From positions 186,001 to 250,000 of the forward strand of contig JAPJBO010000240.1 of assembly GCA_030068145.1 (NCBI GenBank): DNA of 64,000 bases, given 5' to 3'. Source of the stretch: Diplonema papillatum. Its lineage: Eukaryota > Euglenozoa > Diplonemea > Diplonemida > Diplonemidae. Positions 1 to 64,000 of this stretch are shown here, one piece after another (the first letter of the stretch is position 1; each line of letters starts with the position of its first letter). A program made the translations under genes and the position numbers. Under the pieces are notes generated by a model, which was given only the letters and a program-made list of their open reading frames with translations, ran no database searches and was not told the DNA's origin.

Positions 1-413
1 ACTTGTACAAACATTATTACCCCCGTCGCTCCCGAGAAAAACACCGTGATTTTACCCCTCGCTTGCCCACCCACCCTTGCCCATTTTTTCCTTCAAGTCC
101 AGTGTCCTGAGGCGTCACGAAGAAGTTCGTGGCATACACACGCTGGGTGTTCACCTATATCGTTGGGAGAATAAGACCAAGCGGAAAAAACACGCAGTCT
201 CGCACACGGAAGAGGGTACCCCGCAGAAGAGTTTTCTCCTGCGAGTCGACGGGCCCTCTTTTTCCGTTGCGGGAAGAATTCAATTGACCGGCCCCCCTTG
301 CAACCTCGCAAGGACAGGAGCAAGGTGGCCCTGTGTTACGGGACCCCGACGCTCGCTTACATCGTAATAAAAACGGGTCTTGAAAGACAACGCCGCCCGA
401 CGGATATATGGTA
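1..413. other. Intergenic or intronic DNA, no gene seen
   Basis: Short open frames on both strands show no recognisable domain. If the DUF5107 gene downstream keeps the usual family length, its missing N-terminal exons lie to the left of the window and this stretch would be intron. That is inference. Confidence 0.4.
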
Positions 414-2011
414 CGATGCCAAAAGGGGGGGGGGGGGTTTGGGCGGAAAAATCCCCGCATAGTTCACCAGGGTCTGACGGGTACTGAGGCCCCATACCCT
501 TCCTAAAACATCATTCTGCGTTCAAATACGCCCTCAGAAGCCTCCGGAGAGCCTTCTATGATGTCCCAAATGCGATTTTGTGGGTTTTTAGGGGGTCCCC
601 CCGCCTGCTGGCCGTAAACCACCATAGAAGACACATACGCAACCTGATGCTGGGTCGCTTCTCTGTGCAAGATCCCAGCCCAAACACACGTTTTCGGCGT
701 TCTCTAGCACTCTCCAGGTGCATTCGACCCTCGGGCTTCGTGGTTTCTTTCACTCACAGGTGTTCCGGGACGTGCAAAGATAAGGAGAATGGCCCCCTGC
801 ATTGGGGACAGACCGAACTACGCCCTGCCTGTCTATACAGGCTTTGGGGTCAACCTGCACTGGCTTTGGCGCCACATCCACCGTTTCGGGCTTCGTTTGT
901 GCTGCTTTGGGGTCCATTAAGAACTCTGGTCTGATTTGCGGGACGCTTTCCTCGGTTTTGGCGCCCACTTTCACTGTTCTAAGGCCTGTTCAGGCTTCTA
1001 CCTGCATCATGTTATGCTATTCTGGTGATTCTGCAAGGCTTGGTGAACGAAGTAGGACAAGCGTTAAGTAACAGGCGATCATCAGCCGTTCTCAAGCGGT
1101 TGACTACGACGCGTTCACTTCATGATTTTGAAGCAGGCTTCACCGCTTTCAGGGCAGGCTTTCAGAGCTTTCCTGGCAATGTCTTCCCTTCTGGCATCTT
1201 TCTCACCCATGGCTGCAAAGTGCTTCTCGCTGGATGTCTTTGCACAGGCGGCACATGACCCGAGGGATGTGTGGCAAGCTCCTGTGCAGTGAGCTTGGTC
1301 AGACAAACTGTGTGGCGCACACACCTGCCATGGTCGGCAGTATCACCTGGGCCACAGTTTGAGTCCTGTTCCGAGACCCGCTCACGGTGAAGTGGCGCCT
1401 ACTGGGTCGCTTCCTCTCCAGCTTCGGCGCAAAGTCTTCACCACTGGATGCACTTTGAACGGTGAAAGTGGGCACCAAAACCGAGCAAAGCGTCCCGCAA
1501 ATCAGACCAGAGTTCTTAGTGGATCCCAAAGCAGCACAAACGAGACCAAAACGGTGCACATGGCGCCAAGGCGGCGCAATTCGACCCCAAAGCCTGTATA
1601 GACAGGCAGGGCGTGGTACGGTCTGTAGGGTCCATTCGCCTTGTTTTTGCACACCCCGGAACACCTGTAAGCGAGATAATTTATGAAGTCCGAGGGTCGA
1701 ATGCACCTGGAGAATGATAGAGAACGCCGAAAACGTGTGTTTAGGCCGAGATTTTGCTCCGAGGAGCGACCCAGCATCAGGTTGCATATGTGTCTTCTAT
1801 GGCGGTTTACGGCCAGCAGACGGGGGGACCCCCTAAAAACCCACAAAAATTGCATTTGGGACATCATAGAAGGCTCTCCGGAGGCTTCTGAGGGCGTATT
1901 TGAACGCAGAATGATGTTTTAGGAAGGGTATGGGGCCTCAGTACCCGTCAGACCCTGGTGAACTATGCGGGGATTTTTCCGCCCAAACCCCCCCCCCCCC
2001 TTTTGGCATCG
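414..2011. mobile_element. Foldback-type DNA transposon with about 0.56-kb inverted arms
   Basis: The left arm (414 to about 980) and the right arm (about 1459 to 2011) are inverted copies of each other. Both start at the outer end with CGATGCCAAAA followed by a long G run. The copies differ by scattered substitutions and small indels but stay collinear over the whole arm. The 0.48-kb centre holds no recognisable transposase, so the element is non-autonomous. The flanks both contain ATATG but I could not define an exact target-site duplication. Open frames in the arms are mirror images of each other, as expected for inverted repeats, and are not called as genes. The element probably sits in an upstream intron of the DUF5107 gene. 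Confidence 0.8.
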
Positions 2012-2202
2012 ACTCATATGTACTTCGTCTTATGACAATTACGTAGTTCTAAAGCCATGCGGCGCGTACTTAGGCAGACCTAAGTTGTGTGCTTTGTGTA
2101 CTCAGTCAGACCTAAGTTGTGTAAATGGTGAAAAGACTGTTTAGGCAGAGTATGTCGTACCTACAACTCGTTCAGAACATAGTCCTGCAACCCATCTCAC
2201 AG

Positions 2203-2398
2203 GCCGGGAACCTTCATGCCGCGTGACTCTACCACGTCGAGGAGAAGAAGACGGATAAAATAGTGTGGCTGTCCGAGCACGACCCGATGACGCGCATGAA
2301 GGGAATGCACGGGATCTGCGTCTCGGACGGCAGCTCGGTGGTGGAGCTGAAGGGCCGGCTCTTCAACCGGACCGCCGGCACCCGCACGTTCCTGTGGT
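2203..2398 (+). pseudogene. Broken duplicate of the first visible DUF5107 exon
   Basis: This segment, including its upstream CACAG acceptor, is a near copy of the functional exon that starts at 2644. A 2-base insertion after the GTGACT at about 2228 shifts the frame, and a TAG follows within about 16 codons. The similarity stops inside the exon at CCTGTGGT, after which the sequence is unrelated. The intronic sequence upstream is also duplicated (about 2030-2200 against 2500-2640), so the whole unit of about 370 bp was copied. A mutually exclusive exon is unlikely because of the frameshift and the missing 3' half. Confidence 0.8.
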
Positions 2399-2643
2399 TA
2401 GGTAGAAGACAGCACTCACTGCATCAATAAACCACACGGATTTGCGACGGAGTGTAGTGGTGTAGTATCTTTCATATCTTTCAGTCATGTGTAATTTTCC
2501 TTATGGCAACTATGTAGTCTTAAAGCCCACTTAGTCAGACTTAAGTTGGGTCATGTTGAAAAGACAAAGACTTTTTTGTTGAAGCAGAGTCAGCATGTCG
2601 TACCTACAACTCGTTCAAAATATTTCTCCAACCCATCCCACAG

Positions 2644-3003
2644 GCCGGGAACCTTCATGCCGTGTGACTACCACGTCGAGGAGAAAAAGACGGAAAAAAT
2701 AGTGTGGCTGTCCGAGCACGACCCGATGACGCGCATGAAGGGAATGCACGGGATCTGCGTCTCGGACGGCAGCTCGGTGGTGGAGCTGAAGGGCCGGCTC
2801 TTCAACCGGACCGCCTGCACTCGCACGTTCCTGTGGTGGGCCAACGTCGCGGCGCTGGTGCACGACGAGTACGAAAGCTTCTTCCCGCCGGATGTGCGGT
2901 ACGTGGCCGACCACGCAGTGCGCGCCACGACGAGCTTCCCCTTCTCAGCGGCGGACTACTACGGCGTGAAATACGGGGACAGGGCGCCGGCGAACGACCT
3001 CAG
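2644..3003 (+). CDS. DUF5107/TPR protein, first exon in window (5' partial)
   Basis: The exon encodes the middle of a DUF5107 domain (Pfam family DUF5107, mostly found in bacteria fused to TPRs). Family-typical blocks are readable: TFMPCDY, VWLSEHDPMTRMKGM, GRLFNRT, TFLWWANVA, then FFPPDVRYVADHA and YYGV. The exon opens after a CACAG acceptor, with one G completing an Arg codon, and ends in AG before the GT donor at 3004, so both junctions are phase 2. The roughly 170-200 residues that normally precede this block are absent and should lie in exons to the left of the window. The biochemical function is unknown. Bacterial relatives are sometimes near carbohydrate-use genes, which only hints at a role. 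Base composition is GC-rich, as in the other coding regions here, so the gene looks fully adapted to the host. Confidence 0.85.
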
Positions 3004-3014
3004 GTCCGACTATT

Positions 3015-3152
3015 TCTTTTGTATAAGCACCCGCTTTGTAGGAAAATACCTCAGGAGGCTGCCAGCTGCAAAAGATCAAAGGAGGTAAATGAGGTGAATC
3101 TGGGTTCAGTGGCGGGCGTGAGCGTTCAACAAAAAGACCCACTTTGTAGTTT
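3015..3152 (-). repeat. SINE-like dispersed repeat, copy A
   Basis: One of four copies in the window (others about 7060-7206, 58086-58245 and a fragment at 63636-63668). This copy lacks about 24 bases in the middle compared with copies B and C. On the minus strand the family ends in an A-rich tail, as a retroposon would. I could not identify a tRNA-type head. Confidence 0.7.
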
Positions 3153-3478
3153 TATTGGGAAAAATAAATTCCCTCTGGAAATGGCTTACAGAGCGTGGCG
3201 ATACATTTCGTAATTTTCTTTTGGCAGGATTCCGTTGTGTTTGTTTACACAGGCCGGAAAAATAAACGAGTTTCTTTTTGGAATTTATTTTGTGTGGCAG
3301 CATTTATTTTGTGCCGCCAGCCATTTTCAGGTGAAAAATGAAATAGAAATAAACGAAATTTATTTTGTATCGCGAAAGAAATCCGCTCGTGGCTCGGGGT
3401 CGCAAATCCGCCCTCGGGCCTCCCTTGGGACTGAAACCGGACACCTCGACGAAATAAACGGAAATTATCTTGCCGAAT

Positions 3479-4635
3479 CACGTCAGTATTGGTGATTTAA
3501 AAAGTGGGACAACCCTCAAACGTCAGTATTGGTGATCCAAAAATGTGGGACAACCCTCAAACGTCAGTATTGGTCATCGAAAAAAGTGGGACAACCCTCA
3601 AACGTCAGTATTGGTGATCCAAAAAAGTGGGACAACCCTCAAACGTCAGTATTGGTGATCCAAAAAAGTGGGACAACCCTCAAACGTCAGTATTGGTGAT
3701 CGAAAAAAGTGGGACAACCCTCAAACGTCAGTATTGGTGATCCAAAAAAGTGGGACAACCCTCAAACGTCAGTATTGGTGATCCAAAAAAGTGGGACAAC
3801 CCTCAAACGTCAGTATTGGTCATCGAAAAAAGTGGGACAACCCTCAAACGTCAGTATTGGTGATCCAAAAATGTGGGACAACCCTCAAACGTCAGTATTG
3901 GTCATCGAAAAAAGTGGGACAACCCTCAAACGTCAGTATTGGTGATCCAAAAAAGTGGGACAACCCTCAAACGTCAGTATTGGTGATCCAAAAAAGTGGG
4001 ACAACCCTCAAACGTCAGTATTGGTGATCCAAAAAAGTGGGACAACCCTCAAACGTCAGTATTGGTGATCCAAAAAAGTGGGACAACCCTCAAACGTCAG
4101 TATTGGTGATCCAAAAAAGTGGGACAACCCTCAAACGTCAGTATTGGTCATCGAAAAAAGTGGGACAACCCTCAAACGTCAGTATTGGTGATCCAAAAAT
4201 GTGGGACAACCCTCAAACGTCAGTATTGGTGATCCAAAAATGTGGGACAACCCTCAAACGTCAGTATTGGTGACCCAAAAAAGTGGGACAACCCTCAAAC
4301 GTCAGTATTGGTCATCGAAAAAAGTGGGACAACCCTCAAACGTCAGTATTGGTGATCCAAAAATGTGGGACAACCCTCAAACGTCAGTATTGGTCATCGA
4401 AAAAAGTGGGACAACCCTCAAACGTCAGTATTGGTGATCCAAAAATGTGGGACAACCCTCAAACGTCAGTATTGGTGACCCGAAAAAAGTGGGACAACCC
4501 TCAAACGTCAGTATTGGTCATCGAAAAAAGTGGGACAACCCTCAAACGTCAGTATTGGTGACCCAAAAAAGTGGGAAACCCTCAAACGTCAGTTTTGGTG
4601 ATCCAAAAAGGTGGGACAACCCCAGTTTTTGTTGT
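3479..4635. repeat. 41-bp minisatellite, about 27 units
   Basis: The unit core is GTGGGACAACCCTCAAACGT followed by CAGTATTGGT and a variable A-rich junction. The junction exists in a few recurring forms (GATCCAAAAAAG, GATCCAAAAATG, CATCGAAAAAAG, GACCC variants) scattered along the array, which suggests unequal exchange of blocks. The array stays open in forward frames because the unit has no stop in that direction, but it lies wholly inside the intron and is not a gene. Confidence 0.95.
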
Positions 4636-5316
4636 CTGAAAAGTGGTCTAGCTGTAGATTTCTAAGTGAGAAACACCAACAGGATTGTTGAAATGGGGTT
4701 GAAAAGTTTATTGGAAAACCCGTACCGTTTGGGCGGGGGGCGTAGCCCCCCGCACCCCCCTGTTTTTCATGTTTTTTGGCGGGATATGTCTGAAAAATTT
4801 CTGAAAAACTCGCGGAGAACACCAATCCGGGGTGATTCCAGAATTCTGGGAAACCGGACCCTCCTGGGGGGAAAAGGTGGGTCCCCCCCCCCCTATAAAT
4901 GGTGGGCTGGTGGCCCGCTCAGGAAAAAATCTGTGCTCCCTTCTGGTCTTTCTTTTTCTTTTTCTTCTTCTCTCATTTGTGCGGCACCGACCTGCCACGT
5001 TCAAGCTTGCTCCGACCACTGCACCCTCGCTAGCCGTCGACGCTCATGAGGTGCAAGTACTGCCGACGCGTCACTGCTGCTGTGTGCGCTCGGATAGGCG
5101 CCGCTCAAGCGGCCAAATTATGTCACTCGAATGTTTGTAAAGATTGCTTCGTTCTTCTCCCTGACTTGTTCCCTGATTAGGATGACGCATACTACTACTA
5201 CTACTTCTCTGTTCTTGCTCCTATAATTGAAGCGCGTCATCAAAATACAAACGTCACAAGGCACCAAATCTGATCGTCCCTCGGGATCGACGGTAACACA
5301 AAACACACCGCCTCAG

Positions 5317-6507
5317 GTGGTACAAAAACATCCCGGTGCCGACGAGCTACATGGTGTGTGACACGGAGTACAACTTCTTCGGCGGCTACGACCACAAAGC
5401 GGGCGGCGGGTTCATCCACGTGGCGAGCAAGCACGTGGCCCCGGGGAAGAAGCAGTGGACGTGGGGCGACGACGCCTTCGGCCGCGCCTGGGACCGCGAG
5501 CTGACCGACGAGAACGGGCCGTACATCGAGTTGATGGCCGGTGTGTACACGGACAACCAGCCGGACTTCTCGTACCTGCTTCCCTACGAGACGAAGACCT
5601 TCTCGCAGTACTGGTGGCCCTACAAGAAGATCGGCCCGGTGCAGAACGCCAGCCGCGACGCGGCCTTGCGGCTCGTTGTCGGCGCCGACGGGGAGCTGGA
5701 CCTCGGCGTGGCGGTGTCGAAGCCCATGCCGGCGGCCCGCGTCACCCTCGCCGAAAACGGCGTCGTTTTGGTCGACGAAACCGCCGACCTCTCCCCGGAG
5801 CGGCCGTGGCAGTGCTTGACCGCGAAGTCCACCGGCGGCAACCCAGCGGCGCTGACGCTGACGCTGCACGGGGTGCTCTCATACCGGCCCGCCGACGAAT
5901 CCCTCGAAGCGCCGCCACAGCGCAGCGTCGCCACGGAGCCGGCGAAGCCGGAGGCCGTTGAAACCGTCGAAGAGCTTGTCCTCATCGCTGAGCACCTGGT
6001 CCAATACCGGCATCCGACACGGTACCCCGAAGCCTACTGGGCGGAAGCCCTGAAGCGCGACCCCTCCGACTTCCGCACCAACCTCGCCTGGGGGCGGGCG
6101 AAGTTGGAGCAGGGGCTGTTCGAGGAAGCGTGTGGGTTGTTCACGACGGCAGTCCAACGCCTGACCCGATGGCACCCGAACCCCAGCACGGGGGAGGCGC
6201 ACTACTACCTGGGGTTGGCGCGTGTGTTCCGCGGAGACAGCCGCGGTGCCTACGCCGCGTTCTACAAGGCGGCGTGGAACTACGAGTGGCGGGCGGCGTC
6301 GTACTACAACCTGGCCCTGCTCGACTGCCGAGAGCGGCGCTTCGAGAAGGCGCTCGAGCACTGCGAGAGCGCCCTCGATACCAACAGGCAGAACAACAAG
6401 GCGGTCGTGCTCAAGGCAGTCGCCCTTCGCAAGCTGGGCAGGGACGCTGAGAGCAAAGCCGCCATCCGCGACCTACTGGCGGTCGACCCCTTGGATCACT
6501 GGGCCAG
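5317..6507 (+). CDS. DUF5107/TPR protein, second exon in window
   Basis: The exon completes the DUF5107 beta-rich domain: WYKNIPVPTSYMV, FFGGYDHKAGGG, APGKKQWTWG, FGRAWDRELTDENGPYIELM and TDNQPDFSYLLPYE are hallmark blocks. It then runs into helical repeats from about residue 200 of the exon. These include TPR-type units with the Pro-Asn-Pro turn (WHPNPSTGEAHYYLGLA), AYAAFYKAAWNYEWRAASYY and a final DPLDHWAR. It is flanked by phase-2 introns (acceptor CCTCAG at 5316, donor GTCTG at 6508) and its 1191 bases are a multiple of three, so the frame is kept. Bacterial homologues carry the same order of blocks, so the match extends well beyond generic TPR similarity. TPRs suggest protein binding; no catalytic residues can be assigned. 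Confidence 0.92.
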
Positions 6508-6655
6508 GTCTGTTTGTTTGTCTCTGTTGGGGGTGCGTATCAGGAGACCGGAAACTTCCCGAAGAGATGGTGCCTGCGCTCTACCTCGTCTCTCTCTCTC
6601 ATACTTCGCAGTCGCTCTGACTCAGACCGACTCGGACCGGGGGTTTCCGTACTTT

Positions 6656-6741
6656 CTTTTATGGTAACAAGCTTGCTTGTCTATATCAAAAAGTGTCGGA
6701 TGGCAGCGTGCTGTGTTAAATCACTCAAAACAGGGTTTACA
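6656..6741. repeat. Dispersed repeat family 2, copy 1
   Basis: About 86 bases recur with few changes at 61681-61769. Both contain GTGTCGGATGGCAGCGTGCT and CTCAAAACAGGGTTTACA. The nature is unknown; the second copy lies in gene-free DNA. Confidence 0.75.
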
Positions 6742-7059
6742 CACGTACGCACAAACAAAAACAGAAAAATGTCAGACGGCCGTCTGGCTCGGACCGAGTC
6801 GGAAAAAAAGTGCGAAAAAAGTAAGAAAAGATTTCCGTTGATTTTTGTGGGTTATTTCTGTTTTTCTTTTTTTTTTTAATAGTACATCTGTACTGACGGG
6901 AACATTTCCGGAACAACGGTTGCACATGAAAGAGAAAACGTTTATACCCTCTACACGCGAAGAACAAGAAACTTTTGCCTTATCATTTTCATCACCTTTG
7001 GTCAGTTGATGCTGATCGTCCGTTGCTTCGTTTATCAGTGCAAGCCCCAACTCCGGAAA

Positions 7060-7206
7060 TGTTCTTTTGTATAAGCACCTGCTTTGTAGGTAATGCTTGA
7101 GGAGACTGCCAGTTGCGATAGATCAAAGGAGGTAAATGTGCTGTAGCCCACACGAAACACAGGTAAATCTGGGTTTAGTGGCGGGCGTAAGCGTTCAACA
7201 AAAAAA
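7060..7206 (-). repeat. SINE-like dispersed repeat, copy B
   Basis: Nearly full-length copy of the family seen at 3015 and 58086. It contains GTATAAGCACCTGCTTTGTA at the A-tail end and GGCGGGCGTAAGCGTTCAAC at the other. It lies in an intron, antisense to the gene. Confidence 0.75.
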
Positions 7207-7614
7207 TGTGGGTCATGACCGGAGAAGTGACCGGCACAGTGCGTACATTGCGCTGTCCTCATCCACAGTCCATATCCAGGCCTAGGCCCAGTGGGTGGCC
7301 ACAAAACTCTTGGCACGGGATGGGCTGAAACGTTAAGAAAGTGAATATGCAAAACTCTGGGGCAATGTGAGTGGAACAGACTGCAACTCGAAAAGGGTAC
7401 TGGGTTCCAGAACTTTCTTGCCGCAGTACCCGTCGCCGGTTTGGTAGCACGGCGTAGCACCTCTCCAAAAGAGACGGCCGAAAGAGGCAGATATTGCAGA
7501 CATCAACGCGCACTTCGGAGAAAGTTGCGTCCAGGGGATCGAAGAATCACTTGTTGCATCTATAATATTGTGTTATCCTTTTGCACACCACACCACACCA
7601 CACCACCCCTTCAG

Positions 7615-8929
7615 GTACGAAGCAGACGACGCAGCCACATTCCTATCGAAGACGAGAAACGACGCGCAGACGGTTCTCGACATTGTGTACGACTACGCGG
7701 ACGCAGGCTGCTGCGAAGAAGCATTGACCCTCCTGCAGCTGCACCACGACAACCCGACGACGGAGAACGTGGCGCCGAACCCGCTGAAGCGGTCGCACTT
7801 GACGCACTACGCGGCGGCGTGGCTGCAGGACCTGAAGGAACCAGGGCAGGGAACAGCCTCGCTCGCCGCCGCGCGGTCTCTGCCGGCGGACTACTGCTTC
7901 CCGTCGCGCCTGCACGACCAAGTCGTGCTGCAGTGGGCCGCAAAGCAGCCGGGAGGAGACAGAAACGCGTTCTTCGGCCTCGGCAACTACTACTACGACA
8001 GAAAGCGGCACCACGACGCGATCGCAGCGTGGGAGGCGGCGCGGGCGGCCGATCCTACGTTCGCGACCGTCTGCAGAAACCTGGGAATCGCGTACTGGAA
8101 CACCGCGAGGGACCGGGCGAAGGCCCGCGAAATGTACGAAGCCGCGCGCCGGCAAAGCCCAGGCGACGCGAGGGTCCTTTCGGAGTTCGTGCAGCTGCAG
8201 AAAAAGCTGGGCGACGCTGCCGAGGACCGGCTGACTTACCTGCGGGGGAATTTGTCCCTCGCGAACGAGCGCGACGATTGCGTCGTTGAGCTGGCGGAGC
8301 TGCACAACGCGGTGCGTGAGCCGGGTACTGCACTTGAGATCATCCTCGGCCGAACCTTCCACCCGTGGGAAGGCGGCGAAGGCAAGGTTCTCGAACAGTA
8401 CAAGTCGGCCTACCTGCAGCTGGGGCAGCGAGCCTTGCAGGCGGGCGATGCAGCGGAGGCTCTCCGCTCCTTCGACCTGGCCGGCGCCCCGCCGGCTACC
8501 CTGGGCGAGGCTTACCACCTGTTGCAGGCTAAAGCTGACCTCAACTACTGGCGGGGGAAGGCCCTGCGGGCCTTGCGCCGGGATGCCGAAGCTGAGCGGT
8601 GCTTCGCGGCCAGTGCGGAGGAGGCCGGCGACTTCCAGGCCATGGCGGTGACGGAGCACTCGGAGCTGACGTACTACCGGATCCTGGCTCTCGCGGAGCT
8701 CGGGCGGCAGGACGACGCCGCGCGGCTGCTGCAGGACTTGGATCTCTTCGCGCAGAACCTGCGGGCGACCAAGTGCGAGATCGACTACTTCGCGACGTCG
8801 CTGCCGCTGCTGCTGGTCTTCGAAGACGACATGCAAGAAGCGCAGAACGAAAGGGCGGCCCGCCTCCTGCACCTCGCTCGTTCCGCCTTGGAAGAGATTG
8901 GAACTGCCGCCGGGAAAAACCAAGCGTAA
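7615..8929 (+). CDS. DUF5107/TPR protein, last exon
   Basis: This exon of 1315 bases begins by completing an Arg codon and runs 437 residues to TAA at 8927-8929. It encodes a run of TPR-like helical pairs, for example FGLGNYYYDRKRHHDAIAAW, ATVCRNLGIAYWNTARD and AKAREMYEAAR. It ends in a block that is conserved in bacterial homologues (DYFATSLPLLLVFEDDMQEA followed by a last helix pair). The visible protein part is 954 residues, so the full protein is probably about 1100-1150 residues, close to bacterial relatives. The coding 3' end (CCGGGAAAAACCAAGCGTAA) is similar to the edge of the satellite that follows. The gene looks intact in the window. The likeliest history is lateral transfer from bacteria followed by intron gain, which a tree would have to confirm. 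Confidence 0.92.
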
Positions 8930-9652
8930 GACAAAGCGAGTCTCATCTCAAACACTGTAATCGTCGATCATTCATCCGATAACCAGTGCTGGCGTCCAAT
9001 AATTGGCCCGACACACGACCCTCTGTCGTGGGAATAGCAAGTGATTTCACATGTTATGTTGATAGCAGTGGCACAACATGCGACGCCGCAGGGAAACCCC
9101 AAGCGTAAGACAGAGCGAGTCTCATCTCAAACACTGTAATCGTCGATCATTCATCCGATAACCAGTGCTGGCGTCCAATAATTGGCCCGACACACGACCC
9201 TCTGTCGTGGGAATAGCAAGTGATTTCACATGTTATGTTGATAGCAGTGGCACAACATGCGACGCCGCAGGGAAACCCCAAGCGTAAGACAGAGCGAGTC
9301 TCATCTCAAACACTGTAATCGTCGATCATTCATCCGATAACCAGTGCTGGCGTCCAATAATTGGCCCGACACACGACCCTCTGTCGTGGGAATAGCAAGT
9401 GATTTCACATGTTATGTTGATAGCAGTGGCACAACATGCGACGCCGCAGGGAAACCCCAAGCGTAAGACAGAGCGAGTCTCATCTCAAACACTGTAATCG
9501 TCGATCATTCATCCGATAACCAGTGCTGGCGTCCAATAATTGGCCCGACACACGACCCTCTGTCGTGGGAATAGCAAGTGATTTCACATGTTATGTTGAT
9601 AGCAGTGGCACAACATGCGACGCCGCAGGGAAACCCCAAGCGTAAGACACAC
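8905..9652. repeat. 179-bp satellite, four units, starting over the stop codon
   Basis: The string GTAAGACAGAGCGAGTCTCA recurs every 179 bases (about 8926, 9105, 9284, 9463), with a last partial unit near 9642. Units 2-4 appear identical; unit 1 has small changes and includes the TPR stop codon. In later units the same edge reads CCGCAGGGAAACCCCAAGCG, so the terminal codons of the gene seem to have been copied into the repeat. The array would lie in the 3' UTR or just downstream. Confidence 0.92.
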
Positions 9653-10977
9653 ACAAAGCGAGTCTCAGGGACTAGCCCCCGTTGGGCCGAAGGCGAAGGC
9701 GCATCACCCACTGATACTTCAAGCATGACCACCGAAAGGAAAGGTGTACCCCCGAAAACTGGAGCAACGAAGTACGCAAGAACACCGCACAAACTTCGCA
9801 CGGACGGACCAAGGGTGTTTCGAGGCGTGCATCAGTTGTCGACCGCGACCGAGGATGTGATCATGAAGATACGCGATCACACACGAGAAAGCCGGCCAGA
9901 ACAACAAGAAAACAGCCCGTTCCCTCCGCACGTGGCATGGGGCGGGAAGTATTCACCGCGCCTTCTGGGGCCTCGATAGGGGGAGTTCCTTCGCACGGAT
10001 CCGTGCTTGAGCTTCCCGCCGCTTCAGCCCTCGCCTTCCAGTCCGGCTTTCCCTGCGTCCACCCTGCCGGATAGGCCTCCTCTGGCAAAAAGGTCGCGGC
10101 CCGGAGTGGTTTGCTCGCATCACAGAAAGCCGCGATGCAGTGAGTGTGCCAAGCGTCTACCGGCGGAGACCTGCTGTCGCCTCAAGCAGCATCATCACGG
10201 ATCAGATGGTCTACGGCCGCGGATGAACTTTTGCACAGCTCACGGACTAGGAGGCTGGGGCGATTGGGTAGCCGCAAACGAAGCATTAGCCAGCTGCTGC
10301 TCGAAGCATCACGCAAACAGAAGAGCGAACAGAGACCCCTACTCCTAGCCCGGGGGTGCATCGGCCGTCACTTAGCCGTGGTCGTACTTTCGTGAAGGGA
10401 GGCACCACATTAAAACGGGTCCGCAACACACACACACACACACACACCCAGGCCATCCCGAAGAGAGGAAAGGCGCTCGCGGTTGTGAGACGGCGAAGAT
10501 CAAGTCTCCTACTTGCATCCACATCTCAACCTACAACAAGTGGCTCAGATACCATCTTGGGATCACCAGCCACATGATTCGCCAGTGCACTCACCGGGAT
10601 TGCCCCTGTGGGTGGCGAACAGGCGGCACAAGCAATGGGGAGACACGTAGACGTGAAGAACATGAGGTTCTATACCCCGATGGAGACTTGGGAGTCGACG
10701 AGCGGAACAATCCAGGGGGCCGGAATCCCCCTGGACTGCAGTAGGTTTCGATCGCCCCTTCTGGGCTCCTCATGTGGCCCGCAGCTTAAGTAAACTGCAT
10801 TCGTACGTTTCCGCCATGAGGTGGGCCACGAGATGCCCCGAGGCTCCCATGCCAAAAAGGCCTGCTTTGAGGGCCTCGTCGACAGCATCACTGAATCGTG
10901 GGTGAACACTGACCTGTTGCAACGAGACTTCCCTGCCTTAGAGATCAATTTGAAGTGGGTTCGAAATCCCGCTTTCC
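9653..10977. other. Spacer with possible degenerate coding remnants
   Basis: No intact gene is recognised. Two open stretches look protein-like: about 10501-10743 plus strand (contains KWLRYHLGITSHMIRQC and CPCGWRTGG, stop TAG) and 10794-10991 in another frame. A short CA tract lies at 10429-10447. No family could be assigned; a decayed mobile-element ORF is one possibility. Confidence 0.35.
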
Positions 10978-10991
10978 TTGAGGCATGGTAG
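10794..10991 (+). pseudogene. Possible coding remnant interrupted by the MITE
   Basis: A frame of 65 codons without a start reads RFRHEVGHEMPRGSHAKKAC, then ESWVNTDLLQRDFPALE and ends NPAFLEAW before TAG. The TAG is made of MITE bases: the element inserts after CTTGAGG. Removing the element would keep the frame open for roughly 26 more codons. The composition is protein-like, but the length is too short to prove coding. Confidence 0.25.
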
Positions 10992-11610
10992 TGAAACGCG
11001 CGTTCCGCCCGCTTGCCCTCCCACTCATCGCAAAAAACGCGCGTGACGCGCGTGGCTAAAAACAAGCCGCTTCTTTTCACGCGCGTGATTCAAGAGTGTC
11101 CGTTTTAGTGCGCTGAGTTGAGTCGTCGTACCGGGCGCACACCCTTCCACAGGCACAGAGGTTGTCTGCGCGCTTCATGTCCGTTGCAGGGTCTGATGAG
11201 TTGCAAACCGAAGGGGGATTGAAGAGCACCGCCAGGGTGGTCCGTGCGCTGGAGGAGGTAATCAGAGCTCTGATCGCCACGCTCTTCACGCCCGTACCAC
11301 GCGCGTCACGCGCGTGATTCAACGCGCGTACCAAAACGGGCTTTTTTTAGTACTAACAATCTTATGGGTTGCCCTTCAATGTATTGTGCAGGCTAAAAAG
11401 ACGTAGGCAGCGTGTTTTGGTGGTTGTTCAGATTTCCTTACCTGAATACACACAGGGTAAATACAAGTGGGAAAACGATCAACCGGCACGCACAAACAAA
11501 ACGAAGCGCCTGTCTTTTTGGTACGCGCGTGAATCACGCCCACGCTCACGCCCGCAGACCTCACGAAAATAAATAAATAGCGAGAGCGTAACGCGCGTTT
11601 CACTACCATG
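10984..11610. mobile_element. MITE, 627 bp, with 21-bp perfect TIRs and 6-bp target duplication
   Basis: Perfect terminal inverted repeats occupy 10984-11004 and 11590-11610 and begin CATGGTAGTGAA. Direct repeats TTGAGG at 10978-10983 and 11611-11616 are the target-site duplication. The octamer ACGCGCGT occurs nine times: once in each end and at about 11034, 11043, 11080, 11299, 11308, 11322 and 11523. It often sits in the longer context CACGCGCGTGATTCAA. Such repeated subterminal motifs are typical of transposase-binding sites. There is no transposase ORF, so the element depends on a partner elsewhere. The superfamily is unresolved from a 6-bp duplication alone. Confidence 0.88.
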
Positions 11611-11813
11611 TTGAGGATTATCATCATTATCATCATCATCCGAACGGCTCAAGGTTTCACACAACATCAGGAGTCCAGCACCCTCGCGCTTGACCTTTTC
11701 TGGAAGCGTCCTCAATGTCACCGTTTGTCGATTCTCCAAGGAATTCAAGCACCCTATCATAGTGTTGGATGGCTCCAAAATCAACTCACGCCCCCACAAC
11801 CCACATAACCTAC

Positions 11814-11815
11814 AG
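11814..11815 (+). promoter_or_regulatory. Candidate 3' acceptor (AG) for trans-splicing
   Basis: A CCCCCACAACCCACATAACC tract leads to TACAG, 66 bases before the ATG chosen for the C2-like gene. If the organism is a diplonemid, this would be the spliced-leader addition site. No spliced-leader gene is in the window, so this is inference. Confidence 0.3.
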
Positions 11816-11881
11816 GAACGTGCATCGTTGGATACACAACAGCACCAACGAAAAAAGGAAGGTGAACGAGAATCCGTAGAC

Positions 11882-13153
11882 ATGGAATCAAGCGAAAAAG
11901 GGTCGACTACAGATGCGACGACGAAGAGCCGGCCGGGAGCCAAGGTGTTGCTGCGCGTGTCGGAAGTGAAGGGGATGAAGAATTATGTTGTGGGGGACTG
12001 TCACGTGGTCATGACGAAGGGCGACGAAAAGTTCACCAGCAAGCCGACGAGGATGAAGGCCAACAAGCTCGAGCTGAACGCGGAGGGGCTGTACAAGGTC
12101 ACTGACCCGACGACGGAAGCAATCCAGGTTGACGTCATCGACATGCGGACTACCCAAGGTAGGGTCACAATCCCTCTCAGCGATGTGTACGAAGGGAGGA
12201 CCGAACGCTGGCACGCAGTTCGGGTACCGAAGAAGTCCCTCGAGCAAGGGGCGGCGTGCCCCGAGATGCGGGTGGTCATCAAAGCGTACGGGTTCGGGCA
12301 GCAAACGATAAGTTCCCGAGCCGACGCGGCCGACATCGTTTCTCTGCCCTCGCTGCCCCCCATCGGGGTGACCGAGTTGGACCTGCTGCTCTTCCCGAGG
12401 GTCTTCGCGAGCAACAAGGTCCGGATGCCGAACGAGCCCCAGTTTTGGGCCGAAATCAAAGCGTTGATTGCGTCGAGCCCGCGAATGACCAGCGGCCCGC
12501 CGGTGGTGAAGGCGCAGATTTCGCCTTCGGAGCATATCGCCGTGAACTTCCAGTTCCTCATGGCCTTCCAGCAGCGCTGGTCCCTCGCCAGGAACCACGA
12601 GCTGACCATCTTTAACATCTCCACTCGCCAGGCCCAGCACTGTTGTGTCGGCGCCGACTTCTGGTCGACCCTCGTGTCCATCATCCAGTTGAAGCGTCTG
12701 GCTGAAAAGGACGTGACGCAGTTCCGCATCGGCGAGATCGTCGCTTACAACCAGTACCCCGATCGCAGAACCCAAGACCCACCCAAGCGGGGGCGGGTTG
12801 CCCACGCGAACGAGCGGGACAACGGCATAGTGTACACGATCGAGCTAGGCGGCGGTGTGAGGGAACGACACGTCAAGCCAGCGTCCCTCAGGTTGTGGAA
12901 GCACCGGCTGAACATTATCGTCACGTGCAGCAAGTACCCGAAAGACCCTGTTTGGCTGTCGAAGCGCGACTGGCTGGAAGTGATAGAAGAGTGGTCGCAG
13001 ATCAACAACGTGGCCGACTCCCCTCCCGCAGCGCTTCCGCTGGAAGCAAAACCGCCTGCTGACAGCCTTCAGCCGAACGACAAGCTCCCGCTAGCATCGT
13101 TGATTCTAAGCTGCCGAGTCAAAGACAAGCAAACCCGTGGCACCGGCTCGTGA
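11882..13153 (+). CDS. C2-domain-like protein, 423 aa, single exon
   Basis: The ATG at 11882 (MESSEKGSTTDATTK) is preferred over an in-frame ATG at 11690, because the upstream part has low-GC, non-coding-like composition and a likely splice acceptor lies between them. Residues about 18-140 look like a C2 beta-sandwich (KVLLRVSEVKGMKNYVVGD, then IQVDVIDMRTTQGRVTIPLS). The acidic calcium ligands of typical C2 domains are mostly missing, so lipid or protein binding without calcium is more likely. Residues about 281-339 (FRIGEIVAYNQY, RGRVAHANERDNG, VKPASLRLW) resemble a small SH3/Tudor-like barrel. There is no signal peptide or membrane helix, so a cytosolic protein is expected. The role is unknown. 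The stop is TGA at 13151. C2 assignment is from fold-like pattern only. Confidence 0.7.
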   Translation: MESSEKGSTTDATTKSRPGAKVLLRVSEVKGMKNYVVGDCHVVMTKGDEKFTSKPTRMKANKLELNAEGLYKVTDPTTEAIQVDVIDMRTTQGRVTIPLSDVYEGRTERWHAVRVPKKSLEQGAACPEMRVVIKAYGFGQQTISSRADAADIVSLPSLPPIGVTELDLLLFPRVFASNKVRMPNEPQFWAEIKALIASSPRMTSGPPVVKAQISPSEHIAVNFQFLMAFQQRWSLARNHELTIFNISTRQAQHCCVGADFWSTLVSIIQLKRLAEKDVTQFRIGEIVAYNQYPDRRTQDPPKRGRVAHANERDNGIVYTIELGGGVRERHVKPASLRLWKHRLNIIVTCSKYPKDPVWLSKRDWLEVIEEWSQINNVADSPPAALPLEAKPPADSLQPNDKLPLASLILSCRVKDKQTRGTGS

Positions 13154-13330
13154 GTGTCGTGACATGCGTAGCTTTGTCATTCAAGAAGAGTGCTTGCAAG
13201 AAGGTGGATCAATCGATTGACGGCAGCGACCGAAGAACCCCCACTGGCATTATCGATTCTAAAGCTGCGAGTCGGAGACTGGCACGGGACAGACTACACC
13301 GCCGTCGTTCAAGAAGAGCGCTTGTAAGCT
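13080..13330 (+). repeat. Degenerate tandem duplication of the C2-like gene 3' end
   Basis: The last coding bases and early 3' flank (about 13080-13205) recur in diverged form at about 13213-13330. CTAGCATCGTTGATTCTAAG matches CTGGCATTATCGATTCTAAA, and TTCAAGAAGAGTGCTTGCAAG matches TTCAAGAAGAGCGCTTGTAAG. The first copy is coding, the second is downstream of the stop. A short inverted repeat ACCAGGTA/TTACCTGGT follows at about 13349-13371. Confidence 0.65.
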
Positions 13331-14605
13331 ACGAGACCACTAGCAGTAACCAGGTATCTTTGTTACCTGGTGAGAAAAAAGAAGGTTCCGCTAGCGAGAC
13401 TCCTACCCAACCGTATCGGAAAGCAAGGCACCTTCAGCTGACCAATAACACGGTGTCACCAATTTCTTTAGCCATGTGAGGAAACTGAACCGCCCAAGTA
13501 GGACCTTCTGATCATGATCATTTGCAAATTTGCCACCTGAAACCGCGTCCAGGTTTTGGGCTCAGGGTAGTGCGGTGAACCAGAACTCTAGTTTCCCTTT
13601 CTACTTTCTCCTACTCGCGCGGTGTACGGTTTTAGTAGAATGGCAATGGCTGCCCGTTCTTTTGTCTTTAGCCATACTTCAACTGTCTTGCCAGAAGCCG
13701 CACCTTCAGCTCAGGAAGGCCACCGACCGTCTCACACTAGCTACCCGCAGCTTGTGCGAACTGAAATCGACAGGCGTATTGTTTTGATCGTGCGTGATCA
13801 TTTTCCCAGCTGTGTTTAACCCTGTTTTCTTCCAGGTTCGGAATTCTGATCAACCAGCAAAACACACCGCCTACGTCTTTTGAGCTTCACACGGTGAAAG
13901 AACAACGAAGAAACAAACCGAGTGAGACCACTTGCCCCTACTCTCACGAAAGCAATCAACCCGAAATGAAAGCGTTTTCGCTGTTCCCTCGCTTGGACCA
14001 TTCAGCCGTTGGTTACGAAAGCCTTTGCAGATTCTGCGGAGGCCTGCGGGTGCTTCCTTTGTGGTGTGTTGACATCCAAACCTATGTGTGAAAACAATTG
14101 TGAAACTATAACGAACGTATAAGACAACCTTTCAAACTGTGTTGGAGAAGTACGACAACTTCTGAACTAAGTGGTGTCTCGAATCAATCGGTGAAAATAC
14201 TCAAATCCAGCTGAGCATCGTTGAGACTGATGTTGGTCTGTCTGTCACTTTGGTAAGCGCGTCTCAACGTGAGCACTCGGTTCTCTTCAGCAAAGCTCGT
14301 TGTAACAGCTTACAACTTTAAACCCCGGATCCTCGAGAATTGAAAATTTTGAAGACGGTTTACGGTAAGGATACTCAGACTGACCTTCGGTGGAATCAGC
14401 CGAATGAAATAGGAGGTGTTTGCCAGAAGTAGGAAGAGATGAGCGAACGCGTAGTCACGTATTTGTTTAAATTCGGCCGGATGATATCTCGGGCGTGGAC
14501 AAGAGCACACAAAGTGGCTACCCTTCACTTCTTTCCAAACCCACTTTCACCATCAGCTAAACGTCCAAGAAAGAAATCGAGCGCAGCACAACACCAAACC
14601 GAGCG
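13331..14605. other. Spacer between the C2-like gene and the giant gene
   Basis: Mixed-composition DNA with short open frames of no recognisable similarity. It should contain the end of the upstream transcript and the 5' UTR of the giant gene. I see no TATA-like or other promoter motif I would defend. Confidence 0.5.
14555..14556 (+). promoter_or_regulatory. Candidate 3' acceptor (AG) for the giant gene
   Basis: CCCTTCACTTCTTTCC and further pyrimidines lead to CACCATCAG, 49 bases before the ATG at 14606. It fits a spliced-leader acceptor in a euglenozoan, or an ordinary intron acceptor if there is a 5' untranslated exon. Inference only. Confidence 0.35.
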
Positions 14606-17600
14606 ATGCACGGCTACAGTGCACTCTTCGGAGTAGCACTTTTTGCCGCCATGCATCCCCCTGCGAACGGTACCTGTCTACAGGTGACCGACATCAGTTT
14701 GCTGTGCAGTGCTTTTTCTTCGCAGACGTGCGCCGTGTGGGCCGGGAAGGGCACGATGATGAAGCTTCCTTCAGCCTGCACCGCTACGAAAGATTTTGAG
14801 TTGCAATGCGAGGCGGACGCCGCCGTTCTTTCCTGTCCCGCTGGGGACTGTTTCACGGTAGCGACCTCTTCTGTGAACAACAACGTGACTCTGAAGATCA
14901 CGTCGTGCACCATCTTCGGCGCCTTCGTGGTCTCAGGCGAACTTGAATCCGGATATACCCGGGCTTTGGTCCTTGAAACGGTTCACGTTGAAGGTACTCT
15001 TGAAGTTAGAACCGTTCCGGTTGCGCTACATGACGTCAGTATTTTGAAGACGACGTCTCTTAGCTCAGCCCTCCTTCTCAATGGTATCCAAGCAACTGCG
15101 ACGACGCTGACCATCCGCTGTGATCCCAGCTATTCACCGTCACTAGGGGGTGGCATTTACTTGAGCAATACTCAGTTTTCAGCCGAGGTTGTAGATATTG
15201 AGAATTGCAGCTCGACCCTTTATGGCGGGGCTATGTTTGCGACGGCGTCTACTGTGACGATAACGGAGAAACTCGACGCTCGGAATGCTGTTGCCCCAGG
15301 TGGAGGAGCATGCATCCACATCACTGCTGAATCTTTGTTGACGGTTCTCGGCACGTTGAGTGTGGAGAATTGTGAAAGTGCAACAGGCAACGGCGGGGCT
15401 TTGGTACTTTGGAGGTCAACCATGACAGCAAGGACCGTATTCGCTCGTGATAGCAGTGCAGACACGGGCGGCTGTGTTATGCTGTATCAATCTACACTCG
15501 ACGTCAGCGACCGTGTTGTGCTGGAACGGTGCCAGTCTTCAGGGGCAGGAGGAGGGATGCACCTAGATAGCTCCACGGTGAATAGCAACGCTCTTACAAC
15601 TTCTTCCTGCGAAACCACATCATCGTTCGGAGGCGCTATATATGCCAAAGGTAATAGTGATATAACAGTTACTAATTGGGTCACAGTCTGCAATCGCGCG
15701 TCTCGAACAGGAAATGATGTTCGCTGGTCAAGCACCGGCCGGCTGGTGGTTGGAACAGTGCGAATATACACGGACGAAACAACCTCCAACCCCGATCAGC
15801 CAATGACTAATAACTTGGCGCGCATATCTTTCAAAAACGGCACGATATTCACTAACAGCCTCACGCAGGCTCAGATTTCATCGAGCACCTCTATGCCTTC
15901 ACTCACTCAACATCCGTCAGTCGGGTGTCCAGTAGAGGAGGGTGTGCCGCGCTTCCTCCCGCCGAAGCAGGCGTGTGGGTACACGACTTGTATCGAAGAG
16001 CCCGAGAACACATGTAGAAATATCACGGATTGTCATTGGACAGGGTTCGATTGTGTGATACGCAATGAAAGCGAGAGCATCACGCGCACGTATACACTCG
16101 ATAGCGGTGTCGTAGAATCGCCGTTGTCAAATTCTACCGTGACGTTGTTTTGGTTCTCGGATTCATTGACCGCCAGCCCTCGGGCTGCGCGTGAAATATG
16201 CAAATTGTTGTGTAACGGAGGCCGCACTGGTCGCTTGGCTCGCGTCTTGAGTGATGACGAAGCGGTTCGAATGACGTTGATGCGAACGACGACGTCTGAT
16301 GCCTTTCTCGACGGGTCCGATGTGGATCTTGAAGGCATGTGGCAGTGGTCAGATGGAGTTCCATTTTACTTCGCACATGGATGTTTGCAACATGGTTGTC
16401 CGTGGGAACCCAAACCGAGTGCCGGCTCCGACTTTCTTGCGATCACATCGAGCGGAAAGTGGAAAGGTGTTGGCCAAGATGAGTTGCCCTTTTATTGCGA
16501 GTTTCCATGTGTAGAGGACAGCGAATGCAATGCCGACGGTGATACGTGTCCGTACAAGTGTCAGCAAGGTCGATGCGAAACAAGCCGAGATTGCTGCGGA
16601 GGCGTTTCGGCCGAGGATGAGTGCAAGAACCATCATCCTCATTGTGAGTGGGTGACGGGTGAGAATGGGACTACGTCGTGTGCGGAGGCCATTGGTGTCT
16701 GTCTGGAAGTGAGCAACATTGACGACCTGTGCCATTTGTTCCTCACCTCGACTTGCGCGGTGTGGGCGGGTAACAGCTCAGCGATACAAACGCTTCAGGA
16801 ACCATGCATCGCACAACACGACTTCAGTTTAACCTGCACAGACGATGCAGACGCAATTGCTTGTGAGAATGGCGTCTGTTTCAGCATTGGGCCCGAGGTC
16901 GCAGGTGTAGAAATGAACAACGTGACGGTGACCGTAACATCTTGCAAGTTGTCAGGCACGGTGTCGTGGCTTGGTACAAAGCACAACACTTACACCCGTC
17001 GCCTTGTTTTCGAAGATTCCATTGTCGAGGGAAACATCGTGGCATCGAATTTCCCAAGTGTGCAGTTCTACAACGTGTCGGTCTTAAAAGGTGCGTCTTC
17101 TGAGCCGGCGGTTTCTATGAGCTCTGTCGAAGAGGTGTCAGCTACGACGCTGACCATCCGTTGTGATCCCAGCTATTTACCACAAGATGGGGGCGGCATT
17201 TACTTGTACAATGCGCATTTTGCAGCCGAAGTTGTAGATATTGAGAATTGCAGCGCGACCCGCTATGGTGGAGCTATGTTTGCGACGCAAGAGTCCACTG
17301 TGACGGTAACGGAGAAACTCGACGCTCGGAAAGGTGTTGCCCCAAGTGGAGGAGGATGCATCGCCTTGACTTATCAAGTTTTGCTGACGGTTCTCGGCAC
17401 GTTGAGTTTGGAGGATTGTGAAAGTGCAGAAATAGGCGGGGCATTGCTTCTTTGGAGGTCAGCCATGACAGCAAGGACCGTCTTCGCTCGTGATAGCATT
17501 GGAGGCAGCGGCGGCTGTGTTATGCTGTTTGAATCTACACTCGACGTCAGCGACCGTGTTGTGCTGGAACGGTGCCAGTCTTCAGGGGCAGGCGGAGGGA

Positions 17601-20600
17601 TGCACCTAGATAGCTCCACGGTGAATAGCAAAGCTCTCACAACTTCTTCCTGCGAAACCAGAAAATCGTTCGGAGGCGCCATATATGCCAAAGGTGGTAG
17701 CGATATAACAGTTACTAATTGGGTCACCGTCTGCAATCGCGCGTCTCAAACAGGAGATGATGTTCGCTGGTCAAGCACCGGCCGGCTGGTGGTTGGAACA
17801 GTGCGAATATACACGGACGAAACAACCTCCAACCCCGATCAGCCAGTGACTAATAACTTGGCGGGCATATCTTTCCAAAACGGCACGATATTCACTAACA
17901 GCCTCACGCAGGCTCAGATTTCATCGAACATCGCTCTGCCTTCACTCACTCAACATCCGTCAGTCGGGTGTCCAGTAGAGGAGGGTGTGCCGCGCTTCCT
18001 CCCGCCGAAGCAGGCGTGTGGGTACACGACTTGTATCGAAGAGCCCGAGAACACATGTAGAAATATCACGGATTGTCATTGGACAGGGTTCGATTGTGTG
18101 ATACGTAATGAAAGCGAGAGCATCACGCGCACGTATACACTCGATAGCGGTGTCGTAGAATCGCCGTTGTCGAATTCTACCGTGGCATTGTTTTGGTTCT
18201 CGGATTCATTGACCGCCAGCCCTCGGGCTGCGCGTGAAATATGCAAATTGTTGTGTAACGGAGGCCGCACTGGTCGCTTGGCTCGCGTCTTGAATGATGG
18301 CGAAGCGGTTCGAATGACGTTGATGCGAACGACGACGTCTGATGCCTTTCTCGACGGGTCCGATGTGGATCTTGAAGGCACGTGGCAGTGGTCAGATGGA
18401 GTTCCATTTTACATCGCACATGGATGTTTGCAACATGGTTGTCCGTGGGAACCCAAACCGAGTGCCGGCTCCGACTTTCTTGCGATCACATCGAGCGGAA
18501 AGTGGAAAGGTGTTGGCCAAGATGAGTTGCCCTTTTATTGCGAGTTTCCATGTGTAGAGGACAGCGAATGCAATGCCGACGGTGATACGTGTCCGTACAA
18601 GTGTCAGCAAGGTCGATGCGAAACAAGCCGAGATTGCTGCGGAGGCGTTTCGGCCGAGGATGAGTGCAAGAACCATCATCCTCATTGTGAGTGGGTGACG
18701 GGTGAGAATGGGACTACGTCGTGTGCGGAGGCCATTGGTGTCTGTCTGGAAGTGAGCAACATTGACGACCTGTGCCATTTGTTCCTCACCTCGACTTGCG
18801 CGGTGTGGGCGGGTAACAGCTCAGCGATACAAACGCTTCAGGAACCATGCATCGCTCAGCATGACTTCAGTTTAACCTGCACAGACGATGCAGACGCAAT
18901 TGCTTGTGAGAATGGCGTCTGTTTCAGCATTGGGCCCGAGGTCGCAGGTGTAGAAATGAACAACGTGACGGTGACCGTAACATCTTGCAAGTTGTCAGGC
19001 ACGGTGTCGTGGCTTGGTACAAAGCACAACACTTACACCCGTCGCCTTGTTTTCGAAGATTCCATTGTCGAGGGAAACATCGTGGCATCGAATTTCCCAA
19101 GTGTGCAGTTCTACAACGTGTCGGTCTTAAAAGGTGCGTCTTCTGAGCCGGCGGTTTCTATGAGCTCTGTCGAAGAGGTGTCAGCTACGACGCTGACCAT
19201 CCGTTGTGATCCCAGCTATTTACCACAAGATGGGGGCGGCATTTACTTGTACAATGCGCATTTTGCAGCCGAAGTTGTAGATATTGAGAATTGCAGCGCG
19301 ACCCGCTATGGTGGAGCTATGTTTGCGACGCAAGAGTCCACTGTGACGGTAACGGAGAAACTCGACGCTCGGAAAGGTGTTGCCCCAAGTGGAGGAGGAT
19401 GCATCGCCTTGACTTATCAAGTTTTGCTGACGGTTCTCGGCACGTTGAGTTTGGAGGATTGTGAAAGTGCAGAAATAGGCGGGGCATTGCTTCTTTGGAG
19501 GTCAGCCATGACAGCAAGGACCGTCTTCGCTCGTGATAGCATTGGAGGCAGCGGCGGCTGTGTTATGCTGTTTGAATCTACACTCGACGTCAGCGACCGT
19601 GTTGTGCTGGAACGGTGCCAGTCTTCAGGGGCAGGCGGAGGGATGCACCTAGATAGCTCCACGGTGAATAGCAAAGCTCTCACAACTTCTTCCTGCGAAA
19701 CCAGAAAATCGTTCGGAGGCGCCATATATGCCAAAGGTGGTAGCGATATAACAGTTACTAATTGGGTCACCGTCTGCAATCGCGCGTCTCAAACAGGAGA
19801 TGATGTTCGCTGGTCAAGCACCGGCCGGCTGGTGGTTGGAACAGTGCGAATATACACGGACGAAACAACCTCCAACCCCGATCAGCCAGTGACTAATAAC
19901 TTGGCGGGCATATCTTTCCAAAACGGCACGATATTCACTAACAGCCTCACGCAGGCTCAGATTTCATCGAACATCGCTCTGCCTTCACTCACTCAACATC
20001 CGTCAGTCGGGTGTCCAGTAGAGGAGGGTGTGCCGCGCTTCCTCCCGCCGAAGCAGGCGTGTGGGTACACGACTTGTATCGAAGAGCCCGAGAACACATG
20101 TAGAAATATCACGGATTGTCATTGGACAGGGTTCGATTGTGTGATACGTAATGAAAGCGAGAGCATCACGCGCACGTATACACTCGATAGCGGTGTCGTA
20201 GAATCGCCGTTGTCGAATTCTACCGTGGCATTGTTTTGGTTCTCGGATTCATTGACCGCCAGCCCCCGGGTTGCGCGTGAGATATGCAAATTGTTGTGTA
20301 ACGGAGGCCGCACTGGTCGCTTGGCTCGCGTCTTGAATGATGGCGAAGCGGTTCGAATGACGTTGATGCGAACGACGACGTCTGATGCCTTTCTCGACGG
20401 GTCCGATGTGGATCTTGAAGGCACGTGGCAGTGGTCAGATGGAGTTCCATTTTACATCGCACATGGGTGTTTGCAACATGGTTGTCCGTGGGAACCCAAA
20501 CCGAGTGCCGGCTCCGACTTTCTTGCGATCACATCGAGCGGAAAGTGGAAAGGTGTTGGCCAAGATGAGTTGCCCTTTTATTGCGAGTTTCCATGTGTAG

Positions 20601-23600
20601 AGGACAGCGAATGCAATGCCGACGGTGATACGTGTCCGTACAAGTGTCAGCAAGGTCGATGCGAAACAAGCCGAGATTGCTGCGGAGGCGTTTCGGCCGA
20701 GGATGAGTGCAAGAACCATCATCCTCATTGTGAGTGGGTGACGGGTGAGAATGGGACTACGTCGTGTGCGGAGGCCATTGGTGTCTGTCTGGAAGTGAGC
20801 AACATTGACGACCTGTGCCATTTGTTCCTCACCTCGACTTGCGCGGTGTGGGCGGGTAACAGCTCAGCGATACAAACGCTTCAGGAACCATGCATCGCTC
20901 AGCATGACTTCAGTTTAACCTGCACAGACGATGCAGACGCAATTGCTTGTGAGAATGGCGTCTGTTTCAGCATTGGGCCCGAGGTCGCAGGTGTAGAAAT
21001 GAACAACGTGACGGTGACCGTAACATCTTGCAAGTTGTCAGGCACGGTGTCGTGGCTTGGTACAAAGCACAACACTTACACCCGTCGCCTTGTTTTCGAA
21101 GATTCCATTGTCGAGGGAAACATCGTGGCATCGAATTTCCCAAGTGTGCAGTTCTACAACGTGTCGGTCTTAAAAGGTGCGTCTTCTGAGCCGGCGGTTT
21201 CTATGAGCTCTGTCGAAGAGGTGTCAGCTACGACGCTGACCATCCGTTGTGATCCCAGCTATTTACCACAAGATGGGGGCGGCATTTACTTGTACAATGC
21301 GCATTTTGCAGCCGAAGTTGTAGATATTGAGAATTGCAGCGCGACCCGCTATGGTGGAGCTATGTTTGCGACGCAAGAGTCCACTGTGACGGTAACGGAG
21401 AAACTCGACGCTCGGAAAGGTGTTGCCCCAAGTGGAGGAGGATGCATCGCCTTGACTTATCAAGTTTTGCTGACGGTTCTCGGCACGTTGAGTTTGGAGG
21501 ATTGTGAAAGTGCAGAAATAGGCGGGGCATTGCTTCTTTGGAGGTCAGCCATGACAGCAAGGACCGTCTTCGCTCGTGATAGCATTGGAGGCAGCGGCGG
21601 CTGTGTTATGCTGTTTGAATCTACACTCGACGTCAGCGACCGTGTTGTGCTGGAACGGTGCCAGTCTTCAGGGGCAGGCGGAGGGATGCACCTAGATAGC
21701 TCCACGGTGAATAGCAAAGCTCTCACAACTTCTTCCTGCGAAACCAGAAAATCGTTCGGAGGCGCCATATATGCCAAAGGTGGTAGCGATATAACAGTTA
21801 CTAATTGGGTCACCGTCTGCAATCGCGCGTCTCAAACAGGAGATGATGTTCGCTGGTCAAGCACCGGCCGGCTGGTGGTTGGAACAGTGCGAATATACAC
21901 GGACGAAACAACCTCCAACCCCGATCAGCCAGTGACTAATAACTTGGCGGGCATATCTTTCCAAAACGGCACGATATTCACTAACAGCCTCACGCAGGCT
22001 CAGATTTCATCGAACATCGCTCTGCCTTCACTCACTCAACATCCGTCAGTCGGGTGTCCAGTAGAGGAGGGTGTGCCGCGCTTCCTCCCGCCGAAGCAGG
22101 CGTGTGGGTACACGACTTGTATCGAAGAGCCCGAGAACACATGTAGAAATATCACGGATTGTCATTGGACAGGGTTCGATTGTGTGATACGCAATGAAAG
22201 CGAGAGCATCACGCGCACGTATACACTCGATAGCGGTGTCGTAGAATCGCCGTTGTCGAATTCTACCGTGGCATTGTTTTGGTTCTCGGATTCATTGACC
22301 GCCAGCCCCCGGGTTGCGCGTGAGATATGCAAATTGTTGTGTAACGGAGGCCGCACTGGTCGCTTGGCTCGCGTCTTGAATGATGGCGAAGCGGTTCGAA
22401 TGACGTTGATGCGAACGACGACGTCTGATGCCTTTCTCGACGGGTCCGATGTGGATCTTGAAGGCACGTGGCAGTGGTCAGATGGAGTTCCATTTTACAT
22501 CGCACATGGGTGTTTGCAACATGGTTGTCCGTGGGAACCCAAACCGAGTGCCGGCTCCGACTTTCTTGCGATCACATCGAGCGGAAAGTGGAAAGGTGTT
22601 GGCCAAGATGAGTTGCCCTTTTATTGCGAGTTTCCATGTGTAGAGGACAGCGAATGCAATGCCGACGGTGATACGTGTCCGTACAAGTGTCAGCAAGGTC
22701 GATGCGAAACAAGCCGAGATTGCTGCGGAGGCGTTTCGGCCGAGGATGAGTGCAAGAACCATCATCCTCATTGTGAGTGGGTGACGGGTGAGAATGGGAC
22801 TACGTCGTGTGCGGAGGCCATTGGTGTCTGTCTGGAAGTGAGCAACATTGACGACCTGTGCCATTTGTTCCTCACCTCGACTTGCGCGGTGTGGGCGGGT
22901 AACAGCTCAGCGATACAAACGCTTCAGGAACCATGCATCGCACAACACGACTTCAGTTTAACCTGCACAGACGATGCAGACGCAATTGCTTGTGAGAATG
23001 GCGTCTGTTTCAGCATTGGGCCCGAGGTCGCAGGTGTAGAAATGAACAACGTGACGGTGACCGTAACATCTTGCAAGTTGTCAGGCACGGTGTCGTGGCT
23101 TGGTACAAAGCACAACACTTACACCCGTCGCCTTGTTTTCGAAGATTCCATTGTCGAGGGTAACATCGTGGCATCGAATTTCCCAAGCGTGCAGTTCTAC
23201 AATGTGACCGTGGAAAGCAGTACGGAGGGTGTGCCCGCAGTGCAGTTGACCTCGATCGACGAGGTTTCTGGCACTGCGCTTCGGATTCGGTGCGGCGACG
23301 GCACGGTCCCGATATATGGAGGCGGTTTGTACGTGGTGGACGCCCGCGTGGCGCTGGAGGCTGTTGAGATTAGCGATTGCGCCGCGAAGCAAACCGGGGG
23401 GGGACTTTATGCTTTGCGCAGCGCTGTGAACGTGTCAAAGGTCTTAGTGGAGAACTGCGCCGCGGGAAGCGACGGGGGTGGTGTCATGCTGTCGGCTAGT
23501 ACGTTCGGGTCCCCGAGTACATCATTAACAATGCGGGGCTGCTCAGCAGGCAACAACGGAGGCGGCTTCCTCCAGACCGAGGACTCGCACATCGCGGCCG

Positions 23601-26600
23601 CAGCAGTGGTCGCTGATAGGTGCGCGGCGAATAACTCGTACGGCGGCGCGATGTATTTTCACCAATCTAGCTCTGCCACTTTTGGCAGCATGGTCGTCAG
23701 CCGATGCACCGCAGAGTACGCCGGCGGGCTTTACGTAGACGGCGAGTTGAACGTCAGGGGAACATCCACGTTCGAGCACAACGAAGCGAGGCTAAACGGA
23801 GGCGCTATGTTCGTAGACGGCCAAGCCGTAGTCACGTTCAATGTGCTGAGCACCCGCCGTTGCGTATCGAACGCGGGATACGGGGGTTCAGTTTTTGGCA
23901 ACGACGGAGCGAGTGTAGACGTTGAGCAGTGGAGCGGAGTCTGCAACAGCGCGTTCGCTGGCGCGAACGAGCTGTACTGGGGGAGTTCAAACACCCTGAG
24001 AGTCGTTGACGCTCACATTTACGTCGACGACGGGTGCCTCGCTCCTGACGCTGTCGTGGGTGGTTCGCATCCTACCATCAAGCTCGCCCAAGGATCAATC
24101 CGAACGAATAGTCTCACCGCCAGTCAAATCTCATCGAGCGTCGCTCTCAATACGCTCGACCTGCAACCGTCGGACGGTTGTCCGGTAGAATACGGACAGC
24201 TGACGACGTGCGGGTACACGACTTGCGTAGAGGAACCGCAAAGAATATGCGAGAACGTGTCGGTTTGCCATTGGAACGGTGCGGCGTGCTCTGTAGTGGA
24301 TGAGACGAAAAGCGTCCCGGCGTACACTTTGTACAGCGGCATGCTGGAAAACACCATGAACCGGAGCGAGACGCCGTTTTGGTACTCGAACAAGGTGACG
24401 GTGTTGGATTCTCGGGTCGCGAAGTTTATCTGCACGACGCTGTGCTATAACGGGAGGGACGGTCGGCTGGCGCGGATGGTGTCGGGCGACGAGGGAGCGC
24501 GCATGACGGCGCTGCAGCCGACGCCGAGGGACGCGCTTCTTGATGGGTCAGACGCCGCCGTGGAGGGTGAATGGACGTGGTCGGACGGCATTGTGTTCTG
24601 GTCGGCGGTGCACGAGTGCCTGCAGTACGACTGCCCTTGGAAGCCTGAGCCGACGGCGGCGGACGGTGTCATGCACTTGACAGAGGGAAGTATGTGGCAA
24701 GCCGCCGGCGAGGAAGATGTACCGTTCTTCTGCGAGTTCCCGTGCGCAGACGATGGCGAATGCAACGACGACGGGGGCCGGTGCCCGTACAAGTGCAACC
24801 TGCACGGGAGGTGCGTAGTGAGCCGCGCCTGCTGCACGAACCTGCCCGACGAAACCAGCTGCGTGACGCACCACCCTCACTGCGAGTGGGTGCCGGGCGA
24901 TAACGGGACGGCGGTTTGCGCGGACGCCGGGGCTTTTTGCACCGTCGTTACTGACCTCGACGAGCTGTGCGGGGTGATGGTGTCCCAGCCCTGCGCGGTG
25001 TGGGCTGGCAGTGGCTCTTCGGTGCAGTGGTCCCCACGTGCTTGCATCGCGACGCACGACTTCAGCTTGAGTTGCACGGAGGACGCGGACGCGATTGCTT
25101 GCGCGGACGACGGCGTGTGTTTTAATATAGGAGCGGCCGACGGCGCTCAGGTGAACAACGTAACACTCACCGTTACTTCCTGCAAGTTCTCGGGCAGCAT
25201 GACACTCGCGGGGAGGCACCACGCCGTGCACGTCCGCCGTGCGGTTTTGGAAAACAGCGCCATAGAAGGCAACTTGCGCGTAGCTGACTTTCCGAGCCTG
25301 CACCTGTTCAACGTGACGGTCGTCGGGACAACGATGAACGCCTCGGCTGTGGAAATCGACACCGTGGACGAGGTGACTGGAACGCTGCTGCGGGTGCGTT
25401 GCGGCGACAGGCACGAGGATCCAGTCATGGGAGGGGGCATCTTTTTGAAGTCGTCTCGCGTCGATCTTGCGTCCATCGCCGTCAGCGGCTGCGCCGCGAA
25501 AGGACACGGGGGCGGAGTATACATCACCAGCAGCGTCCTCACCGCGTCCGAGTCCTTCTCCGTGCAGACGGGCGCCGCCGGCGAAAGCGGCGGCTGTGTG
25601 TACGCATTGGACAGCCACTTGAACGTATCACAAGACTTCGATGTTCACGCCTGCACGGCGGAACTCGGTGGGGGTGTGCTGCTGCGAAACAGCACTCTCG
25701 GATCGCCGCAGGCGTCTCTGACCATGCAGGACTGCTCTTCCACAGGAGGCGGAGGTTGCTTTTACCAAACCGAGGGCTGCGCTGTCGAAGCCGCGACGGT
25801 AGCGCTCGAAGGATGCGCGGTGAACGGTTCTGACGGGGGCGGCCTGCAGCTCGAACAGTCAAGCACCGCTTCGTTTGGCAGCCTGGTCGTCCAGAACTGC
25901 ACTGCGGTCTCAGGCGGGGGAGTTTGGGTGGACGGCAGGCTCAACGTGACGGGAGCCGCCACGTTTGAGGCCTGCACTTCGTCGTCCGACGGCGCCGCCG
26001 TGTATCTGAGCACCCACGGGTCTGCAACCTTCGGCATCCTGCACACCCAGCACTGCGTATCCACGTCTGGCTACGGTGGTTCGATGTACGGGTTGACTGG
26101 CGCGACTGCGGTTGTATCCCGGTGGATCGGTGTGTGCAACAGTGCCCACGAAGGCGGGAACGAAGCGTACTGGTCCGGGACCCTTTTCCTGACAATCGAC
26201 GATGCGCTGATCCACGTCGATGAGTATTCGCGCGCCCCCGGGTCCATCGTAGAAGGCGCCTCTGTGAACACTCGGCTGCGGGCCGGCATGCTGTACACCA
26301 ACAGCCTCACTGCGGGCCAGGTTCTTTCTGACGTGGTGCTCCGGTCGCTGTCCCTCGAGCCTTCACAAGGCTGCCCCGCGAAGTTGGGACAGCCGGAGGG
26401 CTGTGGATACACGAATTGCGTCGAAGAGCCACGCAACGTGTGCGACAACACGACGGTTTGCCGCTGGAACGGGGAGACGTGCGTGTTCAAGGACCCGGCG
26501 CAGAGCGTGCCGGCGTACACTCTGTACAGCGGAGTCTTCGAGGTTGCGCCGAATCGGACGGACAATCTGTTTTGGTACTCGAAGGACGCGGTGGCGGCGC

Positions 26601-29600
26601 GTCCGCACGTCGCGAGCGAGATCTGCGCGAAGTTGTGCAGCGGCGGAGTGCCGGGCAGGCTGGCGCGCATGCTGTCCGACGAAGAAGGCGTGCGGATGCT
26701 ATCGCTCCTGCCGGATGGTGCAGCGGAGGCCGCCTTCATCGACGGCTCCGACGCCGCTGTCGAAGGAACGTGGCAGTGGTCCGACGGCGTTGTGTTCTGG
26801 TCCACTGCCTGCCTGCAGGCCGACTGCCCTTGGGGCCCCGCCCTCAACGACACAGACGACTACCTCCGGCTTTCTCCCGACGGATCGTGGGCCACAGCCT
26901 CCGAGGGGCTGTCTCCGTTTTTTTGCGAGTTCCCCTGCGTCACCGACGGCGACTGCAACGCGGGAGGGGACACGTGCCCGTACCGGTGCGGCCCGAACGG
27001 AAGGTGCGAACGCAGTCGCGCGTGCTGCGGCAACGTTGCCGCCGAGGGCGAGTGCAGGAGCCACCACCCGCACTGCGAGTGGCGGGGAGCTGGCGCCGCC
27101 GGCCACTGCGCCGCGGCCGATGAAGTGTGCGCGGTCGTATACGACCTGGGCGAGCTCTGCGGGCTTTTCGTCACGCAGGGCTGCGCTGTTTGGGCCGGCA
27201 ACGGTTCGGCGGTGCAGACGCTGCCGGACACGTGCGTCGCGGTGCAAAACTTCAGCCTGACGTGCACCGACACCTCCGATGCGATCGCTTGCTCCGGCGA
27301 CTGCTTCACCCTGGGTCTTGATCTTCAGACAATCGAAGACGTGTCGGTGTCCGTCACGTCATGCAGACTCTCCGGACCCATCGCCATCAAAGCGATACCC
27401 AACGACGCGTTCATCCGCCAGCTAGTCCTGGAGGACGTCGAAATAGACGGCGCCCTTGCTGTCTCCGGCGTGGCGAAGCTGCTTATTTACAACGTCAGCG
27501 TCGCGGCCAGCGTCGCCGGCGTGCCGGGCGTGCAGCTGTCGGACGTCGGGGCGGCGGCGGCTACCGTGCTGGCGATACGCTGCGGCAGAATGGCGTCAAT
27601 CCCGAACAGCGGGGGCGGGCTGGCGCTCGCGTCGACCGCGTTCCAGGCAGACGTCCTCGACGTGACCGGCTGCGAAGCGGTGCTGGGCGGTGGCGTGTTC
27701 GCCGACGACAGCACGCTGTCGGTCGTCACCAGGCTCGCGGTGCGAAGTTGCTACGCTTCGTCCTTGGGCGGCGGAATGTACCTGTCCGCAAGCTTTTTGA
27801 ACGCATCCAAAGTGCTCCACGTCGAAGACTGCGAATCGGGTTCGGAAGGCGGGGGAATCTATTTGCACTCCGGCCGCGTTGCTGCGAACGAAGCATCGTT
27901 TGACCAGTGCGTTTCCGTCACGGAATTCGGAGGTGCGGTACGTATGCAGCCGATGTCCGAGTTGACTGCCCAGTCCCTGCGCGCGCGGAACTGTTCAGCG
28001 ACTGACGGGGCTGGCATCTCCGCCCAGAACGCCACGTTGACCATCCGGGCAGCGTGGTTTGAACGCTGCGTGACGAGCGCCAACGGCAGTGCGATCCACG
28101 CCGCGGCGTCCCACGTCACCCTCGGGACCTTGAACACGCTCTTCTGCTCTGCAACCTCCGGTTACGGGGGCGCGGTCTACTCTTCCGGATCTGCGATCGA
28201 AGTCGAATTGTGGAACGCGGTGTGCAACAAAGCCTCGGACGGTGGGAGCCTGGTCCACAGCATGTCCTCCGTCGGCGTTGTCGTTGAATCCGTCAATGTG
28301 TACGTTGACGAACAGAGCCAAGACCCGACGGCGCTTCTCACGGGAAGCACCAGCGACGTCGACTTGCGGAAGGGAACACTGTACACGAACAAACTGACCC
28401 AGAGTCAAGCTTCTTCCAATCCCGCGCTGCAACACATGACGGTTGAACCGTCGATCGGGTGTCCGGTAACGTACGGTCAACCTACAACGTGCGGGTACAC
28501 GAGGTGTACAGAGGAACCACAGGTCACTTGCGAAGGAACGTCTGTTTGCCGGTGGAACGGGGTAGAGTGCCTGCCGAAGGAAGAGGCGTCGGGCGTGCCG
28601 ACATACACACTTACAGACGGCGTTGCGGAGAGGGGGAACCGTACGGAAACCGTCTTCTGGCTTTCGAACGCCCGCGAGGCGGATCCCGCCGTTGCGGGCG
28701 CGATTTGCGCCGTGCTCTGCGACGAAGGTCGACCGGGTCGACTCGCGCGCGTGGTGTCCCCACGGGAGACGGCGCGCATGGCGTCGCTGCTACCACCTCT
28801 GGTCAACGGCGCCACCGACGGCTCGGACGCGGCCGAGGAGGGGACCTGGGCTTGGTCGGACGGTGCTGTCTTCTGGACGTTGGGCTTCGGTTGCTGGCAG
28901 GCCGACTGCCCGTGGGACGGCGCGCAGAAGGTGCCGGGCAACGACTACCTGCAGCTCACGCCGGAAGGAAATTGGACCGCGGTGGCGGGGGGGGGGGCCG
29001 CCACGCCCTTTTTCTGCGAGTTTCCCTGCGCTTTGGACAGCGACTGCAACGGCGGCGGGAAGACGTGTCCTTACAAGTGCAACCTTGAAGGCCGGTGCGA
29101 GGTCGGCGGAGAGTGCTGCGGCGACATCCACAACGAAGTCACGTGCGAGGCCCACCGCCCGCACTGCGAGTGGGTAGTACCCGCGGTCGGCAGTGGCGAC
29201 GCCGTGTGCACGGAAGCGGAGGATGTGTGCATAGAGTTTGCGAACGTCAACGACCTGTGCGGGCTGATGGTTTCAGCGCCGTGCGCGGTGTGGACGGGGG
29301 CCGGGAAAGGCACGCAGACCATTCCACAAGAATGCATCGCCAAGCACAACTTCACCTTGTCCTGCGCGGATACGGCAGATGCCCTCGCCTGCTCCACGTC
29401 GGGAGCGTGCTTCGGCGTTGCCGTCGGGAGCGCGAACGTTGCGAACGTGTCGGTGACCGTCGCAAACTGCACCCTATCCGGCGCAGTCCGCTTCGAGGGG
29501 AACAAGGAGCTCGGTTTTTCGCGCGGGATCGTTCTCGAGAACGTGCGGGTGAACGGCGCGCTGGCCGTGGCGGGTCTGACGGCGGTGGGGCTGCGCAACG

Positions 29601-32600
29601 TGTCCGTGCTCAACGGCGTTGACTCGTTGTCGGCGGTGAGCTTCGAGTCTGTGGATGCCGTGTCTGGCGACGTCCTCCGCGTCCTGTGCCGAGAGAGGTT
29701 GCTCCTCCCCGCAAACGGCGGCGGGGTTTTCTTCGAGGGCGGGTCGATGGAGTTGGAGGGGCTGCACATCGAGGCCTGCGCCGCGCGATCGTACGGCGGC
29801 GGCTGCTTCGTCGCCGGCGGCGCGACCGTGAACGTGTCGGGCCAGTTCGCAGTGGACGACTGCCGCGCAGCCTCCGGCGGCGGAGCCCTGTACGTAGGCG
29901 GAAAGTCGACGTTCCGCGCGCGGACGGTCGCCGCCAGCCGGAACTCCGCCGCCGCCGGCACCGGCGGCACCGTGTACCTACACGACTCGGCCACAATGCA
30001 CACGGTCGACGTCTCCGTCACAAACGGCACCGCGCGGCACTGCGGCGGAATCTACCTCCAAGCCGGCGCGGCGTGGGACAGCGCTCGTGCGTCGATGGAG
30101 CGCTGCTCGTCGGACTTCCACGGCGGTGCCGTGCACCAGGCGGCAGGCAGCTCCGTCGCGATCCGAGGGTCGTTCCGGACCCTGTTTTGCACGTCGAACT
30201 CGCCCAGCCACGGCGGTGGCTCGCTGTACATGCAAACGCTCGCCACCTTCGAAGCCGAGGCGTGGGCCGCCGTGTGCAACACGGCGAAGGGCGCGTACGG
30301 AAACGACATGCACCTGTCCTCCGGCGTCGTCGCCGTCGAGCGCCTGTTGCTGTACGTCGCGGACGACAGCCCCTTCCCGACCGCGCCCGCGGTCGGCGCC
30401 AGCAACCTGCTGGTGGCCAACGGGACGGTCTACTCGAACGAACTCACGTACGCACAGCTCGCGGCGGCTGGGCTGGGCAACCTGGCGGTCGCACCGTCGC
30501 GCGGGTGTCCCACCGCCATCGTCGCAAAAACGGAGTGCGGGTACACTGCGTGCGACGAAGGCACGGAGGGGGCGTGTGCAAACGCGACCGAGTGCCGGTG
30601 GGACGCCGAAGCGTCGGCGTGCACGGTGGGCGACGACGCGGGCGGGGAGCCAGGCTACACCCTGCGCGACGGCGTTGCGGAAGACCGCGCGAACCGCTCG
30701 ACGCTCAGCTTCTGGTACTCCGGAGGCCTCACGGCCCTCAGCCGGCTCGTCGCCGGGGAGATCTGCGGGACGCTCTGCAGGAACGGGCGGCCAGGGCGTC
30801 TGGCCCGGGTGCTGCACTCCGCGGAGGCGGCGCGCATGGCCGCTTTGCGGGCGGGTGCCGGCGGTGCGTTCGTCGACGGCTCGCCGTCGGCCGCGGCCCC
30901 CGGCGTGTGGCAGTGGGCGGACGGGAGCGCGTACTGGACCGCCGAGCACGGGTGCGTGCAGGAGGAGTGCCTGTGGGACACGCCGCCGGCGTCGCCGGCG
31001 ACTGACCGCAGCATGCAGCTGACGGCTTCGAACCACTGGGTGCCCTCTGAGGCCCCGGCGTCGTTTTTCTGCGAGTTCGCGTGCGTGTCCGACGGCGACT
31101 GCCGCGACGGAACCGCAACCTGCCAGCGGAAGTGCGGCCCGAACGGCCGATGCGTCGCAGACGACTCATGCTGCGGCCTTCTCGGCTCCGAGGGCGCGTG
31201 CCGGGACCCCGGGCAGAGCTGCGAGTGGGTCGCAGCGGCGGCCGGCGGAAGCGCCGCCTTCTGCCGGCGGGTCGAGTGTCTTGTGGTCCGCGACCTTGCG
31301 CAGCTGTGCCGCGCGTTCGTGACGCAAGCGTGCGCCGTGTGGGCCGGCACGGGCTCCGTCGTGCAGACCCTTCCGCGCACATGCGTCGCGACGCACACCT
31401 TCAACTTGACCTGCTCGCAGGGATCCGACGCGCTCGGCTGCCCTTCGACAGGCTGCTTCTCGTTAGTCCCCGCTGTCGTCCAGCCGGCCGGCGTGACTGT
31501 CACAGTCTCGACGTGCGCGCTGTTCGGCACCGTCTCCGTGCGGGGCGGGAAGGGACAGAACGTCACGCGTGAGCTCGTTTTGGAAGGTGTTAACGTCACG
31601 GGGTTGCTCCGAATCAGCGGCTTCACCAACGTGTCGCTCGACGGCGTTTCGGTGGACGGCATCGTGCAAGACGCGCCGGGCGTCGAGCTCACGGCGGTCG
31701 ACTGGGCCGACATTGTGTCCCTAGACGTCGATTGCTCTGAACGAGTGGGGCCACCGATGTACGGTGGAGGCGTGCTGATCTCGGAATCGACCGCCGCCGT
31801 CGTCTCGCTGCGCGTGCAGCGCTGCTCAGCAAAGAGCCACGGGGGCGGCGTGCACCTCACGGCCAGCACTTTGCACGTCGCGGGCACGGTGCGAGTCACC
31901 GACTGCTCCGCCCTGGTCGGCGGGGGCGGCGTGTCGCTGTCTTCGTCTTCATCCATCGCGGGGGGGTCTCTCGCGGTCGAGCGCTGCTCGGCCACGAACA
32001 CGGGGGGCGCCGCTGTGTTTTTGGCAGACTCCTCGCGTTTGGCGGTCGGCGTCCTTTCCGCCGGCAACTGCACGTCGCAAAACGGCGCGGTTTACATCGG
32101 CACGGGTTGCTCGGTGGCGGCGCACGAGGGGTGGTTCGAGCGGTGCGTGGCCTCCGGCAACGGAGGCGCGGTATACCTCGGCACGGGAGGCTCCGCGGAG
32201 TTTGAGGTCTTCAACACAGTCGGTTGTACGGCTCGCGGTACCGGTGGGTCTGTCTACGCGAACGGCCGAAACCTGCTCCGCGCGGGTGTGTGGAACGCGG
32301 TGTGCAACAAGGCGGGAGCCGCTGCCGGAGACGAGCTCTCCGCTTCCGACGCCGTCGACATCGCCGTCGGCACCCTGCGCGCTCACGTCGCCGACGACAC
32401 GATCGGGGCGCGGAGCATCATTCAGTACTCGGGCGACCCCTCGACGCTGGCCATCGGCGGCGGCGCGCTGTACACAAATCGGCTGGCGCAGGCGGACGTC
32501 GCCGGCGGCTACCTGGGCGCGCTGGCAGTCGCGCCGTCCAGAGGTTGCCCTTCGACTTTCGGACGGGAGGTCGGCTGCGGATACGCGACCTGCCCCGGCG

Positions 32601-35600
32601 AGATGCCGGCCGAGGCTTGCGGGAAGATCGGGTTCTGCAGCCACGACGGCGAGGCCTGCGCGGCGAAAAACGCGAGCGAGACGTTTCCGGTGTACGCCGC
32701 TGGGTACGACGGCGTGCTGGAAGGCAACGGATCGACGGCAGCGGGTATCCGGTTCTGGTTTTCGGGGCCGGGAATCAGCGCGTTGGACGTGTCGGTGGCG
32801 GCGGAGGTTTGCAGCGTCCTGTGCGACAACGGGCGCCGTGGCCGCATAGCGCGGGTGACGTCGCCCGCGGAAGTCGCGCGGCTCACCGCGCTCCGGGGGT
32901 CTGACGCCCAGCAGCAGGACGCGTTTGTCGACGGTTCCGACCAAGCGGACGAGGGCCGCTGGCAGTGGTCCGACGGGGCAACCTTTTGGACGACCGCCTA
33001 CGGATGCATTCAGCCCGTTTGCCCGTGGGTGGGGGGTAAGCCGGACGCTGCGTTCGACACCATGCGGCTAACGCCGGCGGGCGAGTGGAAAGGAGGAGAC
33101 GGGCCGGCTCCGTTTTTCTGCGAGTTCCCCTGCACCGCCGACGGCGACTGCAACGCCGGCGGCGATCCGTGCCCGCTCGCGTGCGGCCCGCAGGGCCGGT
33201 GCGTGTTGGATGCGGAGTGCTGCGGGTCGTTTTCGACCGAAGCCGCGTGCGCGCCGCACAAACCGCACTGCGCTTGGGACGAATCCGCCGCCGCGAACAC
33301 GGGAGCGTGCGTCCAATCAGAGTGCCACACGGTGGACGACATCAACGAGCTGTGCAATTTGTTCCTCGTCCACACCTGCGCGGTCTGGATGGGGACGGGG
33401 AAATTTGTCCAGACCCTGCCTGCTTCTTGTCTCGCCCTGCACAACGTCAGCCTCACGTGCGCGGCGGACGCGGACGCGATTGCGTGCCCTGCAGGTGATC
33501 CCTGCATGGTCTTCGGCCCCGAAAGCTCTGTCATCACCGATATTGTCGTCAACATCACGGGGTGCGCGTTCGTAGGCAACACAGCGTTCAGGGGAAGTCG
33601 AAGCACGGTACACGCCCGGCAGCTGGTCCTCGGCAGCGTCGCTGTCGGCGGGTCACTTGAAGTGTCGCAGCTGCCGAACCTGACGCTGCGAGACGTGACC
33701 GTCGACAACAACCAGCCCGAAGTGCCGGCAGTCACCCTGCGCCAGGTGACCGCCGCCGACGCGGTCGCTCTCGACGTGCGATGCAGCCTGCCTCAAGCCG
33801 ACGCCCCGATATACGGCGGAGGGTTGCACTTGGCGGAATCCAGCCTGCGGGCCGACAACGCTGCCATCCGCAACTGCTCTGCGAAGTCGCTCGGGGGCGG
33901 TCTGTACGCAGCGGGCAGCACCCTCGAGGTGCGCGGAACCCTCACAGTGTCAGGCTGCACCGCGACGGCGAGTGGCGGGGGGTTGTACATTACGCAGAGC
34001 ACGGTCAACGCCAACGAGGTGACAGCTGAGGCGTGCAAGGCTGGGTCTGACGGCGGCGGCGCAATGTACGCCGGCGGGCAGTCGAGCTTCGAGAGCTCGC
34101 ACCTGTCCGCAACCGGCTGCGCAGCGAGACACGGGGGCGCCGTTTACGTGGAGGAGGGCTCCTCTGTGGCGGCAGACACCGCGCTGTTTGAAACCTGCAC
34201 GGCCGACTACCACGGCGGCGCCCTGTACTTGGACAGGGGCGCTGCAGCGGAATTCAGCCTGCTGCACACCGCCGGGTGTTCTTCGAGGACCGCAGGGTAC
34301 GGCGGTGGGTCGTTGAGTGTGTTCCCCGGGTCGACGTTCAGAACCGACCGGTGGTTCGCGGTGTGCAACACCGCGGCCACCGGCGGCGGCGATCTTTTCG
34401 CAGATCTTCCGGGTACCGTTGAGGTGCGGACGTTGGTCGTCCACGTCGCCGACACCGCCCGCCGCGAGCCGACGCCGATCGTGTCCGGGTCTCTCCCCGC
34501 CGTGAACATCACTGGGGGGTTCGTGTACAGCAACGCGTGGTCGCCCGCGTTGGATCCGACGCTTCACGAGCTGATCCTCCGGCGGGGGCGGGGGTGCCCC
34601 CGGACGCTTGCGCAGCCGACTGCGTGCGGGTACACGACCTGTGCGGAGGAGGGCGAGGTCTCGTGCAGTGGGCTGTCGGGTTGCTCGTGGAACGGCAGCG
34701 TTTGCGTCGTCGTTGCCGGGGAGGCAAACGCTGTGCCCGCGTACACGGCGGGAAGCGGCCGAATCGAGGCGCCAGGCGTCGGCAGCGACACACAGTTCTG
34801 GTACTCGGATGCCATCGTGGCCGATCCGCGCACTGCGGGTGGAATCTGTGCCGGGTTGTGCGTGGGCGGCAGGACTGGGCGTTTGTCCCGAATGCTGTCG
34901 GCAGATGACGGCGTGCGTATGCTCGCACTGCAGGCCTCGCCAGCCGCCGCCTTCCTCGACGGATCCGACGCGGAAACGGAGGGAACGTGGCAGTGGTCCG
35001 ACGGCGTCGTGTTCTCCACCCGCGGCTTCGACTGCCTGCAGGTACTCTGCCCTTGGAACGGCTCGCAGGCAAACTCGCCGGGCGTTGGCCACCTGCAGCT
35101 CGCTCCGGACGGAACCTGGCTGGCGGCTGGGGAGGGGGTTTCAGCCCCGTTTTACTGCGAGTTCGCGTGCGTGGACAGCACCCAGTGCAATGCCGGCGGG
35201 GTGTGTCCGTACACGTGCAGCAAGCTGGGCCGGTGTGTCCTGGACGCGGAGTGCTGCCCTGCGTACCAGGACGGCACGGCATGCCAGCAGCACGCTCCGC
35301 ACTGCGCGTGGCGGGATGCGAGCGGCGCGCAGGCGGGCGCGTGCGTGCCGGCGGAGTGCCAATCCGTCACCGACATCAACCAGCTGTGCAGCATGTTCCT
35401 CACGGGCAAATGCGCTCTGTGGGCCGGCGCGACGGCTGGCGGAAACCAGGTCCTCCCACGAGCCTGCGTCGCTGTCCACGACTTCGAGCTCACGTGCGCC
35501 GACAACGCAGACGCGATCGAATGCCCGTCGTCACCCACCGAAGAGTGCTTCACCATCGGGCCAAAGAGCGCGCACGTCGGAAATGTGACGGTGGCAGTGC

Positions 35601-38600
35601 GGTCTTGCACGTTGAAAGGCAGCGTCGCGGTGAAAGGAAGGCGCGAAGAAGCGTACGAGCGCAGGCTGGTCCTCGAAGACGTCGATATCGCCGGTTCGTT
35701 GTGGATCGACGCCTTCGACGGTCTGACGGCCGCCGGCGTCCGTGTGAGCAACGCGTTGCCGAACGTGCCGGCCGTGCGCATAGCATCGGTGGCGCACGCG
35801 AACGTAACGGGACTGTCCATCGAGTGTTCGGGCTTGTCTTCGACGGCGCCTGTTTTCGGCGGCGGTCTGCACCTTGCGTCGACGACCCTCGTAGCCGGCG
35901 CAGTCGACATCCGGCGATGCTTCGCCAAGACCTCGGGCGGCGGCGTCTACGCCGCGCAAGGGACCGTCTTCACTGCGCGAGCCCTCACCATCGGCTTCTG
36001 CGCGGCCGGCACCTCCGGCGGCGCACTGTACGCCGACGCGGGCGCGGCCCTCGACTTCGGCGACGCCGTGGCCAACTCCTGCACGGCGACGGCTGCGGGC
36101 GGCCGAGGCGGCGGGTTCTTTTTGCACGAAAACGTGGTGATGGCGGCGGCTTCGCTGTCCGCGACGGGTTGCTCCGCCCCCGGCGGCAAGGGTGGGGCGG
36201 CGTTCTTGGGTGTGAACAGCTCGCTGGCGGCGGGTGTTGCGTGGTTCGAGGCGTGCGAGGCGGCTGAACAAGGGGGCGCCCTGTTTATGAACACGCGGAG
36301 TTCCGCGAACTTTTCGACGCTCAACACGGTCGGATGTTCTTCGCCGTCACCCAGCGGTCTCGGCGGGTCCATCTTCACCGAAGCGGACACCACCTTGCAC
36401 GCGCAGGCGTGGAACGCGGTGTGCAACGTCGTGGGCTCCAGCACGGGGAACGACCTTTACTCTCGCCAACCCGCCGACATCCGCATCGAAACACTCACCG
36501 CCCACGTCTCCGACACTGCGCGAAACCCGAAGTCGCCCGTGCAGATCCTGCTGGGGGACGCGTCCGTCGTCGCCATCAACGGCGGCGCGGTCTTCTCCAA
36601 CACCGTCACATACGCGGACCTGGCGGCGAGCGCTTTTTTGCACGCGCTCTCGGTCGAACCCTCGGTCGGCTGCCCTGCGACTCTCGCGCTGCCGACGGCT
36701 TGCGGGTACACGGGTTGCAACGCTACGAACAAAACAGACTGCAGTGCAGTGTCGGGGTGCGCGTGGACGGACGGTGCATGCGGCGTCGAAGCGGGGAAGG
36801 GCGTGCTCATGTACACACTGGAAGACGGCGCGTTGGAAGGCATGTCCGCAGCCGGGACCGGGTTTTGGTACTCGAGATCTGTCACAGCGGAGAGTCCTGC
36901 CGTGGCGGGAGAGATCTGCCGCGTGCTGTGCTCCGGAGGGAGGGGCGGCCGGCTGGCGCGGGCGGTGTCGCTGGACGAGGTCGACCGGCTTTCGGCCCTG
37001 CAGCCGGCGCCAGCGGAAGCGATGCTCGACGGCGCCGACGCCACGGCGCCCGACGTGTGGGCGTGGGCCGACGGCGTCGTCTTCTGGGAACGCAGCGCCG
37101 GCTGCCTCCAGCGGGACTGCCCGTGGGGGCCGATCCCCCAGCAGCAGCAGGCCGGCGAGGGTCGCGGCCTGGTGCTCTCCCCCGCCGGAGACTGGCGGGC
37201 GGGAGCTTCCGGAGCGGCGCCGCTGCCGTTTTTCTGCGAGTTCCCGTGCGCCGACGACGGCGACTGCAACGGAGCGGGCGAGGCGTGCCCTTACTCGTGC
37301 GGGTACAACGGCCGGTGCGAGGTGCGGCGGGAGTGCTGCGGGTCGTTCGGCCTCGAGGCAACCTGCGACCTCCACGCGCCCACCTGCTCGTGGGCTGGGA
37401 GTGAGTGCGAGGCCAGCGCGTTGTGTCCGACGGTCGTTGACGCGGCATCCCTCTGCGACGCCTTACTCAGCGGCTCGTGCGCGGTGTGGGCCGGGGCCGC
37501 AGGTTCAGGGCTCCAGACTTTACCGAGGACGTGCGCCCTCACGCGCTCGTTCGAGCTCAACTGCGGAGACGGCGCCGACGCCTTGCTGTGTCCAGCCGGT
37601 CTCGACTGCTTTGCTGTCGGCCCCGCGAGTACGCACATCGGCAACGTGTCGCTCACGCTCTCGTCGTGCACGTTCCGCGGACCGACTGGGATTTCCGGGC
37701 GGAAAGAGGCGAACCTCACGCGTGAGGTCGTCTTGCGGGGGGTCGCCGTCGACGGGGGTTTCGCGGTTTCCGAGTTTTCCCGCGCCGTCTTCGACAACGT
37801 CGCGGTGCGGGGATCGGCGCCCGGCACGTCGGCGGTGAAGATATCGGCGGTAGACGAGGTGGAGGGGACGGCGATCCGAGTGCGGTGCGTCGGCGGCACC
37901 CCCGTCGACTACGGCGGCGGTTTGCACCTCGCGGCCTCATCGATGCGGATCGGCGTGCTGCAGATCAGCGACTGCCGCGCCGCCACCCACGGTGGCGGGC
38001 TGTACGCCTCGTCCTCGACGGTGACCGCGGGCGAGATAACCCTCCGGCGGTGCACAGCCGGCACCAGCGGAGGCGGGGTGTATGTGCGCGCGGGCGCGGT
38101 ATCAGCGGCGGCGGTGACCATCGACAGCTGCGGCGCTAGCGCCGGCGGCGGCGGCGGGGTGTACTTGGATGCCGCTACGGCGGCGGACGCCGACGCTTGG
38201 GTGGTCACCCGTTGCTCTTCGCTGTACGGCGGGGCTGTGTATATGAATACGGACAGCAAGCTGACCGGCGCGTACGCGTGGTTCGAAAACTGCACGGCCG
38301 AGCACTACGGGGGAGGCGTGTACATGAACAGCCGCGCCTCGGCGGGGTTCGGCGTGCTCAACACGAGAACCTGCGCCTGCACCTCCGACTTCTCCCGCGG
38401 GGCGTCCGTGTACGCGTACCAGCAGAACGTTTTCACGGCGGGCGTGTGGAACGCCGACTGCAACGCCGTGGCGGGCGACCAGAGCAACGACCTGTATTGC
38501 GGCACCCCGGCGGCCGTCACGATTTCAGACCTGCGCCTTGACGTCGACGACGCGAGCGCGAATCCCAAGGCGCCGTTCGCGTGCCCGAAGGCCGAAGTTC

Positions 38601-41600
38601 TCGGCGGGGTGTTGCGCACAGACCGCCTCACGGAGGCCGAGATCGCCGCATCCGTGTACAAGACGATGGAGCTGAAGTCCTCGCAAGGCTGTGGGGCGCG
38701 CGCCGGCGGGGCCGTGGTGTGTCCGCTGGAACCTGTTTGCAGCGGGGCCACAGAAGCAGCGTGCGGGGGAAAGGGCGGCGCCTGCAAGTGGCTTCGGGAT
38801 TGCGTGCCTTCGATCTCCGTGTACGACGGGGTCGTCGAGAACGCGAGCCGAACGGAAGACACGCCGTTTTGGTACTCAAATGGTGCCACCGCCGGCAGCG
38901 TGCACGCCGCAGCGGATGTTTGCAGGAGCATGTGCGTGAAGGGGAGGTTAGGCCGCCTGGCCCGCGTGCTGTCGACGACCGATGCGGACAGGCTGCAAGC
39001 CATCGCGCAGGCCACGGCAGCCATGGCGTACGTCGACGGCTCCGACGCCGTCGAAGCAGGCACGTGGCGATGGTCCGCCGGCGGCGTGTTCTGGACGACC
39101 TCCGGGCTGTGCCAGCAATCGTCGTGCCCACCCTGGACTCCGGCTCCTCCAACGGCAGGATCTGCCGACCACTACCTCCAGTTCTCTCCGGCGACCGCGG
39201 GCTGGGGTGCCCACCCGGGAGACACGCCGGCGGGGTTCTTCTGCGAGTTCCCGTGCGCCGAGGACGGCCACTGCAACAGCGGCGGCGGCTGTGCGTTCGC
39301 TTGCAGCCCGGGGGGCAGATGCGTCGTCAACGAGCGGTGCTGCTCGGCGCACGTCAACGAATCCGCCTGCGAGGCCGGGCAGTGCGGCTGGAACGCGGAG
39401 TACGGCACGTGTTCGGACCGCCGTTGCTTGTTCACGTCCGAAGACGAGTGCACCGCCGATGCACGCTGCGCGTGGCACGCGGACTGCGCCGACCCTCTGC
39501 GGGGCAACTGCACCGAGAAACGGTGCGAGGCAGCGGGAGAAGCGGCGTGCGTCGTCGACGCGGCGTGCACCTGGGACGTCGCCGGGCAGACGTGCTCGCT
39601 CTTCGGGTGCGCCAAGGCTTTCGGATCCGAGTGCTGCGGCCGAAACGCGCTCTGCACCTGGGCCGACGGCGCTTGCGTGCACAAACCGTCGTGCGGGGAA
39701 GTCGACGGGGGTGGCTGGAAGCTGGTGCGGCACTTGAACCAGGGGGACGCTGCGTTCTTCATGACCAACGACGGGTTGGCAGGGACGTGGACGTCCGGCC
39801 GCCGGTCAGGGAACTCGGTCGCGGCGGAAACGGTCGACGAGACGTTCTCGGTGCCGTTCGACGCGGGCGAGTACAACCAGCTCCTGTTTTCGACGGCGTC
39901 GTGCGGCACGTGGCTCGTCGTCAACGAAGCCGAGCTGTTGCCCGGCGGCGGCACGGACCCGTGCGTCGCGAAATCAAGTGAGAGCCCCCTCCCGCACTAC
40001 GCTTCGTGGGGGCTTGGTCTCGAGCCCGCTGGCAGCCGGCTGGCCGTTTCGATCCCAACCGGCGACGGCAGCGGCAAGCAAGGCATCCTGTACGCGGAGG
40101 ACGGAACGAGCACCGCCCTGCACGGAGCGCTGCTCCGCGCCGAAGGCGGGCTGAACGTCTGGATCCGCGAGAGCGCGAGCCCGCCAGCGAAGGGCGCGTG
40201 CGCCGACGCGGGGGCCACCCCGGTGCCGCCGCCGGGCGACGGATGCTTCGGGGTCGCCGTGTGCTCGCCGTACGACCAGCAGACCTGCGCCGGGCAGGGC
40301 CTGTGCAAGTGGGAAGAAGAAGGGCAAAACGCTGGCGCCGGCGCGTGCGTCCGTCGGTACTCGATGGGAGACGGGACGATGGAACTAGGCGCCGCGGCGG
40401 ACGTGGCGTTCTGGCACTCGAAGGACGTGGCGGCGGGCGGCGCCGACGCGGCGGGCATCTGCAGCTTGCTGTGCGACGACAACGGTCGCCGTGGGCGTCT
40501 CGCTCGGGTTCTGACAGAAGGCGAGCTGACCAGGCTGGCCGGCCTGAGGCATGCGTCCACCGCCGGTAACGCGACGGCGTTCCTCGACGGAACAGACGAC
40601 GAAGGCAGGTGGGTCTGGACCGACGGAACCGTCTTGTGGGACACCGAGAAGGGCTGCCAGCAGGAGACCTGCCCTTGGGCTGCCGGAGAGCCGGCTAGCG
40701 GCAGCGGCCCGCGCCTGGCGCTGTCCGGTGACGGGCGGTGGGTCGCCGCGGACGGCGGCGCCGCCCGCCCGTTTTTCTGCGAGTTCGGCTGCGCCGACGA
40801 CGGCGGCTGCGGCGGGGCCGAGGTGTGCAGGCAGGGCCGGTGCGTAGCCGGCAGCCGCTGCGCGGCCGCCGGCTGCGGCGGGCTCTCCGCCGCCGCTTGC
40901 GCCGGCAGCGCGCTGTGCGTGTGGAACGCGCCGGCCGCGGCGTGCGCGCAGAAGTACACCGCGGGAGGCGGCGTGCAGGAGGGGGCGCGGTCCCCCGACA
41001 TCCAATTCTGGCTCTCCCCGCCCGGCAAGACGGAGGATGCCGGCACCGCCGAGGAGGTGTGTCGATCGCTGTGCAGCGCAACCGGACGCGCCGGGAGACC
41101 GGCGCGGGTGCTCTCGCAGGACGAGGGGCTTCGGTTGGGCATGATGGCAGTCGGGCGTTCGACGGGGAGCTGGCTCGACGGAACAGACAACGGGGCGACG
41201 GCCACGTGGAACTGGTCAGACGGCACTGTCTTCTGGGAGACGGGCTCCGGGTGCTTTCAGGGGTGGTGCCCGTGGGGCGCCGCTGAGCCGACAACGCGTG
41301 CCGTGACCAGCTTCCTCCGGATCGATGCAAACGGGGGTTGGAGCACGGCGGCGGGCGATGAGGAGCTCGGCTTCTTCTGCGAGTTCCCGTGCGCGAACAG
41401 CTACGACTGCAACGCGAACGGGGAGTTCTGCCCGGCGATGTGCAACTCGCAGGGGCGGTGCGAGGCGAACGCCCAGTGCGGGACGGCCGCCCGGTGCGAT
41501 TTGTACCGCGCCGAAGCCGACTGCTCCGGGAGTGAACGGCCGGCGTGCGCGTGGCTGCAAGCAGCCGGCGAGAAGGGAACGTGCGTCGACCTCTCGTGTC

Positions 41601-44600
41601 GGCACACCGGGCAGGCGACCTGCAGCGCGGACGCGAATTGCGCGTGGAGCAGCGAGTGCTACGAAGCAGGCGGCGGCGCCTGCGTCGAAAAGCGGTGCAC
41701 GGCCGCCGGCCGTGCACTCTGCACTGCGGACCCGCGGTGCGCGTGGGCGCCGCAGGACGGCTGCGGCTTCGCAGCCTGCGGACAGCACGTGACGGAGCGC
41801 TGCTGCGGGTGGGACGCCACGTGCCGGTGGGACGTCGCTAACGCACCGGGGTACTGCGCGCCGAAGCCGTGCGCGGCTGCGCACCAGACGCAGGATGCTT
41901 GCACCACGGACACCTCTTGCTCGTGGGCGCAGACGGGGGGCGCTGGGCAATGCGAGGAGGTGGCGTGCAACGGCCTGCAGCAGTGCGCCTGCCGGCGGTC
42001 GGACCGCTGCTCGTGGAACGCGAAGGCAGCGAGGTGCACGCACGTGGAGTTCGCGCAGTGCGCGACGATGGACCTGGCGGTGCTCATCGGCGGGTCTGCG
42101 TCCGCCGGGCAACCGTTCGCCCGGCACCCGCACGGGTTCTTCGCGGCCACCGGCGCCGTCAACGAGTGGCTTCGGAAGCTGCCGTTGTCGGGAGAAAAAG
42201 CCGCTGCCGCTGCCTCCGGAGTCCCGTACGGAGTCCGCATCGCGCAGGTCCAGTACGCCGGGGTGACCACGGCCGGCGGCCCGAAGCCCGTGAAGACCCA
42301 AGCACAACCGGGCACCGGCACGGGCGGGTTTCTGTCCGGTGACCACGGCGAGGTCGCGGCTGACCTCGCGTACCTCGAAGCGCAGTACCTAGCCGGCGAC
42401 AACCTGCTGGTGGCGGGGGGGCTCGAGGCTGCGGCGGCGACGTTCGACAGGACGGGCGGCAGCGCGGGGAGGAAGCGGGTGGTCCTTGTCGTCGCGAACG
42501 AAGCCATCGGTGACGCGCTCGACGTCGGTGTGAACCAGACGCTCGCAGACCTGAAGCAGAGGTTGGGCGTCGAAGTCTTCGGGGTGGTGCTCCGCCGGTA
42601 TCAGACCCACGAGGCGCCGGACATCGCGGCGCAGGCGTCGCTGGAGGCGATCACCTCCCCCGCGGCGGCTGACCACGTCACGAACGTGCACATCGACGAC
42701 TTCGCGACGCTGCTCGCGTCCATCTGCGACCCGAGCAGCAAGTTCGGCGAACGCTTGTCGTCGCCTTCGACGGCCCCGCCGTGCAGCCTGTACACCGACA
42801 GCAACCTCTGCGCGAAGGACGCTGGATGCGTCTACAGCGCTGTAGACCGAGAGTGCGCTGCCTCCGAGTGCACGAAGCTCTGCACAAAAGACCAGTGCGA
42901 GGCGGCGGCGGCGGCGCAGCACCTCTGCGTGTGGAGTGCGGACGGCCGCTGCTTAAAGGAGTCGGTCTGCGCCTTCACCGACAAAGTCGGATGCGAGGGT
43001 ACGACGCTCGAGGATTGCGTGTGGGCGGACGAGGGGTGCGAGCTGGCGCCGTGCACGTGGAACAAGCACGAAGACGCCTGCGACGCCGATCCAGCGGACT
43101 GCACCTGGTGGGATAGAACCGGTGCTGCGGGGTGCATCGCTACGCCTTGTATCGGGTACTCGTCGTTGGAATGCGATGTGGCTGACAAATGCGAAATGAA
43201 AGTGGATGTGTGCGATGCACAAGCCGGGTCTGTCTTGTCTTGCCGTGTTGCGGGTTGCTCCGTGTACGGCTTGGCATCCACCTGCGCGACCGACCCTCGC
43301 TGTCAATGGACGGGCACATGCCTGATGAAACCCTGCGCGCAGTACGAAGACGAGCTTTGCTGTGGAACGCACCGACAATGCGAGTGGGATGTGTCTACCG
43401 CGCCGGCGACGTGCCAGCAAAACATTTGCTACTCGCTGGGCGGTGCTGTGGACCAGTGCAAGGCGCACGCTCAGTGCATGTGGCTTGCTTCCACGTGCGT
43501 CGCCTTCGACTGCAAGCATTTCGCGACGCAGTGCGACTGCAACCAAAAAGAGGCGTGCTACTGGAAGCGGGACTTGACCACGAGCCAGTGGAACACGACG
43601 GCGACAAGGGAAGGGGGCCAGTGCGTGGCCGCGGAGTACGGCTTGTGTCCGCAGATGGACGTCGTCGTCGCCTTCGACGGCTCGCTGGCGGCGGCCGCGC
43701 GGTACGGCCGGCACCCCAACGGATACCACTCCACCGTCGCTGCCCTGCGCAGGTGGGCCGAAGAGCTCCCGCTGGGCTTCGGCGCCGGCCCGGCCGCCGT
43801 CGTCCGCCTCGCCTTCGCCCAGTACTCGGGCACAAGCACCGCGTCCGAGAGCGGTCGAGCCGCCGCCGCGCGCGCCGGCGCCGGGGCCACCGGCAACGCG
43901 ACCCTCCTCGCAGCCGACCTCGACTGGCATGATTCGAACCCGCTTGGCGGGGAGCCAGTCATCGCTGGTGGAATCGCGGAGGCAGCTTCCATCTTCAGCA
44001 ACACCCCCATAGATGATGGCGGCGGCGCCACGAGCAGCAGGCAACGCGTGCTGCTCATGCTTGCCTCCGGAGACTTCGAATCGTCGGGGACGAAGGATGC
44101 CTTGGACCGACTGGACGTATTGGAAGTGCGGCGGTACGGCTGGGTGATGCAGAAATCGGCCATGGTGAGCCACCCCGAAGGAATCGCCCTGGGGAAGATG
44201 CGCGCGCTGACGTCCGCCGTGCAGGCAAACCACACACGGAGCGGCACCCTCGACGAAGTGGTCGGCGCCCTGCGCAGCCTGTGCGACCCCCGCTCGCAGT
44301 GGGGCGCGCATGGGGCGGCGGGGGCGCCGCCGGCCGACGAGCACCTGCCTTGCTCCGGGTTCGTGGCGGAGCCGGCGTGCGAGGCGGACAGTGGGTGCGT
44401 CTGGGAGGCCGGGATGTGCACAAATTCGGCGTGCCTCTCCGTCTGCGACGCCGGCGCGTGCACGTCGGTCGCAACCGCGAACTGCACGTGGGCGGGCGTC
44501 GGGTGCAGGGACACTCCGGTCGTCGACTGCCGGTGCAAGTACGAGGGGGCCGACGTGGCGGCGAACAAGCACTTGTGCGAAAATGACGGCGCCTGCTGGT

Positions 44601-47600
44601 GGGACGAACCGTCGCTCCGCTGCCAGGTCGACGACTGCAGGGAGGGGTCCGCTGGGAACGATGCTTGCTCGCTGGCCGGGCAACTGTGCGTGGACGACAA
44701 CCACAAACCGTGCAGTGACGACTGGTACTGTCAGTGCACGCCGCCGTCCGTGAGCAGCACCGTGGTGGTGCACGGACGCGCGGAATGCCACCTCTACGAG
44801 TGTATCGCGACGTGCGAAACCTGCGCGGAAGGCGTCTGCACCGATGAGCAGACCTGCCACGACCCGGACACCTCCGACGCTTCGCTGGCTGATTGGGAGT
44901 GCAGATGCCAATCGCCTTACACGGGATCAGCCGCGACAACAGCGGCCGTCTGCCGGATCGACGAGTGCAAGGAAACATGCGGCCACTGCGAGAACAGCAC
45001 GTGCGACGGGCCGTTGAACCAGATGTGCGTAGACACCGACCATTCCGCACGGAACGACTGGGTGTGCGTGTGTCCTCCCCCAAGCGGGAAGACGCAAGTC
45101 GGAGAGGCGGCTTCGGACTGCAACGTCGACGAGTGCACCCTGTACAACGCGACGTGCGCCGGCCAGTTCTGTTTCGACGCTGACGAGTCGAAGCTCGGCG
45201 ACTGGATGTGTTACTGCACGGCACCCTTCGAAGGCGTCGGCACAGCGATGCGCGCGAATTGTACCGTCGATGAGTGCGCGGCGTCCTGTGACACGTGCGA
45301 GGGCGGCGTGTGCAGTGCAGGGGTGGCGGTGCAGTCGTGCAACGATCCGGACACGAGCGAGCACGCGTTGTCGGACTGGACGTGCACGTGCGGGACCACG
45401 TCTGTCAGCGCCACCGCCAGGCAGGCTAACTGCCCGTTCGACGAGTGCAGCGAAGCGTGCAAAACGTGCGCGAATCAGACGTGCGCGGCTGTCGAACAGT
45501 TCTGCAGCGACCCGGGGGCGATGTCGCTGTCCCTGTCGGATTGGTCGTGCACGTGCCCCCCGCCGGCGTTGAATGCGTCTCTGACGTCAGCGGTCTCGTC
45601 GTGCGACGTGAACGAGTGCGCGCTGCCCACGCCGGCGGGCACGTGCGCCGCGCTGAACCAAACGTGTACCGACCCGAGCAAGGAAACGGCCGACGACTGG
45701 CGATGCGAGTGCGAGCTTCCACTGAACGGGTCCGCCACCGCGCGCGGAGCGGACTGCACCCTCGACGAGTGCACGGCGTCGTGCGAAACGTGCGAAAACG
45801 GCGCGTGCAACGAGGACAGCCCCGTGCCGCAAACCTGCCACGACCCCGACGTGCGCGCGGACTCATTGTCGGACTGGACGTGCACGTGCTCGGCCAGCAC
45901 CGCCGTCGGTCGATCAGCGAACTGCGACTACGACGAGTGCACTGCCGATTGCGACGCATGTGCCCGCGGAGTCTGCGAAGAAAACAGACAGTCGTGCCAG
46001 GACCCGAAGCGGAAGGTGAAGTCCCTCGGCGACTGGTTCTGCTCGTGTCCGGCCCCCTCGCAAGCCGTACAAGTCGGTGGCGCTGTCTCCTCCTGCGTGT
46101 TCGACGAATGTGTGATACACAACACGACGTGCACCAACGTCGACCAGGACTGCGTCGACCACAACACGGGAGCTGGCGGGTCCGACTGGGAGTGTGTGTG
46201 CAGGCAGCCGGCAAGCGGCGCGCAAACAGCTGGAGTCGCGTCGTGCACCATTGACGAGTGTGACGCGGCGTGCGAGACGTGCGAGAACGGCACGTGCTCG
46301 GGCGCGCAGCCGGCGCAGCTGTGCCTCGATGCGGACATCGGCTCGCAGTCGCTGTCCGACTGGGTCTGCAGCTGCCCGCTCGAAAACAAGACCCGTGTCG
46401 CCGCCGCGGCTGACTGCTCTCTGGACGAGTGCACAGCCACGTGCGAGACGTGCGCGGGCGCGACGTGTGAGGAGGCGGATCAAGCTTGCCACGATCTCGG
46501 GCCGACAGAGTCGTCGTTGGGGGACTGGAGGTGCATGTGTCGCGAAGGGGGGTCAAACCGCTCGGCGGCTGTTTCAGCCGTCGTAAACTGCTCCTTCGAT
46601 GAGTGCGACAGGACGCGGGCGACCTGCAGCCAAGCGGGGCAGATCTGCGTGGACGAGGACCACTCCGTAGCGGGCGACTGGCGGTGCGTGTGCCCGGAAC
46701 CCGGTAGAGGTGACGCGGTTGCGGGAGTGGCGGTGTGCCTCCTCGACGAGTGCGCGGACACTTGCGCCACCTGCGAGAACGGCGCCTGCTCCGCCCCGGA
46801 CACCGGGGTGAAGCAGACGTGCAGCGACCCGAACCAGAACGCCACCGCAACCTCCGACTGGATGTGCGTCTGCGACGGCACGACGCCGGCGCGGGCGGCG
46901 GTCGCAGGCGTGGCTGACTGCCCCTTCGACGAGTGCACCGCCACGTGCGGCAGCTGCGCGGCGGCGAACTGCTCGCAGGCCGGCCAGATCTGCGTAGACG
47001 CGCGCGCGATGTCGAGCTCCCTCGGCGACTGGATCTGCGTGTGCGCGCCGCCGGCGATGGGGAAGAGCGCGGTAGCGGCGCCGGTCGCTGACTGCTCGCA
47101 CGACGAGTGCTCCGATGCGGAGCACGCGGCCCTCTGCGAAGCAGCCGGGCAGAAGTGCATCGACGACGACCATCTCGTCATGGGCGACTGGATCTGCGCG
47201 TGCGAGGCCCCGCTGGAAGGGCAGGCGTTGCGGTCGATCGCCGGGTGCTCCATCGACGAATGCGCAGCGACGTGCCCTTCGTGCCACGGGGGGGAGTGCA
47301 CGGCCGCTAAGCAGGACTGCGAGGACCCGAACAACAGCTCGAAGTCGTTGTCCGACTGGCTGTGCTCGTGCGGGACCTACAGCACCGGAGCCGCCGTGGG
47401 GGCTCCCGCGCACTGCGTCTTGGACGAGTGCGTCGGAGACTGCGAGCACTGCGAGCTGGGGCGGTGCGCGGCAGCGAACCAAACGTGCCACGACCCGGAC
47501 AAGACGGCCACGTCGATATCTGACTGGACCTGCTCCTGCCGTGCGCCGGCTTTCGGCATCAACGTCCGGGGCCCGGCGGCGAGCTGCGTCGTCGACGAGT

Positions 47601-50600
47601 GCGCGCAGGCGGAAAACGCGGGCGCGTGCCTGCTCCATGGGCAGACCTGCGTCGACCCCGACACGACGGCGGGCAGTCTGAACGACTGGGAGTGCCACTG
47701 CGTGGTTCCCCCCGCGGCTGAGGCGGCGAAGAGGGTCGGGGCCGCTGCGTTGTGCAGCTACTCGGGCGAGTGCGCGACCGACAGCGCTGCGAAGCGGTGC
47801 AAGGAGTTTGGGAACCTGTGCTACGACTACGGATCGGACGGCGACTGGGAGTGCCACTGCACGCCGCCGTTGACGGGGGCCGTCGGCAACGCAACCTCCG
47901 ACATCGAGTGCACGCTCGATGAGTGCGCGGAGACGTGCAATACGTGTGCGACGACCCTCGGTTCGACGGTAAACGCATGCGATGCCGTGGGACAGACGTG
48001 TGTGGACCCCGACCTGAAGCAGCTGCATGACTGGATGTGCGTGTGTCCGTCGCCGTCGACATCGTCGAGCGTCGCGGGCCCCGCCCTCGTTTGCGAGATC
48101 GACGAGTGCGGCGCCGGCCTTTGCGCCACGTGCGCCAACGACACGTGCGCCGCCGCCGGCCAGCTCTGCGACGACCCGGACAGAAGCGTCTTCGCGCTGT
48201 CCGACTGGACCTGCTCGTGCGTGCCGCCGGGCGCTGGGGCCGCGACCGGCCAGGCGGCGCACTGCGCGTGCGACGAGTGCCTCTCGCCGACGGTGTGCGC
48301 CGCGGCAGACCAGACGTGCACAGACCCGAACACGACGTGCGCCGCCGCAGGGGCGGGCGACTTTGTCTGCGCGTGCAAGGCGCCGTTCAGCGGGTTCGCC
48401 ACCGGCGTGGCAGCGCTGTGCGGGGTCGACGAGTGCGAGGAGTTCAACCTGACGTGCGTCGCTGAAGGGCAGGTGTGCTACGATCCGGATGTATCCGCGA
48501 TGGGCGATTGGGGTTGCGCGTGCGCAGAACCTGCGTCCGGGTCGGCTGCGGGTGCGGTCGCCACGTGTGTGTTGGACGAGTGCACGGCGGAGTGTTCGCA
48601 CTGCGCAAACGGAGTGTGCGGCACCGGCACCGGACGGCAGCTGTGCGTCGACCCGGACCGCAACGCCACGTCCACCAACGACTGGATGTGCGTTTGCGTG
48701 CAGCCTGGCGCCGGCGCCGCAACCCGCCGCCCCGCGGCTTGCGTCTGCGACGAGTGCCTGACCACGCGCGTCTGCGCCCTCGCGGACCAGCTTTGCCGAG
48801 ATCCCAACACGACGTGCCACGCCGATTCCACCAACGACTACCTCTGCGAATGCTCACCCCCAAAAACGGGAGTTGCTGCTGCGCAACCAGCCTCGTGCAC
48901 CACAGACGAGTGCACGGATTACGCGTACATTTGCGAAGTCGTTGGGCAAGCGTGCCTGGACCCGGATCAAGGTAAAAGCAACGACTGGCGGTGCGAGTGC
49001 GACCTGCCGTCTACCGGAGTCGGTCTTATGCAGCCCGCCGCATGCTCTCTGAATGAATGTCAGGAGAGCTGTCCCCACTGCTCCAACCGGCAGTGTGAAC
49101 TGGCCGGACAAACGTGTGCCGACCCTGATGAATTCTCAATCCGAGACTGGACGTGTACATGCGTCTTGCCAGGAAAAGGAGAGGCTACAGGGCAGGCCGC
49201 AACGTGTGTCTGCAATGAGTGCTTGACAGTGACAGTTTGCAAAGAAGCAGGTCAGACGTGCTACGATAGGAACACCAGCTGCGGCGACACGCCCGACTTC
49301 GAGTGCAGCTGCACGCCACCGGAGATGGGCATCGGTGTTGGCGAGATTGCGGCGTGCGGCGACAACGAGTGTGACACAGAAGCATCGGCATGCATCAACG
49401 CCGGGCAGACTTGTGTTGACTACGAACTTGCAACCCCAGGCACGTGGCAATGCAAATGCCCCCATCCAGCTTCTGGCGTAGAACTGATGGCGCCGGCGAT
49501 ATGCATTCTCAACGAATGCGACACAGAGTGTGCTCACTGTGCAAACGGAACGTGCGAGAGAGGTGGTCAGGTTTGCCATGACCCAGACCCCAGCGACGCA
49601 TCTACAAACGATTGGATGTGCCTGTGCTACGAAGGCGCTGGTAAAGCGACAGGCAAGACAGCGGCCTGCGTATGCAACGACTGCTTGACGGACACCACCT
49701 GCGAAGACGCGGGGCAAAAATGCACAGACGGAAACACGACGTGCCACGGGGGCAAGGCTCCGGACTTCGTGTGCTCCTGCCACCTGCCGAAAACAGGCTC
49801 TGCCGTCGCGGAGGTTGCGGCTTGCGAGATGGACGAATGCTCCGTGTTTGAAGCTGTCTGCGCGCATGCGAACCAGACGTGTCTCGACGCTGATCGGACA
49901 GGGGACAACAACTGGGTGTGTCGCTGTCAGGAGCCGTCGGATGTTGTGGAAACCACCGCCCCGGCAACGTGTGTGTACACCCTGGACGAGTGCACGGAAA
50001 CGTGTCCGCATTGTGCGAACGGAACGTGCAGCGCGGCTGGGCAAGAGTGCAACGACCCGCACCACAGCTCGCTGTCGACCCACGACTGGACGTGCAACTG
50101 CAAGTCGCCTGCCACAGGGAAGGCCACCGGCAGCCCGGCGCTGTGCGCGTGCGATGAATGCCTGCGCAGCTCGGTCTGCGTCGACGCAGGGCAGGATTGC
50201 TACGACACCAACACGACGTGCGGAGGGGAGCCAGACTTCGAATGTGCCTGCAAGTCGCCCTCCACCGGCGCCGCCGTTGGCGAACCCGCGCTGTGCGGGG
50301 TGAATGAATGCGCGTCTCACGGAACCGTCTGCCTGCGGGTAGGGCAGGTGTGCTTCGAACCCAACGCGACGCAAGCCGCGGACTGGCAGTGCCTCTGCCC
50401 GCCGGGAGCGTCCGGAGACGCGGGGCAGCAGCAGGCGGCGAAGAAATGCGCGCTCAACGAGTGCGAGGTCGCCTGCGCAACGTGCGCGAACGGTGTCTGC
50501 GCAGCCGCTGGGCAGAGCTGCTTCGACACCGACACTGACCCGTTCAGCCCGAATGACTGGGTATGCAAGTGTCTCGCGCCGTCGTCGAGCGAAGCATCGC

Positions 50601-52036
50601 TGGGCCCTGCCGTCTGCCGCGTCGACGAGTGCACCGGGAACCCGTGCGCCGAAGGCTGCGAAGCGGGGTCGTCGGACTGCCTGCAGACGTGCCACGACTC
50701 CAACACGAGCGCCGTGAGCCTCGGAGACTATACCTGCGCGTGCCCGCCGCCCTCTGGCAATGTCTCCTCCACCGGCAAACCCGCCAATTGCGGACGCGGC
50801 GGCAGCGGTGGTAGCAGCAGCCCCGCGCCGTCGGCTGAGCGCGAATGCGAGGCGCTGAGCTATTCTTTGGACGCCTGCGAGCAGGCGCCCGAGTGCGAAT
50901 GGACGTCGGGGGCGTGCGCGGCCATCGATTGCGACTTCGACGGACGGCGAGACTGCAGCGCCAGGGCGGCGTGCGAGTGGGCGGAAGGCGAGTGCGTCGC
51001 GTCAAAACCGTGCGGCAGGCGTGGGCTGGCCGCGTGCGAAGCAGGTGACCGGTGCCGCATCCTGCACGGCGCGTGCGTCATGAACCCGGTGCACGGCGTC
51101 TGCCAGGGTGGCTGCTGCCACTGCGAGCACGGCTGGTCTGGCCACGAGTGCAGTGCCTGCGACTTCGCGCGGAACCCGGACGGATCGTGCGCCGTCTGCT
51201 CGCGGCGGGAAACATGCAGCGGCCACGGCTCGTGCAGCCCGGCCCGCCTGTGCATCTGCGACTCCGGCTGGGTGGGCGCCGGCTGCGGGGAACGGTCGTT
51301 CTGCACGCCCGAGGGCCCTTCGTGGTTCACAATGTACCCGAACCAACCCCTGCGGGGCCGTCCGTTCACGCTCGTCGTGCACGGGTGCTATTCCAGCGCG
51401 CTCCACAGGATTAAAGTCGTCGACGAAGCTCTCGACTGCGAAGCCAGCGTGCCCGTCGACTGCATGGCTCCCGCCGCCGGCAAGATCTTCCTCAACGACG
51501 ACTGCAACGCAGCGTCGACAGACTATCCCACAGTTGAGAATGCGTCGAGCCAAGAGCTGTTGGTAGGGGTGGAAGCGACGTTCGACGGCGCAACTAAACA
51601 GTACAAGGTGTGCTGGTTCGGTGGGCCGGATGGCTGGCGCGAGGTGCGGACGCACCTGCGGAGTGGTAAGCGCACCGTGATCATCACCGTGCAGGGTGGG
51701 GCCACGGAGGACACCGGAGCTGTGAGCGCGGCGGCATCGGCCGGGGCGCAGCCGCAGTTCTGCTGCGATGGGCTGGCACTGGGCGAGAGCTGCTTCCCTA
51801 GTGCCGTGGCCATCGTGGTCTGCGCGCTGTGCGTCGTTCTCTGCCTCTTCGTCGCGTGGAAGCTCGCGCAGACGCGCCAAGACCTCTACGACGTGCGGCA
51901 TCGATACGTGGCGGAATTCGACGAATTCGACGTCGAAATGGACCGGTCCATGTGGCTCCTGTCTGCGACAGCGAGCGACCTCCACACCTCAATGGATGGT
52001 CGGTCGCTGTCCATGTCCAGCCCCCCTGACAAGTAG
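14606..52036 (+). CDS. Giant modular cell-surface protein, 12,476 aa, single exon
   Basis: One ORF of 37,431 bases without introns. The start follows a likely splice acceptor and opens with a signal peptide (hydrophobic YSALFGVALFAAM, cleavage near residue 22). Approximate order by residue: 23-8265, twelve beta-helix/C-type-lectin-like modules; 8265-8360, Cys/Trp-rich repeats; 8362-8530, fibrinogen/intelectin-like domain starting DGGGWKLVRH; 8585-8950, lectin-like domains 13 and 14; 8950-9150, Cys-rich; 9152-9377, vWFA-like 1; 9400-9680, Cys-rich; 9682-9894, vWFA-like 2; 10008-12066, about 38 EGF-like repeats; 12165-12232, two EGF domains; then an extracellular domain; TM helix 12400-12421 (AVAIVVCALCVVLCLFVAW); and a 55-residue tail rich in Ser/Asp/Met. 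Many N-x-S/T sites and paired cysteines fit a secreted glycoprotein. The likely role is adhesion, prey or particle capture, or surface coat. Stop is TAG at 52034. The even spread of domains and lack of frameshifts over 37 kb argue for strong selection. Confidence 0.97.
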   Translation: MHGYSALFGVALFAAMHPPANGTCLQVTDISLLCSAFSSQTCAVWAGKGTMMKLPSACTATKDFELQCEADAAVLSCPAGDCFTVATSSVNNNVTLKITSCTIFGAFVVSGELESGYTRALVLETVHVEGTLEVRTVPVALHDVSILKTTSLSSALLLNGIQATATTLTIRCDPSYSPSLGGGIYLSNTQFSAEVVDIENCSSTLYGGAMFATASTVTITEKLDARNAVAPGGGACIHITAESLLTVLGTLSVENCESATGNGGALVLWRSTMTARTVFARDSSADTGGCVMLYQSTLDVSDRVVLERCQSSGAGGGMHLDSSTVNSNALTTSSCETTSSFGGAIYAKGNSDITVTNWVTVCNRASRTGNDVRWSSTGRLVVGTVRIYTDETTSNPDQPMTNNLARISFKNGTIFTNSLTQAQISSSTSMPSLTQHPSVGCPVEEGVPRFLPPKQACGYTTCIEEPENTCRNITDCHWTGFDCVIRNESESITRTYTLDSGVVESPLSNSTVTLFWFSDSLTASPRAAREICKLLCNGGRTGRLARVLSDDEAVRMTLMRTTTSDAFLDGSDVDLEGMWQWSDGVPFYFAHGCLQHGCPWEPKPSAGSDFLAITSSGKWKGVGQDELPFYCEFPCVEDSECNADGDTCPYKCQQGRCETSRDCCGGVSAEDECKNHHPHCEWVTGENGTTSCAEAIGVCLEVSNIDDLCHLFLTSTCAVWAGNSSAIQTLQEPCIAQHDFSLTCTDDADAIACENGVCFSIGPEVAGVEMNNVTVTVTSCKLSGTVSWLGTKHNTYTRRLVFEDSIVEGNIVASNFPSVQFYNVSVLKGASSEPAVSMSSVEEVSATTLTIRCDPSYLPQDGGGIYLYNAHFAAEVVDIENCSATRYGGAMFATQESTVTVTEKLDARKGVAPSGGGCIALTYQVLLTVLGTLSLEDCESAEIGGALLLWRSAMTARTVFARDSIGGSGGCVMLFESTLDVSDRVVLERCQSSGAGGGMHLDSSTVNSKALTTSSCETRKSFGGAIYAKGGSDITVTNWVTVCNRASQTGDDVRWSSTGRLVVGTVRIYTDETTSNPDQPVTNNLAGISFQNGTIFTNSLTQAQISSNIALPSLTQHPSVGCPVEEGVPRFLPPKQACGYTTCIEEPENTCRNITDCHWTGFDCVIRNESESITRTYTLDSGVVESPLSNSTVALFWFSDSLTASPRAAREICKLLCNGGRTGRLARVLNDGEAVRMTLMRTTTSDAFLDGSDVDLEGTWQWSDGVPFYIAHGCLQHGCPWEPKPSAGSDFLAITSSGKWKGVGQDELPFYCEFPCVEDSECNADGDTCPYKCQQGRCETSRDCCGGVSAEDECKNHHPHCEWVTGENGTTSCAEAIGVCLEVSNIDDLCHLFLTSTCAVWAGNSSAIQTLQEPCIAQHDFSLTCTDDADAIACENGVCFSIGPEVAGVEMNNVTVTVTSCKLSGTVSWLGTKHNTYTRRLVFEDSIVEGNIVASNFPSVQFYNVSVLKGASSEPAVSMSSVEEVSATTLTIRCDPSYLPQDGGGIYLYNAHFAAEVVDIENCSATRYGGAMFATQESTVTVTEKLDARKGVAPSGGGCIALTYQVLLTVLGTLSLEDCESAEIGGALLLWRSAMTARTVFARDSIGGSGGCVMLFESTLDVSDRVVLERCQSSGAGGGMHLDSSTVNSKALTTSSCETRKSFGGAIYAKGGSDITVTNWVTVCNRASQTGDDVRWSSTGRLVVGTVRIYTDETTSNPDQPVTNNLAGISFQNGTIFTNSLTQAQISSNIALPSLTQHPSVGCPVEEGVPRFLPPKQACGYTTCIEEPENTCRNITDCHWTGFDCVIRNESESITRTYTLDSGVVESPLSNSTVALFWFSDSLTASPRVAREICKLLCNGGRTGRLARVLNDGEAVRMTLMRTTTSDAFLDGSDVDLEGTWQWSDGVPFYIAHGCLQHGCPWEPKPSAGSDFLAITSSGKWKGVGQDELPFYCEFPCVEDSECNADGDTCPYKCQQGRCETSRDCCGGVSAEDECKNHHPHCEWVTGENGTTSCAEAIGVCLEVSNIDDLCHLFLTSTCAVWAGNSSAIQTLQEPCIAQHDFSLTCTDDADAIACENGVCFSIGPEVAGVEMNNVTVTVTSCKLSGTVSWLGTKHNTYTRRLVFEDSIVEGNIVASNFPSVQFYNVSVLKGASSEPAVSMSSVEEVSATTLTIRCDPSYLPQDGGGIYLYNAHFAAEVVDIENCSATRYGGAMFATQESTVTVTEKLDARKGVAPSGGGCIALTYQVLLTVLGTLSLEDCESAEIGGALLLWRSAMTARTVFARDSIGGSGGCVMLFESTLDVSDRVVLERCQSSGAGGGMHLDSSTVNSKALTTSSCETRKSFGGAIYAKGGSDITVTNWVTVCNRASQTGDDVRWSSTGRLVVGTVRIYTDETTSNPDQPVTNNLAGISFQNGTIFTNSLTQAQISSNIALPSLTQHPSVGCPVEEGVPRFLPPKQACGYTTCIEEPENTCRNITDCHWTGFDCVIRNESESITRTYTLDSGVVESPLSNSTVALFWFSDSLTASPRVAREICKLLCNGGRTGRLARVLNDGEAVRMTLMRTTTSDAFLDGSDVDLEGTWQWSDGVPFYIAHGCLQHGCPWEPKPSAGSDFLAITSSGKWKGVGQDELPFYCEFPCVEDSECNADGDTCPYKCQQGRCETSRDCCGGVSAEDECKNHHPHCEWVTGENGTTSCAEAIGVCLEVSNIDDLCHLFLTSTCAVWAGNSSAIQTLQEPCIAQHDFSLTCTDDADAIACENGVCFSIGPEVAGVEMNNVTVTVTSCKLSGTVSWLGTKHNTYTRRLVFEDSIVEGNIVASNFPSVQFYNVTVESSTEGVPAVQLTSIDEVSGTALRIRCGDGTVPIYGGGLYVVDARVALEAVEISDCAAKQTGGGLYALRSAVNVSKVLVENCAAGSDGGGVMLSASTFGSPSTSLTMRGCSAGNNGGGFLQTEDSHIAAAAVVADRCAANNSYGGAMYFHQSSSATFGSMVVSRCTAEYAGGLYVDGELNVRGTSTFEHNEARLNGGAMFVDGQAVVTFNVLSTRRCVSNAGYGGSVFGNDGASVDVEQWSGVCNSAFAGANELYWGSSNTLRVVDAHIYVDDGCLAPDAVVGGSHPTIKLAQGSIRTNSLTASQISSSVALNTLDLQPSDGCPVEYGQLTTCGYTTCVEEPQRICENVSVCHWNGAACSVVDETKSVPAYTLYSGMLENTMNRSETPFWYSNKVTVLDSRVAKFICTTLCYNGRDGRLARMVSGDEGARMTALQPTPRDALLDGSDAAVEGEWTWSDGIVFWSAVHECLQYDCPWKPEPTAADGVMHLTEGSMWQAAGEEDVPFFCEFPCADDGECNDDGGRCPYKCNLHGRCVVSRACCTNLPDETSCVTHHPHCEWVPGDNGTAVCADAGAFCTVVTDLDELCGVMVSQPCAVWAGSGSSVQWSPRACIATHDFSLSCTEDADAIACADDGVCFNIGAADGAQVNNVTLTVTSCKFSGSMTLAGRHHAVHVRRAVLENSAIEGNLRVADFPSLHLFNVTVVGTTMNASAVEIDTVDEVTGTLLRVRCGDRHEDPVMGGGIFLKSSRVDLASIAVSGCAAKGHGGGVYITSSVLTASESFSVQTGAAGESGGCVYALDSHLNVSQDFDVHACTAELGGGVLLRNSTLGSPQASLTMQDCSSTGGGGCFYQTEGCAVEAATVALEGCAVNGSDGGGLQLEQSSTASFGSLVVQNCTAVSGGGVWVDGRLNVTGAATFEACTSSSDGAAVYLSTHGSATFGILHTQHCVSTSGYGGSMYGLTGATAVVSRWIGVCNSAHEGGNEAYWSGTLFLTIDDALIHVDEYSRAPGSIVEGASVNTRLRAGMLYTNSLTAGQVLSDVVLRSLSLEPSQGCPAKLGQPEGCGYTNCVEEPRNVCDNTTVCRWNGETCVFKDPAQSVPAYTLYSGVFEVAPNRTDNLFWYSKDAVAARPHVASEICAKLCSGGVPGRLARMLSDEEGVRMLSLLPDGAAEAAFIDGSDAAVEGTWQWSDGVVFWSTACLQADCPWGPALNDTDDYLRLSPDGSWATASEGLSPFFCEFPCVTDGDCNAGGDTCPYRCGPNGRCERSRACCGNVAAEGECRSHHPHCEWRGAGAAGHCAAADEVCAVVYDLGELCGLFVTQGCAVWAGNGSAVQTLPDTCVAVQNFSLTCTDTSDAIACSGDCFTLGLDLQTIEDVSVSVTSCRLSGPIAIKAIPNDAFIRQLVLEDVEIDGALAVSGVAKLLIYNVSVAASVAGVPGVQLSDVGAAAATVLAIRCGRMASIPNSGGGLALASTAFQADVLDVTGCEAVLGGGVFADDSTLSVVTRLAVRSCYASSLGGGMYLSASFLNASKVLHVEDCESGSEGGGIYLHSGRVAANEASFDQCVSVTEFGGAVRMQPMSELTAQSLRARNCSATDGAGISAQNATLTIRAAWFERCVTSANGSAIHAAASHVTLGTLNTLFCSATSGYGGAVYSSGSAIEVELWNAVCNKASDGGSLVHSMSSVGVVVESVNVYVDEQSQDPTALLTGSTSDVDLRKGTLYTNKLTQSQASSNPALQHMTVEPSIGCPVTYGQPTTCGYTRCTEEPQVTCEGTSVCRWNGVECLPKEEASGVPTYTLTDGVAERGNRTETVFWLSNAREADPAVAGAICAVLCDEGRPGRLARVVSPRETARMASLLPPLVNGATDGSDAAEEGTWAWSDGAVFWTLGFGCWQADCPWDGAQKVPGNDYLQLTPEGNWTAVAGGGAATPFFCEFPCALDSDCNGGGKTCPYKCNLEGRCEVGGECCGDIHNEVTCEAHRPHCEWVVPAVGSGDAVCTEAEDVCIEFANVNDLCGLMVSAPCAVWTGAGKGTQTIPQECIAKHNFTLSCADTADALACSTSGACFGVAVGSANVANVSVTVANCTLSGAVRFEGNKELGFSRGIVLENVRVNGALAVAGLTAVGLRNVSVLNGVDSLSAVSFESVDAVSGDVLRVLCRERLLLPANGGGVFFEGGSMELEGLHIEACAARSYGGGCFVAGGATVNVSGQFAVDDCRAASGGGALYVGGKSTFRARTVAASRNSAAAGTGGTVYLHDSATMHTVDVSVTNGTARHCGGIYLQAGAAWDSARASMERCSSDFHGGAVHQAAGSSVAIRGSFRTLFCTSNSPSHGGGSLYMQTLATFEAEAWAAVCNTAKGAYGNDMHLSSGVVAVERLLLYVADDSPFPTAPAVGASNLLVANGTVYSNELTYAQLAAAGLGNLAVAPSRGCPTAIVAKTECGYTACDEGTEGACANATECRWDAEASACTVGDDAGGEPGYTLRDGVAEDRANRSTLSFWYSGGLTALSRLVAGEICGTLCRNGRPGRLARVLHSAEAARMAALRAGAGGAFVDGSPSAAAPGVWQWADGSAYWTAEHGCVQEECLWDTPPASPATDRSMQLTASNHWVPSEAPASFFCEFACVSDGDCRDGTATCQRKCGPNGRCVADDSCCGLLGSEGACRDPGQSCEWVAAAAGGSAAFCRRVECLVVRDLAQLCRAFVTQACAVWAGTGSVVQTLPRTCVATHTFNLTCSQGSDALGCPSTGCFSLVPAVVQPAGVTVTVSTCALFGTVSVRGGKGQNVTRELVLEGVNVTGLLRISGFTNVSLDGVSVDGIVQDAPGVELTAVDWADIVSLDVDCSERVGPPMYGGGVLISESTAAVVSLRVQRCSAKSHGGGVHLTASTLHVAGTVRVTDCSALVGGGGVSLSSSSSIAGGSLAVERCSATNTGGAAVFLADSSRLAVGVLSAGNCTSQNGAVYIGTGCSVAAHEGWFERCVASGNGGAVYLGTGGSAEFEVFNTVGCTARGTGGSVYANGRNLLRAGVWNAVCNKAGAAAGDELSASDAVDIAVGTLRAHVADDTIGARSIIQYSGDPSTLAIGGGALYTNRLAQADVAGGYLGALAVAPSRGCPSTFGREVGCGYATCPGEMPAEACGKIGFCSHDGEACAAKNASETFPVYAAGYDGVLEGNGSTAAGIRFWFSGPGISALDVSVAAEVCSVLCDNGRRGRIARVTSPAEVARLTALRGSDAQQQDAFVDGSDQADEGRWQWSDGATFWTTAYGCIQPVCPWVGGKPDAAFDTMRLTPAGEWKGGDGPAPFFCEFPCTADGDCNAGGDPCPLACGPQGRCVLDAECCGSFSTEAACAPHKPHCAWDESAAANTGACVQSECHTVDDINELCNLFLVHTCAVWMGTGKFVQTLPASCLALHNVSLTCAADADAIACPAGDPCMVFGPESSVITDIVVNITGCAFVGNTAFRGSRSTVHARQLVLGSVAVGGSLEVSQLPNLTLRDVTVDNNQPEVPAVTLRQVTAADAVALDVRCSLPQADAPIYGGGLHLAESSLRADNAAIRNCSAKSLGGGLYAAGSTLEVRGTLTVSGCTATASGGGLYITQSTVNANEVTAEACKAGSDGGGAMYAGGQSSFESSHLSATGCAARHGGAVYVEEGSSVAADTALFETCTADYHGGALYLDRGAAAEFSLLHTAGCSSRTAGYGGGSLSVFPGSTFRTDRWFAVCNTAATGGGDLFADLPGTVEVRTLVVHVADTARREPTPIVSGSLPAVNITGGFVYSNAWSPALDPTLHELILRRGRGCPRTLAQPTACGYTTCAEEGEVSCSGLSGCSWNGSVCVVVAGEANAVPAYTAGSGRIEAPGVGSDTQFWYSDAIVADPRTAGGICAGLCVGGRTGRLSRMLSADDGVRMLALQASPAAAFLDGSDAETEGTWQWSDGVVFSTRGFDCLQVLCPWNGSQANSPGVGHLQLAPDGTWLAAGEGVSAPFYCEFACVDSTQCNAGGVCPYTCSKLGRCVLDAECCPAYQDGTACQQHAPHCAWRDASGAQAGACVPAECQSVTDINQLCSMFLTGKCALWAGATAGGNQVLPRACVAVHDFELTCADNADAIECPSSPTEECFTIGPKSAHVGNVTVAVRSCTLKGSVAVKGRREEAYERRLVLEDVDIAGSLWIDAFDGLTAAGVRVSNALPNVPAVRIASVAHANVTGLSIECSGLSSTAPVFGGGLHLASTTLVAGAVDIRRCFAKTSGGGVYAAQGTVFTARALTIGFCAAGTSGGALYADAGAALDFGDAVANSCTATAAGGRGGGFFLHENVVMAAASLSATGCSAPGGKGGAAFLGVNSSLAAGVAWFEACEAAEQGGALFMNTRSSANFSTLNTVGCSSPSPSGLGGSIFTEADTTLHAQAWNAVCNVVGSSTGNDLYSRQPADIRIETLTAHVSDTARNPKSPVQILLGDASVVAINGGAVFSNTVTYADLAASAFLHALSVEPSVGCPATLALPTACGYTGCNATNKTDCSAVSGCAWTDGACGVEAGKGVLMYTLEDGALEGMSAAGTGFWYSRSVTAESPAVAGEICRVLCSGGRGGRLARAVSLDEVDRLSALQPAPAEAMLDGADATAPDVWAWADGVVFWERSAGCLQRDCPWGPIPQQQQAGEGRGLVLSPAGDWRAGASGAAPLPFFCEFPCADDGDCNGAGEACPYSCGYNGRCEVRRECCGSFGLEATCDLHAPTCSWAGSECEASALCPTVVDAASLCDALLSGSCAVWAGAAGSGLQTLPRTCALTRSFELNCGDGADALLCPAGLDCFAVGPASTHIGNVSLTLSSCTFRGPTGISGRKEANLTREVVLRGVAVDGGFAVSEFSRAVFDNVAVRGSAPGTSAVKISAVDEVEGTAIRVRCVGGTPVDYGGGLHLAASSMRIGVLQISDCRAATHGGGLYASSSTVTAGEITLRRCTAGTSGGGVYVRAGAVSAAAVTIDSCGASAGGGGGVYLDAATAADADAWVVTRCSSLYGGAVYMNTDSKLTGAYAWFENCTAEHYGGGVYMNSRASAGFGVLNTRTCACTSDFSRGASVYAYQQNVFTAGVWNADCNAVAGDQSNDLYCGTPAAVTISDLRLDVDDASANPKAPFACPKAEVLGGVLRTDRLTEAEIAASVYKTMELKSSQGCGARAGGAVVCPLEPVCSGATEAACGGKGGACKWLRDCVPSISVYDGVVENASRTEDTPFWYSNGATAGSVHAAADVCRSMCVKGRLGRLARVLSTTDADRLQAIAQATAAMAYVDGSDAVEAGTWRWSAGGVFWTTSGLCQQSSCPPWTPAPPTAGSADHYLQFSPATAGWGAHPGDTPAGFFCEFPCAEDGHCNSGGGCAFACSPGGRCVVNERCCSAHVNESACEAGQCGWNAEYGTCSDRRCLFTSEDECTADARCAWHADCADPLRGNCTEKRCEAAGEAACVVDAACTWDVAGQTCSLFGCAKAFGSECCGRNALCTWADGACVHKPSCGEVDGGGWKLVRHLNQGDAAFFMTNDGLAGTWTSGRRSGNSVAAETVDETFSVPFDAGEYNQLLFSTASCGTWLVVNEAELLPGGGTDPCVAKSSESPLPHYASWGLGLEPAGSRLAVSIPTGDGSGKQGILYAEDGTSTALHGALLRAEGGLNVWIRESASPPAKGACADAGATPVPPPGDGCFGVAVCSPYDQQTCAGQGLCKWEEEGQNAGAGACVRRYSMGDGTMELGAAADVAFWHSKDVAAGGADAAGICSLLCDDNGRRGRLARVLTEGELTRLAGLRHASTAGNATAFLDGTDDEGRWVWTDGTVLWDTEKGCQQETCPWAAGEPASGSGPRLALSGDGRWVAADGGAARPFFCEFGCADDGGCGGAEVCRQGRCVAGSRCAAAGCGGLSAAACAGSALCVWNAPAAACAQKYTAGGGVQEGARSPDIQFWLSPPGKTEDAGTAEEVCRSLCSATGRAGRPARVLSQDEGLRLGMMAVGRSTGSWLDGTDNGATATWNWSDGTVFWETGSGCFQGWCPWGAAEPTTRAVTSFLRIDANGGWSTAAGDEELGFFCEFPCANSYDCNANGEFCPAMCNSQGRCEANAQCGTAARCDLYRAEADCSGSERPACAWLQAAGEKGTCVDLSCRHTGQATCSADANCAWSSECYEAGGGACVEKRCTAAGRALCTADPRCAWAPQDGCGFAACGQHVTERCCGWDATCRWDVANAPGYCAPKPCAAAHQTQDACTTDTSCSWAQTGGAGQCEEVACNGLQQCACRRSDRCSWNAKAARCTHVEFAQCATMDLAVLIGGSASAGQPFARHPHGFFAATGAVNEWLRKLPLSGEKAAAAASGVPYGVRIAQVQYAGVTTAGGPKPVKTQAQPGTGTGGFLSGDHGEVAADLAYLEAQYLAGDNLLVAGGLEAAAATFDRTGGSAGRKRVVLVVANEAIGDALDVGVNQTLADLKQRLGVEVFGVVLRRYQTHEAPDIAAQASLEAITSPAAADHVTNVHIDDFATLLASICDPSSKFGERLSSPSTAPPCSLYTDSNLCAKDAGCVYSAVDRECAASECTKLCTKDQCEAAAAAQHLCVWSADGRCLKESVCAFTDKVGCEGTTLEDCVWADEGCELAPCTWNKHEDACDADPADCTWWDRTGAAGCIATPCIGYSSLECDVADKCEMKVDVCDAQAGSVLSCRVAGCSVYGLASTCATDPRCQWTGTCLMKPCAQYEDELCCGTHRQCEWDVSTAPATCQQNICYSLGGAVDQCKAHAQCMWLASTCVAFDCKHFATQCDCNQKEACYWKRDLTTSQWNTTATREGGQCVAAEYGLCPQMDVVVAFDGSLAAAARYGRHPNGYHSTVAALRRWAEELPLGFGAGPAAVVRLAFAQYSGTSTASESGRAAAARAGAGATGNATLLAADLDWHDSNPLGGEPVIAGGIAEAASIFSNTPIDDGGGATSSRQRVLLMLASGDFESSGTKDALDRLDVLEVRRYGWVMQKSAMVSHPEGIALGKMRALTSAVQANHTRSGTLDEVVGALRSLCDPRSQWGAHGAAGAPPADEHLPCSGFVAEPACEADSGCVWEAGMCTNSACLSVCDAGACTSVATANCTWAGVGCRDTPVVDCRCKYEGADVAANKHLCENDGACWWDEPSLRCQVDDCREGSAGNDACSLAGQLCVDDNHKPCSDDWYCQCTPPSVSSTVVVHGRAECHLYECIATCETCAEGVCTDEQTCHDPDTSDASLADWECRCQSPYTGSAATTAAVCRIDECKETCGHCENSTCDGPLNQMCVDTDHSARNDWVCVCPPPSGKTQVGEAASDCNVDECTLYNATCAGQFCFDADESKLGDWMCYCTAPFEGVGTAMRANCTVDECAASCDTCEGGVCSAGVAVQSCNDPDTSEHALSDWTCTCGTTSVSATARQANCPFDECSEACKTCANQTCAAVEQFCSDPGAMSLSLSDWSCTCPPPALNASLTSAVSSCDVNECALPTPAGTCAALNQTCTDPSKETADDWRCECELPLNGSATARGADCTLDECTASCETCENGACNEDSPVPQTCHDPDVRADSLSDWTCTCSASTAVGRSANCDYDECTADCDACARGVCEENRQSCQDPKRKVKSLGDWFCSCPAPSQAVQVGGAVSSCVFDECVIHNTTCTNVDQDCVDHNTGAGGSDWECVCRQPASGAQTAGVASCTIDECDAACETCENGTCSGAQPAQLCLDADIGSQSLSDWVCSCPLENKTRVAAAADCSLDECTATCETCAGATCEEADQACHDLGPTESSLGDWRCMCREGGSNRSAAVSAVVNCSFDECDRTRATCSQAGQICVDEDHSVAGDWRCVCPEPGRGDAVAGVAVCLLDECADTCATCENGACSAPDTGVKQTCSDPNQNATATSDWMCVCDGTTPARAAVAGVADCPFDECTATCGSCAAANCSQAGQICVDARAMSSSLGDWICVCAPPAMGKSAVAAPVADCSHDECSDAEHAALCEAAGQKCIDDDHLVMGDWICACEAPLEGQALRSIAGCSIDECAATCPSCHGGECTAAKQDCEDPNNSSKSLSDWLCSCGTYSTGAAVGAPAHCVLDECVGDCEHCELGRCAAANQTCHDPDKTATSISDWTCSCRAPAFGINVRGPAASCVVDECAQAENAGACLLHGQTCVDPDTTAGSLNDWECHCVVPPAAEAAKRVGAAALCSYSGECATDSAAKRCKEFGNLCYDYGSDGDWECHCTPPLTGAVGNATSDIECTLDECAETCNTCATTLGSTVNACDAVGQTCVDPDLKQLHDWMCVCPSPSTSSSVAGPALVCEIDECGAGLCATCANDTCAAAGQLCDDPDRSVFALSDWTCSCVPPGAGAATGQAAHCACDECLSPTVCAAADQTCTDPNTTCAAAGAGDFVCACKAPFSGFATGVAALCGVDECEEFNLTCVAEGQVCYDPDVSAMGDWGCACAEPASGSAAGAVATCVLDECTAECSHCANGVCGTGTGRQLCVDPDRNATSTNDWMCVCVQPGAGAATRRPAACVCDECLTTRVCALADQLCRDPNTTCHADSTNDYLCECSPPKTGVAAAQPASCTTDECTDYAYICEVVGQACLDPDQGKSNDWRCECDLPSTGVGLMQPAACSLNECQESCPHCSNRQCELAGQTCADPDEFSIRDWTCTCVLPGKGEATGQAATCVCNECLTVTVCKEAGQTCYDRNTSCGDTPDFECSCTPPEMGIGVGEIAACGDNECDTEASACINAGQTCVDYELATPGTWQCKCPHPASGVELMAPAICILNECDTECAHCANGTCERGGQVCHDPDPSDASTNDWMCLCYEGAGKATGKTAACVCNDCLTDTTCEDAGQKCTDGNTTCHGGKAPDFVCSCHLPKTGSAVAEVAACEMDECSVFEAVCAHANQTCLDADRTGDNNWVCRCQEPSDVVETTAPATCVYTLDECTETCPHCANGTCSAAGQECNDPHHSSLSTHDWTCNCKSPATGKATGSPALCACDECLRSSVCVDAGQDCYDTNTTCGGEPDFECACKSPSTGAAVGEPALCGVNECASHGTVCLRVGQVCFEPNATQAADWQCLCPPGASGDAGQQQAAKKCALNECEVACATCANGVCAAAGQSCFDTDTDPFSPNDWVCKCLAPSSSEASLGPAVCRVDECTGNPCAEGCEAGSSDCLQTCHDSNTSAVSLGDYTCACPPPSGNVSSTGKPANCGRGGSGGSSSPAPSAERECEALSYSLDACEQAPECEWTSGACAAIDCDFDGRRDCSARAACEWAEGECVASKPCGRRGLAACEAGDRCRILHGACVMNPVHGVCQGGCCHCEHGWSGHECSACDFARNPDGSCAVCSRRETCSGHGSCSPARLCICDSGWVGAGCGERSFCTPEGPSWFTMYPNQPLRGRPFTLVVHGCYSSALHRIKVVDEALDCEASVPVDCMAPAAGKIFLNDDCNAASTDYPTVENASSQELLVGVEATFDGATKQYKVCWFGGPDGWREVRTHLRSGKRTVIITVQGGATEDTGAVSAAASAGAQPQFCCDGLALGESCFPSAVAIVVCALCVVLCLFVAWKLAQTRQDLYDVRHRYVAEFDEFDVEMDRSMWLLSATASDLHTSMDGRSLSMSSPPDK
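14675..39400 (+). repeat. Twelve tandem beta-helix + C-type-lectin-like modules
   Basis: Module starts are approximately 14675, 16692, 18735, 20778, 22821, 24930, 27128, 29226, 31276, 33321, 35356 and 37421. Each module opens with a Cys block (LC...CAVWAG...C), then a right-handed beta-helix ladder of GGG-Y/GGA turns with Cys every rung, resembling Chlamydia Pmp and other pectin-lyase-like repeats. It ends in a CxGYTxC box and a lectin-like domain marked by RLARV, DGSD, W.WSDG and FxCEFPC. A CxxxCxxxGRCxxxxxCC tail closes each module. The classical EPN/WND sugar-calcium motifs of C-type lectins are not clearly kept, so sugar binding is unproven. Confidence 0.9.
16692..23190 (+). repeat. Near-identical 2043-bp tandem repeats (modules 2-4 and start of 5)
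   Basis: Three units of exactly 2043 bases (681 codons) follow one another and the first 370 or so bases of module 5 continue the pattern. The C-terminal two thirds of module 1 are also close. Rare differences are shared in a mosaic way. GCACAACACGAC occurs in units 2 and 5 but GCTCAGCATGAC in 3 and 4; CGGGCTGCGCGTGAAATA occurs in 1 and 2 but CGGGTTGCGCGTGAGATA in 3 and 4; ATACGCAATG occurs in 1 and 4 but ATACGTAATG in 2 and 3. This fits recent unequal crossing-over plus conversion. Copy number in the real genome could differ if the assembly collapsed units. Confidence 0.95.
39400..44630 (+). other. Mixed-domain linker region of the giant protein
   Basis: After the twelfth module come short C-x-W repeats (CRAW/CAW types, PSI-like in appearance) and a fibrinogen/intelectin-like domain (about 39690-40190; GGGWKLVRH, AGTW, GGLNVWIRE). 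Two lectin-like domains without beta-helices follow (CEFGC near 40780, CEFPC near 41386), then two vWFA-like domains. In the first vWFA the MIDAS position reads LIGGSAS and in the second AFDGSLA, so neither keeps a full DxSxS metal site. Both have the hydrophobic VVLVVANE / VLLMLASG strand. Domain names other than lectin and vWFA are pattern-based guesses. Confidence 0.65.
44630..50804 (+). repeat. About 38 EGF-like repeats in triplet order
   Basis: Repeats of 45-60 residues share DEC...C..C..G.C....Q.C.DPD...S..DW.C.C..P...G.A....A.C. By eye I count 38. Repeats 2-19 run as triplets of two long units (with ETC..C...C) plus one short unit lacking the CxxC pair. Repeats 22-36 run as triplets A-B-C where B begins DECLxxxVC and carries NTTC with DF or DY instead of DW. 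The change occurs around 48100-48250. Confidence 0.88.
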
Positions 52037-52139
52037 AGGACCGACAGTGAGTTGCGGGGGGTGCCTACGGCATCACCCCCGTTCCTTTGTATCAGGGATT
52101 TGCGTCCCGCTATGTACCTTTGTCTCAAGGGATGCGCTT
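52037..52139. other. 3' flank of the giant gene
   Basis: Short flank between the TAG and the recognisable rRNA core. It may still belong to the V4 expansion of the rRNA fragment. No clear polyadenylation signal is seen. Confidence 0.4.
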
Positions 52140-52397
52140 TGCCTTTTGCATCGTTTCTCCCCAGCATCCGGGCTGAACAGTCAGTGCGGGGCCAGCAAAC
52201 TGGGCCTTGCAACCTGAGCTCTGGATCCAACTACGAGCTTTTTAACAGCAGCAGCATTAATATACGCTGTTGGTGCTGGAATTACCGCGGGTGCTGGCAC
52301 CAGACTTGTCCACCAATTGTGTTCAATGACAGGTTTAGATATCATCCATTGCTTCAAACGTACTCAGTACGTGTCGAGGCTATTTCTCTTCGCTGCC
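52140..52397 (-). rRNA. Partial 18S (SSU) rRNA fragment, V4 region, antisense to the giant gene
   Basis: On the minus strand the sequence from 52397 downward reads GGCAGCGAAGAGAAATAG, then CAATTGGTGGACAAGTCTGG, TGCCAGCACCCGCGGTAATT, CAGCGTATATTAATGCTGCT and GTTAAAAAGCTCGTAGTTGG. This is the universal SSU core around E. coli position 515 with euglenozoan-type variants. The 5' edge is sharp at about 52397, where retrotransposon sequence begins. The 3' edge inside the variable V4 expansion is uncertain and could reach the stop codon of the giant gene. Only about a tenth to a sixth of an SSU gene is present, so it is a non-functional relic. Confidence 0.9.
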
Positions 52398-52981
52398 CCC
52401 ACACCCTGCCACAGGTCCGTGTACTCACCTTCCCCCCAGGCTACCAGTCGATCGCGGATCTCCGTCGCCCGCTTCTTGTGGTGGCGCTTGCCAGAACCCC
52501 TGGATTTCCAGAGGCAGACCTTCGGGAACATTTACAGCAGGATGAACGAGTCTTCGTCTCTCTTTGTGTTCACCCGACGCAGAGTCCGAATATATGTTTC
52601 GGCCCAGAGGCGCTGGACCGGGCGGGGGACTTTCGCCACTGTCTGGCATCTGAGGTGGGCCACCTCATCCCAGGATGGTAAGCCCCTGCCTGGGTCCGGA
52701 ATGGTCACCCCCGCTGTATCTTCCACCTTCCCGTCAAGTTGCTGTCGACAAGAACGATGCGTTGTCCTCCCAATACCAGTCACGTCCCCACACACCTCGC
52801 ATTCCCTCAGGCCGAGCTGCCTCAGAGATGATTCAGGAACCGGGTCCACGTGGCGGTGCGAGTTTATGTGGACCTTCAATGACGTGAAGGTCGAGAACGG
52901 TTGGCCGGGGCGCTTGTTACTTGGTCTCTGGGAACGACCGCACCCTGCCACCGGGCAGTAGAACGGCGTTTTTTTTAACAT
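52398..52981 (-). pseudogene. Degenerate non-LTR retrotransposon ORF, N-terminal zinc-finger part
   Basis: Translated from 52981 downward, the frame has a C2H2 finger (C-x4-C ... H-x3-H, YCPVAGCGRS to HINSH) and a CCHC-like knuckle (CEVCG...HRSC). WDEVAHLRCQTVAKVPRPVQ and VQRLWAETYIRTL follow. A TAA at 52532-52534 interrupts it, and the same frame goes on with MFPKVCLWKSRGSGKRHHKK and EIRDRLVAWGEGEYTDLW. This last block normally lies just before the reverse-transcriptase domain in LINE-like ORFs. The ORF is cut there by the rRNA fragment, so no RT or endonuclease remains. The in-frame stop and truncation make it inactive. Confidence 0.75.
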
Positions 52982-53035
52982 TAAATCGAAACAAACGATT
53001 CAGCCATTGCGTTTTGCTGAAATAATAACGACATG

Positions 53036-53747
53036 TGAAGGGAAGAAAATACGTGTTCCAAAAAGTGTGTGATAGGCCACATGTGGAGAGAAGAAAATAC
53101 GTGCTCCAAAAAGTGTGTGATAGGCCGCATGTGGAAAGAAAAAGTTCCAAACGCACCCGTAACCACATAGCCCTTTCTTGCTCTAAGAGAACCCATTTAT
53201 CAACGGTCACACGGAGACCCTAAACTCCCGGAATTTCAAGCGAACTTTAACTCTAAAAAGTGTGTGATAGGCCACATGGGGAGAGAAGAAAATACGTGTT
53301 CCAAAAGATAGGCCGCATGGAGAGAAGAAAATACGTGCTCCAAAAAGTGTGTGATAGGCCGCATGTGGAAAGAAAAAGTTCCAAACGCACAACCCGTAAC
53401 CACATAGCCCTTTCTTGCTCTAAGAGAACCCATACGGTCACACGGAGACCCTAAAACCCCGGAATTTCAAGCGAACTTTAACTCTAAAAAGTGTGTGATA
53501 GGCCACATGTGGAGAGAAGAAAATACGTGTTCCAAAAGATAGGCCGCATGTGGAGAGAAGAAAATACGTGCTCCAAATAGTGTGTGATAGGCCGCATGTG
53601 GAAAGAAAAAGTTCCAAAAGCACAACCCGTAACCACATAGCCCTTTCTTGCTCTAAGAGAACCCATTTATCAACGGTCACACGGAGACCCTAAACCCCCG
53701 GAATTTCAAGCAAACTTTAACTCTAAAAAGTGTGTGATAGGCCGCAT
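53036..53747. repeat. Three tandem units of about 190-240 bp
   Basis: AACTTTAACTCTAAAAAGTG recurs at about 53243, 53474 and 53715. Each unit contains two or three copies of a sub-repeat with AAGTGTGTGATAGGCC and GAGAAGAAAATACGTG, then ACCACATAGCCCTTTCTTGC. Open frames across it are repeat artefacts. Confidence 0.88.
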
Positions 53748-54569
53748 GTACAAACAAGCACCCACATTGCGAAAAGGCTGCACCCGGGTTCATGGGTTTC
53801 AACTGGGGATTCTCCAGCGAAAATCAAACAGAAAGTCTCAAACAAACAAACACTCACTCTAAAACGCGAAATAAGTTTTACACGGGAGGATGTGGGAAGT
53901 AAGACACATCAAACCGACGGCTGCAGAACTGCGGTCGTCGAGAGAAGCAAGAACGCAAATAATTGAACTCGAGTAACTCCGCAAAGGTGGGGGGGGGGGA
54001 ACTTGAAACAAGAATCTTACGAAAAATACCCTTTCTTTCGTCCGCTCTCAATCTCTTCACCACTCCCCAAGCCTCTGCGGTGTCAACCGGGAATCACCGG
54101 TCTTTTGGAATCTCGGAATACGCTTTGCAACAGAAAAAGCAAATAAAGGGAAACTGTTGCAAACCAGACAAAAACGAAAAAAGCTTCACAACCAACCAAT
54201 CTGTACGCCTATTCGGGATCGTCGGAAACACAAAAAAGGAAAGAAGTATTGTCAACCGTAGGCTTCAATCCCCAGCCTTTTCAAACCCCCTTCCAACATG
54301 TATGCACAACGGAGCCCCCGACCGTATTTTTTACGAATGTGAACTTGTGGGCCGCAAACCCTGGATCTGTACTTGTTCAGCAAATAAGTAGAGCGAACCC
54401 AGCTAGTTGAATACGAGTGTCTTCAAACTGGCGGCAAGCTCTCGCTGTGCAATGAGCTCAAATTTTGTAAAGACATTTGGGTTGCGAGGAAGAATCCGAG
54501 TCCAACTGGGGGTTTCTGAACCAGCACTTCCCGATGTCCTACTTCAGCAGCACTAAGTCAATGCGGGAG
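53748..54569. other. Repeat-poor spacer, no gene seen
   Basis: A-rich plus-strand sequence with one 142-codon frame (53963-54391) that shows no recognisable domain and low-GC codon use unlike the real genes here. Confidence 0.5.
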
Positions 54570-55045
54570 TGAAAAAGTGCGGGAGTGGCCACTCCTTCAT
54601 GGAGGGGTCCCACTCCTTCATTGAGGGAGTGCCACTCCCGCATTGGGAGTGCCACTCCTTCATTGAGGGGGTCCCACTCCTTCATTGAGGGTGCCACTCC
54701 CGCATTGAGGGGTCCCACTCCTTCGCATTGAGGGGGTCCCACTCCTTCGCATTGAGGGGGTCCCACTCCTTCATTGAGGGTGCCACTCCCGCATTGAGAC
54801 TCCTTCATTGAGGGGGTCCCACTGGGGGTCCCATTCCTTCATTGAGGGAGTGCCACTCCCGCATTGAGGGAGTGCCACTCCTTCATTGAGGGTCCCACTC
54901 CCGCATTGAGACTCCCGCATTGAGGGGGTCCCACTCCCGCATTGAGGGGGTCCCATTCCTTCATTGAGGGAGTGCCACTCCCGCATTGAGGGAGTGCCAC
55001 TCCTTCATTGAGGGTCCCACTCCCGCATTGAGGGAGTGAGGCCGA
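54570..55045. repeat. About 20-22-bp minisatellite
   Basis: Alternating sub-units of the types GGGTCCCACTCCTTCATTGA and GGAGTGCCACTCCCGCATTGA, in mixed order and with deletions. A related CCACCCCCGCATTGCGG word occurs near 57130. Confidence 0.9.
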
Positions 55046-56045
55046 ACGCACAAACGACAGCAAAACCACTCCCGCAATTCGGAGTGGGAGTCCGGGGTGC
55101 AGTTTGTCAGCGGCGCAAACAAGCTGGCACTATGCCAGCTTTTCGCTACGTCACTCCAGAAGGGTCACTTTTGCCGCGTTTTCGTCGTGGTGCAACCCTT
55201 GTCGGTTGCAACTGTTCTTGGAAGTTTGCACAAACACAGGCCAAAGTCCTGAGTGAGAAAACAACGCACGGTGGTGTAAGCGAAGAACAAATCCGATTGT
55301 GTTTGTATTGTATTTGCCCCTTAGCGACTCGAAGCAGCTACGTCGAGTATTTTCGTGTTGGCAATACGTTTGAAACTGGGGGCCAGTTGGCAGGTACTAC
55401 TTGCGAAACCAACACGGAACTTCTTCGCTCACCATACTTCACTCTTCGCGGCTCCGGGCCCGCTGACAGTCGTAAAGAAAGCGGGGTTTCCTACAGACCT
55501 GCCTACCGGCATTTGTGCCGGTAAAGCGGGTTTGAATACCGGTTCCTCAACAAGCCGGCCCCTCCTCACCCTCCCCCCCCCCCTCCCCAGAGAATAGAAA
55601 ACAGTGTTCTATCTTCTCTCCCCCTCCCCCTTTTCGATGTTGCTGTTGACTAACGGTTGGTCGGACCCTTCCCCGGTGAGCATCCCATGCAAGTAACAGT
55701 GTTGTTGACTTAGACCGATACGGGCTACATGGCAACCCCAGCTCAACAGTACTCAAAAGAACTCAATGCTCAACATGACCGGAAACAGCCAAAACGGCCC
55801 GGAAAGTCCGCACCGCGAAAGCGAGCGGGAAAAGAACTTGACTTGGAAAGGACCAGTTTGACCTCATCCTCATCATCGTTGACTCTCCCGACGGACGATG
55901 TCATAAAGTAACACTAGCCCGCGAACAGTGCTCGCCTGTCTTGATGGCACTTGCACTTTACAGAACACAATGCTCCAGTGACATAGCTAACTAATCTGGC
56001 ATGACCTCGCCTTGTCAATGGTGCTAGCACAGATGGGTGACGAAA
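55046..56045. other. Spacer with a dispersed repeat and C-rich tracts
   Basis: It contains repeat family 4 copy 1 (55231-55320) and pyrimidine runs around 55560-55640. No coding region is recognised. Confidence 0.5.
55231..55320. repeat. Dispersed repeat family 4, copy 1
   Basis: AAAGTCCTGAGTGAGAAA and GATTGTGTTTGTATTGTATT are shared with 56673-56764. The function is unknown. Confidence 0.75.
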
Positions 56046-56290
56046 CCGAGAAGACGGTCTTCCGAAACCGACTTCAACGGCGCAATAGGAGGAGGGGACT
56101 TCCAATCAATGTGCAGCGAGAACGCTATTCCGAACCGACTTCCAATAAAACGCAACAGTAGAAGGGACTTCCCAATCAAACACAAGGGCGAGAACACGAT
56201 TCCGAACCGGCTTCAAAAAACGCAACAACAGAGGGGACTTTCCAATCAAACAAAAGGGCGAGAACACGATTCCGAACCGACTTCGGAAGT
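56046..56290. repeat. Tandem repeat of about 72-76 bp, about 3 units
   Basis: Units share GAGAACACGATTCCGAACCG, then CTTC, AACGCAACA and GGGACTTTCCAATCAAACA. The first unit is the most diverged. Confidence 0.85.
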
Positions 56291-56603
56291 GCACACTTTA
56301 GAGCGCATCTGGCGGGTCCCCTAGCGACCCTCACCGAGTTTGCGAGCACAAATGCACCAGGTTAGGCCTGCTGCACGTGCTCAGCGTTCGTACAGAACTT
56401 CCGGTTCACAGGTTAAGTGGCCACCACTTCCAACTCAAAGCAAGACGAGGCGTTCCTTGGAGCTTGCGCTGAGGACAAGCTCTGAGCTGTCGACGCTGAA
56501 TACGGGGCAAACGTGTTACTCGCAAACAGGTAATTTCTTACATACATAAGCGCCAGCTTGGAAGGAAATGCTCGACAACAACTGCCAGACAAAGAACCGG
56601 AGG

Positions 56604-56764
56604 ACTGTAACTACCGAACCACGTGTTGAACGGACGTGAGGTCATGCGGGTCTATCCCAACCCGACAAATCACACAAACACAACAGGCTCAAAGTCCTGA
56701 GTGAGAAAGCAACACACGGTGGTGTAAGCGAACAAATCAGATTGTGTTTGTATTGTATTTTCCC
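56604..56764. repeat. Dispersed repeats 3 and 4 side by side
   Basis: The first half (CCGAACCACGTGTTGAACGG ... GGTCATGCGGGTCTA) recurs at 60380-60460. The second half recurs at 55231-55320. Their adjacency here but separation elsewhere suggests a longer parent element that was fragmented. Confidence 0.7.
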
Positions 56765-56785
56765 TTCTACCTACCCCCCCCCATT

Positions 56786-56833
56786 GTTAGTGTCGCCTAC
56801 GTTAGGCACCTTTTCCCAAAAGGCGACACTAAC
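56786..56833. repeat. 13-bp perfect inverted repeat with 22-base loop
   Basis: GTTAGTGTCGCCT (56786-56798) is the exact reverse complement of AGGCGACACTAAC (56821-56833). It could form a hairpin in RNA or be the ends of a tiny element. Confidence 0.7.
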
Positions 56834-57000
56834 ACGGGAAGCCGTTGGTGAGGATGAGACGAGGGGACGCCGTCACCCTCGGTGACGGGGCCGCGGCCCG
56901 CACCGCGCCTCCGACGGAACGACCTACGCCCTTAGAAGTACATGACAGTAGTGAGGCGACTGGAAACTCCTCGGAGAGATGGTCCCTGCACTCCAACTCA

Positions 57001-57036
<36 letters not shown>

Positions 57037-57038
57037 AA
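57001..57038. repeat. CT microsatellite
   Basis: Near-perfect TC/CT dinucleotide run. A TAG/AGT trinucleotide run follows further on at about 57466-57489. Confidence 0.9.
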
Positions 57039-57039
57039 G

Positions 57040-58085
57040 GCGTGGCGTACCTTGGGGCTTGGTGCTGGACAGGAGTCCGCAGACGGTCAACCACAGAGCG
57101 GACGAATGCGAAAGTGCCGCTCCCGCATTGCGGATGTGAATGCATGGTGCCACCCCCGCATTGCGGGTGTAAATCCAAAAGAATAAGCAAAAGAAAACCG
57201 ACCGCACAAACACTCCCCCATCCATCCGGTGGAGGGGTCCGCCGTGTGGGTTTGAAGAGAGAGCGCGTGGTGCTTGCGCCAGAGGCCGGGGGCAATCCAC
57301 GCCCGAAGGGCAGGTGTCACGCCCGCTTGTTTCAACCAACTATCTTCACGAATAAATGGGCCTTTATGCGTGCTAGATCGTTCGACGCGGGGGGAAGAAA
57401 GCGATCAGCCTGTCTTATTTCATTGTCAGTTTAGGGCGCCTAGGATTGCTCGGAAAAGATATCCCTAGTAGTAGTAGTAGTAGTAGTAGGAATTGGAGCA
57501 GGCGTCTTCTGGCCTCTCGCACTGGCTTGGCTACCTGGGGCTTGTGCTGACTCCTTCCTCCGGTCGGCTTGTGCATCTCCATCTCACAGCAAAGGGTGGA
57601 ACCAAAGCGGATACTCACAAGCAAACGAACGACCATGAGGCAAGCTATGATCGCCGCTGGGACGACGTCACGCCACCAGCCCGCGGGGGACGGAGGGTGG
57701 GAAAAGGAATCGGGAAGGTGTGGCTGACATTCTTTGATCTGCTGAACTGTTGAAAGCGTTTGGGAAATATGGAAACGTGCTCCCAGACGCACAGAAAACG
57801 TATCGCATTCGTGCTTGCAATTATATCTTTCCTAACTTTTTGTTCCCGAAACATTCCCCCAGTCTCCTGGAAAAAAAAAATGTGTTCTTTCCTTTTTTCA
57901 TTGCCGTTTTCTTCTTAAAACGTTCGAAGAGTATCTTTTTTTCCTCAACACACACACACACACAAGCAACTATTCTTCTTTTTGTCTGTGCGATCTATCC
58001 TGCATCAGCAGGTTAGACCGCTGCTAACGTTCGTTTTAGCGGTAGTCCTCCAGAAGGTTACAACTAATAGAAAGTCAAGTAATTT
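57040..58085. other. Gene-free spacer
   Basis: Short frames only, with a CA tract at about 57948-57964. No similarity is recognised. Confidence 0.5.
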
Positions 58086-58245
58086 CTTTTTTGTATAAGC
58101 ACCTGCTTTGTAGGAAATACTTGAGGAGGCTGCCAGTTGCAAAGATCAAAGGAGGTAAATGTGCTGTAGCCCACACGAAACACAGGTGAATCTGGGTTCA
58201 GTGGCGGGCGTAAGCGTTCAACAAAAAAGACCCATTTTGTAGTTG
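58086..58245 (-). repeat. SINE-like dispersed repeat, copy C (most complete)
   Basis: This copy retains the central CTGTAGCCCACACGAAACAC that copy A lacks. On the minus strand it ends in GTATAC/GTATAAG-complement followed by A-rich sequence (plus-strand TTTCTTTTTT). Length is about 155-160 bp. Confidence 0.75.
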
Positions 58246-59168
58246 TATTGTTTCTCCCCCTCTAGCCTCCTTCGAAGTAAGCACAAGGCAGCCCCTCGAG
58301 TATTTTTTTAAGCGAAACTCGCCATTGTCTGAAAACAAAGTCGTCACGAATGAAAGGAAAGGACAAAAAGGTCACTAAATCCCGACCTTGTGCCCAGGCT
58401 CCTACCTAACCCTTCAAATGTCTCGCATGTAGTCAATCGGGAACTTTAATCGACTTCTCACACGAAGGGGAGCCCGAGACTAAATTCAAAGCGAATTTCT
58501 TCTTGGTGTCGGTCGCAACTTTTAAAAACCTGGCTAGCCGTAGTTAAAGTGTATACTCATACATACATCCCACATGCTACCCGCCTCACAGCCTCAATGG
58601 TCAACCGGAGACCCTAAAACACCGAACCTCTAAACCACAAGAAACGCAAGAAGCTGTCGAAAAATAGTCCAATTGCCGAAGGGCCATCCCCAGGCTCTGA
58701 GACTCGCGGTTTCAAGTGAAATCTGTCACTTTAGCAAAAATGCGAAGGTCCGCAGACATCGCGTTCGACGGGAAACGACCGCTTCTTCTTCTTCACACAC
58801 AAACACCAGGGGACTTTGGAAACTCGGTTTCCCGGTTTCAGAAACCGGGGTTTTCCGGTTTCGGTTTTTCAAAAATAAAAATAATTTATAAATTATGATT
58901 CAAGTGGCCCCTGTACTGTACTGTACTGCAGCTACATGGCGCGTCACGGTGCGTCACTGCAATTCGAAGCTTTTCACTTACCATCTCCGTAGTTTGATTG
59001 TGGGCACACCAATACCGCAAGCTTACATCTCACCACCCCCCTTCGTCCCCTTGTTTGCGTGTGCGGGGCGACGGTTCCAGGACTCAGACACCCACAGGCA
59101 CCACAGAGCCCCAAAACGGTTTTTGGCTGAAACCGGCTTTTATGCTTGGTCAGACAAAGAGCTAAAGT

Positions 59169-59169
<1 letters not shown>
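58246..59169. other. Gene-free spacer
   Basis: It contains a near-perfect palindrome CCCGGTTTCAGAAACCGGG at 58831-58849 and a GTACTGTACTGTACTG run near 58912. GGAGACCCTAAAAC at about 58607 recalls the 53-kb tandem units. No gene is recognised. Confidence 0.5.
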
Positions 59170-59872
<703 letters not shown>

Positions 59873-60379
59873 CAGTGGCGGGAAGTGACGAGCTCTCTTC
59901 TAAATCTTCCTCTGAACAGCCTTCAACTGGGACCCTAGAATGCCGCTTCTAAACCTCAGATTAGTCAAAAAAAAAGTACCGAACCCTGGAGTCTGCACAG
60001 AAGAACTGCAAATGAACCAGGGGATTAGCTCCTATATCCACATTTGGACTGTCAGTCCAAATTTGGAAAGGCCGGCGGAAAAAAAGAAGACAAAAAAGGA
60101 CGCAAAAAGCCGTTAGCGGTCCAAATTTGGAAAATGGGCCGGCGACCAAGCTAATGCCCTGAATGAACGCCAACCAAAAAAAAAGACGAAAGATAGTTCA
60201 CCTTCAAGAACGCACCGGTCAACCGCTTGAGGCGGAGTTAGCGCAGAGCACCCTGCCCTGCGGCTAACCGTCTCTCCTGGCTTGTGTGCCGTGCAAGCGG
60301 CTCCCGCGTCTGGCGGCAGTGACAAGCTCTGATTCCGTTTCGGTAGTCATTTCCCGTATTTCTTTTTTACACAAGCGCC
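59873..60379. other. Gene-free spacer
   Basis: GTCCAAATTTGGAAA occurs twice (about 60055 and 60118), once near its own inverse. No gene is recognised. Confidence 0.5.
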
Positions 60380-60460
60380 AAGTGCTGTAACAACCAAACC
60401 ACGTGTTGAGCGGACGTGAGGTCATGCGGGTCTACCCCTACACGACAAATCACACAAACA
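60380..60460. repeat. Dispersed repeat family 3, copy 2
   Basis: It shares ACCACGTGTTGAGCGGACGT and GGTCATGCGGGTCTA with 56604-56681. Confidence 0.75.
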
Positions 60461-61377
60461 TGCGGTATATCCTGCTTACCTGCTGTTTCAGAACTGCTTT
60501 TAGCCTGATACTGGTTTTGAAGACCGGAACCCCAGCCCACTTGGCTGCTTCAGAACCTTGCGTGCGTGCACCAGACAATGATGGCCGTCAACCACCGGGA
60601 GACCACACCTGCTTTGTGAGGGAAGAGGGAAATGCGGGCCGATCTTGGTTTAGTGGAGATCCATTGGTAGTTGCATTGTTTCTCCCCTCTTGCCTCATCG
60701 AAATATGCACGGTGCAGTTGTCTCCAGGGGTGGGCCGACCGCCGGTCTCTACCCTCTCTTTCCAGCAAGCGCGTCTTTCGTGTAGAGTGTGATCGAAATT
60801 GTCCCTAGCATTTTGGGTTCGACCACTGGTGCACCCCTGACTGGCCCATCGGCGACCATGTTAACCACTGTCCGGCCCAAGAAGTGCCAAGCACAAGCAT
60901 ACAAGGGACGGAAACCGCACCCCACCGGGTGTTTTCGTGTGATGAATTAAGCTGCCCGCCTCTGTTCGTGACCAATTCCCACCTGAAACCACATCCGGGA
61001 CCTGGGGACAGGGTGCGGTCAATGCTTCCATTCTGTTTTCCAGAATCAAATAATTCGGAAGGACTTACACAGTCCAAGTCCAGACAGAAATTAGCCCAGC
61101 ATCTACCTGGCGCACCTGTATGTGACTTGAATAGGCAGCTTGTATGAAACTGGAGTATGCAGCCCGTCCGTGACTTGACTGGGACGTATGGGAAGCTGCA
61201 CGTCCTACTAGTAGAAGCGCGCGCGAGCAAATAATCATGCAAAAGCTCTTCGCGCGAAGTGTGAAGACTACGGAAAACCACGTTGCGACACAACGAGCAG
61301 GCCGCTCGTGTGATACCACCTTTGGTACCGTGCGTCGACAACTTGCCACCACCCGTCAGATGTGCGTGAAGAAGAAC
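60461..61377. other. Gene-free spacer
   Basis: The longest frame (60805-61395, minus, 196 codons) has no recognisable domain and no coding-like composition. Confidence 0.45.
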
Positions 61378-61545
61378 GTAGTGTACGCAAAGCAACTATT
61401 TCGAAGGCCACAACACACGGTAGCAATCCGTCAGTAGGTCCTCAAGCTCAACCCCCACACGTAGTGTACGCAAAGCAACTATTTCGAAGGCCACAACGCT
61501 CACACGGTACCAATCCGTCAGTAGGTCCTCAAGCTCAACCCCCTC
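61378..61545. repeat. Tandem duplication, two units of 83 and 85 bp
   Basis: GTAGTGTACGCAAAGCAACT starts both units at 61378 and 61461. The second has small insertions. Confidence 0.9.
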
Positions 61546-61680
61546 ACCGAGCTTGTAAAGAAAATGGAATTGCACACATCTCCGACCTGCGATGTTGTTG
61601 CAGGATGCAATGACCGTTGGTGCCGCCAGAGCCTGACCCAGCGAGCTACGAGGGTCGAAAAATCCAACCTGCCCCGTTTC

Positions 61681-61769
61681 TGTTTTATGGGAACAAGCTT
61701 TGCTTGTATGTATCAAAACGTGTCGGATGGCAGCGTGCTGTGCTAAATTACTCAAAACAGGGTTTACAA
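61681..61769. repeat. Dispersed repeat family 2, copy 2
   Basis: Same family as 6656-6741, in the same orientation. Confidence 0.75.
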
Positions 61770-63635
61770 TCAAGTTTTGGCAGCCGCAGCTTAACAAAAT
61801 TTGACGTGGGCGGCTTTAGGTATACATCTGAATGGCACCTCAATACAAAAAGAATTGTCGACAACAAACCAAAATAAAATTAGTAGTAGTAGTATGTGTC
61901 GTCTGCGAAGCAGCCAGAGACAGCAGGCGCAGGGGGCAGGTCTTGCTTTACTTTTCTCTTCTTCATGGAGACCCGCCCCAGAAAGCTTGCGTCTATTGTG
62001 ATGAGGTGGTTGACCAGGCCCCACGAAGTCTTGGTTCAGCGACCGCGACTCAATAAAGGTGCGGTCAACAGCGTGAAGGCTCCCCCCATGGCACCTGAAC
62101 AAGTAAAAGAATAAAACAAAACTAAGCATTTCTTTCTCCTACTCGCGTTGAACGGGGTTTTGCCAGTCTGACCGGGCCGGATCCAGCTCTCTCCCCAGGG
62201 AAGGCTGGGCAACCACGGACCAAGGCCCATTCTATTGAGTTCTTGTTCCGTCTGACGGAGTGCCTGGTCGCAAAGCGGCTGGGCGCTTCAGTCCTATCCG
62301 TTCAGTCCTTTCCAGAACAGGGTTCTTAGAACTTCCAACCATTTATCCTATGCCCCAGATTTGCAGAAACCAGACTACCAAAAAGGTTTGTCTGTCAAAC
62401 CCACCGATTCAGACAGGCTGGTCGATAGTTAGTTTCTGTACTTCAAGTGGTATAGCGCACGCACAACAACGAAACTCAAACATTGCAACGAATCAAGACC
62501 CCATGCTTTGGATTACCCTCCCCTCCCCTTCCTCCCCGTAATTGCACGCTCTCCCTTTTTCACTTCACGCTGCAGCAGAACCCGCAACCAAACCCTTTAA
62601 TGTCAGCATTTCGTCAACACACCACAGCAACCTCAACCGGTAGTTCTTTCAACATGTAGATGCTGACAGCAACACGTTTTGCCCGCAAAACAAAAAGAAG
62701 GATACAATCATTCAATTCGGTAGTCATTGTCACTTCCCGACTTTGCAAAGCATCGGGGAGGGGGGCCGGCCGTGATCGGTGCACACGCGTGCGCACCGAT
62801 TTGCGCGTGTGCGAGCACGGTTGACTCAAGTGTAGCCGATGAGTGAGAAGCTGCAGTTCAAACACTGTCTGCATGGCCAAACTCGTGAGGTGGTGAAGTG
62901 TGGATAGGCCGATGTACGAGTACAAGATGTATGCGCTGCCGTGTAAATCATAGTTAGTGAATGAAGTGGCACGGTGTAAGGGGGTCATTGCTCGAAACCC
63001 GTCACGATTTACCGGGCCCAGCTTTCTAATGTTTTCTGGTCCGTCGTTTCCGTGCTTCCCCGGCGAGCTACGAAGGTGTGACCACGTATTTTGTATCAGA
63101 AAAAGCCCAAAAAAACGCGAAAGGACGGTGCTACAGCATGATTCGGCAACCGCTGCTAGCACAGTGCATGCTAATCCATGTGGTTCATGTACTTAAAAGA
63201 ACTCAATGCTAAACGAACATGACGTGGGTGACATAGAGAGAGTACGACAACTCTATGGCACCACAAAGTCCAGAAAGTCCATGGTAAAGAAAGAAAACCA
63301 AAATACCGTCACTAAAAGGCATGAAAAGACGCTGAAAGTAAATAATGTTGTCGACAACGAAAAGCAAAAGAATACACCAAACCTACGCATTTCTTTTGCC
63401 CAGCGACAATAACCGACGAGAGAACACTGCAGCCTTGCGAAGACCAGTCCTCAAGTGTTCCCGAATTCGAAAAGAACTCCACTCGCTTCAACTTCAACCG
63501 GGGACCTGGGGACGCACACGCTGGTATGTACGTACCAGAATATATAGTTGGTGAAGACTCGAAGTCTGGCTGGTATTGATACAGTACCGGGAGCATAGAA
63601 CGGAATTATGTTGAAATTGAAACGGCTTCAATTCT
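61770..63635. other. Gene-free spacer with two 34-bp motifs
   Basis: It contains the 34-bp motif at 62101-62134 and 63362-63395. A 182-codon minus frame (62614-63162) has no recognisable domain. Confidence 0.45.
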
Positions 63636-63668
63636 TTTTTTTTTTTTTGTATACGCACCTGCTTTGTG
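63636..63668 (-). repeat. SINE-like repeat, copy D (truncated)
   Basis: Only the tail end is present: plus-strand T run followed by GTATACGCACCTGCTTTGTG. On the minus strand this is a 5'-truncated copy with a pure A tail. Confidence 0.6.
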
Positions 63669-64000
63669 TGACTGGCAAGGAAAAAGAGTTTGCGCCAAAG
63701 ACTTTCGCCGGAACAGAAACCCCACCTAAAAACATTGCACAACTTCTGGGTGCTAGCTTGGCAATTGCTGTTGTCGAGTGCTCGTTATTGGGTCCGCAAG
63801 AGAAAGAAGATGGTTTGTTTGGGACCGGAATCCCCCAGAAGTCATGCCCAGACTTCTTCTTGTCCTACAGTTTTCAGGAGACTCTGACTTTACACCACTT
63901 CTACCTTTAACTGACTTCTCCTACACACGTCACTTCATGCCGCACACACATGCAAGGCTACCCAACGAGACCGATACCCGACGAGCACAGAGCTACTTGT
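63669..64000. other. Gene-free end of window
   Basis: One frame of 100 codons (63608-63910) starts inside the T run and shows no recognisable domain. Confidence 0.4.

What the first reader, a model, noticed from the sequence alone, without database searches (positions are those of the whole stretch)
14606..52036. A 12,476-codon single-exon gene for a giant modular surface protein
The ORF runs 37.4 kb with no stop or intron while a neighbouring gene is split by long introns. The combination of beta-helix/C-type-lectin modules, fibrinogen-like, vWFA-like and EGF-like arrays with a signal peptide and one TM helix is an animal-style adhesion architecture in a protist. At well over 1 MDa it is among the largest protein sizes one could expect, and its function is open (prey capture, mating, surface coat).
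Basis: partly seen in the sequence, partly recalled or inferred. Interest (0 to 1): 0.95.

Follow-up and report, generated by a model that had tools for sequence, protein, structure and literature searches.

The report
Giant surface protein family in Diplonema
A marine single-celled flagellate carries an uninterrupted gene for a 1.3-megadalton protein that looks like a sticky surface fibre, and it is one of a family of similarly gigantic genes that I found no description of.

Summary
The ORF is real: 14606-52036, 12,476 codons, no internal stop, 1.29 MDa, where composition predicts about 291 in-frame stops. The genome is Diplonema papillatum: deposited protein DIPPA_31345 matches it at 100% over 2762 residues. 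The ORF is under coding constraint: dN is below dS in every repeat pair where dS could be computed and well below it in every stalk window between three paralogues. Layout: signal peptide; 12 beta-helix + C-type-lectin-like units; a GGGW domain ("fibrinogen-like" is not supported); two more lectin-like domains; two vWA; 38 EGF-like modules; a family-wide C-terminal ectodomain; one TM; short tail. Paralogues of 14,030 and 14,747 codons have the same order with 14 and 15 units and again exactly 38 EGF modules. Two more giants (10,616 and 11,493 codons) use vWA arrays instead. At least 15 open frames of 6,000 codons or more belong to the family, 8 above 10,000; five were read in full. Best reading: a membrane-anchored adhesive fibre with constant stalk and variable multivalent head. 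Canonical sugar-binding and MIDAS motifs are mostly missing, so ligands are open. Expression was not tested.

The parts
14606..52036 (+). giant ORF, 12,476 codons + TAG
14554..14556 (+). CAG after a pyrimidine-rich tract, 49 nt before the ATG; candidate spliced-leader acceptor (inferred)
   Evidence: sequence; 5'UTRs of about 70 bp in D. papillatum (PMC10161547 section 7)
14606..14674 (+). signal peptide (inferred from hydropathy), aa 1-23
14675..39415 (+). distal head: 12 units of beta-helix + CTLD + Cys module (units start at aa 24, 698, 1379, 2060, 2741, 3445, 4174, 4874, 5558, 6240, 6918, 7607)
16697..22825 (+). units 2, 3, 4: three near-identical 2043-bp copies (7, 8 and 1 differences in the three pairs), newest tandem duplication
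39668..40210 (+).
   Evidence: weak similarity to database protein P0052 (8.2e-7)
40325..41386 (+). CTLD 13 and 14
42053..44290 (+). two vWA-like domains with Cys-rich linkers; MIDAS DxSxS not kept
44630..50791 (+). 38 EGF-like modules (aa 10009-12062)
50792..51277 (+). Cys modules and an EGF_2/teneurin-like EGF (below Pfam cut-offs)
51278..51790 (+). C-terminal ectodomain, present in all five giants read; no known family or PDB match by sequence
51800..51856 (+). transmembrane helix, aa 12399-12417
51857..52033 (+). 59-residue cytosolic tail with motif FDEFDVE; motif kept in 14 of 16 family C-termini examined
5315..8929 (+). neighbour gene A, later exons (DUF5107 + TPR), same strand
11882..13153 (+). 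neighbour ORF B, no Pfam match, same strand

Best explanation
The gene encodes one giant type I membrane protein of Diplonema papillatum, a member of a family of giant surface proteins. Shown by sequence: a 12,476-codon constrained ORF with secretory-type start, TM and conserved tail; paralogues with the same order and the same 38-module stalk; a distal head of 12-15 beta-helix/CTLD units whose outer units are gained and lost. Inferred: it reaches the cell surface, stands out as a fibre a few hundred nm long, binds particles, prey cell walls or neighbouring cells through many weak head contacts, and is sorted or linked inside by the acidic F-D-[DE]-F-[DE]-[VM]-E tail. Tandem duplication of distal units tunes reach and specificity while the stalk stays fixed.
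For: Open frame and chance estimate. Purifying selection: stalk dN 0.20-0.43 with dS 1.23-3.27 or not computable (read as saturated) in all 14 windows of all three gene pairs; the last 56 alignment columns were too short to score. Copies 2 and 3 differ at 7 sites, 6 of them third positions. Whole-gene paralogues with matching starts and ends. Same order and exactly 38 EGF modules in 3 of 3 type I genes. Five proximal head units form three-gene clades by position. The C-terminal region gives 38 matches in the genome, 13 of them in open frames of 6,000 codons or more. Lectin-like and beta-helix calls. Over 41 head units the columns conserved at 93% or more inside the helix part are Cys, Gly, Trp, Leu, Gln and Asn only, which favours a binding or structural role over catalysis. 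The D. papillatum genome paper argues for feeding on live eukaryotes (PMC10161547 section 15).
Against: No RNA, ribosome or peptide evidence was available. The Ca/sugar motif WND occurs in 1 of 47 CTLDs of three genes and MIDAS DxSxS in 0 of 2 vWA domains of this gene, so the usual binding chemistry is not shown. Only 3 of 35 testable EGF modules keep D or N at the first Ca-ligand place. The genome paper says that feeding on microalgae was seen in some diplonemids but not in D. papillatum (section 15). Shorter relatives exist (DIPPA_31345 model, 2762 aa, with its own signal-like start). Unit 1 against unit 2 differs mostly by amino-acid changes over the CTLD end.
Confidence: 0.62

Rival explanations
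1. The locus is transcribed or processed into several shorter proteins (internal trans-splicing, alternative starts, or proteolytic cleavage), so the giant chain never works as one molecule.
For: Genes are likely co-transcribed in groups of up to 100 (PMC10161547 abstract); spliced-leader trans-splicing in diplonemids is recalled (a legend seen lists the trait). A shorter relative starts with its own signal-like sequence directly before CTLDs; family genes of 1,236-1,688 open codons share the C-terminus.
Against: Three type I genes keep one frame from the same start to the same tail over 37-44 kb, which separate products would not require; internal pieces would lack a signal peptide (inference).
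Confidence: 0.18
2. A structural surface coat or cell-cell recognition (mating, self) system rather than a prey or particle adhesin.
For: Head units differ in number (12, 14, 15), outer ones turn over and the newest copies (units 2-4) are near the distal end; canonical sugar and metal motifs are lost.
Against: No population data; sexual reproduction has not been observed in D. papillatum (PMC10161547 section 5).
Confidence: 0.2
3. The beta-helix units cleave polysaccharides, making the protein a surface-bound degrader.
For: Right-handed beta-helices are common in pectin lyases (recalled), and this organism grows on pectin (section 15).
Against: No lyase family hit; GG-turn rungs mostly 25-30 residues apart; no conserved charged residue at 93% or more in the helix part of 41 units.
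Confidence: 0.04
4. Assembly artefact or decaying pseudogene.
For: Units 2-4 are near identical, so their true copy number could differ from the assembly.
Against: Copies differ by substitutions, mostly silent; constraint along the stalk; three loci intact; the published assembly used PacBio and Illumina reads and the strain looks haploid (section 5).
Confidence: 0.03

Closest known systems
Deposited D. papillatum proteins: three called 'Neurogenic locus Notch protein', and DIPPA_31345, DIPPA_02028 and others (8 of 52 hits)
   Same: Same EGF-like array (best hit 44% over 97% of the query array); P0001, P0008 and P0019 also carry the vWA domains; DIPPA_31345 is collinear with aa 8586-10696 at 41%
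   Different: The eight models are 1,477-3,287 aa. None has beta-helix units; only DIPPA_31345 has CTLDs (five). P0001, P0008 and P0019 look cut off by eye. 'Notch' rests on EGF similarity only
Animal Notch / fibrillin type EGF-array proteins (recalled)
   Same: Long tandem EGF-like arrays; Notch also has a membrane anchor
   Different: Extra Cys in many modules; D or N at the first Ca-ligand place in 3 of 35 modules; weak Pfam EGF scores
Chlamydial Pmp style beta-helix adhesins
   Same: GG-rich rungs mostly 25-30 residues apart; weak Chlam_PMP hit, E 0.41
   Different: Below the Pfam cut-off; fused in a eukaryotic giant with Cys-rich modules and a TM
C-type lectin-like domain proteins
   Same: CTLD by profile
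   Different: WND motif in 1 of 47
Giant proteins such as titin and PKZILLA (recalled)
   Same: Megadalton size, modular
   Different: Titin is intracellular and multi-exon, PKZILLA is an enzyme; neither is a surface adhesin

Membership tests
C-type lectin-like domain | profile similarity to the CTLD family | tested here: met
   Lectin_C at E <= 1 in 7 of 12 copies, best 2.7e-4; 36 of 42 PDB matches up to E 1 are CTLD proteins, best 0.0041; only 1 of 10 whole units at E <= 0.01
Classical Ca-dependent C-type lectin | WND and EPN/QPD motifs (recalled) | tested here: not met
   WND in 0 of 14 here and 1 of 47 over three genes; no [EQ]P[ND] in 14
Right-handed beta-helix | Pfam Beta_helix above cut-off and rung periodicity | tested here: met
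   PF13229 67.2 bits against cut-off 25.9 for aa 1-4000; 4 of 10 single units at E <= 0.01; 78 bits in paralogue C64; GG spacing mostly 25-30
vWA domain | homology to Pfam VWA | tested here: met
   no direct Pfam hit, but homologous (iE 3.6e-45) to a P0008 region; P0008 matches VWA at 1.5e-31
MIDAS-type ligand-binding vWA | DxSxS motif (recalled) | tested here: not met
   0 of 2 in this gene; kept in 3 of 9 aligned family domains, one of the nine being truncated at that place
EGF-like domain | six Cys with C4-x-C5 spacing | tested here: met
   six invariant Cys in 31 of 31 aligned of 38 modules; Pfam EGF/EGF_CA at E <= 0.1 in 5 and 4 of 31; no PDB match at 0.01
Notch receptor | LNR, heterodimerisation and ankyrin parts (recalled) | tested here: not met
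   no such Pfam match in the parts scanned; a tail of 59 residues leaves no room for ankyrin repeats
Fibrinogen-related domain | similarity to Fibrinogen_C | tested here: not met
   no Pfam or PDB fibrinogen hit, single or profile
Cell-surface protein | found on the plasma membrane | not testable with these tools
   only signal-like start and TM by hydropathy

The most novel reading that the evidence does not exclude
D. papillatum carries an undescribed family of giant single-exon surface genes (8 open frames above 10,000 codons). Its type I members follow a 'constant stalk, variable head' plan: a fixed 38-EGF stalk and anchor, with outer lectin/beta-helix units added and removed by unequal crossing-over, giving strain-specific recognition of prey or partners.
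Probability: 0.35. Interest if true: 0.9.

Novelty: new variant of a known kind. Interest (0 to 1): 0.78.

Why it matters
[quoted passage not shown] A family of megadalton, intron-free, adhesin-like membrane proteins would give direct candidates for how they touch prey or each other, in a species where gene replacement is reported (section 5). It would also show an animal-like adhesion architecture in Euglenozoa, and a test case for expressing 37-44 kb coding sequences.

Tried and rejected
Fibrinogen-like label: dropped after profile searches. Lyase idea: no family hit and no conserved charged residues in the helix. Notch label: EGF similarity only. Bacterial contaminant or chance ORF: excluded by the D. 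papillatum identity and by constraint. Full-length deposited counterpart: none found (lengths about 5,500-17,500; 468 candidates scored, words from residues 4100-5500; about 1,150-3,670) or (about 1,360-4,330); searches scored only the candidates sharing most words, and other lengths were not searched, so a differently cut model could exist. My tail table read four minus-strand loci in the wrong direction; redid them and recounted. In one search the HMM of the C-terminal ectodomain was reported only in C240; this was HMMER's speed filter, and without it all five giants have it. One search repeated the other modules without the filter. A regular expression found the ectodomain in 3 of 14 loci only, so profile A5 holds 3 sequences; no PDB match. 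Literature: the rows listed by searches hold no report of this family; most of these lists show only the top few of many papers.

Full report
Observation. The window holds one ORF at 14606-52036 on the + strand, 12,476 codons and a TAG. The frame is closed by TAA at 14558-14560, just upstream, so 14606 is its first ATG. Local first-order composition predicts 290.9 in-frame stops; the other five frames of the same stretch contain 128 to 302. The product would weigh 1,292,284 Da with 903 cysteines, pI 4.5 and 138 N-glycosylation sequons. GC rises from 0.51 at the 5' end to about 0.70; GC3 goes from 0.55 to mostly 0.75 or more.

Organism. Among 52 relatives of the EGF array, eight are named Diplonema papillatum. 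The own genome has 271,365,524 bases in 2910 contigs, the window being C240:186001-250000; the published D. papillatum assembly has 280,293,864 bp (PMC10161547 section 5). One of the eight, P0019 (DIPPA_31345), matches G000 contig C265 at 100% over all 2762 residues, and the contig length 258,839 equals the one listed for P0019. A first stretch of C265 that I took gave only 60% to P0019, a paralogue. The window is therefore D. papillatum.

Gene context. Two genes lie upstream on the same strand: a DUF5107/TPR gene in several ORFs and an ORF of 423 codons from its first likely ATG, without Pfam match. A pyrimidine-rich stretch ending in CAG at 14554-14556 leaves a 49-nt leader, which would fit a spliced-leader acceptor (inferred; 5'UTRs of about 70 bp are reported; trans-splicing in diplonemids is recalled).

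Anatomy. HMMs built from this protein tile it as: signal peptide; 12 units of beta-helix (about 430 aa), CTLD (about 150 aa) and a Cys module; a GGGW domain; two CTLDs; two vWA; 38 EGF-like modules; C-terminal ectodomain; TM at 12399-12417; 59-residue tail. Family assignments rest on Pfam and PDB profiles and on relatives. The 'fibrinogen-like' domain matches no fibrinogen family. Seven of the 38 EGF modules were left out of the alignment.

Coding and constraint. Units 2, 3 and 4 are 2043-bp copies with 7, 8 and 1 differences (pairs 2-3, 2-4, 3-4), mostly silent. Unit 1 against unit 2 over the CTLD end (747 nt) shows 8 differences in 7 codons, 5 of them changing the amino acid, so this young split is not conservative. 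Among the 66 unit pairs dN is below dS wherever dS could be computed; older pairs have dN 0.43-0.83 against dS above 0.9 or not computable.

A family of giants. The C-terminal 437 residues give 38 matches from 70 scored candidates in the genome, 13 of them in open frames of 6,000 codons or more. I read four paralogues whole: C64 14,030 codons (13,974 from the methionine that aligns with ours), C319 14,747, C390 10,616, C633 11,493; no N and no stop inside. C64 and C319 repeat our order with 14 and 15 head units (split HMM matches merged), 16 and 17 CTLDs, and 38 EGF modules. C390 and C633 have no helix, CTLD or GGGW match even without HMMER's filters; they carry 15 and about 14 vWA domains (16 matches in C633, some split) and 32 and 33-34 EGF modules. 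All five have the C-terminal ectodomain. Distinct open frames of 6,000 codons or more: C319 14,784, C64 14,039, C240 12,491, C633 11,503, C62 10,975, C146 10,910, C4 10,905 (10,894), C390 10,658, C536 8,905, C21 7,727, C366 6,917, C159 6,815, C623 6,559, C1497 6,557, C2196 6,478: 15, of which eight exceed 10,000. Thirteen are tied to the family by the C-terminus, C159 by CTLDs and C62 by vWA domains; the C-terminal matches on C62 lie in other, short frames. Only five were read in full.

Constraint between paralogues. From the GGGW domain to the tail the three type I genes are 57-63% identical; per 300-column window dN is 0.20-0.43 and dS 1.23-3.27 or not computable in all 14 windows of all three pairs. 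So the membrane-proximal third is one selected reading frame at three loci. The head was tested only between units.

Head evolution. In a FastTree of 41 units the five most proximal units of C240 (8-12) group by position with C64 10-14 and C319 11-15. Distal units keep no full one-to-one order, C240 has no close partners of C64 units 7-9, and its units 2-4 are recent. Support values were not printed. In one search (97 matches; 65 of 286 candidates scored, so a lower bound) full helix units lie only in these three genes; three other places (C14, C342, C2052) hold helix fragments, and C159 and a second gene on C319 match only the CTLD part. The GGGW domain is found only in the three (9 of 9 candidates scored, 3 matches); a weak relative is database protein P0052.

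Tail. The motif [FLY][DE][DEG]F[DEQ][VML][ED] occurs in 14 of 16 C-termini examined, that is 14 of the 15 loci that were fetched and not in C633; some tails are identical, 13 distinct ends among the 15. This suggests a shared intracellular partner (inferred).

Function. A secretory start, a TM, a long disulphide-rich stalk and many lectin-like heads point to an adhesive fibre; the length of a few hundred nm is an estimate from recalled module sizes. Canonical sugar and metal motifs are missing from almost all copies, so the contact chemistry must differ or be protein-protein. The genome paper argues that D. [quoted passage not shown]

Novelty. Protein searches found no full-length deposited counterpart in the length ranges searched. 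The head array hit four proteins, E 2e-22 to 3e-4, none with a source name. The rows listed by eight paper searches gave no report. Of PMC10161547 I saw the abstract, sections 5, 7, 14 and 15 and passages; of other papers only search listings. Reports outside this library may exist.

Noticed in passing
window 52240-52397: A fragment of 18S rRNA sequence (Rfam SSU_rRNA_eukarya, 70 bits, antisense, 52270-52383) lies just after the stop codon; 39 other listed places in the genome match 158 bases at 97% (40 of 777 candidates scored).
   Followed up: partly
window 2100-2398 and 2529-2837: Tandem copy (88%) of an early region of the DUF5107/TPR gene, which recalls the repeat-bounded genes described for D. 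papillatum.
   Followed up: no
window 398-983 and 1453-2027: Long inverted repeat, 88.6% identical, possibly a mobile element.
   Followed up: no
window 3480-4622; 59171-59839: 28-copy 41-bp tandem array, and a 669-bp CA microsatellite.
   Followed up: no
G000 C159:183303-243539: Cluster of CTLD matches in open frames of 4457, 2086, 6815 and 1688 codons; four matches of equal score and identity repeat at a 4,461-bp period.
   Followed up: no
L046 (G000 C265:70001-79000): The deposited model DIPPA_31345 runs into non-EGF sequence at its end while EGF-like matches go on downstream in another frame; some family models in the deposited proteome may be cut. Described only.
   Followed up: partly
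window 14606-52036: GC and GC3 rise steeply along the ORF; the 5' units with the recent duplication have GC3 about 0.55, later parts mostly 0.75 or more.
   Followed up: no
window 44960-50623: EGF modules follow a three-module pattern (8-8-6 Cys early, 9-7-6 Cys later), a higher-order repeat, by eye.
   Followed up: no
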